DNA of 38,254 nt, from positions 1 through 38,254 of the IMG/VR virus record IMGVR_UViG_3300023118_000006; one strand, written 5' to 3'. The translations under genes and the position numbers were made by a program. Position 1 is the first letter of the stretch; every line of letters begins with the position of its first letter. Source of the DNA: a virus. The notes beneath the pieces are model-generated. The model did no database searches, had not been told where the DNA came from, and was given only the letters and a program-made list of their open reading frames with translations. Below, in pieces: positions 1-38,254 of this stretch.

Positions 1-127
1 CGAGGTGGTCCAGGAATTTACGATATTATCCTCGGTCAACGGATGGTTATAACGATCCCAGCCCGGAAGTTCCGAGACTTTCAAGTCCTTCAACGCCAGG
101 ACCACTTCGATAACGTTGGAAAACAGG
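1..127. repeat. Terminal direct repeat, left copy (circular-assembly overlap)
   Basis: Bases 1-127 are identical to 38128-38254. The reading frame of the tail gene crosses the joint without a break. The length of 127 equals a common assembler k-mer, so this is most simply the overlap of a circular contig and not a biological terminal repeat (inference). It implies a circularly permuted genome, or one whose cohesive ends were joined in the assembly. Confidence 0.93.
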
Positions 128-477
128 GTGCAATCGAAAGTATAATTCCCCTTTTTATCCCTGGTTACTTTGGTCAGCTGAAACAATCCGTTGAACACCA
201 AATTACCATCCTTGTAATACCTGGCCGGCGTTCGGATCGTAGGGTCGAAAGTGAATCCGGCCAGCGACGTATTATCGATCGTCGATAAACTCAACGCATA
301 CGCAGAATAGAAAAATTGGAGGTTTCGCCGTGTCCCCTTCAATGTGATATTTTTGGAATAATTGCGTTTCCTGGATTGCGGTTCCTTCGCGTCCGCAATG
401 GAATAATTCAACGGGAACGCTTTTACGCCGTCCAGGTCGATTTCCTGGTCGTTCACGTACAGTTTGTCCACCCTCAT
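1..477 (-). CDS. Large tail/baseplate-like structural protein, N-terminal part
   Basis: This is the first 159 codons of a 737-residue protein whose remainder lies at 36391-38127. The ATG at 477 shares ATGA with the TGA stop of the upstream gene, which fixes the start. The protein begins MRVDKLYVNDQEIDL and continues through a region rich in beta-type sequence (LSIADAKE-like, ITLKGTRRN, FTFDPTIRTPARYY). That layout, an early domain with a short KxTLKGT-like stretch followed by large beta-rich domains, recalls minor tail or baseplate proteins of Bacteroidota phages, but the match is from memory only. It lies between another tail protein and the tape measure, so a tail-tip or hub role is inferred. 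The window edge cuts the gene; the gene itself is intact. Confidence 0.8.
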   Translation of the reverse strand, partial: MRVDKLYVNDQEIDLDGVKAFPLNYSIADAKEPQSRKRNYSKNITLKGTRRNLQFFYSAYALSLSTIDNTSLAGFTFDPTIRTPARYYKDGNLVFNGLFQLTKVTRDKKGNYTFDCTLFSNVIEVVLALKDLKVSELPGWDRYNHPLTEDNIVNSWTTS

Positions 478-1664
478 ATCGTTTGAGATTTGCGGCCGTT
501 TGGCAGTTCGCCGGTGACGGTCAAATTAAACAGTTCCTCGAATCGATCCTGTCCGGGCGCCCACGAAGTATTCCGCGGCAAAATGTGACGGTTCCCAACC
601 CGATCACCTTCGTAGATGGCGAACACCAATACAGATTCCAGCAATGAAAAGCAAAGCCAGTTAAACGTTTTCACGTCCATGTAATCGGTTGTTACCTCGA
701 ATCCGTCGTCCATATCCTTCACGTAGTCGTACGTACCGGCCAGGCCAGCATCGAACACATAGAGTACCGGACCGAATGACGTATCCCACCCGCCCAACTG
801 CTGGCCGTATGATTGCTGAGTAATATTTGTCGAAACGTTGTAATTGTGATAGAAACAATATTGATCGTAACCGCCCAATTTATTCAACCACCACAAGCCG
901 CGGCCGTAATAGCATTCCTGTTTATTCAGGTTTACGCGGCGCAACTCCGAAAGCGGGAAACTTCCGACCGTCGTTACGAGTTGATACGTATAGTAATCGC
1001 ATTCCTCGAAATTGGCATCTGTAAAAAAACCCTCATCCACCAGCTGCGTAGGGGAAAGGTTCACCAGGACGTTGACCAGGGCCGGGATGGGGACAAACGT
1101 ATCCGTAATGTCGGTCCCGTCAGAACGCCAAAGCATAATATACACCAGGCAGTCGGTGTTATCTCCAATCCAGGCCAGGAAAAAAGGATCTGCCAGGCGA
1201 ATTTCCATTGGCAAATCGACCGGTAGGTGTGTTAGGAATGTCCACGGCAAACCATCGCTGTAGAACTTCGCGTATTCGTAGTCGTCCATACATGCTTTCC
1301 ACGCTGTGATTTCGTCCGACATCGTGCCGGGTGTGATTGTGGCCGGCGGCGTGCCATACCTTTCGAACACTTCGATTTTGATCGGCTTGTAATTCTTGTT
1401 ATCCTGGATCATATTTACCAGGTCCGGGACGAACGATTCACATTCGCGCAATGCGATGGACATCGCGTCGAATTTACCGTATCCGCCGGAAAAGTTGTTC
1501 CGCTCCGGATAAACTTCGTGTGCCGAATCCAGGATTCCATTTACGTACACTTTGACAACGAATGAAAAGTTCGGCTGCAGGTACTCATCGGACCGGAATT
1601 TCCACACGATCGGGTTGTCGCTTGGTGTGTAATCCCTGGGGGTTTGCTCTATTGTTATTGCCAC
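474..1664 (-). CDS. Tail-associated structural protein (396 aa)
   Basis: The N-terminus reads MAITIEQTPRDYTPSDNPIV and is followed by a segment comparing the position to a canonical ligand-binding beta sandwich (FVVKVYVNG, YGKFDAMSI). From memory, proteins opening with I-x-Q-x-P-x-x-Y-x-P-x-x-N-P-I are common tail or virion components in phages of Bacteroidota. There are no transmembrane segments. It overlaps the upstream gp10-like gene by 10 bases and shares ATGA with the next gene, so translational coupling within a tail operon is likely. The exact role (distal tail, tip or adhesin) cannot be read from the sequence. Confidence 0.75.
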   Translation of the reverse strand: MAITIEQTPRDYTPSDNPIVWKFRSDEYLQPNFSFVVKVYVNGILDSAHEVYPERNNFSGGYGKFDAMSIALRECESFVPDLVNMIQDNKNYKPIKIEVFERYGTPPATITPGTMSDEITAWKACMDDYEYAKFYSDGLPWTFLTHLPVDLPMEIRLADPFFLAWIGDNTDCLVYIMLWRSDGTDITDTFVPIPALVNVLVNLSPTQLVDEGFFTDANFEECDYYTYQLVTTVGSFPLSELRRVNLNKQECYYGRGLWWLNKLGGYDQYCFYHNYNVSTNITQQSYGQQLGGWDTSFGPVLYVFDAGLAGTYDYVKDMDDGFEVTTDYMDVKTFNWLCFSLLESVLVFAIYEGDRVGNRHILPRNTSWAPGQDRFEELFNLTVTGELPNGRKSQTI

Positions 1665-2227
1665 GGTTCAACTATTTGAATGGTTATTGCTCTTTTAAAC
1701 AGGGCCTCGATTGGCTCCCGAATTTGTGCGATCAACGTATCGTTTACGACGTCGATAAAGAATGGCCGCGGGGCCTTTCCGTTTTTGATTATGTTTGTGA
1801 TAATGGCGTACTGGAATTGTTCGTACGTGCTGAATTGTGCCGGCAACTGAATTCCACGGTTTCGAATCCACTGGCCTATTTCCTCCTTAAAAGATAATCC
1901 GGATCCGGGCGTCGATCCCCAGGCAGGGGCGCCGTGGTTTTGAACGGTCCCGTTTACGCCGTAGTTTACAAACTTCCAATAAAAATCCATTTCCAGGCCG
2001 ATCGATACCGTTGTCCCTTCTTTGGTTACGTCCGTCGGTTCCATCGACTGTTTGAGATTGGACGATGCGTTAATGTCGTATTCGTCCATTTTCGCCGCCA
2101 GCTGTTCGATAACGGTTTGGATTGTTTGCTGCAGCAACGTAGCCAACGGGCTGGCCGGGTTCCCTTCGAGTACTTCGCGGGACGTGCCTAAATTCAATTG
2201 CTGTAAGATTGCCGCTTCGTCGATCAT
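1655..2227 (-). CDS. HK97 gp10-like tail/neck protein
   Basis: A 190-residue protein. The middle contains YWKFVNYGVNGT and the C-terminal third contains a basic-aromatic GKAPRPFF motif. A 'Y-x-F-V-N-Y-G' plus '(A/P)RPF(F/L)' pattern is typical of the HK97 gp10 family, which acts at the head-tail joining or tail-completion stage. It starts with ATG at 2227, overlapping the end of the frameshifted chaperone product by four bases. It is followed directly by the 396-aa tail protein. Position in a tail operon agrees with the call, but the similarity was judged by eye. Confidence 0.55.
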   Translation of the reverse strand: MIDEAAILQQLNLGTSREVLEGNPASPLATLLQQTIQTVIEQLAAKMDEYDINASSNLKQSMEPTDVTKEGTTVSIGLEMDFYWKFVNYGVNGTVQNHGAPAWGSTPGSGLSFKEEIGQWIRNRGIQLPAQFSTYEQFQYAIITNIIKNGKAPRPFFIDVVNDTLIAQIREPIEALFKRAITIQIVEPWQ

Positions 2228-3017
2228 TTCCTCGGTGTTTTGCCTTTACTGTTAGTGGCTTTTTTCTTGTTGAGGTGTAACAGGAATTTCGCCCGGTGGT
2301 TAAACGCCCAAATGTTCAGCTGGGTAACTTCTTTCCAGGACATGCGGTAATGTTGCGACATTAGGTCGATTGTTTCCTCCCACGTGAAAAGAGGCTTTTT
2401 AACTTTTGTATTAGGTTTGTCGCCCGTTGGCTTGCTTTGTTTCTTTCCGTTGATAGCCTCATCGATCGTTCGTATTTGCTCAAAAAAAAAGCGCAACAAT
2501 CAAGGAACGTTTTTAACGGGAAATGCTTATCGAACGTATCCCACCGGTCCCGCAACGGGTTTATAATATTTCCGTTCTCGTCGTCCAGGCCGTAAATTTC
2601 ACCTGCAGGATAGTAGAACATTGCCGCCGTTCTTACCGGGTCCTCGTTTATATCGCAGGAATCCCAATCGATATGCCAGGCTGCAGCCTCTTTGTTTGGA
2701 TCAATCAGTCGCCATTCCTTACCCGCCATTTGTATGGATTTGGGCGGCCTGGATAACCTGGTCGCGCCTTCATGTATTTTTGTGATGTGTTCGCAAATGT
2801 GCAGAATCGATTTTGGGTCCACCCTGGTAATAATGAAGTTCGCCGGCACGCCCGAAAATTCGGCCAGGAATTCGCCATACATACGCAGCGTCGGTTTTGA
2901 AAAGTCGTAAGCCGGATTTTTCAATGGGATGAAATGTCGGACCCGCAGGTCCTCCGTTTTCATTTTAACAATCCCGTCCAGGATTGCCAGGTATTTTTTG
3001 TCGCCGTCTGTAATCAT
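2224..3017 (-). CDS. Tail assembly chaperone, -1 frameshift fusion (GT-like)
   Basis: The zero frame reads GCT-TTT-TTT-TTG; a -1 slip on the T TTT TTT heptamer continues as TTT-GAG-CAA. Codon arithmetic closes exactly: 178 codons before the slip and 86 after it give a 264-residue fusion ending at 2224. The downstream frame has no convincing start of its own (only TTG) and contains TWEETIDLMSQHYRMSW and a following L-x-x-F-N motif, which recalls the T domain of GT chaperones. Expected role is to recruit tube subunits to the tape measure. Transcriptional slippage on the T9 run is an alternative to ribosomal slippage. Confidence 0.65.
2361..3017 (-). CDS. Tail assembly chaperone, unshifted product (G-like)
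   Basis: A 218-residue protein of mixed charge and no membrane segments, terminated at 2361. Its 3' part contains nine consecutive T residues (2482-2490 on this map) and overlaps a second frame that ends at 2224. This is the layout of lambda G/GT-type tail chaperones, in which the short and the frameshifted forms bind the tape measure and the tube subunit during tail assembly (family knowledge). It starts with ATG at 3017, overlapping the upstream hypothetical by 4 bases. In other phages this pair lies just before the tape measure; here three tail genes intervene. Confidence 0.7.
   Translation of the reverse strand: MITDGDKKYLAILDGIVKMKTEDLRVRHFIPLKNPAYDFSKPTLRMYGEFLAEFSGVPANFIITRVDPKSILHICEHITKIHEGATRLSRPPKSIQMAGKEWRLIDPNKEAAAWHIDWDSCDINEDPVRTAAMFYYPAGEIYGLDDENGNIINPLRDRWDTFDKHFPLKTFLDCCAFFLSKYERSMRLSTERNKASQRATNLIQKLKSLFSRGRKQST
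2484..2490 (-). promoter_or_regulatory. -1 frameshift slippery heptamer T TTT TTT
   Basis: On the coding strand the run T9 lies in the frame GC(T)-TTT-TTT-TTG. The first seven T residues form a canonical X-XXY-YYZ slippery heptamer. Shifting -1 here joins two reading frames of the tail chaperone. I did not find an obvious strong stem-loop immediately downstream. Confidence 0.65.
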
Positions 3018-3676
3018 TCCTTTGGCATTAATAGTTCGATAATTGCACTTTCACGGAATAGCTGCTGGCAGTCGTCCAACATTCCGGCGGTGTTTATGGT
3101 AATCCATCGGTCCAACTTTTCGTCGTCGTTGTATCCTTCGATTGTAATGTGGCCGTTCGGGTCCTCAAACACAAGGCGACGCGGTGGCATCGTTGGGCCT
3201 TCCGGATTCCTGGATACAATTATAAGCCTGTAAAGCCTGGAATCCATTCGCGCGGTGTCTGCAGGTGAAATTACTGGACCCAATGGCAGCGGTTCGGGTT
3301 GCCCCGATTCACTGACGATAAAGAATAACGGGCGCGATTCAGGTTTGCGGCTGCATGGACCAACGGAAACGATTTCGCAGCCCAACTTCATGTCGCCGGC
3401 TGGGTTGCATTCATCGTAATGAATCTCGATTTTAATCGAATCGATGTAATCCTGGATTCGTTTCTCCATTTGTCGAATGGTGGATCCGTTCGCCTGGACC
3501 ACTCCGAATTCCTGAATTGTGAAAATCTCAACATCCATCCAAACGGCGATTATGTGGTAATCCTTTTTAAGTGGCGCCAACTGCAGGTCGTGGAATTTAT
3601 CGTATTCGACCGGGCTATCCAGGTGGCCCAATGGGATGTACATTAGCAACAATGGTTTTCTAATCTTTTTGCTCAT
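3014..3676 (-). CDS. Hypothetical protein in late operon (220 aa)
   Basis: I do not recognise this protein. It begins MSKKIRKPLLLMYIPLGHLD and is soluble-looking. Its two halves each carry short beta-type stretches (YHIIAVWMDVEIF and YRLIIVSRNPEGP). It starts 14 bases inside the end of the upstream glycosyltransferase gene and overlaps the chaperone start by four bases, so it is co-translated with both. It could be a glycosyltransferase partner or a virion assembly factor; nothing in the sequence decides. Confidence 0.65.
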   Translation of the reverse strand: MSKKIRKPLLLMYIPLGHLDSPVEYDKFHDLQLAPLKKDYHIIAVWMDVEIFTIQEFGVVQANGSTIRQMEKRIQDYIDSIKIEIHYDECNPAGDMKLGCEIVSVGPCSRKPESRPLFFIVSESGQPEPLPLGPVISPADTARMDSRLYRLIIVSRNPEGPTMPPRRLVFEDPNGHITIEGYNDDEKLDRWITINTAGMLDDCQQLFRESAIIELLMPKE

Positions 3677-4985
3677 ATCTCAACTTATAAATTTGGTTTG
3701 CGATCTCGATTTGCCTGGTTTCCTTCCGGGATTCCGTGGCGTGTATGCTGGTGGAAACATCGATCGGTAATTGTTTCAACCATCCGTATTCGTGCTTTAC
3801 GATCGTGATGTCCTTTCCCTGCAGCGCCGCTTCCAGGGAGAAAATAAGGTCCGACATTTTGAGATCCGGCGACGCGTACAAATCGACCGGTTTAAAATAC
3901 CTGGTGTCGAAAGCGGTTACACCGGTTCCGGCTACGTCCAGCGGACCTTCGTAGTACGATTCGTGTAGGCAGCTGATTGATTTGTGGCCGTAGTAATACG
4001 AGACGTCCAGGGACTTCAATTTACGGCCGTGGTGGGTTATGATCGTTTTGTGCTTTTCGATCGCCTTAACGGTCCGGTCCACATAGTTGGACGGGTACAA
4101 TATGTCGTCGTCACAAGTGAAGTAATAACAATCGCCAATCCCTTCGATGTCCAAAAGGTCCAGGGCGTAGAACTTTCCGTTATCCTTTCGGTCCGGTAAT
4201 ATCTCGTTGTCATAAATGAAAATGTGATCGACTTGGTTACGCAGGGAATCGATGGTTCGCTGCAGGGACGATTCACGACCGGCAAACGTGGCGATACAGG
4301 CAACCTTTGGTAACGGACGGTTGATTGTAACCAGCGGGTTCGTTTTTCGCTCGTGTGGGTGCATGACGCTTTCATGCTGGCCGTGGTACACCAGGGAAAA
4401 TTCAGGCGTAAGCATCGGCACGCCCAACGCTCTAAACTTGGTTGTAAGCTGGTGGCCTACGCCGCTGGACTTCGATTCCGTATTGAACCAGGATTCCGGA
4501 ACCGGTTCGATTGTGATCCTTTCCAGGGTGGCGCGGTTGGTGATCATTCCGCAATCAGTGAACCCCAGGTTTAACCACTTGTTGGATTCTGAATCGTAGA
4601 TCGTTTCGCCAGGATACGACCCCCAACAATGTTTCCGGCCATCGTTTGCCAGGTTCGCCACGAATGGCCGTCCCTCGAAATCCTTTGAAATAGTGCGGAT
4701 AATGTGCGCGTCGAAGTTTGTAAAGTCGTCCGGTATGATAACGAAATCGTCGTGATCAGATGCCAGGCAGAATTCAAAGGCCCGTTTCATACGCTGCCAA
4801 AAGTTGCGTTTACCGAACGATTCCTGGTCGCCGATCGTGTGCAGCGTTGACCAGGGGAATTTCCTTTCCAGTTCCTGGACCGCTCGTTGCTGCATGGCTT
4901 CACGCCCTGGACTGCAGAACATGACAAAGCCGAATTTCTTTTGGTCCTTTCCAGTTCCTGGACCGCTCGTTGGTAGGTCGATCAT
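3660..4985 (-). CDS. Two-domain glycosyltransferase, GT-A type
   Basis: A 441-residue protein. The first half (about residues 15-220) contains FVIIPDDFTNF and a DCGMITNRATLERI stretch. The second half (about 225-400) looks like a GT2-type domain: CIATFAGRESSLQRTIDSL, then HIFIYDNE, then an acidic CDDDILYPSNYV motif that would bind the nucleotide-sugar/metal, and later AGTGVTAFD. Both halves may be GT-A folds. Its start shares ATGA with the GT25 gene. The first codons lie in a 28-bp segment repeated 83 bases downstream in another frame. Likely targets are a virion protein or host surface glycan (inference from its place among late genes). Confidence 0.72.
   Translation of the reverse strand: MIDLPTSGPGTGKDQKKFGFVMFCSPGREAMQQRAVQELERKFPWSTLHTIGDQESFGKRNFWQRMKRAFEFCLASDHDDFVIIPDDFTNFDAHIIRTISKDFEGRPFVANLANDGRKHCWGSYPGETIYDSESNKWLNLGFTDCGMITNRATLERITIEPVPESWFNTESKSSGVGHQLTTKFRALGVPMLTPEFSLVYHGQHESVMHPHERKTNPLVTINRPLPKVACIATFAGRESSLQRTIDSLRNQVDHIFIYDNEILPDRKDNGKFYALDLLDIEGIGDCYYFTCDDDILYPSNYVDRTVKAIEKHKTIITHHGRKLKSLDVSYYYGHKSISCLHESYYEGPLDVAGTGVTAFDTRYFKPVDLYASPDLKMSDLIFSLEAALQGKDITIVKHEYGWLKQLPIDVSTSIHATESRKETRQIEIANQIYKLRYEQKD
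4862..4889. repeat. 28-bp direct repeat, copy inside glycosyltransferase gene
   Basis: This copy is identical to 4945-4972. It is read as Q-R-A-V-Q-E-L-E-R in the glycosyltransferase frame. The copies are offset by 83 bases, which is not a multiple of three, so the two encode different peptides. Confidence 0.85.
4945..4972. repeat. 28-bp direct repeat, copy at glycosyltransferase start
   Basis: Second copy of 4862-4889. Here it is read as P-T-S-G-P-G-T-G-K, immediately after the start codon of the two-domain glycosyltransferase. The first codons of that gene therefore appear to come from a local out-of-frame duplication. Confidence 0.85.
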
Positions 4986-5557
4986 ACTACAGGTTTTTTA
5001 TTGTGGTCGATGTCGCTTTGGGTAGCGTTGTTGTGCAGCACCATTGGCGGGCTGCAGATGTACGCAGACGCGTAAGGTAGGAACCGGGAATACACAACGT
5101 CTACTTTCCAGGGGGAAAATGCGTTCATCTGCATACGGTTTAAAATCGTTTGCGCGAATTCCGGCGTAATGATATAGGCGAATGTACCGTAAACCTCATG
5201 TACTTTATCCAACCCCAGGAAAGTAGATTCGAATTTGATACGTGGATTCCCGCCCAAATACACGATGTCCCAATCCTTTGGAAAATCTGCAGACAAGTAA
5301 TTCAGCGCCTGTTCAAAGTCGCCAGGGATAATACAATCGTCCTCAAAAACCAAACCGTTGTCGTTCGATTCGACGATCATTCTAAGGACGCGCATGTGCG
5401 AATCAAAGCACCCGAAATGGCCGCGCATCCTTTTACTCGGTTCCAAAGGGAAAACCACCTGGCCGTCGGTAGCTTCTACCAGCGTGTAGGGAATTGAAAG
5501 ATTGAGCGCCGCCAACCGGTCGGGCCTTCTTTTTAAGTTGATAACGTATGTTTTCAT
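4982..5557 (-). CDS. Glycosyltransferase family 25-like (LPS/LOS type)
   Basis: A 191-residue protein starting MKTYVINLKRRPDRL, the hallmark opening of family 25 glycosyltransferases. It is followed by GCFDSHMRVLRMI and an FEDDCI motif (E-D-D, likely metal/nucleotide-sugar binding) and DIVYLGG. I chose the ATG at 5557 because the N-terminus is then canonical; longer starts run back into the terminase gene. It ends in an ATGA overlap with the second glycosyltransferase. GT25 enzymes usually transfer galactose to lipooligosaccharide or collagen-like chains; the acceptor here is unknown. Confidence 0.82.
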   Translation of the reverse strand: MKTYVINLKRRPDRLAALNLSIPYTLVEATDGQVVFPLEPSKRMRGHFGCFDSHMRVLRMIVESNDNGLVFEDDCIIPGDFEQALNYLSADFPKDWDIVYLGGNPRIKFESTFLGLDKVHEVYGTFAYIITPEFAQTILNRMQMNAFSPWKVDVVYSRFLPYASAYICSPPMVLHNNATQSDIDHNKKPVV

Positions 5558-5561
5558 GTTG

Positions 5562-6797
5562 CTATTTTTTACGCGGCGCAAAGTACTGGCCGCTGAATTT
5601 GCCAAATGTAAGGAAGAAATAACGAATTGCATCGATAGCGTGATTCCAGGCGCCAATCGGTACGTTCAGTTTTTCCCCTGTCTTTTTGTCCGTGGCCCAA
5701 AGGTACGAACGGAATTCCTTTATCAAATTGGTGGACCGCTCGGTTACGTAGAAAAACGCGTCCTGCATTTTCTGAATACCGAAATCGATAGAATCGGCGC
5801 CTTTATCCGCGCCCTGGATACGCAACCCCAGGTCCTTCAATTCCTGTATGGACTTTGGTTCCGCGCTGTCTGCATAAATGAAAACGGAGTTACGCACGTC
5901 TTTGGCTTTGGCCCGGTCCGCAATCTTTGGATTCGTTAGGCCCGTTTCGTAGATCAATTCGTCCAGGTAGTATTTGCCGTCGTACTGGTAAACGGCCACC
6001 AATGCCGTGGGGTCGTTGGTGAATCCAAAGTCCATTCCGTAACCCAGGAGTTTGGCCCCTTCCGGTAGTTCCTTGCATTGTTTCCAGTTCTCGAATACAA
6101 CGCCCTGCAGGGAACCGATTTCCCCCAGCCCGTACACTTTCCACCAGTTGGCCCAATACGTATTTTTGATATTGTCCGAGTGCTGCAGTTCGCCTTTTGC
6201 CGTGCCTGGTTTCAACTCCGGATTATGGAAAGCCTTTTCCCTTTTTATCAGCAAATCTTCCAGCGTCTCTTTGCTTAATCCCTCGTTGTCCAGGTAGGTA
6301 AGCAAAAGGAATTCCGCGTTCTTTTGCGGCAGGATTTCCGTATGTGCGTAGAACTCGTTATCCGGGTTGAAATCCCCGTACGTTTCCTTTGACCGGATCA
6401 TTAACGCATCGGCGATAAGGAACGGTACGTGGTTCATTTCGTTCAGGAAAAGAATGTCCCGCTTACCGGCGGCCTTTGCCTTACCGATCGTATCGAAGGC
6501 CATGAACTGAATAACGGATCCGTTGGCGAATCGGTATTCCATTGGATTGCCTACGTACCGGCGTTCCTCCCACCGGTTGGTATCTTCCATTATTTCCCGA
6601 AAGATACGCAGCGCACCATTTCGAACCGCCGGGATCGTTTCGGCCACGATGGTAATAACCAGTTTCTTTTTGAGGGCGCGGTCGATAAGGATCGGGATAA
6701 CGGCGTACGTTTTACCTGCAGACGTTCCGCCCTGGATGATGCGGATACGCGCACGCATCGAAAGAATTTTATTTACCGCCGTCGTCCGTTTGAACAT
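5562..6797 (-). CDS. terL: Terminase large subunit
   Basis: The packaging motor ATPase/nuclease. Starting at the ATG at 6797 gives 411 residues beginning MFKRTTAVNKIL. Walker A is GGTSAGKT (about residues 23-30). The Walker B region is DILFLNEMN, with Asn-Glu in place of the usual Asp-Glu. A C-terminal RNase-H-like nuclease is suggested by GYGMDFGFTNDPTALV, IYADSAEPKSI and GAWNHAIDAIRYFF. A longer start at 6905 would read through a terminator hairpin and is rejected. A TAnnTTTG box lies five bases before the ATG. The small terminase is about 2 kb upstream, separated by five small genes and a tRNA. Confidence 0.92.
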   Translation of the reverse strand: MFKRTTAVNKILSMRARIRIIQGGTSAGKTYAVIPILIDRALKKKLVITIVAETIPAVRNGALRIFREIMEDTNRWEERRYVGNPMEYRFANGSVIQFMAFDTIGKAKAAGKRDILFLNEMNHVPFLIADALMIRSKETYGDFNPDNEFYAHTEILPQKNAEFLLLTYLDNEGLSKETLEDLLIKREKAFHNPELKPGTAKGELQHSDNIKNTYWANWWKVYGLGEIGSLQGVVFENWKQCKELPEGAKLLGYGMDFGFTNDPTALVAVYQYDGKYYLDELIYETGLTNPKIADRAKAKDVRNSVFIYADSAEPKSIQELKDLGLRIQGADKGADSIDFGIQKMQDAFFYVTERSTNLIKEFRSYLWATDKKTGEKLNVPIGAWNHAIDAIRYFFLTFGKFSGQYFAPRKK

Positions 6798-6802
6798 GGA
6801 AA

Positions 6803-6810
6803 CAAAAGTA
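6803..6810 (-). promoter_or_regulatory. Candidate -7 box (TACTTTTG) just before terL
   Basis: TACTTTTG matches the Bacteroidota consensus TAnnTTTG and ends five bases before the terL ATG. It lies directly after a terminator hairpin, so terL would otherwise lack a promoter. I see no -33 TTTG at the usual distance. The region is T-rich, so chance is possible. Confidence 0.35.
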
Positions 6811-6813
6811 AAC

Positions 6814-6842
6814 AAAAAAACCCGCTGATTTCTCAACGGGTT
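6814..6842 (-). terminator. Rho-independent terminator between tRNA-Ser and terL
   Basis: On the coding strand a 10-bp stem (AACCCGTTGA with TCAGCGGGTT, one G-T pair) closed by a GAAA tetraloop is followed by a run of seven T. It ends the tRNA transcript and isolates terL. Confidence 0.85.
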
Positions 6843-6916
6843 TCCTGTCTGTCTTAATGGGTCCTTTGTTCCTGGCGCGTCCGCTGTGACAATACACCCA
6901 ATCATTTAGACATCGG

Positions 6917-7005
6917 CGGGGGATGTACGATTCGAACGTACGAACCAGGTTTCCCCGGTTGTCGGATTAGCGGTCCGATGGTTTCAACCTCTCACCCAAT
7001 CCCCC
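6917..7005 (-). tRNA. tRNA-Ser (anticodon GCU)
   Basis: An 89-base class II tRNA. The acceptor pairs GGGGGAT with ATCCCCC, with discriminator G and no encoded CCA. The anticodon stem TCGGA/TCCGA holds the loop CCGCTAA (anticodon GCT, reading AGC and AGU). A long variable arm (AACC..GG..GGTT) and a T arm GTACG-TTCGAAT-CGTAC complete it. It has a -7 box upstream and a terminator downstream, so it looks like its own transcription unit. It is the only tRNA I found. Confidence 0.93.
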
Positions 7006-7010
7006 ATTTC

Positions 7011-7075
7011 GTCCCGATCGATCCACGCATGGACGGCCAACAAACAACAAAACGATAAGGCTTTGCAATCGGGAC
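7011..7075 (-). other. Leader inverted repeat before tRNA-Ser
   Basis: On the RNA strand GTCCCGAT (7075-7068) can pair with ATCGGGAC (7018-7011), ending five bases before the tRNA. It may be a 5' leader stem that helps tRNA processing. The enclosed loop is 49 bases with no ORF. Function is inferred. Confidence 0.4.
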
Positions 7076-7079
7076 GGGA

Positions 7080-7087
7080 CAAAGGTA
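7080..7087 (-). promoter_or_regulatory. Candidate promoter -7 box (TACCTTTG) for tRNA-Ser
   Basis: TACCTTTG fits TAnnTTTG and lies about 75 bases before the tRNA, just past the end of the preceding gene. No clear TTTG -33 element was seen. With the downstream terminator it would make a compact tRNA unit. Confidence 0.45.
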
Positions 7088-7098
7088 TAAAATAAATC

Positions 7099-7356
7099 TT
7101 ATACGCGTGGTGAATCTCGATTCGGTCCGCCTGGTTTTGGTCCAGCCACTTCAACCGGTGCGATCACAACGTCGCCAACGATGCGGATTCGTCCCTCGTC
7201 GAACCATTCCGCGGCCTGGATTTTCCCGTCCTTGTCAACCTTTGGCGATAACGCGTACTGCGTGCATCCTGTGAGGTATTCGGCCTTACCGATCAGCACC
7301 CCTTCGAATCCTGTAATGATGTCCTGGCCCGTGGCCCCTAACTGTAATTTGCTCAT
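7099..7356 (-). CDS. Conserved small phage protein (85 aa)
   Basis: It starts MSKLQLGATGQDIITGFEGV and contains YLTGCTQYALSPKV and EWFDEGRI. From memory, small proteins of the form 'LGxxxxDxITGFEGVxxGxAEYLTGCxQY' are widespread in phage genomes without known function. The ATG at 7356 was preferred because it gives this conserved N-terminus; longer starts add a shadow of the neighbouring gene. The C-terminus is Pro/Gly-rich. It overlaps nothing and ends just before the tRNA promoter. Confidence 0.75.
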   Translation of the reverse strand: MSKLQLGATGQDIITGFEGVLIGKAEYLTGCTQYALSPKVDKDGKIQAAEWFDEGRIRIVGDVVIAPVEVAGPKPGGPNRDSPRV

Positions 7357-7385
7357 GGTGTTAAAATTTAAAAGTGTGAAGGTAA

Positions 7386-7658
7386 TTATTTTATGTAGTC
7401 CCTCGATTGCTTTGGAACTTGCATTGTCCGGGGTTTTGCGTTGCCCTCCTGTATTTCGATCTCGTCGTGCGGCCAGGCAGCGCAACTATACGTCGTCGTT
7501 TTGACCGGTGCAACGTAACCGTGTGCATCCTTGACATATTCGATTTGGACCGTTGTTGTTATTGGAATGCCTGGGGAATATTTGCCGCAACCGTCGGTCG
7601 GTCCCAAATCTGCCAGTTGCCCGCAGCATCCAAACCGGTGTATAAATTCGCTATTCAT
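7386..7658 (-). CDS. Hypothetical protein (90 aa), Cys-containing
   Basis: Not recognised. It has an N-terminal FGCCGQL stretch and further Cys residues (DGCG, YSCAAW), and no membrane segment. The ATG at 7658 overlaps the stop of the upstream gene by four bases, so it is in the same operon as the small genes after the small terminase. Confidence 0.6.
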   Translation of the reverse strand: MNSEFIHRFGCCGQLADLGPTDGCGKYSPGIPITTTVQIEYVKDAHGYVAPVKTTTYSCAAWPHDEIEIQEGNAKPRTMQVPKQSRDYIK

Positions 7659-8083
7659 GGCAGCAAATCTTCCGGGTCCATCGTATCGCCTTCATTCGGC
7701 CACACCTCTACAAACTTCCATCCGTCCGGGGTTTCTCGCATAACGCCTATTTTGGTTATGCTGCCTTCGGGCAAAGAAGCGCCTACGAAATCCGGGTGGC
7801 AGGGTAACATCATATCGCAGGTAAACGACGATTGGATGCCGGACCCTGGGAACTGGTCGCCTGGCTTCCATGCTGCAGGTGGACCAGCTGGCAAAGTATC
7901 CACCAGGGCTTTACGGAATTCGGCCACGGCCTCGTCGATCGTGATCGCGCCGGTTTCAAATGCCAGGTTCAACGTTTCCACGTCGAGGTCCTGGTCCTCT
8001 TTTCGGTCGTAGTAAAGGAAATCCGTACACAGGTCGGATATGTTATCCAGGACCAGTTTTTTTAATTCGTCGTTTGTGTTCAT
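7655..8083 (-). CDS. Hypothetical acidic protein (142 aa)
   Basis: Not recognised. The first 60 residues look helical and acidic (MNTNDELKKLVLDNI, LAFETGAITIDEAVAEFRK). The second half carries PAAWKPGDQFPGSG and ends in an acidic DPEDLLP tail. It overlaps the genes on both sides by four bases, indicating coupled translation. It could be a packaging accessory protein given its place between the two terminase genes, but that rests on position only. Confidence 0.6.
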   Translation of the reverse strand: MNTNDELKKLVLDNISDLCTDFLYYDRKEDQDLDVETLNLAFETGAITIDEAVAEFRKALVDTLPAGPPAAWKPGDQFPGSGIQSSFTCDMMLPCHPDFVGASLPEGSITKIGVMRETPDGWKFVEVWPNEGDTMDPEDLLP

Positions 8084-8493
8084 GCTTTTTTCGTTTTGTG
8101 GATGGATAAATATTTCCAGTATTCGCGTTCGACGGCGGCGTGGCCCTGGTTGGGTATAAATATAACCACGTCAAGAGGTAAACCAGTGTTGGCACGAACG
8201 AACGTACAAATTACCGGATTCGACCCTGGCATGGTAAGTAGTAGAATCGTTCCTGGATTCATGCCTAAGAAATCGTAAAGCTGCAGCGGCGGCGTTGGTC
8301 CGTGTACGGTGATCACTGGAAACATTTTCCGGAACCAGGACGATCGTTTGGCCCGTAGGTGTTTGTGGTGGTCCTCGTAATCCGCCACAAGGTGCAATTG
8401 TTCCGGGTCGGTCGGAAGGTTTACGGACCAGGGAATCGACTTTCCGCCGCTGGTTCCGTTCACCGTTGATTTGTAAATTACGTCCTGTTTCAT
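8080..8493 (-). CDS. Hypothetical protein (137 aa)
   Basis: Not recognised. It contains LVADYEDHHKHLRAKRSSW, VITVHGPTPPLQLYDF and a C-terminal YWKYLSIHKTKKA. No membrane segment or catalytic motif is obvious. It overlaps its upstream and downstream neighbours by four bases, within the operon between terS and the tRNA. Confidence 0.6.
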   Translation of the reverse strand: MKQDVIYKSTVNGTSGGKSIPWSVNLPTDPEQLHLVADYEDHHKHLRAKRSSWFRKMFPVITVHGPTPPLQLYDFLGMNPGTILLLTMPGSNPVICTFVRANTGLPLDVVIFIPNQGHAAVEREYWKYLSIHKTKKA

Positions 8494-8747
8494 GTTGTTG
8501 GTTTATAATGTTCCCATCCGATCACTACGCCGGCCAGGACCTCTTTTCGAAAATGATATGTTACGATATGCCTGGACAAATCCGACGTGGAATTGCTTTT
8601 GGCTGGTATCAGTCCCAGGAACGGCGTTTCGACCATTACGTGGACATGTACGAAGGGGAAAGGATATTCCGATACAGGCGGTAACAATTCGCGTGCATGG
8701 TGCAATCCCTCATCGTACACAATACAAAGTTTTTCAAATGATTTCAT
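8490..8747 (-). CDS. Hypothetical protein (85 aa)
   Basis: Not recognised. It starts MKSFEKLCIVYDEGLHHARE and has a beta-type FVHVHVMVETPFLGL stretch. It begins within the last bases of the small terminase gene, so it is probably translated with it. Confidence 0.55.
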   Translation of the reverse strand: MKSFEKLCIVYDEGLHHARELLPPVSEYPFPFVHVHVMVETPFLGLIPAKSNSTSDLSRHIVTYHFRKEVLAGVVIGWEHYKPTT

Positions 8748-9199
8748 TCTAACAAATTTTGGTCGGTGACGTCCTCGAAATCGTCGTACGTGATGTCCGG
8801 GAACAACGGCACGTCTTTGGATCCGGTTTCCACCTCGTGTTTTTTGGTCAGTCCTAGCAAGCTGGACGCAATGTTCCCGTTCGCAACTCCCGATAATGCA
8901 GCCGTCATAACCTCCCCGTCTATTATGGTCCGAATGCGCGTAATGACGTCCGCATATTTGCCGTATCGGTCGTCCTTGTTGGTCCTGTAGTCGTCGAGGC
9001 GTTGTATTTTGTCCTCTCTCGCTAGGTAACTTTCAAAGCCTAACCAACTTACAAAACGGGCTTGTTTGCGCGTTACCTTCTTTGCATCCTTTCCGACCCA
9101 ATCGTCGGATTCGTACGGCTTCGATTGAACCCACAATTCGTAAGCGACAAAGAGGTCCCACAGTTCAGAAGGCGACGAAATGTATTTCTTTTTACCCAT
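8744..9199 (-). CDS. terS: Terminase small subunit
   Basis: A 151-residue DNA-packaging protein that would recognise phage DNA and load the large subunit. It starts MGKKKYISSPSELWDLFVAY, with KKVTRKQARFVSWLGF in the first third and a DVITRIRTIIDGEVMTAAL helix. The C-terminal part has GVANGNIASSLLGLTKKHE, a pattern typical of small terminases in which a 'G-x-x-N-x-x-x-x-x-x-x-L' helix follows the HTH region. It starts just before the stop of the 81-aa gene. The large subunit is not adjacent, which is unusual. Confidence 0.75.
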   Translation of the reverse strand: MGKKKYISSPSELWDLFVAYELWVQSKPYESDDWVGKDAKKVTRKQARFVSWLGFESYLAREDKIQRLDDYRTNKDDRYGKYADVITRIRTIIDGEVMTAALSGVANGNIASSLLGLTKKHEVETGSKDVPLFPDITYDDFEDVTDQNLLE

Positions 9200-9437
9200 T
9201 TTTCAATCCTATTGTTTGGAGGTTCCCGTTTACCATTTCGTAATATGTTTCCAGGCTTCGTTTTACCTGGTCGTGTGTTCGGTCCTGCATGTATTGAGCG
9301 TGGTCGCTCCACATCCAAAAATCGAAGTGGACGCCGTTCGCTTTGAAAGTGAAAGGCCGAAAATAAGAATAGGCCCCACCGTGAGGGTTGGGGCCGACGT
9401 CCTGCAATACGAGGTCCGTTATTTTGATTTTTGCCAT
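9192..9437 (-). CDS. Hypothetical protein (81 aa)
   Basis: Not recognised. It starts MAKIKITDLVLQDVGPNPHG and is rich in aromatics (YSYFRPF, FDFWMWSDHAQYM). It is soluble and overlaps the small terminase start by eight bases. It is the first gene after the terminator at 9451-9477. Confidence 0.6.
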   Translation of the reverse strand: MAKIKITDLVLQDVGPNPHGGAYSYFRPFTFKANGVHFDFWMWSDHAQYMQDRTHDQVKRSLETYYEMVNGNLQTIGLKNG

Positions 9438-9450
9438 GTGGGAAAGATAC

Positions 9451-9477
9451 GAAAAGGGGAACGATTACCGTTCCCCT
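9451..9477 (-). terminator. Rho-independent terminator after lipoprotein gene
   Basis: On the coding strand a 9-bp stem (AGGGGAACG with CGTTCCCCT) with a five-base loop is followed by TTTT. It lies 10 bases after the lipoprotein stop, so only readthrough or another start reaches terS. Confidence 0.8.
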
Positions 9478-9487
9478 GGATTAATAA

Positions 9488-9808
9488 TTAATTGTAGATT
9501 ACCCAACCGATAATACTAGCGTCCTGCCAATGGCCTTCTATCATAAAGTTGCCGTTGTTTCGGTTTAATACGTGAACCTCCTGGCCGCCGTTGTATCCGA
9601 TTTGATTTTGCGGTGTCAGTATGATAATACTGTTTTCGGTTGCCAGCGGCTCGATAACTGTAGCGTGGCCGTTTACCAGTGTAACGGTTCCTTTTGCCGC
9701 GGGGCATATTGAACACTCGATCGGTTGAACCGGTTGTGGGTTCTCCTTTTTGCAGCTGGCGAACAATGCGCCGCCGGCCAGCATTAAAATGTATGTTGTT
9801 TTTCTCAT
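9488..9808 (-). CDS. Small lipoprotein (106 aa)
   Basis: It starts MRKTTYILMLAGGALFASC: two basic residues, a hydrophobic core and an L-F-A-S-C lipobox around residue 19, so the protein is probably exported and lipid-anchored. The mature part begins KKENPQPVQP, contains two Cys (CSIC), and is mostly beta-type. A promoter box TATATTTG ends four bases before the ATG. Because it is alone between an operator/promoter and a terminator, it may be expressed separately from its neighbours. A role in superinfection exclusion or cell-envelope alteration is possible but unproven. Confidence 0.78.
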   Translation of the reverse strand: MRKTTYILMLAGGALFASCKKENPQPVQPIECSICPAAKGTVTLVNGHATVIEPLATENSIIILTPQNQIGYNGGQEVHVLNRNNGNFMIEGHWQDASIIGWVIYN

Positions 9809-9812
9809 GGAC

Positions 9813-9820
9813 CAAATATA
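9813..9820 (-). promoter_or_regulatory. Promoter -7 box (TATATTTG) before lipoprotein gene
   Basis: It matches TAnnTTTG and is followed by gtcc then ATG. The transcript would start at or next to the start codon. The 30-bp palindrome sits just upstream, over the expected -33 region. Confidence 0.6.
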
Positions 9821-9823
9821 ACA

Positions 9824-9862
9824 ACAACGACGCGAAATATTTCGCGTCGTTGTGATGAATGG
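9824..9862 (-). promoter_or_regulatory. Composite operator-like element, site A
   Basis: It contains a perfect 30-bp palindrome (9824-9853), core ACGCGAAATATTTCGCGT (9830-9847), and, five bases beyond the core on the plus strand, TGATGAATGG (9853-9862). A weaker second copy, TGTTAAACGG, lies at 9874-9883. The same core, spacing and TGATGA element occur at two other transcription-unit starts (15583-15635 and 24818-24870). It directly abuts the lipoprotein promoter. Confidence 0.6.
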
Positions 9863-9875
9863 TATAAATCGAATG

Positions 9876-10763
9876 TTAAACGGTTTGAATCGATAGGATG
9901 AGCGCGACCAACTGGTCCTTACCTTTTGGAATCTTTACCTTTGGGTTGATGTCTTTGGCGATCTTCGAAAGGGCCGGGAACTTCATTTCCTGCAGTTCGG
10001 CTTCGGTGAATGTCGCCTTTGGTTCGCTGGCCGCTGTTTTGGCGATGTCCATTCCGAAAACGACCGCTGGCGGGTTTGGCCCGTCGTTCGTCAATGTTAT
10101 GCCGGTCACTTCGCCGTCGGTAATCTCGAATCGTTTTTCCGTGGATGGCTCTTTGGTTTCTTCCGGTTCCAGGATGTTGCAAACCAAGTATCCTTTTTCG
10201 TTCTTAACAAAATCGGCTTTTTGCTCGTCGGCCATAACTGACAAGTTCACCAACATAGTGGTTTCCGTCTCGTATAATTCGAACGTCATGTTATTGGCAG
10301 ACAGTGGCGGCATAGCGTCGAAGGCTTCGAACACGGCGTCGATTTCCTCCTGGGTTGCGTCATGGTTGATCACAACGCCGATACGCGTAGAATTGTGAAG
10401 CTGGTCCGGGTTGGTCCATTGTCCCAGGAAAACGGCCGGCGTATCTACCGGTGTCATATCTTTGATGGTGTGCTGCATTGGCGGGATGTGTATAACCTTC
10501 GCCGCTTTTACAGGGACCACCGGTTCGGGGTTCTCGTGGAAAAGGATATAATTTCGCACGGAGTTGGCCGCGTTGTTTACGCAGCTGCTACACCCCTGGT
10601 CGAATGTATCCTTTTTTCCGGTGCTGTGTAGAATCACCGCTGGGTAAATTACTGCCAGCTGCAGGATTTGTTTTGTTGTGAAATCCAATTCCCTGGATAA
10701 CAATTTTTCGCGAAGGGCTTCCAAACATTTGGATTCTTCGGGGGTGAAATCAAATTTACTCAT
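9876..10763 (-). CDS. Conserved phage hypothetical with C-terminal SAP/Rho-N-like segment
   Basis: A 295-residue protein. The first half contains ESKCLEALREKLL and a GCSSCVNNAANSV motif (Cys-x-x-Cys). The C-terminal 40 residues, TEAELQEMKFPALSKIAKD followed by KVKIPKGKDQLVALIL, resemble SAP or Rho-N-type nucleic-acid-binding helices, by eye. It may bind DNA or RNA. It lies between a membrane protein gene (start 11094) and the site A operator, and starts with ATG at 10763. Confidence 0.6.
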   Translation of the reverse strand: MSKFDFTPEESKCLEALREKLLSRELDFTTKQILQLAVIYPAVILHSTGKKDTFDQGCSSCVNNAANSVRNYILFHENPEPVVPVKAAKVIHIPPMQHTIKDMTPVDTPAVFLGQWTNPDQLHNSTRIGVVINHDATQEEIDAVFEAFDAMPPLSANNMTFELYETETTMLVNLSVMADEQKADFVKNEKGYLVCNILEPEETKEPSTEKRFEITDGEVTGITLTNDGPNPPAVVFGMDIAKTAASEPKATFTEAELQEMKFPALSKIAKDINPKVKIPKGKDQLVALILSIQTV

Positions 10764-10785
10764 GTGTATGATTTTGGGATAAAAT

Positions 10786-11094
10786 TTACTTGCGATCGAT
10801 CAGCACGCCGAAAAGGAAAACGGCCGGCGGCGCCAACCAAATATCCAGGATCGAGACGCCGAAAATAAAAAAGGCGATGGCGGTTCCGGAAACGGAAAAC
10901 CACCAGGATACGCAGGGGAAACAATCGAGGGCCTTTACGTATTCCGATTGGGTCCACTTTTCGGATTGGGGATTGCCGCCGCGTTTGATGAACAACCAAC
11001 GCAGCGCGTGTTTGATCCTGGATGAAATGTTGAATTCCTGGTGGACCAGGTACGCAGCGAAGGCGCTACAGATTATTACTTTCAATAGATTCAT
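10786..11094 (-). CDS. Small membrane protein (102 aa)
   Basis: It has two or three hydrophobic stretches: LLKVIICSAFAAYLV near the N-terminus, then VSGTAIAFFIFGVSIL and IWLAPPAVFLFGVL near the C-terminus. The middle has a basic-Trp region and CFPCVSWWFS with two Cys. It starts inside the 3' end of the sigma-like gene. No family was recognised; a small conserved phage membrane protein is the best description. Confidence 0.6.
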   Translation of the reverse strand: MNLLKVIICSAFAAYLVHQEFNISSRIKHALRWLFIKRGGNPQSEKWTQSEYVKALDCFPCVSWWFSVSGTAIAFFIFGVSILDIWLAPPAVFLFGVLIDRK

Positions 11095-11521
11095 AACGGG
11101 TTTTTATTTGGTGTTTGACGAAATTACAGATTTTCAGAATTGTACGTTTGTTGACGCCGGTAGCTTGTGCCAGGTGAATGGCGGATGTGTTGAACTTACA
11201 TTCCTTGTAAACCTGGACCTCCATTCCGTAGCCTTCATTATCCAACTGCTGGAAAATGTTGTACAGCAAAAAAATGTCATAGTTCGGGAATTCCGTTTCC
11301 TCGTCAGGTAAGGCAGGAAAGGACCCCGATTCGCGGATTCTGTGTTGCTTATTGAACTTACTATCCGCGTTCTTGAATTCCCTGGACATAACCGTGTAAA
11401 AATATGTTTCGGGGAATTCGATTTCCTTTCCTGCCAATTCTAAATACACGTGGTGGAACAAATCGGGGCCTAATTCGCCAGCGATTGAATTCGCGTATTT
11501 GTACAGTTTTTGAATATTCAC
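11066..11521 (-). CDS. Sigma-factor-like / HTH transcription regulator (151 aa)
   Basis: It starts with GTG at 11521. The N-terminal part has DLFHHVYLELAGKEI and ETYFYTVMSREFKNADSKF, which recall region 2 of short sigma factors. The C-terminal part has IHLAQATGVNKRTILKICNF, a helix-turn-helix-like segment (region 4-like), followed by KTRYES. From memory, such proteins occur in Bacteroidota phages and are annotated as sigma-like. It would act on late gene transcription, which is inferred. A TAGTTTTG box lies 25 bases upstream of the start. Confidence 0.5.
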   Translation of the reverse strand: MNIQKLYKYANSIAGELGPDLFHHVYLELAGKEIEFPETYFYTVMSREFKNADSKFNKQHRIRESGSFPALPDEETEFPNYDIFLLYNIFQQLDNEGYGMEVQVYKECKFNTSAIHLAQATGVNKRTILKICNFVKHQIKTRYESIESNNL

Positions 11522-11545
11522 TTACGAAAAGTTATCGTTTTCGCA

Positions 11546-11553
11546 CAAAACTA
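11546..11553 (-). promoter_or_regulatory. Candidate promoter -7 box (TAGTTTTG) for sigma-like gene
   Basis: It matches TAnnTTTG and is followed about 25 bases later by the GTG at 11521. Unlike three other sites it lacks the palindrome and TGATGA elements; a weak GTAA..TTAC symmetry lies just upstream. Confidence 0.45.
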
Positions 11554-11575
11554 ACGTAAATTATTACAGAAACCG

Positions 11576-12082
11576 TTATTTTTCGTCCTGCAGCTTGTTT
11601 TTGAAATTCGCCAACCTTTCCTTATCGTACGCCTTCAATGCCTTTCGCTGGCTCCTGGTCAACGGGATGAACTTTATTAAGTTGTTTGGCGTCACTTCCA
11701 GCGTGTTGTTACTTGGAAGTAGTACAAGCGTCTTTTGTGCGCCGGGCGTATCGAAGTCCCAAATAATGCACTGGACGCCACGTTCCGCATGGATCCGGAT
11801 AAACTCGTCGTATTGCGGGTAAACGCCTGGTGCGATCGTTGGCATTTCATCGGCCAGCTGTTTGGCAACTTCGGGAATGGTCCCGGTGTATTCCTTGTTG
11901 AACTTCTTTACAGATTCAGCGGCGGCGCTGGCTGCGATCGCCAGGTCGTTCACTGGACCAGGTTCGAAAGCCGATCCAGTACCACAAACAAGAGGCGGAG
12001 GCGCTGGTGTGAAATCTGCGTTACACTCGGACATCCCGCGTTTTATTTCTTCGCCTGGGTTTACTTTATTTTCGTGGTTCAT
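11576..12082 (-). CDS. Hypothetical protein (168 aa)
   Basis: Not recognised. The N-terminal 50 residues are low-complexity and Pro-rich (ADFTPAPPPLVCGTGS); the rest looks folded, with GVQCIIWDFDTPGAQKTLVLL and a basic C-terminus (RSQRKALKAYDKERLANF). It overlaps the lipoprotein gene end by 17 bases. A gap of about 55 bases without a gene separates it from the sigma-like gene start. Confidence 0.6.
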   Translation of the reverse strand: MNHENKVNPGEEIKRGMSECNADFTPAPPPLVCGTGSAFEPGPVNDLAIAASAAAESVKKFNKEYTGTIPEVAKQLADEMPTIAPGVYPQYDEFIRIHAERGVQCIIWDFDTPGAQKTLVLLPSNNTLEVTPNNLIKFIPLTRSQRKALKAYDKERLANFKNKLQDEK

Positions 12083-12545
12083 CGTCGTCGTTTTTATCTG
12101 TGAAAATATCGATTAAAGTAAAGAGGAAATACACGCCGCCGCCGAACACCAGCCAGGACCAACGATCCCACCAGGTTTTTGATTCGGTTACATATTTCGC
12201 GTATGGAACCTTAACGGTCCGCTCGACGATCTTTAGGACCGTATCGGTTTCCGCCGTAAGGAATATCGAATCCCTGGTATAGTACACCTGGACCCGTACG
12301 TTATCTTTCTGCAGGTACACGGTGTCCCGCAATCGTTCCAGGGTCGTAACGGTATCGATCCTGGTTCCTGGAATCAATACCGTATCCCGGATGTGGACCT
12401 GCAGCGTATCATTTTGCCGGTTGAATAATTCCGGGTGTCGCCGCTGGAATCCCTGCAGGCGTTTGGTTGGTGTGCAGCCAAAAATACCAACGACCATTCC
12501 GGTAAGGAATAGCGTAATCAAAATGTAAACAATCAATTTTTTCAT
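12066..12545 (-). CDS. Two-anchor lipoprotein (spanin-like)
   Basis: Starting at the ATG at 12545 gives 159 residues. The N-terminus is a lipoprotein signal (MKKLIVYILITLFLTGMV, then IFGC as lipobox). The middle is beta/coiled, charged sequence (DTVTTLERLRDTVYLQK), and near the C-terminus WSWLVFGGGVYFLFTLI is a membrane segment followed by an acidic tail. An outer-membrane lipid anchor plus an inner-membrane segment is the layout of a unimolecular spanin, which fuses the two membranes at lysis. It is, however, far from the holin/endolysin genes, so an envelope or superinfection role is also possible. Confidence 0.6.
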   Translation of the reverse strand: MKKLIVYILITLFLTGMVVGIFGCTPTKRLQGFQRRHPELFNRQNDTLQVHIRDTVLIPGTRIDTVTTLERLRDTVYLQKDNVRVQVYYTRDSIFLTAETDTVLKIVERTVKVPYAKYVTESKTWWDRWSWLVFGGGVYFLFTLIDIFTDKNDDDEPRK

Positions 12546-12550
12546 GCTGT

Positions 12551-12579
12551 AAGAATAAGGCCCGGACAATGCCGGGCCT
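12551..12579 (-). terminator. GC-rich hairpin between 292-aa gene and lipoprotein gene
   Basis: An 8-bp perfect stem, AGGCCCGG with CCGGGCCT, with a six-base loop. It is followed by TATTCTT on the coding strand, a weak T-tract, so termination may be partial. Confidence 0.5.
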
Positions 12580-12587
12580 GGTAAATA

Positions 12588-13466
12588 CTATCTTTCAATT
12601 ACGGTAGTGTGCTGCACTAGGACCCTTACCTCCTGTTCGATACGCTCGTCGAACGCTTTGTCCACAAGTTCGGCGCAATCCATCGATTCCAGTTCACAAA
12701 ACAAATCCCGGCCGTTTGTCCCCAGGACGATCATTACCTCAATCGATTGTTTCGGTTCTCCCTTCAACAATGGGATTTGAATAATGAATGATTTGGGTAG
12801 TGACGATTCGACGGTCCGTTGGAAATTATCGATTTGGTTTCCGCCGTCGTCCGCTGCCTTTTGAGCGTCCGCCGTTATCTTCGATGTTGCGTTGCGAAGG
12901 TGTGAAATTATTTGGGAATGTGCTTCCACGGTTGGAAAGATGGAACGCATAAGGCGGAATTGTTTCGCCAGTGATTCCGGTTTGTACTGGTGGCCGGTGT
13001 TAATTTTCAGCTTTTCAAGTTCCGGGGAAAGTTCCAGTTTACCTTTGATCGTAATAGCTTCGTTGGTTTTGCGCTCGTTGATATGCAACTCGATTGTTCC
13101 CTCGGAACGGTTGACCAGGCAATGCGATTGCATTGGGTTGTAAGGTAGTCCGTTCAACTCATCGGCCGCGGCCGGTTCGGTTGCGAAAATTGGCAGCGAT
13201 GCTTTGGCCGCCTGGATCATTTTCTCCCTTTCTTCCGGCGTAAGTTTACCGACGGGATAACAATTTGGGATCGGTCCCTCCGATTCATACGGGTAAATCG
13301 TGGCCCAGGATTTACGTTGTACCAGGAATTCCCGCGGCGCGTTGATGGTTCCGGAAATGCTGACCGCCTTATCGTCCGGGGCGTACTTCACATCGCCGTT
13401 TAATACTGTGATCGTTTGCCCGTTGGCGTTCTCGATCGCTTTGTTGATGTCTAATTTTTGATCCAT
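12588..13466 (-). CDS. Conserved phage hypothetical (292 aa)
   Basis: It starts MDQKLDINKAIENANGQTIT. The first 180 residues are beta-rich (VLNGDVKYA, VSISGTINAPREFLVQRKSW, GTIELHINERKTNEAITIKG) and the rest is helical, with HSQIISHLRNATSKI and a C-terminal EQEVRVLVQHTTV. The first half resembles phage proteins carrying a repeated 'GTI(N/K)' beta motif. No enzymatic residue pattern was seen. It shares one base with the preceding gene. Confidence 0.65.
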   Translation of the reverse strand: MDQKLDINKAIENANGQTITVLNGDVKYAPDDKAVSISGTINAPREFLVQRKSWATIYPYESEGPIPNCYPVGKLTPEEREKMIQAAKASLPIFATEPAAADELNGLPYNPMQSHCLVNRSEGTIELHINERKTNEAITIKGKLELSPELEKLKINTGHQYKPESLAKQFRLMRSIFPTVEAHSQIISHLRNATSKITADAQKAADDGGNQIDNFQRTVESSLPKSFIIQIPLLKGEPKQSIEVMIVLGTNGRDLFCELESMDCAELVDKAFDERIEQEVRVLVQHTTVIER

Positions 13467-13954
13467 TATATTGCTTCGTTGTGGTCGTCGTTATCATTTT
13501 CGACCTTGTTTAAATACTTGATTGCTGTTTGGCGTTCTGCCTTGGTAAGCGTGCGAATGTTGATACAAACACATTCCCCGTCGAATTCGTACATTACGCC
13601 GGCCTCCTGGTCGTCCAGGCTGTAAACGACGCCCTGGCGTTTCTCGGACTTGAAACGGATGGACTGCAGCAATTCTTTTGCCTGCGTGTCCAGGTCCTTC
13701 ATTTCCTTTTTGAATTCGGCCATAATTTCTTTCTTCCTTTCGGCCAGGTCGAACAGTTTAATAGAGACGTCGGAATGTTCCGTTTTGCGTTCAGCCAGTT
13801 CCTCATCGCTCAACGGCTTGGTGTACTTGGTGTCCTCGACTTTGTACGCGATTCCCTGCATGTTGTCGTCCCGTTCCTTTGGGGGAAGTGATGCGATTTG
13901 CAGGGAATACGTTTCGCCAACGTCGAACCTGAATTGCTTTTTTGTGTGTGACAT
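13466..13954 (-). CDS. Hypothetical coiled-coil protein (162 aa)
   Basis: The ATG at 13954 is preceded by the T-rich TTTTTATT context seen before other early starts; a longer start at 14035 would run through a hairpin. It starts MSHTKKQFRFDVGETYSLQ. Its middle (about residues 50-110) is a charged helix (LAERKKEIMAEFKKEMKDL) likely to form a coiled coil; the C-terminus has GVMYEFDGECVCINIRT. Function unknown. Confidence 0.65.
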   Translation of the reverse strand: MSHTKKQFRFDVGETYSLQIASLPPKERDDNMQGIAYKVEDTKYTKPLSDEELAERKTEHSDVSIKLFDLAERKKEIMAEFKKEMKDLDTQAKELLQSIRFKSEKRQGVVYSLDDQEAGVMYEFDGECVCINIRTLTKAERQTAIKYLNKVENDNDDHNEAI

Positions 13955-13975
13955 AATAAAAATTTGATAAATGAA

Positions 13976-13996
13976 CCGGCGAACCATCCCCGCCGG
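13976..13996 (-). terminator. GC-rich intergenic hairpin
   Basis: CCGGCG at 13976-13981 pairs with CGCCGG at 13991-13996 around a nine-base loop. A T-rich stretch follows on the coding strand but not a clean T-tract. It may attenuate transcription or protect an mRNA end. Confidence 0.4.
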
Positions 13997-14006
13997 CGTA
14001 GGGATT

Positions 14007-14336
14007 TTATTTCCTTTCCTTTGGATCGAACCCAACGTACAGGGTTCCTTTTAGGTTGAACATGTCGTGTTCGGTCCATTCCTCCCACGTAACGAAGTTT
14101 TCCACCTGGCGTAAGATGTTGCGCCGGGCGTCCAGTTTGGGCGTTCTGTTGGCTGCCTGGCTGCGATAATCTTCGCGGGTCCATCGCTGGTGAACCTGCA
14201 GCATTTCGATTTCCATTTGGGTTTCCTTGTATCGGATGTGTTGCACGGTTTCCGGATCAAAGCAAATTCCCGTATAGAATTTGTGAACCTTCACGCCCAA
14301 CAACCAGGCGATGATTTTTATAGCTGCTACTCTCAT
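14007..14336 (-). CDS. Hypothetical protein (109 aa)
   Basis: It starts MRVAAIKIIAWLLGVKVHKF, a short hydrophobic N-terminus with a basic edge that may be membrane-associated. The rest is charged (TQMEIEMLQVHQRWTREDY) and ends LYVGFDPKERK. It overlaps the cytosine methylase gene by four bases. Not recognised. Confidence 0.6.
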   Translation of the reverse strand: MRVAAIKIIAWLLGVKVHKFYTGICFDPETVQHIRYKETQMEIEMLQVHQRWTREDYRSQAANRTPKLDARRNILRQVENFVTWEEWTEHDMFNLKGTLYVGFDPKERK

Positions 14337-15154
14337 AATTGGTTTTGTATGTTATTAATGCCTTTGAATATTAAATACGCTATTCGGGGAACGATTGCGT
14401 TTCCTCCGGCTTTGATGCTTTCACGTCTCCAACGTGGAAAGGTAGTTCCGACCACGTTCTCGGAAAACCCATTATCCACCAGTAAAACCGGGGGTTCATC
14501 GAGCCAGGGACCGCCCCGAAAAGTCTGTACAGATGTTCCGCTAAACATCCAGGGGACCTGTGTAGACGTTTCGCGAACATAGGAAAAGAAAGTTTGTCCC
14601 TTTTGTAGTCTGATGCGGTTGGAGTAAGCAACCAAATAGAGGCGTGCGCGATGGTGGGGCGCACCGACTTCTGACGCTCGACAAACTCGCCATTCTGCAT
14701 TATACCCCATTGCGGCCAATTCGGTGAGTATTCGGCCAAAGTCCTTTCCGCCGTTAGTTTTAAGAATATTTGCCACATTTTCGGCGACAACGTAGTCCGG
14801 TTGGATTTCTCGAATAGCTCTACACATTTCGAAAAACAGTCCTGTTCTTTCACCTTCAAGCCCCTGTTGACCTTTGCCGTCCTGTTTAGCTTTGCCGTCC
14901 TGTTTAGCTTGGCTGGCGTCCTGACAAGGGAAACCGCCGGAAAGTACGCGGATTCGGTTTCGCCAAATAGTGAAATCTGATTTGCTGATGTCTTCATAAC
15001 TTTGGGCTTTCGGCCAATAATAATTAAGTATTTGTTGTCCAAATGGATTCCATTCGCAGTGAAAAAGATTTTCATATCCAGCCTGTTCAGCTGCAATATC
15101 AAACCCACCAACTCCGGAGAAAACGGAACCGTGCGTTAGTTCACTCGCTTTCAT
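14333..15154 (-). CDS. DNA cytosine-5 methyltransferase
   Basis: About 273 residues starting MKASELTHGSVFSGVGGFD (SAM-binding motif I). GGFPCQDAS holds the catalytic PCQ cysteine, VAENVANI is motif VI (ENV), VGAPHHRARLYLVA is motif VIII-like and GGNAIVP is motif X-like. The target-recognition region is short. An 18-bp tandem repeat (AKQDGK twice) lies between PCQ and the GERTGL motif. It may methylate phage DNA to evade restriction; no partner nuclease is seen. A start nine to twelve bases upstream (MVNS) is equally possible. A second long frame overlaps most of this gene. Confidence 0.85.
   Translation of the reverse strand: MKASELTHGSVFSGVGGFDIAAEQAGYENLFHCEWNPFGQQILNYYWPKAQSYEDISKSDFTIWRNRIRVLSGGFPCQDASQAKQDGKAKQDGKGQQGLEGERTGLFFEMCRAIREIQPDYVVAENVANILKTNGGKDFGRILTELAAMGYNAEWRVCRASEVGAPHHRARLYLVAYSNRIRLQKGQTFFSYVRETSTQVPWMFSGTSVQTFRGGPWLDEPPVLLVDNGFSENVVGTTFPRWRRESIKAGGNAIVPRIAYLIFKGINNIQNQL
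14380..15111 (-). CDS. Overlapping ORF inside the cytosine methylase gene (243 aa, other frame)
   Basis: A 243-codon open frame on the same strand as, but in a different frame from, the methylase. It contains WPQWGIMQNGEFVERQ, then TPTASDYKRDK, and near its end NPRFYWWIMGFPRTWSELP. From memory, W-P-x-W-G-M and N-P-x-(W/F)-x-x-W-(L/I)-M-G-F-P are recurring motifs of a phage protein family annotated as DNA methylase-like. A chance frame in a coding gene would not be expected to show them. An internal ATG at 14997 would give 205 residues. Whether it is translated on its own is unknown. Confidence 0.4.
   Translation of the reverse strand: MVGLILQLNRLDMKIFFTANGIHLDNKYLIIIGRKPKVMKTSANQISLFGETESAYFPAVSLVRTPAKLNRTAKLNRTAKVNRGLKVKEQDCFSKCVELFEKSNRTTLSPKMWQIFLKLTAERTLAEYSPNWPQWGIMQNGEFVERQKSVRPTIAHASIWLLTPTASDYKRDKLSFPMFAKRLHRSPGCLAEHLYRLFGAVPGSMNPRFYWWIMGFPRTWSELPFHVGDVKASKPEETQSFPE
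14873..14908. repeat. 18-bp perfect tandem repeat within the cytosine methylase
   Basis: TTTGCCGTCCTGTTTAGC occurs twice in tandem at 14873-14890 and 14891-14908. In the methylase frame each unit encodes A-K-Q-D-G-K, and in the overlapping frame A-K-L-N-R-T. Both frames stay open. Confidence 0.8.
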
Positions 15155-15539
15155 TGAATTCACCATTTAACAATAACACAGGTTCATTTTCGGCGCCCAT
15201 AACCCAAACGCCTTTACCGTCATTTTTATACCCAGCTGGCGGACTAACTACAGCATGAACGGTTCCTGTCTTTAAGTTGGAAAAATGGGTTCCAAATCCT
15301 TTGCAATTCGTTACTGTTATACTTTTAACATCTTTGTAAGATTCTGCCTTCGGGCATAGAAAAGCGTTTTTACTGCTGTATTTTCCTGAAACTTCAACGG
15401 TTTCGAAACCATATCTTTTCCCTTTCATTCCACAGTTTTCGCACACCATTTCGTCGAATTGCTTTCCGTTCTTACCTATGGTTACAAGGTTCTTTTTTTG
15501 CCATTTATGGCGTGATGTTTTAATTACTGATTGATACAT
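15141..15539 (-). CDS. Conserved hypothetical with Cys motif (132 aa)
   Basis: Starting at the ATG at 15539 gives MYQSVIKTSRHKWQKKNLV. It has CENCGMKGKRYGFE (Cys-x-x-Cys) and a later NAFLCPKAESYKD, so it may bind zinc. The C-terminal half is SPPAGYKNDGKGVWVMGAEN. From memory, this is a recurring Bacteroidota phage protein of unknown function. The DNA here is more A/T-rich than its neighbours, which hints at independent acquisition. It is the first gene after site B operator and promoter. Confidence 0.65.
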   Translation of the reverse strand: MYQSVIKTSRHKWQKKNLVTIGKNGKQFDEMVCENCGMKGKRYGFETVEVSGKYSSKNAFLCPKAESYKDVKSITVTNCKGFGTHFSNLKTGTVHAVVSPPAGYKNDGKGVWVMGAENEPVLLLNGEFNESE

Positions 15540-15557
15540 AATAAATAATATTTGATT

Positions 15558-15565
15558 CAAAACTA
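15558..15565 (-). promoter_or_regulatory. Promoter -7 box (TAGTTTTG) before the Cys-motif gene
   Basis: It fits TAnnTTTG; the ATG at 15539 lies 18 bases beyond it in a TTTATTATG context. The site B palindrome ends 17 bases upstream of the box, at about the -33 position. Confidence 0.55.
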
Positions 15566-15582
15566 AGCATTACCCATAACCT

Positions 15583-15635
15583 ACGCTAATAATTTAGCGT
15601 TTGAATGATGAGCGGTATTATTGTTTGATGAGTGG
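15583..15635 (-). promoter_or_regulatory. Composite operator-like element, site B
   Basis: Palindromic core ACGCTAATAATTTAGCGT (15583-15600, seven-base arms), then five bases, then TGATGAGCGG (15606-15615), and 20 bases after its start a second TGATGAGTGG (15626-15635). The same core-5-TGATGA arrangement occurs at sites A and C. It lies between the adenine methylase stop and the next promoter. Confidence 0.6.
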
Positions 15636-16343
15636 CTACAATAAGGCCAACTGCTGGTTGTGGAATATGGTTGGGACATTGGACCAAATACATTCGAATT
15701 GTTTCCGTCCCTTTGCGCCGTGTGCCTGCACCATTGGAATGAATGGCAACCAATCCGCCCGGTTATTCTCGCATACGATCGCCTGGCCTTCCCTGGACGT
15801 ACACCAATCCGCCAGGTGTTTGAAATCAATGTTCCGGTTCGATTCACGGTACGAATGGCCGCCAACCTGGTAAGGTGGATCGACGAACCAGGTAGCGCGT
15901 TTGTTGTCTATCTGATCATAGGATCCGGCGTAAATATTCCAGTGGCGTATTTTGTGCAGCTGCTGGGAAATAATTTTTATCGAATGTTCCAGCCTTCCGG
16001 GGCGTTCGGACAAAGAGGGGCTGGCCTTGTTTGCCGGATAAGTAAGGCCGTAGCCGATGAGAAACCCCATAAGTATTTTTTGTTCCTCGCAGTCGAAACA
16101 ATAATCGCTTGTGAGTTCGCCGGTTTTCATCCTGGGTAAACTGGTTATATCTTTCACGCTGCAGCGCTGTAACCATTGCCACAACTTAATAACCGTTTCG
16201 TCCTTGTCAACCAGGGTAACATCGTTTTCGAAATGTTCCAGGCTGTATTTTGCAGCGCCGGCGAATGGCTCGATTATAGTATTGAATTGCGGCTTTGGGT
16301 ACTGGTGTGCAATGTTCGTTTTTGATCCGTAATAACTCCACAT
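15636..16343 (-). CDS. DNA adenine (N6) methyltransferase, D12/Dam class
   Basis: A 235-residue protein starting MWSYYGSKTNIAHQYPKPQ. The motif IIEPFAGAAKYSL is the SAM-binding F-x-G-x-(A/G) motif, and FVDPPYQVGGHSY contains the catalytic D-P-P-Y. Recognition would lie between them (GELTSDYCFDCEEQ). It probably methylates adenine in phage or host DNA, for example to block restriction. It starts inside the stop of the small gene upstream, in a TAATG overlap. No cognate nuclease is visible. Confidence 0.85.
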   Translation of the reverse strand: MWSYYGSKTNIAHQYPKPQFNTIIEPFAGAAKYSLEHFENDVTLVDKDETVIKLWQWLQRCSVKDITSLPRMKTGELTSDYCFDCEEQKILMGFLIGYGLTYPANKASPSLSERPGRLEHSIKIISQQLHKIRHWNIYAGSYDQIDNKRATWFVDPPYQVGGHSYRESNRNIDFKHLADWCTSREGQAIVCENNRADWLPFIPMVQAHGAKGRKQFECIWSNVPTIFHNQQLALL

Positions 16344-16510
16344 TATCGGTTAAATTGTTTAATAAATTTAAATGCCAGTTCGTGTTCTTCGATATCGATT
16401 TCAACCTGTTCAATCAACGATTCGTCGCGATTGGGTTCCTTTTCCCAAATCCGTTTTTCCACTTCCAGTTTGTGCAGCTTTTGTTCTATGGTTTGAATTG
16501 CTGAATTCAT
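16343..16510 (-). CDS. Small coiled-coil protein (55 aa)
   Basis: The 55-codon frame begins MNSAIQTIEQKLHKLEVEK, is nearly all helix with heptad-like hydrophobics, and ends FKFIKQFNR. The stop shares one base with the methylase ATG (TAATG), which suggests coupled translation. It overlaps the 3' end of the preceding 292-aa frame by about 100 bases, so one of the two ends may be wrongly placed. No function is recognised. Confidence 0.55.
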   Translation of the reverse strand: MNSAIQTIEQKLHKLEVEKRIWEKEPNRDESLIEQVEIDIEEHELAFKFIKQFNR

Positions 16511-17288
16511 GCGATTTTAAAATTAAGTCCCGGTTGTAGTTCCTGCAGATAGCGCAACCAACCAGGTGGGTAATTACTTTGTTTGCGAATATTCGTCCCT
16601 CATTGAGCGCCACCAGGTCGTACGCGTTCAGGTTGGACCGGTCGATCCTAGATTGGTCCGCGTATTGTTTCCGGATCGCTGGGGGAATTCTGTACAGATG
16701 TTCCCGGTAGATAACGTTGGCGTGGAAAGGAGTTCCCAGCCATTCGCCACGCTTTACCGATTCTTTCAATATGTGCCTGGCTTCGGAAAGGAATTTCACA
16801 CGGGCGATTTCCCCGGCTTCCTCCTGTTCGATCTCCTGTACGATGCGTTGGCGCTCGTTGCGAATCTTTTGTTTGAGGGTGAACCATCGAACGATCGGCG
16901 CCATTAATTCGCCTTTGGAAATATCTTTCCTGGACGTCTTTTCGATTGGCAACCGCTCGAATGAATACATTACCTCATCGAATGTAAGCGAACCATATTT
17001 GGAATGAATTTCCTTTATGCAGGCTTTACGAAGTTCGCGGGAAACCAACGCGGTGTCGATCCCGTAATAAACCTCGCAAATCGTTAATAGGGCTTTGGAA
17101 AGTTTTTCCGCCACAACCTCCACGTTTTGGATGTCACGGATTTGGGGACTGTTCGTCCCGCGCGTCAAGTCCGAAAGCGTCGCTTGGGTCCCATTCGACT
17201 GCAACCTCCGCAACAACTGATTTTGCAAATTCTCGGCTTTCACTATCGATACGCTCGTCTTTTGATTGGCTGGCAAATTGTTGTCCAT
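16410..17288 (-). CDS. Hypothetical replication-module protein (292 aa)
   Basis: Not recognised by motif. It contains KALLTICEVYYGIDTAL, EIHSKYGSLTFDEVMYSFER and a long charged helix (QKIRNERQRIVQEIEQEE). From memory, proteins of this sort follow DUF6291-type genes in phages of Bacteroidota and may be helicase loaders or accessory replication proteins. The ATG at 17288 overlaps the upstream gene by 155 bases, which is long; a GTG further in is an alternative start. The C-terminal 35 residues overlap the small gene at 16510. Confidence 0.55.
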   Translation of the reverse strand: MDNNLPANQKTSVSIVKAENLQNQLLRRLQSNGTQATLSDLTRGTNSPQIRDIQNVEVVAEKLSKALLTICEVYYGIDTALVSRELRKACIKEIHSKYGSLTFDEVMYSFERLPIEKTSRKDISKGELMAPIVRWFTLKQKIRNERQRIVQEIEQEEAGEIARVKFLSEARHILKESVKRGEWLGTPFHANVIYREHLYRIPPAIRKQYADQSRIDRSNLNAYDLVALNEGRIFANKVITHLVGCAICRNYNRDLILKSHEFSNSNHRTKAAQTGSGKTDLGKGTQSRRIVD

Positions 17289-17895
17289 TTCTCGTATTAT
17301 TAATGTTGTTATTCTCCCAGGTGCGAACGGCGGCCATCCAATCTTTCATTTTGTTTTTACCGACCATCCAACCGTTACTTTCGTAGTGTGCCATGTATGC
17401 AGCTGGTACAACTGAATTATTCCTTTTCAAACAATAATCCGTAACCATCTGCAGCGTGGGCGGGACGAACCGTTTAGGTTTGTCCGGTGTATGTACTTCT
17501 TCTGTAACTGTTACTTTCTCTTTAACTGTATCTGTTACTTTATCTGTAACAGGTTTTCCAGGTTCTTTTTTTACGTCCTGGGTTTCTAAATAACCCGCTG
17601 GGTTTTCTAGGTTATCGTTTGAACCTGCTGGGTTTTCGATACGTGGTCGACCTCCTTTACTTCCGTTGTTCCTTGATCTTTCGGCGGTTGCCTCGTATTT
17701 CTTCAAGTCACGCTTTAACTGGTTTTTGATAGGGATAAAGGAAATACGGACCATTGGATCGTCGGTAACTGGATTCTCATCGTTCACGTATGCGAATGTA
17801 TGCTTTATCAGTTTGCCGGCTTCCTCATCCGTAAGGGCGTCGAATTGTTCCCGCTGATCATTGTAAAGGACGAACCCCGGTTTATTCTTTGCCAT
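17134..17895 (-). CDS. DUF6291-like replication initiator/primosome protein
   Basis: A 253-residue protein starting MAKNKPGFVLYNDQREQFDA, then LTDEEAGKLIKHTFAYVND. This is the DUF6291-like N-terminus often seen in phage replication genes. A linker rich in Thr/Val/Glu (about residues 100-135) leads to a C-terminal domain with LQMVTDYCLKRNNSVV and a YESNGWMVGKNKMKDWMAA motif, which resembles the C-terminus of primosome/DnaD-like proteins. It overlaps its upstream neighbour by 14 bases. Confidence 0.6.
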   Translation of the reverse strand: MAKNKPGFVLYNDQREQFDALTDEEAGKLIKHTFAYVNDENPVTDDPMVRISFIPIKNQLKRDLKKYEATAERSRNNGSKGGRPRIENPAGSNDNLENPAGYLETQDVKKEPGKPVTDKVTDTVKEKVTVTEEVHTPDKPKRFVPPTLQMVTDYCLKRNNSVVPAAYMAHYESNGWMVGKNKMKDWMAAVRTWENNNINNTRNGQQFASQSKDERIDSESREFAKSVVAEVAVEWDPSDAFGLDARDEQSPNP

Positions 17896-18181
17896 CGCGT
17901 GTAGTTTTTTGATTCGTAACTATTCCCATTACAACGAATCCTTTTTCGATTCCGTATTGGCCGCCTTCCAGGATGTATTTTATTTCGGCCGTAATTTCGT
18001 CGCCTGAATAACGGCCTTCGCCTGCAGGGTTCCCCGGACCTGGTTCGCCGGTGAAATATTCTTTCAGTAGTAAAGTATCTCCCACTTTGTAATTACGATC
18101 GTTTCGTCGAACTTCAAAGTTTTTCAATCCAACCCACACGGCGGAAAATGGCGCGGGGTGTGTTTTTAGTTCATGTAACAT
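17882..18181 (-). CDS. DUF3850/ASCH-like protein
   Basis: The ATG at 18181 gives 99 residues starting MLHELKTHPAPFSAVWVGLK, followed by FEVRRNDRNYKVGDTLLLKE and a C-terminal YILEGGQYGIEKGFVVMGI. This is the typical DUF3850 pattern, an ASCH-like fold thought to bind RNA or modified nucleic acid. It starts inside the end of the small membrane protein gene. A role in RNA or modified-base handling is inferred from the fold. Confidence 0.8.
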   Translation of the reverse strand: MLHELKTHPAPFSAVWVGLKNFEVRRNDRNYKVGDTLLLKEYFTGEPGPGNPAGEGRYSGDEITAEIKYILEGGQYGIEKGFVVMGIVTNQKTTRDGKE

Positions 18182-18264
18182 AATCTGACAATTAAAAAAA
18201 TAATGCAGCCGACGCAAAACAACGCCAGCCAGGGTTTTAGTTTCTCGATTTCCCGGTCCGTCAT
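18166..18264 (-). CDS. Small membrane peptide (32 aa)
   Basis: A frame of 32 codons starts at 18264 in an ATGA overlap with the stop of the upstream gene and stops at 18166. The first 11 residues are charged (MTDREIEKLKP) and the rest is a hydrophobic helix (WLALFCVGCIIFLIVRL). It overlaps the DUF3850 start by 16 bases. The tight coupling and clean membrane segment make a real gene likely; function unknown. Confidence 0.55.
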   Translation of the reverse strand: MTDREIEKLKPWLALFCVGCIIFLIVRLCYMN

Positions 18265-18557
18265 GGCGTTTCGAATTGAAATTTACCGCACGCCTGCCAG
18301 TTGGCCCGCCAATCGTTTGCCGGTCCCGCCGCATCGATAGCCTGGGGACTTTGCATCGTACAACGAAAGTACTTATTTGCGAATTGCTTGTAACCAAGTA
18401 AAGCGCAATTCTTACAACGCTGGTCCGGAGTTGTACCGTACTGGCTTATAAATCCTGCGTGCGTGCGAATCGCTGCGTTGTTCGGGGCCTTCCGTTCTTT
18501 GCCCTTGTCGTCCAGTACCGGTTCCGGAATTGGATCGCCGAATAGGTCCCTATTCAT
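18261..18557 (-). CDS. Cys-rich putative zinc-binding protein (98 aa)
   Basis: It starts MNRDLFGDPIPEPVLDDKGK at 18557, overlapping the preceding gene by eight bases. CKNCALL, then a Cys about 16 residues on (YFRCTM) and a last WQACGKF would form a four-Cys zinc site. The ATG at 18557 was chosen over longer starts, which read the other frame of the upstream gene. No function is recognised. Confidence 0.65.
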   Translation of the reverse strand: MNRDLFGDPIPEPVLDDKGKERKAPNNAAIRTHAGFISQYGTTPDQRCKNCALLGYKQFANKYFRCTMQSPQAIDAAGPANDWRANWQACGKFQFETP

Positions 18558-19059
18558 CTGCAAATCGTTTAGGGTTGAATTCACGCAGGCCGCCGTTTCG
18601 GTCCACCTCATCGAATACAGGTTTGTAATTTTCGTTATCGGGATCGAAGCAACACAACAAAGTCCAAACATTGCCGCGAAGGTTATCGATTTGGTCCTGC
18701 AGGCGCTCCACGTCGTCGATGTGTAATTCCGATTCACAGTTGGGCGAATCGTCCCAGGGAACCAATGCAGAATTTAATGTCTTAATCACACCGTCCAGGG
18801 CGTAAGCCGTACTGCAGCGAAGGCCGTTAAAATCGACCGATATAGCAGGTTCGTAGCTGCTGGGATAATCGACCATGTATCCGTATGGGTCAATCCCTAA
18901 ATGTTCACAATGACGAATGCACGATGTACGACCGGCGGTACTTGTGCCGGACATGATGTAATCGCGGACCAAAACCCAATTATAAGTCCGGGCCATTCGC
19001 TTATTTTCATATCTGATATTTGACAGGATTCGAACCTGCAAATTTTCAATTTTTCCCAT
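18550..19059 (-). CDS. Hypothetical protein (169 aa)
   Basis: It starts MGKIENLQVRILSNIRYENK at 19059, one base after the upstream stop; an alternative ATG at 18996 would start MARTYNWVLVRDYIMSGTST. Central CIRHCEHLGIDPYGYMVD and acidic C-terminal FDPDNENYKPVFDEV parts look structured. The 5' end includes a tRNA T-arm-like stretch (see findings), which favours the second start. Function unknown. Confidence 0.55.
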   Translation of the reverse strand: MGKIENLQVRILSNIRYENKRMARTYNWVLVRDYIMSGTSTAGRTSCIRHCEHLGIDPYGYMVDYPSSYEPAISVDFNGLRCSTAYALDGVIKTLNSALVPWDDSPNCESELHIDDVERLQDQIDNLRGNVWTLLCCFDPDNENYKPVFDEVDRNGGLREFNPKRFADE

Positions 19060-19060
19060 T

Positions 19061-19771
19061 TCAAAAAGGTGTTTTATTCAAATCGATTTCCAGGCCGTTA
19101 TCAGCGACAAAAACCGTTTTGTTAGTTGATCGTTCAACCTGCTGTTTAAAATCCCGTGCGTGGCTGTTTCCGTTGCTCAAATGAATAAGAACGATGTTGT
19201 TTACTTTGGTCAAATCATTTGCAGCAAGCGTTTTTAAGCACGTTTGGATCGACATGTGCGAAAGGTAGTTCGACGTTGTTTCCTGGCGCTCGACTATCTT
19301 TTCGCAATAATTCGCCTCAATGATAATATTATTGAGGTTGGGGAATTTGTACCGTAGGTAATAAGTATCGGTAGCAAATAGAACGTTTCCGCTTTCCGGG
19401 TGGTGGATCATAAACGCCACCGGATCCGCTGCGTTGTGCTTTACTTTGAAAGCCATACAGGTGAATGGACCGACGGAAAACATTTTAAGAGGCTCTACGG
19501 CGGTAAAGGATGGCCCCAAATTAAGGGCCTTTTTTGTACCTGCAGACATAAAAATGTCGATACCGGCGTAAGCCAAATCGCCAACGCTCGACGCGTGGTC
19601 GCCATGTTCATGCGTTACCAGGCATCCGACCACGTTCGTAATGTCGTAATCCAGGGCGGCTTTGATCTCCCGAAAGCGGACGCCGCACTCGATAAGAAGC
19701 GCGGCGCCATCTTTGGCCTGCAGGATGTAAGCATTACCGGACGAACCGGTCCCGACAACTTTTAACCTCAT
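19061..19771 (-). CDS. Metallo-beta-lactamase-fold hydrolase (YycJ-like)
   Basis: A 236-residue protein with VVGTGSSGNAYIL at the start, VTHEHGDHASS (the H-x-H-x-D-H metal motif) around residue 55, VLFATDTYYL and IVLIHLSNGNSH. This is the core of YycJ/WalJ-like MBL proteins, some of which act as nucleases. It follows recT directly and shares one base with it. The combination suggests it supplies the exonuclease activity that RecT needs; this is inference. Confidence 0.82.
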   Translation of the reverse strand: MRLKVVGTGSSGNAYILQAKDGAALLIECGVRFREIKAALDYDITNVVGCLVTHEHGDHASSVGDLAYAGIDIFMSAGTKKALNLGPSFTAVEPLKMFSVGPFTCMAFKVKHNAADPVAFMIHHPESGNVLFATDTYYLRYKFPNLNNIIIEANYCEKIVERQETTSNYLSHMSIQTCLKTLAANDLTKVNNIVLIHLSNGNSHARDFKQQVERSTNKTVFVADNGLEIDLNKTPF

Positions 19772-20775
19772 CAGAATGGGGCCGTTTGTTGTTTACCTGG
19801 TTCAGCTGGGGGACCGAATGTAATAGCGGATTGGACGGGTTCGGCTGCAGCGGTGGCCGTAACCGGTTCGCCTGGACCTTCCGGCACGATCTCAAAGGAA
19901 ATATTTTCCGTGTTGGCTTCGCTGGCGATCTCATCGCGAACCTGGTCCGCTGCGTTCGGTTCCGGAATTTCGGAAATTTCTTTGGCCTCCTGTTCGGCCT
20001 GCAGGAAACGCATGTACTCGTCGTCGATCTTTTTGGAATCGATAGGGATAACACCCCAGGCGGCACGCCTTACGGTTTTGTATGCCATTTCGTCGTACCA
20101 TCCGCCCCAAAATTGGGTCGCGGCGTACTTTGGTTTACGCTTGTCAATGGCAGCCTTTGAAAATTCGCGGACTTTATTTTTTTCGGGATTGTTGATATAC
20201 TGGTGAAAGTAGAATCCGCCGACTACTTCGCCACGGTTGAACGGGTTTTCCGACGTCTCAAAAATGTAGGAATTATATTCGTTGTTCTTGTCTTTTTTGA
20301 TAATCTTGAATTTGTCGTTTGCGTACACAAGTTCCACCACAACGTCGTCCGGAACATCCAATCCGTACTTTTTGGCCTTGATCTCCAAACCTTCGTAACC
20401 TATTTCCAGCGCAACTTCGTATTTTGTTTTCGAAGCGTTCGGCCTGGCGACCGGGTGTACCTGGTTTTTTTGGGTTGCATCCAGGCCAATGGAGGAAAAC
20501 GCGAATACCTGGGGCGCCAACTTTGGTAAATCGATATTGGACCAGGTGTACGATAATGCACTGCGTTGGCTTTCCTGCGTCCCCAGGCGTTTAATTTCCA
20601 AATCCTTTAGCATTGTATCAATGCGGACGAAATAACCCTGGATAAGCCGTTTTTGGAACTCGGTTACATTCGGCGCCCCGTTGTCGGAAGTGAACAACGC
20701 GGTTATTTGATTCATGAATCGTTCGGAGATCGAAACCTCGTTTTTCTTTTGCTCTAATTCTGTGTTGCTACTCAT
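19771..20775 (-). CDS. recT: RecT-family single-strand annealing protein
   Basis: A 334-residue protein. LAPQVFAFSSIGLDATQKN, HPVARPNASKTKYEVALEIG and YEGLEIKAKKYGLDV match the conserved RecT core; the C-terminal 80 residues are Pro/Glu-rich and probably flexible. It anneals complementary strands in phage recombination. It lies between an SbcC-like ATPase and an MBL hydrolase, with four bases between the ATPase stop and its ATG. GGWYDEMAYKTVRRAAWGVI is another RecT-like stretch. Confidence 0.9.
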   Translation of the reverse strand: MSSNTELEQKKNEVSISERFMNQITALFTSDNGAPNVTEFQKRLIQGYFVRIDTMLKDLEIKRLGTQESQRSALSYTWSNIDLPKLAPQVFAFSSIGLDATQKNQVHPVARPNASKTKYEVALEIGYEGLEIKAKKYGLDVPDDVVVELVYANDKFKIIKKDKNNEYNSYIFETSENPFNRGEVVGGFYFHQYINNPEKNKVREFSKAAIDKRKPKYAATQFWGGWYDEMAYKTVRRAAWGVIPIDSKKIDDEYMRFLQAEQEAKEISEIPEPNAADQVRDEIASEANTENISFEIVPEGPGEPVTATAAAEPVQSAITFGPPAEPGKQQTAPF

Positions 20776-20779
20776 CTGA

Positions 20780-22786
20780 TTATAAATTAAAATGTGCTTT
20801 AAATGTCTCGGTTTCCGATACGGCCAGGTTGATCACCTGGGAAACGGTCGGAATGATCGCTGTAACGCTTTCCCTGGAATCGATCATAATCGGGGCGCTG
20901 CAGCCATAGAACGCCGTTGCCGCATTAATGAAAGCCAGGCCAGCGTTTACCCGTTGTGCGTGGTTCAGGTCCTTGTATGCCACGCCATCGACCATACATT
21001 CACACGTCGCCGCTTCGCCTCCGTTGTACTGGCTATCGTACATTTTGTAAGTAATGTAAATCGGTGGTTCGCCGGTCCCTGGATTCAGCGGAAAGGCGCG
21101 GAACAATTCGTTCGTTTTCTCCTGGATCGTTTCGGCCTTCATTTTGTTGAATAGGTTTATCGAATCTTCGGAGATTTCGAGGTCCGCGATTTGTTGCGCG
21201 TTTTGGCGCTGCAGGTCCTTTAATTCCTTCATCCTGGATTCGGCGTCGATCAAAGTTTGTTTGCTGGAAAGTTCCGTTTTCAACTTGTCGATTTCCTCCT
21301 GGACGATCTTTTTTAACTGCTGTTGGTGTGTGGTATCCACGGTCCCGATTTCCGGAACCACGATCGCGGCGATTTGCGCCTGCAGGTCCTTTTCCTCCTG
21401 GGATACTTCGCGGACCTTTTGGGAATGTTCGGCGATGTGCGTATCGAAACTCGCAGCGTCAAAGCGTGCAGTATCGAGTTTGCCAGGTAATCCGTTCATT
21501 TCCGGCAGCAACTTTTCCAGTTCTGCATTATCTTCCGAAATCCTGGATTTAAGAGATTCACCGATCCCCAGGATTCGATTTAGTTCCGTTTGCTTCGCGG
21601 TGTCGAATCTGCTTTGGCCGTTCACGCGTTCGCTTTCCAGGCGTTCGGCTGTATAGGCTGCCTGGCATGTGGAACAATGGGTGGCCGTTGGATTGAATTC
21701 ATAAACCTTCGCGTTTTCAGTTTCCCAATCCTTTCGCACCTGGTCCAGCTTGGTAGTGTTGGCCGAAATGTTTCCACGTAAAGAGGCGACGGAATCGACC
21801 AGGTTGTTATATTTCGTTTGCAGCTGCAGGACAATGGATTCCTTTTCGCCTTTGGATTGGATGAGGCTATTTAGTCCGGCGTTGTGCTTTGTGTTCAGGT
21901 CGTTTGTAAGCGTCTGCAGCTGTTGTTCCAACTCGAACTTTCGTTGCTTTAGGCCGCTGATTTCCTCAAACTTTTGGTTTTGCCCCTGGTTCAAATCGTT
22001 TATACGGGTGTCGATGCTTTCAAGTTCCGATTGTTTTTTGACGATCGCCGCCTCAATCCCTGGGAAATCCTTTCCGGCGTGTAGCGAGTGCGTGCGCTCG
22101 ACTTCCTTGTGCTGGATTGGAAGGGCTGTTTTTTCTTCCTTCAACTTTTTGAGTTTGCCGGCGATGTTCGTTTTATGCTTTGCCAGATCCGAACTTTCGG
22201 CCATCAGCTGGCGAAGGCGATCGGCGTACAATGGTTTCAATCCCTGGATAAACATTTCTTCCGGCATGTCCCCAGCCATTTTAAGCAAAACACTTAAACG
22301 CTTATTCCAGGCGAACGATTCGGAATTGAAATATAACGGGTCCGTAATTATTTTGATGAGGTCCGGCGGGATCAACGCGGCTATTTCCCGCTGGTATTCA
22401 GCTGCAGGAACTTTGTTGTTGTTGACATAGTACGAAATCTCGTTGGACTTGTTTTTCAATTCGGCGTCACCTTTCACGCTGGACCACTTTTCGATCACTT
22501 CGCGGCGGAATGTGGTTTCCACGCCCTCGCAGATAAATACGCCCTCCATTCCGTGCGTAAGATCCGGAATAACCGCGCCGGATTTGTCCGTGGTTTTGAT
22601 TCCGAATTTTGCCTCGTCCGCTGAATTCTTGCCAGTGACAAGCCAGTGATAACCGTCTGCAGCGGTCGTTTTACCTTTGCCGTTTGGCCCGACGATGTTC
22701 GTTACGTCCGCGTTTAGGTCCAGGACCAAATGTCGAATTCCTTTAAAATTCTGATACGTAAGCGTTTTTAAAATTACTTTTTTCAT
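20780..22786 (-). CDS. Rad50/SbcC-like recombination ATPase with zinc hook
   Basis: A 668-residue protein starting MKKVILKTLTYQNFKGIRHL. Walker A (GPNGKGKTTA) is at about residues 33-42. Two long coiled coils (about 170-350 and 400-550) flank HCSTCQAAYTAE at about residue 368, whose Cys-x-x-Cys fits a Rad50 zinc hook. The C-terminus has NAGLAFINAATAFYG (signature) and PIMIDSRESV (Walker B, D in place of the usual D-E/E-S order). It starts in ATGA overlap with the HTH gene. No SbcD is seen; the MBL protein may be its nuclease partner. Confidence 0.85.
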   Translation of the reverse strand: MKKVILKTLTYQNFKGIRHLVLDLNADVTNIVGPNGKGKTTAADGYHWLVTGKNSADEAKFGIKTTDKSGAVIPDLTHGMEGVFICEGVETTFRREVIEKWSSVKGDAELKNKSNEISYYVNNNKVPAAEYQREIAALIPPDLIKIITDPLYFNSESFAWNKRLSVLLKMAGDMPEEMFIQGLKPLYADRLRQLMAESSDLAKHKTNIAGKLKKLKEEKTALPIQHKEVERTHSLHAGKDFPGIEAAIVKKQSELESIDTRINDLNQGQNQKFEEISGLKQRKFELEQQLQTLTNDLNTKHNAGLNSLIQSKGEKESIVLQLQTKYNNLVDSVASLRGNISANTTKLDQVRKDWETENAKVYEFNPTATHCSTCQAAYTAERLESERVNGQSRFDTAKQTELNRILGIGESLKSRISEDNAELEKLLPEMNGLPGKLDTARFDAASFDTHIAEHSQKVREVSQEEKDLQAQIAAIVVPEIGTVDTTHQQQLKKIVQEEIDKLKTELSSKQTLIDAESRMKELKDLQRQNAQQIADLEISEDSINLFNKMKAETIQEKTNELFRAFPLNPGTGEPPIYITYKMYDSQYNGGEAATCECMVDGVAYKDLNHAQRVNAGLAFINAATAFYGCSAPIMIDSRESVTAIIPTVSQVINLAVSETETFKAHFNL

Positions 22787-23097
22787 GCTGTTTTGAAATT
22801 TGGGTTATGTTTCCCGGTTTCCATCATTCCGTTGACCGTGAATGAATCGACGTATTGTTCGTCCCTGTAAATGATCACCGTATCGCCGGACGGTTCGCAG
22901 GTGCAACCGATCGCCTTAACGTATCTTTCCAGGGTTTTGTATTCCATTGTTTCGCTTTTTAATGCGCGGGATACGCTGCTGGAAACCATGTCCAGGCGTT
23001 TCGCGAATTCTCCCTTTGAAATGCCGAATTTGACCAGCAACATTTCAACCAGTGTACCGGCTTTCCCGGTGGTGTTTACCAATGCTTTTTCCATCAT
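22783..23097 (-). CDS. XRE-like helix-turn-helix regulator (104 aa)
   Basis: It contains LLVKFGISKGEFAKRLDMVS followed by SSVSRALKSETMEYKTLERY, a helix-turn-helix of the lambda repressor/XRE type at about residues 18-60; the C-terminus is a beta-type tail (SGDTVIIYRDEQYVDS). It is a candidate for the protein that binds the three composite operators. Its ATG shares one base with the stop of the gene upstream. It has no separate promoter visible. Confidence 0.72.
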   Translation of the reverse strand: MMEKALVNTTGKAGTLVEMLLVKFGISKGEFAKRLDMVSSSVSRALKSETMEYKTLERYVKAIGCTCEPSGDTVIIYRDEQYVDSFTVNGMMETGKHNPNFKTA

Positions 23098-23363
23098 TAA
23101 AAAATTATTTTAACATTAAATTCATTCTCGATTTCTTCTACGGTCATTTTACGCGCCGGTGGAACTTCGCGCATAAACTCCCAGGCATACGTTTTTCTGC
23201 GTGTCCCTGGACTATCCGTTTTAAAGCATTTTTTAACCGTGAAATCTATGGAAAGTAATTTTCGTTTATGCCATCCGTTCCCGTTGCTAAACTCCAATTC
23301 CCGTTTTTCAGGATTGATTCGGGCAAAAATTTGTCCGGCTTTTAGTGTTGGTGATTCCTCCAT
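23097..23363 (-). CDS. Hypothetical protein (88 aa)
   Basis: The ATG at 23363 (MEESPTLKAGQIFARINPEK) lies just after the upstream stop; longer starts add an unrelated tail. It has a WHKRKLLSIDFTVKK stretch and ends in VEEIENEFNVKIIF. Basic and soluble. Function unknown. Confidence 0.6.
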   Translation of the reverse strand: MEESPTLKAGQIFARINPEKRELEFSNGNGWHKRKLLSIDFTVKKCFKTDSPGTRRKTYAWEFMREVPPARKMTVEEIENEFNVKIIF

Positions 23364-23364
23364 A

Positions 23365-23616
23365 TCAATACAATTTACCGTCGTATTCCGCGAACTGTTC
23401 ATTATCCGGGAACTGGACGAATTTTAACGAATGTTGTCCAGTTTTTTGGAAGGGGACAACGACCCCCATTTGTTTGCCTTTGAATCCTACAAACGACGGA
23501 TTGCAAACAAACCCTTTCGTTTCTCCGACCTGGGTAAAAACGCCAACGACGCCAGGCGAAACGATGTACGCCTGGCCTAACGTCAAGTCCTTAACACTTA
23601 CTTTTGATTGTGACAT
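23365..23616 (-). CDS. Hypothetical protein (83 aa)
   Basis: It begins MSQSKVSVKDLTLGQAYIVS; GVVGVFTQVGETKGFVCN and KGKQMGVVVPF suggest a small beta-barrel-like fold. Between two hairpin-flanked neighbours. Not recognised. Confidence 0.6.
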   Translation of the reverse strand: MSQSKVSVKDLTLGQAYIVSPGVVGVFTQVGETKGFVCNPSFVGFKGKQMGVVVPFQKTGQHSLKFVQFPDNEQFAEYDGKLY

Positions 23617-23635
23617 TGATTTGATTTTAAATTAG

Positions 23636-23668
23636 ATTCCCCGGCGCGGTTCAATGCGACCGGGGAAT
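23636..23668 (-). terminator. GC-rich intergenic hairpin
   Basis: ATTCCCCGG (23636-23644) pairs with CCGGGGAAT (23660-23668) around a 15-base loop, between two small early genes. There is no clear T-tract on the coding strand. Termination would be partial; RNA protection is an alternative. Confidence 0.45.
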
Positions 23669-23671
23669 GGG

Positions 23672-23986
23672 TTATTTCGTGCGGCTGGCTGCCTCCTTTT
23701 TCTTTTTCAACTCATTAACGCGGCGGTTCATGGCAACGGCAAAATTCACCGTTTCCATAGCGATGTCCATCGCCTCCAACACTTCCGGCGGAATACCTTC
23801 GCGTCCTGGGTGGTTTTTCAGGTCGTCCGCGTCGATTTCCACGCGTTCTTTCACCATCGCGATTTCCGTATTCCGGGCCAGCTTTTCAGCGAATAGGCGT
23901 CCCGCTTCGTCGAGGCTTTCCGCTTCAACCGTAACTTTCATTTTCTTGTCGAAAACGGAAAAATAAAATGTGAATTCTTTTTTCAT
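23672..23986 (-). CDS. Hypothetical protein (104 aa)
   Basis: It begins MKKEFTFYFSVFDKKMKVTV, then AESLDEAGRLFAEKLARNTE; the C-terminus is Lys-rich (LKKKKEAASRTK). It resembles small beta-alpha early phage proteins. The ATG at 23986 is preceded by CAATATT. Function unknown. Confidence 0.6.
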   Translation of the reverse strand: MKKEFTFYFSVFDKKMKVTVEAESLDEAGRLFAEKLARNTEIAMVKERVEIDADDLKNHPGREGIPPEVLEAMDIAMETVNFAVAMNRRVNELKKKKEAASRTK

Positions 23987-24000
23987 AATATTGGAATTAT

Positions 24001-24020
24001 CCCCCGGATTGCGCCGGGGG
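24001..24020 (-). terminator. GC-rich intergenic hairpin
   Basis: CCCCCGG pairs with CCGGGGG with a six-base loop, 14 bases upstream of the next gene's ATG. No T-tract follows on the coding strand, so it may act as an attenuator or stabiliser. Confidence 0.4.
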
Positions 24021-24027
24021 AATTGGG

Positions 24028-24474
24028 TTACTTAACTGTGATTGTTACAAATTTTGCAGGTCGTCCGGAGTTTGAAACGCCTGGTTTGATCATCATTGAT
24101 TTGCAAACCATTTTTAATTCGGCCAGCTGCAGCAATTCGGATCCGTCGATAAGAGGTTGGACGATCGAAACCGTTTCTTTTGCCTCGTGAATGTCCGCTT
24201 TTGATCCTGGGAAAATATGTTCCAACCTGGCCTTTAAGCCTTCTAGCGGGGTTTCATAAACTTCCTTGATTTCCTTACGGACGAATTCAACCGGTTGGTT
24301 CTGTACCTCGATGAACCCGGCGTCGTGATCGAATCGAACGCCGAAACGGTCGAATTCCCACTTTTTTAGTTGCGCCTCCCTGAATTCGGCGCGGAACTCG
24401 GTTTCCAGTTCCGGTTTAACGCAAACAGCCACGCCGCGTTCCTCATTTTTCAAAATTACAATGTGTAATCCCAT
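24028..24474 (-). CDS. Hypothetical protein (148 aa)
   Basis: The ATG at 24474 gives MGLHIVILKNEERGVAVCVK in a CATTTATTATG context; a longer start at 24747 would read a shadow of the gene before it. It contains FRAEFREAQLKKWEFDRFGV and ends VSNSGRPAKFVTITVK. Not recognised. Confidence 0.65.
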   Translation of the reverse strand: MGLHIVILKNEERGVAVCVKPELETEFRAEFREAQLKKWEFDRFGVRFDHDAGFIEVQNQPVEFVRKEIKEVYETPLEGLKARLEHIFPGSKADIHEAKETVSIVQPLIDGSELLQLAELKMVCKSMMIKPGVSNSGRPAKFVTITVK

Positions 24475-24524
24475 AATAAATAAATGTTTAATGCGCGTTG
24501 ACCGGATACGCGCCCCCCGTTTCT

Positions 24525-24764
24525 TCAATATGCTAATACCTTTGCGGTGTCCAAATGAATGGCTTTTGCGACTTCTGAATCGAGGGAAAAGGCGCCGTTG
24601 TGGTCGTCGTCCATGTTGACGATTGCAATTTCCAATCCTGGCTTGAATCGTCCAGCCGCCCACGCTTCCGCGGCCTGTGCATCCGGTTGGTGTGTGCTGT
24701 GTTGACCCATAAGGCCAATTGAATTTCCCGCCATTGGGACCAAACAAATAAAGTGCTTTTTCAT
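24525..24764 (-). CDS. Hypothetical protein, first gene of the early operon (79 aa)
   Basis: The ATG at 24764 (MKKHFICLVPMAGNSIGLMG) lies 27 bases after the -7 box; an ATG at 24794 falls before the predicted transcription start and is rejected. It has EAWAAGRFKPGLEIAIVNMD and a histidine-rich early part (QHSTHQ). First gene of the long early transcription unit. Function unknown. Confidence 0.65.
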   Translation of the reverse strand: MKKHFICLVPMAGNSIGLMGQHSTHQPDAQAAEAWAAGRFKPGLEIAIVNMDDDHNGAFSLDSEVAKAIHLDTAKVLAY

Positions 24765-24791
24765 AATAAAATGTGTTCGTTTTGTGTTGAG

Positions 24792-24799
24792 CAAATATA
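24792..24799 (-). promoter_or_regulatory. Early promoter -7 box (TATATTTG)
   Basis: It matches TAnnTTTG, with TTG 16 bases further upstream as a -33 candidate. It lies after the lysis terminator and before the first early gene, and is the best promoter candidate in the window. The site C palindrome overlaps the -33 region. Confidence 0.72.
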
Positions 24800-24817
24800 A
24801 CTACTCTTTTTGAATCA

Positions 24818-24870
24818 ACGCTAACTATTTCGCGTCAAAATGATGAACGGTTGCAAAATGGTATGAACGG
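24818..24870 (-). promoter_or_regulatory. Composite operator-like element, site C
   Basis: Core ACGCTAACTATTTCGCGT (24818-24835), five bases, TGATGAACGG (24841-24850), and a second GTATGAACGG 20 bases after its start (24861-24870). The layout equals sites A and B. It sits between the lysis terminator and the early promoter. Confidence 0.62.
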
Positions 24871-24898
24871 AAAAAGCCCTGGACGAATCCAGGGCTTT
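24871..24898 (-). terminator. Rho-independent terminator after endolysin
   Basis: A perfect stem (AAGCCCTGGA with TCCAGGGCTT) and tetraloop TTCG, followed by five T on the coding strand. It closes the late/lysis transcript. A short T-run on the other side may make it bidirectional. Confidence 0.85.
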
Positions 24899-24945
24899 GA
24901 CGTATAAATCTAAAACACATTTATTATGGCTTACAAATGTAACAT

Positions 24946-25431
24946 TTATTTCGGATAAACGAATCCCATTAAACGTAAGCCGTTATTTTCGGACCAGCGG
25001 AACGAATGTTCGCGCAACCCTACTAAAGTCCCTTCACGGCTTCCGGATGCGCTCGTGTTGCCTTCTACGGACTTGAAACCGTCGGCCGTAACTTCGGTTA
25101 CGATTCCGATATGGCCGGTTGCAAGCGGTTTCCCGTTTTTGAACGACCGGTACACCACCAAAGCGCCGGGAACCGGTACGCCGGACCACTCGTAACCTGC
25201 AGCCTGAAATTTCATTGCTGTAATCCAGGCGGACGCGCTGAACGTTTTGGATTCCTGGCCGCCTTCCTTCCATACCAGTTCGGCAAAATACGCACACCAG
25301 GCGTCGCCCTTATTAAATCCTACGGCCACCATTTTTTTTTCGAACGCTTTGTCCTTGAAACCCTGGTTTCCTTTGATCTCGGTTTGCCCTACATAGGACA
25401 TGGCGATCGCCACAATTTTATCGTTTTTCAT
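24946..25431 (-). CDS. CHAP-domain endolysin
   Basis: A 161-residue protein. DAWCAYFAELVWKEGG holds the likely catalytic Cys46, TGHIGIVTEV the His107, and VEGNTSASGS the Glu123/Asn125: a CHAP (Cys/His peptidase-amidase) triad. No signal peptide is seen, so it needs the holin to reach peptidoglycan. The ATG at 25431 overlaps the holin stop by four bases. Confidence 0.88.
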   Translation of the reverse strand: MKNDKIVAIAMSYVGQTEIKGNQGFKDKAFEKKMVAVGFNKGDAWCAYFAELVWKEGGQESKTFSASAWITAMKFQAAGYEWSGVPVPGALVVYRSFKNGKPLATGHIGIVTEVTADGFKSVEGNTSASGSREGTLVGLREHSFRWSENNGLRLMGFVYPK

Positions 25432-25874
25432 TTCTTTGCTTTTTTGAATTTGTCTAGTAATTCGCCTCCTTTTGTAACCAGGAAATCCCGGAAAAGAAGC
25501 GAAAAGACGGTTATTAAATCAAATGTTTCTATTTCCCGTTTCGTCCGTATCGAAATGAAGTTGGACCAAATGGAAATACTTTCGTTTACGATCAATACGC
25601 ACATACACAACGTTACGAATGGCGTCATTTTGTAGCCAATCCCGTTTCCCATGAATGCGATTGACATCGGTAGGAAAATGAAAAGTAATTTCACAAACAG
25701 GCCGGCCAGGAAAATACGCCCGGAAAGCGCTTTTCCCAGGGCCATCGCTTTGACGGTCCCGAACGCCATATCCAAGGCGATGAGGTAAGCCAACATTTCC
25801 ACGGCCGTGGGATTCATCCCCAGCGAGATAATGTAACCGATAATAATCGATTTGAATTTGTTCAATAATTCCAT
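25428..25874 (-). CDS. Holin (phage holin-4-like)
   Basis: A 148-residue protein with three or four hydrophobic segments: IIIGYIISLGM, AVEMLAYLIALDMAFGTV, IFLAGLFVKLLFIFLPMSI and FVTLCMCVLIVNESIS. LDMAFGTVKA resembles the membrane-embedded loop typical of this family. It is followed at once by the endolysin and preceded (one shared base) by the fibre gene, the usual lysis cassette order. A charged C-terminus (KFKKAKK) completes it. Confidence 0.8.
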   Translation of the reverse strand: MELLNKFKSIIIGYIISLGMNPTAVEMLAYLIALDMAFGTVKAMALGKALSGRIFLAGLFVKLLFIFLPMSIAFMGNGIGYKMTPFVTLCMCVLIVNESISIWSNFISIRTKREIETFDLITVFSLLFRDFLVTKGGELLDKFKKAKK

Positions 25875-27064
25875 CAGAAAACGACTTTAACGGTTCCGTC
25901 TGCAGTACGGTAATGTTCCCCGGACGTAAGGCCGCCAGCAAGCGCCGCCGTGTTGTCTGCATACACTGAATAAAACGCTTTGTAACCGGCGAAAAATTGA
26001 ACCGGTCCATACAGGGTTACGGCTTCCTGGAATACCGCAGGCGTGTAGGCTCGTTGTTCCGTAGGCGTGACCTTGAAAATAGGCGTGAATCCGTCCAGGT
26101 CAGTAACGACAAACGATTGCGGCCCGGACATGTTACCGAACATTAAGTGGCCCTGGTTCGTGTTGCCAATCTTCGTTCCTCCTGGGTCGTATTGGTACAC
26201 TGGTGAATCAGCCACGCGCATTTCCATTGTTACGCCGTATTGCCACAAAATACCGTGGTTATTATCAGTTGTAACAAGTTTCAAATTTTTGTTGTTTCCG
26301 CTGTCGATTGACCATTCGAGGGAACCGGCGACCGGCTGTTCGAACGGATCGTCCGCATTTCCATCAGTAACGAAGATAATTTTTCGACCTGCAGCCACTA
26401 CACCGTCAGCCGTTGAAGCGATCCCGTTCGTTGCACCCGCACCGGATTCGTAGGAAAGGGACATAACAGACCCGTCGTTCCTGATAAAACCCGTTTTTGC
26501 GACAAGGGTTCCGGAAGAAATAACAGTCAACGGGTTTACATTTTGTTGCGACATTGAACCATCTACGGGGCCAAATTTTACAGGGGTTCCCGTCGGTACG
26601 GATGCGTTGCCTACGGTCAAATTGAAGGTTCCCGCGCCTACATTACTAATCGACCATGCGGTCGGAGATAGTTGCGCAGGTAGAAATGTGCCTATAAAAT
26701 CGTTTACATTTCCCGAAAATCCGGTGGTGTCAATGTACAGTATTTGTTCGCCATCAACAAGCAATTCCCAACCTTCATTTAAAACGAAGTTTGTTATTTG
26801 TCCCTGGAATACGATGTCGAATTCGCCGAATACACTTACTTTATTTAGAAGCCGGTCGCCTAATTTAAAACTGTGTGCTATATCCGGGGAAATTCCGTCC
26901 ACGACATCGATTTGAATCGCTGGGTTTTGTCCGTTGAACACGAACGTATCGATAATTTGGTCCGTTGCTTCGCGAATGTCTGCAGCTGAAACGCCGTTTT
27001 CAATTCCGGAAACGATCAGCGCGGCGATTGCGTCCCTTACATCTTGTTTAATTGGTGGTGCCAT
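25874..27064 (-). CDS. Fibre-like / receptor-binding virion protein (396 aa)
   Basis: The N-terminus (about residues 1-60) is a helical oligomerisation-type segment (DVRDAIAALIVSGIENGVS). The middle is beta-rich with many Gly/Asn and Ser/Thr (GNASVPTGTPVKFGPVDGS). It ends LTSGEHYRTADGTVKVVF, a terminal motif seen in phage fibre and tail-associated proteins (from memory). It lies before the holin, where receptor-binding proteins often occur. Which part binds the host cannot be told from sequence. Confidence 0.6.
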   Translation of the reverse strand: MAPPIKQDVRDAIAALIVSGIENGVSAADIREATDQIIDTFVFNGQNPAIQIDVVDGISPDIAHSFKLGDRLLNKVSVFGEFDIVFQGQITNFVLNEGWELLVDGEQILYIDTTGFSGNVNDFIGTFLPAQLSPTAWSISNVGAGTFNLTVGNASVPTGTPVKFGPVDGSMSQQNVNPLTVISSGTLVAKTGFIRNDGSVMSLSYESGAGATNGIASTADGVVAAGRKIIFVTDGNADDPFEQPVAGSLEWSIDSGNNKNLKLVTTDNNHGILWQYGVTMEMRVADSPVYQYDPGGTKIGNTNQGHLMFGNMSGPQSFVVTDLDGFTPIFKVTPTEQRAYTPAVFQEAVTLYGPVQFFAGYKAFYSVYADNTAALAGGLTSGEHYRTADGTVKVVF

Positions 27065-27078
27065 GATTGTTTTTTTAA

Positions 27079-27648
27079 TTAGTTAAATTCAAAGTTAAAT
27101 TCGTCTGTAAATTCCGAGAATGCCACCGGATCCAAAAGGGAAAGGATAACCGCCGCCGAAATCTTCGGGGCTTTTTGTGGCTCTTTACCTGTGAACGTCA
27201 ATGTATTTCCGTTCATGTCCTCGTAAGCGGTCCCTGGTGTGCGGGAATCCGCCACCTTCGCGCCGTTCTTCAAAAACAGAACTTCGTACGTGCCGTCCAC
27301 CAGTTTGGCGATTAGCGCCGTGCGGCCTTTCGTAAGGTTTTCAATCTGAACGATCATTTCCGGCGTGTTGCCGTGCAGGATCACTGTAGCCGATTGATTT
27401 CTCGCAGCTGCACCGTTCGGTCGGTCGCCGATCGATTCGTCCGTAAACGTCGCCGTTTCCATTTCGATAACAAAGGGCCAGGCATACTTCCCCGGCTTCA
27501 TTTCCATATCGACGATTTCGCCGTCCTCGATGTCTATAAATTCGTAATTGCTTTCCCCGTTGTCGTCAACGACTGACAACAGGAAAATGGTTTCGATCCC
27601 ACCAGCGGTATCGCAAACCTTGTTATATCCGTCTATTAATTCGCACAT
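27079..27648 (-). CDS. Major tail tube-like protein, copy 2
   Basis: A 189-residue protein starting MCELIDGYNKVCDTAGGIET. Its first 60 residues differ from copy 1 (31146-31676), but residues about 61-155 are identical, including FTDESIGDRPNGAAARNQS and AYEDMNGNTLTFTGKE. The ending (EDMNGNTLTFTG) recalls tail tube subunits. After portal and connector genes this is the expected tube position. The C-terminus (FSEFTDEFNFEFN) is unique to this copy. Confidence 0.65.
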   Translation of the reverse strand: MCELIDGYNKVCDTAGGIETIFLLSVVDDNGESNYEFIDIEDGEIVDMEMKPGKYAWPFVIEMETATFTDESIGDRPNGAAARNQSATVILHGNTPEMIVQIENLTKGRTALIAKLVDGTYEVLFLKNGAKVADSRTPGTAYEDMNGNTLTFTGKEPQKAPKISAAVILSLLDPVAFSEFTDEFNFEFN

Positions 27649-27652
27649 TTTT

Positions 27653-28210
27653 TTAAGAGATTACAGGGATAATTATATCGGATTCGTCCATGTTGTAACC
27701 AGGCATTGGAATGTCACAAATCGAATCTGAATCCCTTAAACGGAATTGGACAATCATTGTATGCCCGGCCGTTTCATCCGCCGATTTATCGATAAACTTC
27801 GTAATGTTGGTAAAGCCTTCAATCCGGCCAATCCTTTGCCACCTGGGGGAACTACTCATTACCTTGTAAATGTCCCGGCAAATCTGCAGCGTATCGGATT
27901 CGACGTCGTTTAAATTGCTCCAATCCTTGAAAATCTTGTCTGCGATAATGATCGTAATCGGGATTAGCAACTGCGTTTTAAGCATCGAACCGTTTGGATA
28001 GTAGCAACACATAAGCGGGTAATTCACACCTTCGGGCAACACGTCGGAAACCGGAAGTAAATCGCCGGTTGGCGAATACATTTCCGTGGTTTTTACCGAA
28101 TCCTTTTTGATTGCACGCAGGAAATCCCCCCAAAAGAAACTATTTAGCTGCAGGTGAAATTCCTGGATTGCTTCGAGTTCTAACCGTAGTTTGTTTGTGC
28201 TTTTTTTCAT
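27653..28210 (-). CDS. Probable head-tail joining / tail completion protein (185 aa)
   Basis: It begins MKKSTNKLRLELEAIQEFHL, then FFWGDFLRAIKKD and NYPLMCCYYPNGSMLKT. It lies between a connector-like gene and the tube-like gene, the usual place for tail terminator or stopper proteins. Call rests on position plus faint similarity recalled from Bacteroidota phages. The 51-base gap before it carries a short TAATG-coupled frame that I reject. Confidence 0.4.
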   Translation of the reverse strand: MKKSTNKLRLELEAIQEFHLQLNSFFWGDFLRAIKKDSVKTTEMYSPTGDLLPVSDVLPEGVNYPLMCCYYPNGSMLKTQLLIPITIIIADKIFKDWSNLNDVESDTLQICRDIYKVMSSSPRWQRIGRIEGFTNITKFIDKSADETAGHTMIVQFRLRDSDSICDIPMPGYNMDESDIIIPVIS

Positions 28211-28261
28211 GGAAATACTTCGTTAACGTGTCGCGTGTCTTTTTTCTAAGTTCTAACTTCA

Positions 28262-28789
28262 TTATCTGAATCTTATGTTTGTTTTTGGGGCGCCGCGATC
28301 AGGTCGTCCGTTAATTCCGCAATCCGGGTTTTCGTATTCCGGATAAAGATCGCTGTTTTTTTTGAGGTAGTCGATGAGGTCGTCCCGGTACACTTCACGG
28401 TCCCTACGCAGGTCGTCCGACATCATAAGGGATTCGGATTCCGTAAGCGGTTCGATATACTCATCGTGTGATTTCCCGGACGTTTTGGACCTCAATTCCA
28501 AACGCAGGGCGTTGACGGACCTAACGTCGATCGATGCGATAAGAAAGTGGGAAATGTAGTCCTGCAGCAAAATAGTTTCGTTGGCATTCAGGCCGCCGGG
28601 AACGTTCGCAGCTGTATTTCTGATTCCTTCACACAGTCGTTTATACAACTTCCGTCCAATAACAGGTTTCAATACAACATCCTGGACGCGTCGCAACACT
28701 GTAGCCAGTAATGAGTTTTCGACATTCTTGTTATTGAATCCAACCGATTTAACGGTGTCCAGGTCTATAAAAAACGGTGCTTTCAGCAT
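28262..28789 (-). CDS. Probable head-tail connector (175 aa)
   Basis: It follows the portal gene after four bases. ENSLLATVLRRVQDVVLKPV and VIGRKLYKRLCEGIRN look like a helical adaptor, and LQDYISHFLIASIDV resembles gp6-type connectors of phages. The C-terminal tail is charged and Gly/Pro-rich. Judged by eye only. Confidence 0.5.
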   Translation of the reverse strand: MLKAPFFIDLDTVKSVGFNNKNVENSLLATVLRRVQDVVLKPVIGRKLYKRLCEGIRNTAANVPGGLNANETILLQDYISHFLIASIDVRSVNALRLELRSKTSGKSHDEYIEPLTESESLMMSDDLRRDREVYRDDLIDYLKKNSDLYPEYENPDCGINGRPDRGAPKTNIRFR

Positions 28790-28793
28790 GGCA

Positions 28794-30635
28794 TTATTTG
28801 TTTACAAGTACAATATTTTGTTTCCAAATGTGGCGGCACGATTCGGTCGTACGCTTTGTTACCGGGTTGTGATACCATCCGCCACGGTAGGACCACACGT
28901 CGCGGCCTATTTTGGCGGAAATGGCGTCGATCTCCTGGCGTGTGTAAAGCCTGTTTTGGTCCAGCAGGAATTTACAGAACGGACGGGACGATGGACCAAC
29001 CAGCGGGGGAATTCCCGGCTTTTCTTCGTAGGAATACATAACCCGCATTTCCGACGGATCCGAAATTATTTTGGCCGCTTTGTCTGTGATCTCCCAGCCC
29101 TTCAAATAACCGTCGTCCTTTAGGCGGAAAAGGATTTTCGAAAGATACATTCCGCCCTTTCCGATCTCCTTTACGATTTCCTGGTATGTTTTGCCCTCTT
29201 TGACCAGGCGAATAATGGTCGTTTCCTCGTCTGTAAGGCCAGCAAATCTTCCGGCGATAAATTGGTCCGTGAAATCCTTTTCGTTGTCGGTGAACACCGT
29301 GTACGGGGCGCTGTGAAATACTTTAAGCGTGGACGTTTCGGTCCCAACCTTCGAAAACAGGTCCATAATGCGTTCGGTGTCGTCCTCGGACATCTTTTCC
29401 ATTTGCGCCGTTGTAGGTTCTGCAGGTTTGAGAATGGCAGGCACATACGCGTCCATGACCAGTTTACCGGTGAATCCGTTTAGCTTTTTCAAAGCCCAAT
29501 TCATTGGCGCGATAAGGTTCCGTTGGCGAATGGTAACATAGTTTTCCTGGAACATCGTATAAGCGATTTCCATTTCCTCTTTGGAACCGAACATCGTTTC
29601 GGATAGGACGCCGAAAAGCGCCGGGGAAATAACCCCGTGTGCAATCATTGTTTTTTGAATGGCAGATTTTCCAGCCTCCAAATATCGTTTATCCAGGTCG
29701 TTGCCGTTGATTTGCTCCACCGTTGGCGCCCTTTCCTTACCATCGGAGAAAGTCACCGTTAACCCGCCTTGACGGTTACGGCTGGTCGCTTCACCTTTGA
29801 TTCGGTCGATAATTTCGTCCTCTTTTTCCTCGCTTTCAGGAATCCCGTTCGCCAGGTTGATCAACGTACCGCCTTTGAATCCGTTCACGACTTCCGAAAG
29901 GGAAAAGAAATCCATTTCAATGGAGGTCATAATCGGAACGATAGCACCGGAATAGTTCGGGAACGGGTAATACGATTTCGTAAGTTCTTTCCCTTTGATA
30001 ATTCGCTGCTTTGGCCTGGTCATGCAAACCATTAAACATTCGGTGTCGCCGCCCTGGTCAACCGGGGCCATGTTTACACGCTCGATCGCTTTAATTAATC
30101 GGTATCCCGTTTTTTCAATGCTTTGCTGACCTTTGCCCCAATCGTTGGAATATTCGTAAAAAATCCCGTCCTCGGTCGCGCGGATAAGTTCGAAGCCGAT
30201 CGCCTCGCATTCCCACAAATCGGTCGAAAGGTTTCGTGTCCATAGGATCGTATTAATTTCGCCGATCTCAAAGTCCAGGGCCGCGCCTTCCACCACTTCC
30301 ATAATGGTGTACATGCCGTCGCCATTTTCCAGGACCGTATCGTCCGCACCTTCGACGCGAATTCCGCCTGCAGTAATGAATTTTACCTTTTGGTTGATAA
30401 TCCCGCCATGCACCGGGTTGTCGTAGTACAGTCCGTTCAAAAATTGAGGGTGCAAATTAAATTCGCCCCACTTGATTTCGCCACGCGCTCCCACCTTTTC
30501 CGTTGGTTCGGGCTTCACGACTTCGCGGAAAATGGTTTTCACGTTGGCCGTGGTCCGTTTTTCCGGAACCGCCGCTGCAGTCGTCCGCGTGGATGCGTTT
30601 GTGCGTGTCTTTGGTTTATTTTTAACTGACGTCAT
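28794..30635 (-). CDS. Portal protein with fused C-terminal domain (613 aa)
   Basis: The N-terminal 35 residues are Thr/Lys-rich and disordered. WGEFNLHPQFLNGLYYDNPV, PIMTSIEMDFFSLSEVVNGF and ISPALFGVLSETMFGSKEE form the portal-like core (about 40-450). A segment with EETTIIRLVKEGKTYQEIV is helix-turn-helix-like. The last 80 residues (SRPFCKFLLDQNRLYTRQEI, then YRGGWYHNP and CRHIWKQNIV) look like the C-terminus of a minor head protein such as SPP1 gp7. A fusion of portal to a head-morphogenesis domain is inferred. Starts after a 14-base overlap with the upstream gene. Confidence 0.72.
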   Translation of the reverse strand: MTSVKNKPKTRTNASTRTTAAAVPEKRTTANVKTIFREVVKPEPTEKVGARGEIKWGEFNLHPQFLNGLYYDNPVHGGIINQKVKFITAGGIRVEGADDTVLENGDGMYTIMEVVEGAALDFEIGEINTILWTRNLSTDLWECEAIGFELIRATEDGIFYEYSNDWGKGQQSIEKTGYRLIKAIERVNMAPVDQGGDTECLMVCMTRPKQRIIKGKELTKSYYPFPNYSGAIVPIMTSIEMDFFSLSEVVNGFKGGTLINLANGIPESEEKEDEIIDRIKGEATSRNRQGGLTVTFSDGKERAPTVEQINGNDLDKRYLEAGKSAIQKTMIAHGVISPALFGVLSETMFGSKEEMEIAYTMFQENYVTIRQRNLIAPMNWALKKLNGFTGKLVMDAYVPAILKPAEPTTAQMEKMSEDDTERIMDLFSKVGTETSTLKVFHSAPYTVFTDNEKDFTDQFIAGRFAGLTDEETTIIRLVKEGKTYQEIVKEIGKGGMYLSKILFRLKDDGYLKGWEITDKAAKIISDPSEMRVMYSYEEKPGIPPLVGPSSRPFCKFLLDQNRLYTRQEIDAISAKIGRDVWSYRGGWYHNPVTKRTTESCRHIWKQNIVLVNK

Positions 30636-30999
30636 AAACTTGCGTTGTTTTGTCCACTCGGAACGTTGGTACTGGTTGCGGAACGTCGATTAATCGCATT
30701 TTCCCGCGCTCAACTTCGTGGCCTTTTCGCCACTCGATCGTATTGTCCGGCATTTGATAGGCGAAATACTGATAATCCCCCAGCACGTCGAACGTAAGGT
30801 CCAAACCTTCGATAAGAACGAACATGTTATATCGATCCTGGTTTGGTGGCGCCACATCCGGCAGCTGGACCAGGTACTCGTAACTTTCGGACTGTTCGTC
30901 CACGAACCGGAGTAACCAATTATTTGGGAGATCCGGTAACGCCAATTCGCTTAACGTTAGCGCGAAGCGATTTAGCTGGTTTTTCTTTAGGAGAATCAT
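30622..30999 (-). CDS. Conserved Bacteroidota phage structural-type protein (125 aa)
   Basis: It starts MILLKKNQLNRFALTLSELA and continues LPNNWLLRFVDEQSESYEYL and RYNMFVLIEGLDLTFD. From memory, short proteins opening 'ILLKKNxxNxxxLTLxE' are common next to capsid genes in phages of Bacteroidota and probably belong to the virion. It overlaps the small gene upstream by 80 bases and the portal by 14. Confidence 0.6.
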   Translation of the reverse strand: MILLKKNQLNRFALTLSELALPDLPNNWLLRFVDEQSESYEYLVQLPDVAPPNQDRYNMFVLIEGLDLTFDVLGDYQYFAYQMPDNTIEWRKGHEVERGKMRLIDVPQPVPTFRVDKTTQVYDVS

Positions 31000-31084
31000 T
31001 TTTCAAGCCTTGTTTAATCAGTAATTCCCGGTTCGCTTCGTTGTCGTCAACATGGCCGAATCCTTTAATAAAAATCGTGTTCAT
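30920..31084 (-). CDS. Small basic protein (54 aa)
   Basis: The ATG at 31084 gives MNTIFIKGFGHVDDNEANRE, with a Lys-rich C-terminus. It is the first gene after the terminator at 31097-31128. It overlaps the next frame by 80 bases, so it may be an artefact. The open frame and position make a real small gene more likely than not. Confidence 0.45.
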   Translation of the reverse strand: MNTIFIKGFGHVDDNEANRELLIKQGLKNDSPKEKPAKSLRANVKRIGVTGSPK

Positions 31085-31096
31085 TTGATGAGGTTT

Positions 31097-31128
31097 AAAA
31101 AAAGGGAAAGCGACTAACTTTCCCTTTT
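31097..31128 (-). terminator. Rho-independent terminator after the capsid unit
   Basis: A 10-bp stem (AAAGGGAAAG with CTTTCCCTTT), seven-base loop and seven T on the coding strand, after the tube-like gene. It separates capsid genes from the portal unit. Confidence 0.85.
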
Positions 31129-31145
31129 CGATTTTCTTTGAAAAA

Positions 31146-31676
31146 TTAAGAAGCCGGGGCCAGCAATGCCAGCACGATCGCACTGTCAATTTTAGGCGCC
31201 TTGTTTCGTTCCTTACCTGTAAACGTCAGCGTATTGCCGTTCATGTCCTCGTATGCGGTCCCAGGTGTGCGGGAATCCGCCACCTTTGCGCCGTTTTTCA
31301 AAAACAGAACTTCGTACGTGCCGTCCACCAGTTTGGCGATTAGCGCCGTGCGGCCTTTGGTAAGGTTTTCAATCTGTACGATCATTTCCGGCGTGTTGCC
31401 GTGTAGGATCACCGTAGCCGATTGATTTCTCGCAGCTGCACCGTTTGGCCGGTCGCCGATCGATTCGTCCGTAAACGTCGCCGTTTCCATTTCGACATTG
31501 AAAGGCCACGCATATTTCCCGGCTTTCAGCGTAAGCGCTGTTACGGCGCCGGCTGCAACCGTAAGCGTTTCGTAATTGGATACTCCGTTACTGTCCTTCA
31601 CGGAAAACAAATACAAAGTGTCGATTCCTCCGACGGAATCGCACACTTTGTTATATCCTGCTGTCAACTCGCACAT
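31146..31676 (-). CDS. Major tail tube-like protein, copy 1 (beside capsid gene)
   Basis: The ATG at 31676 gives 176 residues starting MCELTAGYNKVCDSVGGIDT; a start at 31721 overlaps the capsid gene. Residues about 61-155 are identical to copy 2 at 27079-27648, while the first 60 residues and the C-terminus differ. It sits directly behind the capsid gene, so it may be a head decoration protein or a second tube subunit derived by duplication. It is followed by a terminator. Confidence 0.6.
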   Translation of the reverse strand: MCELTAGYNKVCDSVGGIDTLYLFSVKDSNGVSNYETLTVAAGAVTALTLKAGKYAWPFNVEMETATFTDESIGDRPNGAAARNQSATVILHGNTPEMIVQIENLTKGRTALIAKLVDGTYEVLFLKNGAKVADSRTPGTAYEDMNGNTLTFTGKERNKAPKIDSAIVLALLAPAS

Positions 31677-31678
31677 GG

Positions 31679-32653
31679 TTAGGATGCAGCAAGTTTGAGA
31701 CGTAGGAAGTATTTTCCCCAAATGATTTGAGTACCTAAACGGAATTTTGCTTCCGCTTTCAGTTCGTCGTTGTAGTCGTCGTATTTGATTTCGAAACTTA
31801 CGTCCTCGATCAAATCAGTTCCCAGGAATGTAAGCGACAACGGGATCGCGTACATTTTGTTTTTGCCGTTCAATTCCGGAAGGGTCATAACCTCAATTCC
31901 GGACAATGGCAGCGTGAAACGCATGTGGCTACCTACTTCCTCGATCGCCACCACGTTGTACGGGTTGGCAGAATTCCACGCTTCCAGGATGTTCAGCGCT
32001 TCCGTACGGCCGGTAAACAGGTAAACCGGGATTTCATCGTCCCAAAGTTCGGCGTTTACGTTTTTGTACATTTCGAACGCGATTTTATACCCGTTCGTGG
32101 CGTTGATCTCCGTTTCAGTGGAAACCAGTTCGACAACATCCGCGTTCGTGTCGATGATCTTTACCAGGCCATCGAACAAAAGCAATTCCGGATCCATCGA
32201 CATAGTGTCGCCCAAAAGGACCAGGCGTTGCGCTTTGCGCTGCAGGATTTTCAACAGGTAGGCCATAATAATGTCCTCCAATTCCGCCGGCAACTGTCCG
32301 TTTTGGCGCTTCATTCCCAACACGTTCAAAATCTGCGTGATCTTTCCGTTAAGGTCCTCGTTACAAAACTTGATACCTGCGTACAAAGGTTTCGTTTTCA
32401 GTTCCACTTCGGTAAACACCACGGCGCCATCCGGGGACTGCTGACAGTTGGCCTTTGCCTGCAGCTTGATATTTGCAGACAACAGGGAAATTTCTTTCGA
32501 CCCTTTTACGCCTTCCTCTAAGGTCAGCATATCCAGGAACTCGGAGTTACCCACAAGGTCGGTAACAACGTTCGGCATGGTATTGTCGGACCACGCAGGT
32601 AGCGCGGTAACGTCCCATCCAAATTTTTCTTTCAGTTGTGTTTTTAAACTCAT
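31679..32653 (-). CDS. Major capsid protein
   Basis: A 324-residue protein starting MSLKTQLKEKFGWDVTALPA. LEEGVKGSKEISLLSANIKL, VVFTEVELKTKPLYAGIKF (E-loop-like) and an IPVYLFTGRTEALNILEAW stretch fit a HK97-like capsid protein. It follows the protease and precedes the tube-like copy 1 by two bases. No obvious N-terminal scaffold region is present, so scaffolding must come from the protease product or elsewhere. Confidence 0.7.
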   Translation of the reverse strand: MSLKTQLKEKFGWDVTALPAWSDNTMPNVVTDLVGNSEFLDMLTLEEGVKGSKEISLLSANIKLQAKANCQQSPDGAVVFTEVELKTKPLYAGIKFCNEDLNGKITQILNVLGMKRQNGQLPAELEDIIMAYLLKILQRKAQRLVLLGDTMSMDPELLLFDGLVKIIDTNADVVELVSTETEINATNGYKIAFEMYKNVNAELWDDEIPVYLFTGRTEALNILEAWNSANPYNVVAIEEVGSHMRFTLPLSGIEVMTLPELNGKNKMYAIPLSLTFLGTDLIEDVSFEIKYDDYNDELKAEAKFRLGTQIIWGKYFLRLKLAAS

Positions 32654-32692
32654 TTTTAGAGATTTAAAAGATTATTCACTCCCAGCGCAGAA

Positions 32693-33769
32693 TTACTTCT
32701 GTACTGGCTTCTTTTTTGCGTTTGCCAAAATATCGCGGAATCCGACTTTCGCCGCTTCCTCCGTTTTTAGTGGCTTCGCGCTGAATTTCCCGTCTTTTTT
32801 GAAAGCGTTGATTTCTGCAGTAATGCCGTTCAATGCCTTCAAAATTGCCGCGTTGGATGTTTCGGTCGCTTTGAAACGCTCGTCGATCCCTGTTACGATT
32901 TCTCGCATAAGTTCGCCAACGGCTGCGGCGTCCTCCATATCTTCCGCCATGAAATCCGCGATTTCAGTAACAGTTCCCGTTCCGTCCAGGGTTACGATTT
33001 TAACCGTACTGTCTGCCAGGGTGACTTCGTGTTCACCTTCCGGCGCTGGGACCTTTTCGCCCTCAACTTCTACCGTGATCGCCGTACCGACTGCCAGTTC
33101 ACCTTCGTAAAACAGGATAGTGCCGTCCGCGGTCGTAGCTTCGGTAAACGTTTCTTTTTTAGAACCAATTCCGAATCGGTCCCAAATCGTTTTTTTGTTC
33201 TTTCCGCTCATTTTGTCGAATTTGTTTGTATTTTTTGCCTTAATAGCCCGTTTATCAAACCAGCCCTCCACGGAGAAACCGGTATATTTTCCTGCTTTAA
33301 CATCCGCCCACACCTGGTCGTCCTCGACGTAATAACAAGCGATCCAAGTTCCATCCATCAAGCGCATTTTGTCAAATGCTGCAGGTGCTTTGGGCATCTT
33401 TGGGTCGGAATTGCTGATTACGTATGAATCGATAAGGGTTACACCGTCACGAATCACCTGGTTGGCGTCGTGCATGGCATTGAGGTTTTGATTAAAACCG
33501 TTTTTGAAGAACTTTTTTCGAATTACATCGACGGTTTTCGCGTCGAAAATCACCAGGTGTTCGCCGTATTGATCATCGCGCCGATAAATTGGCGTTCCTA
33601 CGGAGATCATAACCCCCGTAACCATTCGTTTTTCCTCGTTAACGCTGTAGTTCGCAGCGTCTGAAAAAGAAATCCAGCCTTTCATGTGTGCCGGACGGTC
33701 CACCATTGCGTTAAAATCCACGCCGGTTTCGTCCTTTTCGTTAACAACTATCTTATACATCGGATACAT
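32693..33769 (-). CDS. XkdF-like prohead protease / scaffold fusion (about 358 aa)
   Basis: Starting at 33769 or 33760 (MYKIVVNEKDETGVDFNAMV). DFNAMVDRPAHMKGWISFSD and VTGVMISVGTPIYRRDDQYG, then KYTGFSVEGWFDKRAI, fit the XkdF-like phage protease family. The C-terminal 150 residues are acidic and helical (ADFMAEDMEDAAAVGELMRE), a scaffold-like part. The gene lies directly upstream of the capsid gene, as usual. The upstream frame continues, so the start is uncertain by a few codons. Confidence 0.68.
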   Translation of the reverse strand: MYPMYKIVVNEKDETGVDFNAMVDRPAHMKGWISFSDAANYSVNEEKRMVTGVMISVGTPIYRRDDQYGEHLVIFDAKTVDVIRKKFFKNGFNQNLNAMHDANQVIRDGVTLIDSYVISNSDPKMPKAPAAFDKMRLMDGTWIACYYVEDDQVWADVKAGKYTGFSVEGWFDKRAIKAKNTNKFDKMSGKNKKTIWDRFGIGSKKETFTEATTADGTILFYEGELAVGTAITVEVEGEKVPAPEGEHEVTLADSTVKIVTLDGTGTVTEIADFMAEDMEDAAAVGELMREIVTGIDERFKATETSNAAILKALNGITAEINAFKKDGKFSAKPLKTEEAAKVGFRDILANAKKKPVQK

Positions 33770-33882
33770 ACCTGTTAGTATGTAACGGGAAATAATGGTG
33801 CATTTTCGCATCCGTGGAACATATCTATTAAAATGATATTCAGAACTTTAATCCGTGAAACATCCCAGCTGACTGCAGCAAC

Positions 33883-33910
33883 AAAAAAGGGGATGCAATG
33901 CACCCCCTTT
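33883..33910 (-). terminator. Rho-independent terminator after tape measure
   Basis: AAAGGGGGTGCATTGCATCC pairs with itself (one internal mismatch, three-base loop) and is followed by six T on the coding strand. It closes the tail unit, 20 bases after the tape-measure stop. The stretch 33770-33930 holds only this and unassigned sequence. Confidence 0.8.
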
Positions 33911-33930
33911 ATAACCGGTTGTAACCGGTT

Positions 33931-36381
33931 TTATCCAAACGTCGAAACAGCTTTAACTCGCTTCGTAGCTTGCTGCACGCCGGTAATGTCTGAATCCACC
34001 ACGTACACTTTGCCCGGTTTGGAATCGTCGTCCTCATCGTCCCCATTGTTTCCGGAACCGCCGCTGGTTTGCTGGCTGGTCCCCTGGTTGAACGGGTTGG
34101 ATTGTGGCCTGGCTTGTGCCGGTGTAACTGCAGGCGGTGAAACGCTGGTTCCGCCGCCGCTGGATGTGCTTTCGAATTGCGTCGCCGCGATCTTTGCGAC
34201 GGTTGCAGCTGCAGCCAATCCGGACGCTGCAGCCAGGACAAAGTTTACCGGTGGCGGCGCGGATGCCAGGGCCGTAGTTACCGAACGGAAACCGTCGATA
34301 ATGGCGCCAGCCAACTGCATGGCCTTGTTGATCTTGAATTGCTGCTTTGCGCGTTTTTCCGCGTTCTTTCCGTCCTCGTCGTCCTTTTTCCATTTGATGG
34401 CGAACCAAATATCGGAAAGGTTTTGTATCGCAGCGAAAACGTTGTCCTCCAATTGTTTACGCTTTTCGGCTGTCTCCGCGTTTTGGGCTTGCTTCTTTTT
34501 CTCAAATTCTGCGTTAAGGTCCACGAGTTTAGCGTTATACGTTTCCTCGATCTTCGCAATTTCCCCAGCTGTCAACTCTTTATTTTGCAGGGCGAATTCC
34601 CGTTCCATTGCGGCCAATTCCACGTCCAGCAAAAATTTGGCGTTTTGGTCCTCGCGCATGGCGATTAGGTCCGCTTCCAATTTGGCCTTTCGGTCGGTGT
34701 TTTCCTTTTCCTGTTTGGCTTTCAGCTTTTCGGCTTCCTTCGCGTCGTAGTCCTTTTCCTGTTTGTCCATAAGGGCCATAACTTCCGCCTCCTGGTTTAT
34801 ACGCAGTTCGTCCATGAGTTTGGCGAAATCCTTCTGTTTGCCGTACTTGGTTTTAAAGTCCTCGGTTTCCCGCTGCTGGCGAAGGGACAACGCGGCGATT
34901 TCCCGCTGGCTTACATTGGTTAGATTCTCGACGGCCAGGTCCAGCATTTTATTTTGAAATTCCTTTTCCAATGCCAGTTCTTCGGCTTCCCGTTTCCTGC
35001 GTTCTTCCCGGCGGCGCTTCGCTTCCTCGTTTTGCTTCTTTGCAGCCTCGGCCGCCTGTTTATCAAGTTCATCCTGTTTTTTCTTGGCATCGGCCACCTC
35101 CTGGTCCTTGATCTTTTTTTGCTCGTTTTGGAAATTCAATTCCGCCACCGTCATGTCGTGCTTATACTTGCCGTCCAGGGACCGCAAATCCAGGTATTTG
35201 TTACGGGACGCCTCGATCTCCTTTTGTATCGATTTCGCCAACTCCCAATTTTCCTCCTTTAAAGCCTGGTAATATTGGACCGTACGGTCGTCGATCAGCT
35301 TTTTTTCCATTTTGGCGGCGGCAACCCGTTTTATTTCGCCTTCCTCCAATGCCTTCATTTCGAGGGCGTGGATTTCCTGGGCGCTTTTGCCCTGGGCTTT
35401 TGCAAGTTCAATTTGTTCGCTGATAAGCCGCTGGCGTTTGTTCATCGTTCGTTCGAAAACGGCGGCCTGGCGTTCGTAGGAAACCGTAAGGGCTTCGTTT
35501 GCCTTTTCCGCTTTTTCTTCCTCGGATATGAGCCAGGCGATACCAGCAACCAGGGCGGCGATGGCTGCAATAATCGCAACTATCGGAAGTGCCAGCATAG
35601 CGATACGCAGGGCTTTCATGGCGCCGGTGGTTCCACCGATCGCAGCGGCGTAAATAACCTCCCCTGCAGCTAGTGTTTTCGTCCATAGCGCGTTCAACTT
35701 CATGGCGACCACGGATTGGCCGTCCAGGAAAATTTTGATTTGCTGCAGCCCGTTTAAGATCGCCTGCGTTGCCTGCAGTTTTACCATGATTTCCTGCACC
35801 TCCTTTGATTCGTTCCCGAACAAAGACATTGCACCCTGCAGCGCACCGTATCCAGCAACAACGGCGGACCCGATTTGTAAAGCCGTTCCCAGGCCCCGAC
35901 CATTTTCGGCCAGGTTATCCACAGCCCGGTCCACCTCGGTAATGGTCCGACGGTAGTTTGCGGCCTCCTGGACAAGCGCCTGGAATTCGTCACCTTGTGC
36001 CTGGCCTGCGGCGGCCAGTTCGTACATTCGGTCCTCTACTTCCGCCAACCTGGTGGAAAGCGGTTGTAATTCGCCGTACACGTCCTCGAATGACGCGCCT
36101 AAATCCGTGGTTGTTTGGGCCAGTTCTGCGTATTCAATGTTCAACGCCGCCAATGTTTTGCGTGCATTGTCCGCCTCTTTGGAGTTTTGCCCGAATTTCT
36201 TCGCCTGTTCATCCACGGCGGCGCTGGCTTCCTTGATGGATTTACGCAGCGTATTAAACTGGTCCTGCGTATTGCCGGTAATTTCGTCTATATTTTCCAG
36301 CTGGCCCGTTACCCTTTCCAGGTCCTGGACGGTGGATCCGGTGTCCACCTGGGTACGGAATACTATGTCGTTTTCTGCCAT
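33931..36381 (-). CDS. Tail tape measure protein
   Basis: An 816-residue protein. The first 250 residues are helical and coiled coil. A hydrophobic segment at about residues 258-285 (LALPIVAIIAAIAALVAGIA) is typical of tape measures that enter the cell membrane. A long charged coiled coil follows (about 300-650), and after a Gly/Ser/Asp-rich linker a conserved-looking end (YVVDSDITGVQQATKRVKAV). It would set tail length and be bound by the chaperone products of 2224-3017. Followed by a terminator. Confidence 0.88.
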   Translation of the reverse strand: MAENDIVFRTQVDTGSTVQDLERVTGQLENIDEITGNTQDQFNTLRKSIKEASAAVDEQAKKFGQNSKEADNARKTLAALNIEYAELAQTTTDLGASFEDVYGELQPLSTRLAEVEDRMYELAAAGQAQGDEFQALVQEAANYRRTITEVDRAVDNLAENGRGLGTALQIGSAVVAGYGALQGAMSLFGNESKEVQEIMVKLQATQAILNGLQQIKIFLDGQSVVAMKLNALWTKTLAAGEVIYAAAIGGTTGAMKALRIAMLALPIVAIIAAIAALVAGIAWLISEEEKAEKANEALTVSYERQAAVFERTMNKRQRLISEQIELAKAQGKSAQEIHALEMKALEEGEIKRVAAAKMEKKLIDDRTVQYYQALKEENWELAKSIQKEIEASRNKYLDLRSLDGKYKHDMTVAELNFQNEQKKIKDQEVADAKKKQDELDKQAAEAAKKQNEEAKRRREERRKREAEELALEKEFQNKMLDLAVENLTNVSQREIAALSLRQQRETEDFKTKYGKQKDFAKLMDELRINQEAEVMALMDKQEKDYDAKEAEKLKAKQEKENTDRKAKLEADLIAMREDQNAKFLLDVELAAMEREFALQNKELTAGEIAKIEETYNAKLVDLNAEFEKKKQAQNAETAEKRKQLEDNVFAAIQNLSDIWFAIKWKKDDEDGKNAEKRAKQQFKINKAMQLAGAIIDGFRSVTTALASAPPPVNFVLAAASGLAAAATVAKIAATQFESTSSGGGTSVSPPAVTPAQARPQSNPFNQGTSQQTSGGSGNNGDDEDDDSKPGKVYVVDSDITGVQQATKRVKAVSTFG

Positions 36382-36390
36382 GATTTCTTT

Positions 36391-38254
36391 TTAAACTACT
36401 TTTAATAATTCGGTCAATGTCGATTCCGTAATGGAACTATCCCAATCGGAAATCTGATTCAGGCGATACAGTACGCCTTCGATCATTTTAAGCCTGGAAA
36501 AATCCAGGGCGGCGATGTCTGCAGACTTCAACCGGATGAACAATTCCAGTATTTTGGAATCGCGGCCGGTGATCTCCCGGATAAATGTTTCAATGTATTC
36601 AGTAAACAGGTTGTTATCCGTTTCGGCGATAGGCGTATAATACAGGAGTTCCGGCGACATGAAATTCAGGTCCATCGTTGGGTCCTCGAAATTGTCGTAA
36701 TGGTGAATCGACGGGTAATACGGCAACGACAAAAACGTGGACGTTCCAATGCTGCACAATTTCCAGGCGCCGGCCTTCATTCCATTGTAAAAATAAATCC
36801 TGGCCTTTCCCTTGAATGGCTTAAACGTATTTGTGATCGGGTCCACCGAAATAATGCGCGGGATGATCAGCCCGGCCCGTCCATCGCTGGGGATAGATTG
36901 AGCGAACGCCAGCTGGAAAACCTTTTCACCAGTTTGGTAGGTGGACGGGACCGTATATTCCCGGTTCCCGTAACCAATCCCGTAGCGGTTTTTATAGTCC
37001 ATGTTATAATAATCCCCGTCGTCCTGGAAACGGAAGGCGTAAACCTTTCCCTCGATGGTCGAAGCCGGTAAAATTACCTGCTGTTTTTTGTAATCCACGA
37101 GGTCGGACCAATCGTCGTATTCCGTTTGCGGCTTGTAAAACTTCGCCAGTGGTTCCATTGTAACGAATCCGTTTTGGTCCGGGTCGCTGCAGTACAGGTT
37201 AAAGGCCGTAAACACCGTTTGGAAAAATTCGTTCGCCTTCATGTCCGGAATGAATCGGGCCACTTCCACCGTGTCGCCATCGGCCAACTGCGTGTCCGTA
37301 GATTTGAGTGTAAAAGAGAAATCCGACGAACCGATCGCCACCTCGAAATTTTGAATTGTTGCAGCCGTTTGGCCCTGGCTTTGGAATACCAATTCGATCG
37401 TAATTACATCGCCCTGGACCGCTGCAATATTTTGGCTCAAAGCCGTAGTAATGATGTTTTCCGGCAAAGCTGGATTATTGGTCCAATCGAATGGTTCGGA
37501 ACCGATCACCGCGCCGTTTCGCTTTATTACAAATTTTGCCTTTGAGTTGGCCGGTGTCATGTAAATGCCAGGGGACCCCAAAGAGGGGAACGTTTCAAGT
37601 TCGAAAGATCCGCCCAACTGCAGATTATAATTTCCGGTTTTCTTTACCAGGATCGACCCGTTGAAAACGTTGTACTGGTTGAATAAATCCGAAACCACGG
37701 TCCCGGTAAATTCACCGCCGTACAAAAGATTCAGCGTAACCGTGTTATTCCATTGCGCGGCCTGGTCGTCGCCCTGGACGCCTGTTGTACTTATGTCGTA
37801 CAGAATCCCGTAACCTCCGTAAACGTCAACCAGGCGGTTCGTGATCTCCGTAGGGCTTAAACCGATTTTTTCACCGCCACCGAATCCGAACGTAAGATTC
37901 CGGAACCGCTGCGAATCGATGAAATCGGAAATTACTTTGATGTTGGAAACTTCCAGGCATTTTAAAAATGCTTCACGGACGTAAAATAATGGCACGATGT
38001 CGGAATACGTGAAGCGCTCCGGGCTGGTCGCTGGGTATCCGTAGTCGGCCAGGCCATAAAGGTAGCCGAAACCGATCGGTTCGGGCGTCCCTGTGAAATT
38101 TGAAGTTGCCACGCCGTCCACCAGTACCGAGGTGGTCCAGGAATTTACGATATTATCCTCGGTCAACGGATGGTTATAACGATCCCAGCCCGGAAGTTCC
38201 GAGACTTTCAAGTCCTTCAACGCCAGGACCACTTCGATAACGTTGGAAAACAGG
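36391..38254 (-). CDS. Large tail/baseplate-like structural protein, C-terminal part
   Basis: This is the continuation of the gene that starts at 477; codons join in frame across the duplicated 127 bases, giving 737 residues in all. Starting it at the GTG at 38232 would be an artefact of the linear cut, because the frame runs upstream into N-Y-T-F-D-C-T-L-F-S. The sequence has no signal peptide or membrane segment and is rich in aromatic residues and beta-strand-like stretches. It carries a Gly-rich turn (FGFGGGEKIGL) and ends 10 bases before the tape-measure ATG, so the two genes are co-transcribed. A role in the tail hub or baseplate is inferred from position. No enzymatic motif was recognised. 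Confidence 0.8.
   Translation of the reverse strand, partial: LFSNVIEVVLALKDLKVSELPGWDRYNHPLTEDNIVNSWTTSVLVDGVATSNFTGTPEPIGFGYLYGLADYGYPATSPERFTYSDIVPLFYVREAFLKCLEVSNIKVISDFIDSQRFRNLTFGFGGGEKIGLSPTEITNRLVDVYGGYGILYDISTTGVQGDDQAAQWNNTVTLNLLYGGEFTGTVVSDLFNQYNVFNGSILVKKTGNYNLQLGGSFELETFPSLGSPGIYMTPANSKAKFVIKRNGAVIGSEPFDWTNNPALPENIITTALSQNIAAVQGDVITIELVFQSQGQTAATIQNFEVAIGSSDFSFTLKSTDTQLADGDTVEVARFIPDMKANEFFQTVFTAFNLYCSDPDQNGFVTMEPLAKFYKPQTEYDDWSDLVDYKKQQVILPASTIEGKVYAFRFQDDGDYYNMDYKNRYGIGYGNREYTVPSTYQTGEKVFQLAFAQSIPSDGRAGLIIPRIISVDPITNTFKPFKGKARIYFYNGMKAGAWKLCSIGTSTFLSLPYYPSIHHYDNFEDPTMDLNFMSPELLYYTPIAETDNNLFTEYIETFIREITGRDSKILELFIRLKSADIAALDFSRLKMIEGVLYRLNQISDWDSSITESTLTELLKVV
38128..38254. repeat. 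Terminal direct repeat, right copy
   Basis: Exact copy of bases 1-127. When one copy is removed, the genome closes at 38,127 bp and the split tail gene becomes one continuous frame. Anything annotated in this stretch duplicates the left end. Confidence 0.93.

Follow-up and report, generated by a model that had tools for sequence, protein, structure and literature searches.

The window analyzed in this study is the viral record IMGVR_UViG_3300023118_000006 (G000) at its full length of 38,254 bases. An identical repeat of 127 bases occurs at both ends of the record, and the window is therefore a complete phage genome that closes into a circle of about 38.1 kb. The minus strand carries every credible gene of the phage, and the intergenic gaps that were found total about 1.0 kb, or ~3% of the genome. 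The TerL protein is nearest to those of Elizabethkingia phages (46%) and Flavobacterium phages (44%), which, together with the Bacteroidota TAnnTTTG boxes in the promoters, indicates that the host is some Bacteroidota bacterium. A tRNA-Ser (GCT) gene is located at 6915–7005, with a TACCTTTG box upstream at 7080–7087, ~75 nt before the gene.

Three intergenic sites, all in one common orientation along the direction of transcription, open three groups of genes. Immediately next to site 3 (24.8 kb) is the intrinsic terminator that serves the lysis genes before it (24871–24898, minus strand). The site opens the early/replication unit, which contains small genes, an XRE-fold helix-turn-helix (HTH) protein of 104 amino acids (22783–23097, minus strand), an SbcC-like ATPase, RecT, a metallo-hydrolase, replication genes and a D12-type methylase. 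Site 2 (15.6 kb) opens a unit with a C5 cytosine methylase as its second gene (14333–15166, minus strand) and, further on, a candidate late regulator of 151 amino acids (11066–11521, minus strand); the site is flanked by two DNA methylases, the C5 type and the D12 type (15636–16343). Site 1 (9.8 kb) opens a lipoprotein gene with a C-terminal K1-lyase_C domain (9488–9808, minus strand), beyond which lie the packaging genes. A terminator-like hairpin (9438–9487) follows the lipoprotein gene, so that this gene may be the main one served by site 1. In the related phage G001, the homologue of the gene upstream of site 1 (g9876) abuts terS with no intervening lipoprotein gene, which suggests that the lipoprotein region (9438–9883) is an inserted cassette that brought its own promoter. 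Two similar GC-rich hairpins, possibly attenuators, are found in gaps of the early unit (23617–23671 and 23987–24027). The metallo-hydrolase (19061–19771) is related to Porphyromonas phage proteins annotated as anti-Pycsar (Apyc1-like), with a Pfam Apyc1 score under the curated cut-off.

Read in the sense of the genes, the composite site consists of a CCRYTCATCA-like element (element 2), 10 or 11 nt, a CCRYTCATCA element (element 1), exactly 5 nt, and the core ACGCKAAATNNTTMGCGT. On the plus strand, the inner part reads ACGCKAANNNNTTMGCGT-N5-TGATGANNGG and is located at 9830–9862, 15583–15615 and 24818–24850, with the second elements beginning 21, 20 and 20 nt further on at sites 1, 2 and 3, respectively. 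At site 1, the core ACGCGAAATATTTCGCGT (9830–9847) lies within a perfect 30-bp palindrome (9824–9853), followed by element 1 CCATTCATCA (9853–9862) and element 2 CCGTTTAACA (9874–9883; TGTTAAACGG in the plus-strand reading), which shares bases with the stop codon of the gene upstream. Site 2 is formed by the core ACGCTAAATTATTAGCGT (15583–15600), element 1 CCGCTCATCA (15606–15615) and element 2 CCACTCATCA (15626–15635; TGATGAGTGG in the plus-strand reading), the latter immediately past the D12-type methylase stop codon. Site 3 comprises the core ACGCGAAATAGTTAGCGT (24818–24835), element 1 CCGTTCATCA (24841–24850) and element 2 CCGTTCATAC (24861–24870; GTATGAACGG in the plus-strand reading). 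The palindrome is imperfect at sites 2 and 3. Each site is accompanied by a TAnnTTTG (−7) box on the minus strand: TATATTTG at 9813–9820, 4 nt ahead of the lipoprotein ATG; TAGTTTTG at 15558–15565; and TATATTTG at 24792–24799. The distance from core to box is not constant, at 9, 17 and 18 nt for sites 1, 2 and 3.

This arrangement bears out the original prediction, which had described a palindromic core, exactly five bases, a TGATGA-type element and a second related element 20 or 21 bases further on, next to TAnnTTTG boxes that open an early, a methylase and a lipoprotein unit. The three sites were found where it had placed them, with two corrections: they belong to the minus strand, and the range 9824–9862 given for site 1 omits its second element.

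The pattern ACGCKAANNNNTTMGCGT-N5-TGATGANNGG has three matches in the 38-kb window and none in 100 dinucleotide shuffles (0 expected). A position weight matrix covering element 1, the spacer and the core scores the three sites at 47.8–51.5 and everything else on the same strand at 8.6 or below, in line with the forecast that only these sites would score. When all 32 TAnnTTTG boxes are compared without prior selection over their 90 upstream bases, only three pairs reach at least 22/33 identity, and these are the pairs formed by the three sites; the best triple has a similarity sum of 74 versus a maximum of 67 in shuffles (0/1500 reach it). The minus strand carries 14 TAnnTTTG boxes in 38 kb, and each composite has one within 20 nt, an association whose chance at three of three sites is, by a rough estimate, ~1e-5. 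The composite is confirmed as a real motif common to three promoters and found nowhere else in the genome. The same motif ahead of at least two separate promoters and absent elsewhere is one mark of a phage-regulon operator, and this is the pattern found here. Promoter-like boxes without the composite stand before the candidate regulator (11546–11553) and before the tRNA-Ser gene (7080–7087); therefore, the composite marks a subset of promoters.

Conservation is concentrated in the boxes of the composite, with invariant columns at 8/10 positions of element 1 and 14/18 of the core (22/28 jointly) as against 0/5 of the spacer, and the flanks are near random (8/60 invariant columns downstream and 2/54 upstream). 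Conserved boxes with drifting spacers point to protein binding, and not to duplication or RNA; selection for binding is preferred because a recent copy-and-paste event would have preserved the spacers as well. An RNA element, that is, a hairpin or terminator between units, is most improbable. Site 1 does give a 13-bp stem of −20 kcal/mol, and sites 1 and 2 have no other terminator between units. Site 3, however, keeps the sequence but pairs only through its outer arms (−5.6 kcal/mol) and is already preceded by a true terminator, none of the cores is followed by the U-run that would accompany a conserved stem, and conservation tracks sequence and not pairing.

A phage regulon with three sites is likely on these grounds: the motif, its spacing, orientation and intergenic position, and the adjacent boxes all support the predicted stacking of two different elements. 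When the TAnnTTTG box is set at −12 to −5, after the transcriptome of F. psychrophilum (PMC9723704), the composite spans −75 to −22 at site 1, −82 to −30 at site 2 and −83 to −31 at site 3, and thus about −83 to −22 overall, which is the usual activator zone. A TTG with a spacer of 17–23 nt is found ahead of none of the three boxes, site 3 having one at 16. Most other TAnnTTTG boxes likewise have no suitably spaced TTG, so the missing −33 element is weak evidence for activation. From the location of the composite and the lack of a clear −33 element, activation would be favoured over repression, at about even confidence. Against activation, the difference between core-to-box distances of 9 and 17/18 nt amounts to about 0.8 helical turn, a variation that a strict contact activator would tolerate badly. 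One element common to early and late units gives no timing by itself.

The candidate binder of the palindrome is the HTH protein of the site 3 unit. Its family matches are weak but consistent (HTH_3, HTH_26 and phage regulators), and its structure model displays an XRE domain with a confident helix-turn-helix core (mean pLDDT 75). The best structural matches include C.Esp1396I, Stl, HipB and HigA, with Foldseek E-values of ~0.04–0.1 and identities of ~15%; the nearest folds are those of restriction-modification controller and antitoxin proteins. XRE family members bind short palindromes as dimers, and an XRE-fold protein encoded nearby, as expected of an XRE-type repressor and its operator, is present. 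The link between protein and palindrome consists solely of this fold class and of the position of the gene in the site 3 unit; the modeled protein may bind the palindrome, with a likelihood somewhat short of even.

The same protein could instead act negatively. As a Cro- or C-protein-type repressor on the palindromes, it would damp or shut down the three units, with a host activator on the repeats. This repressor regulon is unlikely. It is consistent with the XRE fold (nearest to C.Esp1396I, Stl and HipB), with the location of the HTH gene inside the unit that it would autoregulate, and with the palindrome of site 1, which extends to about −22, a position that would suit a repressor as well; this point also counts against activation. 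At sites 2 and 3, by contrast, the palindrome stops short of the core promoter, near −30, and no integrase occurs among the annotated phage proteins, so that lysogenic silencing is not an obvious need. Operators of the XRE/Cro type and of the restriction-modification controller C.Esp1396I resemble the present sites in their short palindromes and small HTH dimers, which have the fold nearest to the candidate protein, but differ in that here each promoter has one palindrome and not an OL/OR pair, and two of the three palindromes stand upstream of the core promoter. In the stoperators of cluster A mycobacteriophages, too, a single phage-specific site recurs across the genome and is read by a phage repressor (PMC9283540); these stoperators are numerous and act on elongation, whereas the present sites are three and promoter-linked.

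The direct repeats are 10 bp long and 10–11 bp apart, with a period of 20–21 nt, and lie at −83 to −45, centred near −60 to −68. They recall the sites of LytTR regulators, whose consensus also resembles ACCGTTCAT; sites 1 and 2 deviate from it. LytTR-type sites are pairs of 9-bp repeats 10–13 bp apart upstream of −35 (PMC11347149), a geometry that the repeats of the composite share. The operators of AgrA, HdrR and CoxC also have two short direct repeats that are two helical turns apart and centred near −60 to −68 (PMC4227749, PMC6193735, PMC11347149), but LytTR sites do not include a palindrome at a fixed 5 bp, and Pfam scans covering early, middle and small proteins of the phage detected no LytTR domain.

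The repeat geometry, and the resemblance to the LytTR consensus, could mean that a host regulator alone, LytTR or other, reads the composite and that phage transcription tracks the state of the host, a distinctly improbable reading. The exact composite is absent from 84,980 genomes, and sites with up to three mismatches occur in 0/398 sampled genomes of one Bacteroidota order and in 1/395 sampled across the phylum; the single three-mismatch match was judged a probable chance occurrence. The XRE proteins encoded by one genome from that order are tandem paralogues of a generic kind and show no connection with the composite. A dual gate, in which a palindrome-binder of the phage and a LytTR-type repeat regulator of the host would be jointly required at the fixed 5-bp spacing in early, middle and late units, is improbable; if true, phage development would be gated by both phage and host state, through a type of composite operator not described for Bacteroidota phages.

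The repeats could also be read by the 151-residue protein (11066–11521). Late-activator regulons of phages with a comparable layout include those of P2 Ogr and Mu C. In the regulons of phi13 Ltr (S. aureus) and TP901-1 Alt (lactococcal), repeated sites at about −80 to −30 lie upstream of host-sigma promoters, and a small phage-coded regulator, here a candidate, has packaging genes downstream; Alt binds between −76 and −32, at direct repeats that are imperfect, and Ltr depends on a region of repeats that precedes its promoter (PMC13123087). The present system differs from these regulons in that the early unit, too, is opened by the site, which pairs two unlike elements, and in that the activator is only a candidate. 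The gene lies two genes upstream of the packaging unit, and site 1 opens the lipoprotein and packaging genes. A homologue occupies the same place near terS in G001, and a weak match to the Mor family is found. With a TAGTTTTG box of its own just before it (11546–11553) and no composite, the gene may be expressed independently of the composite. That this protein is an activator binding the direct repeats is nevertheless quite unlikely: G001 carries the homologue but no composite site, the Mor match (E-value 0.038) is below the curated cut-off, the structure model (pLDDT 37) is too poor for fold assignment, and the protein would have to act on the early unit too.

A search for the exact composite in 2.9 million viral contigs yielded none. 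Single-protein searches of viral contigs for relatives of the HTH protein, RecT and TerL gave no result, whereas alignment-based searches with TerL, the portal protein and the metallo-hydrolase gathered related loci totalling 2.77 Mb. The best matches to the composite in these loci differ at 6 of 26 positions, and those with 6–7 mismatches were judged to be chance. The relatives G001 and G010 have the structural module in common with the window, at roughly 30–67% protein identity, and differ in their early regions; both lack the composite. The expectation that related phages keep the spacing was thus not borne out. The regulon is known from one genome and is not a conserved family trait among the relatives found. 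No homologue of the HTH protein was detected in G010, or in G001 by tblastn of the window proteins, and no relative was found that conserves both the HTH protein and the palindrome. The absence of the composite from G001 and G010 is uninformative about function, because these two phages differ from the window in their early regions and yielded no HTH homologue. An occurrence of CCGTTCATTA upstream of a TAnnTTTG-like string in G001 and G010 was dropped, as it is single and the TAnnTTTG lies inside a terminator hairpin.

From the observed motif, its uniqueness, orientation and promoter context, we infer a scheme of protein binding, one regulon and activation in which the three sites would be upstream control regions of host-sigma-type (TAnnTTTG) promoters in a Bacteroidota phage. 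The early/replication, methylase/late-regulator and lipoprotein/packaging units would form one regulon. A dimeric helix-turn-helix protein, most likely the XRE-fold protein (22783–23097), would occupy the 18-bp palindrome, and a second protein, bound in adjacent positions along the same DNA face, would take the two 10-bp direct repeats, spaced two helical turns apart. The complex would most likely activate promoters without a good −33 element, and since the early unit encodes the HTH protein, it would boost its own expression and turn on the other two units. The chances for and against the scheme in full are evenly balanced. If the regulon reading is right, a single composite site in several copies would stand ahead of most of this small phage's genome, giving a compact system whose two DNA elements and two candidate proteins are directly testable. 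A limited literature search found no published account of gene timing in Bacteroidota phages. Apart from the regulatory sites, a structural gene is present in two copies (27079–27648 and 31146–31721) that are 92% identical over 300 nt, and both match a single place in G001.
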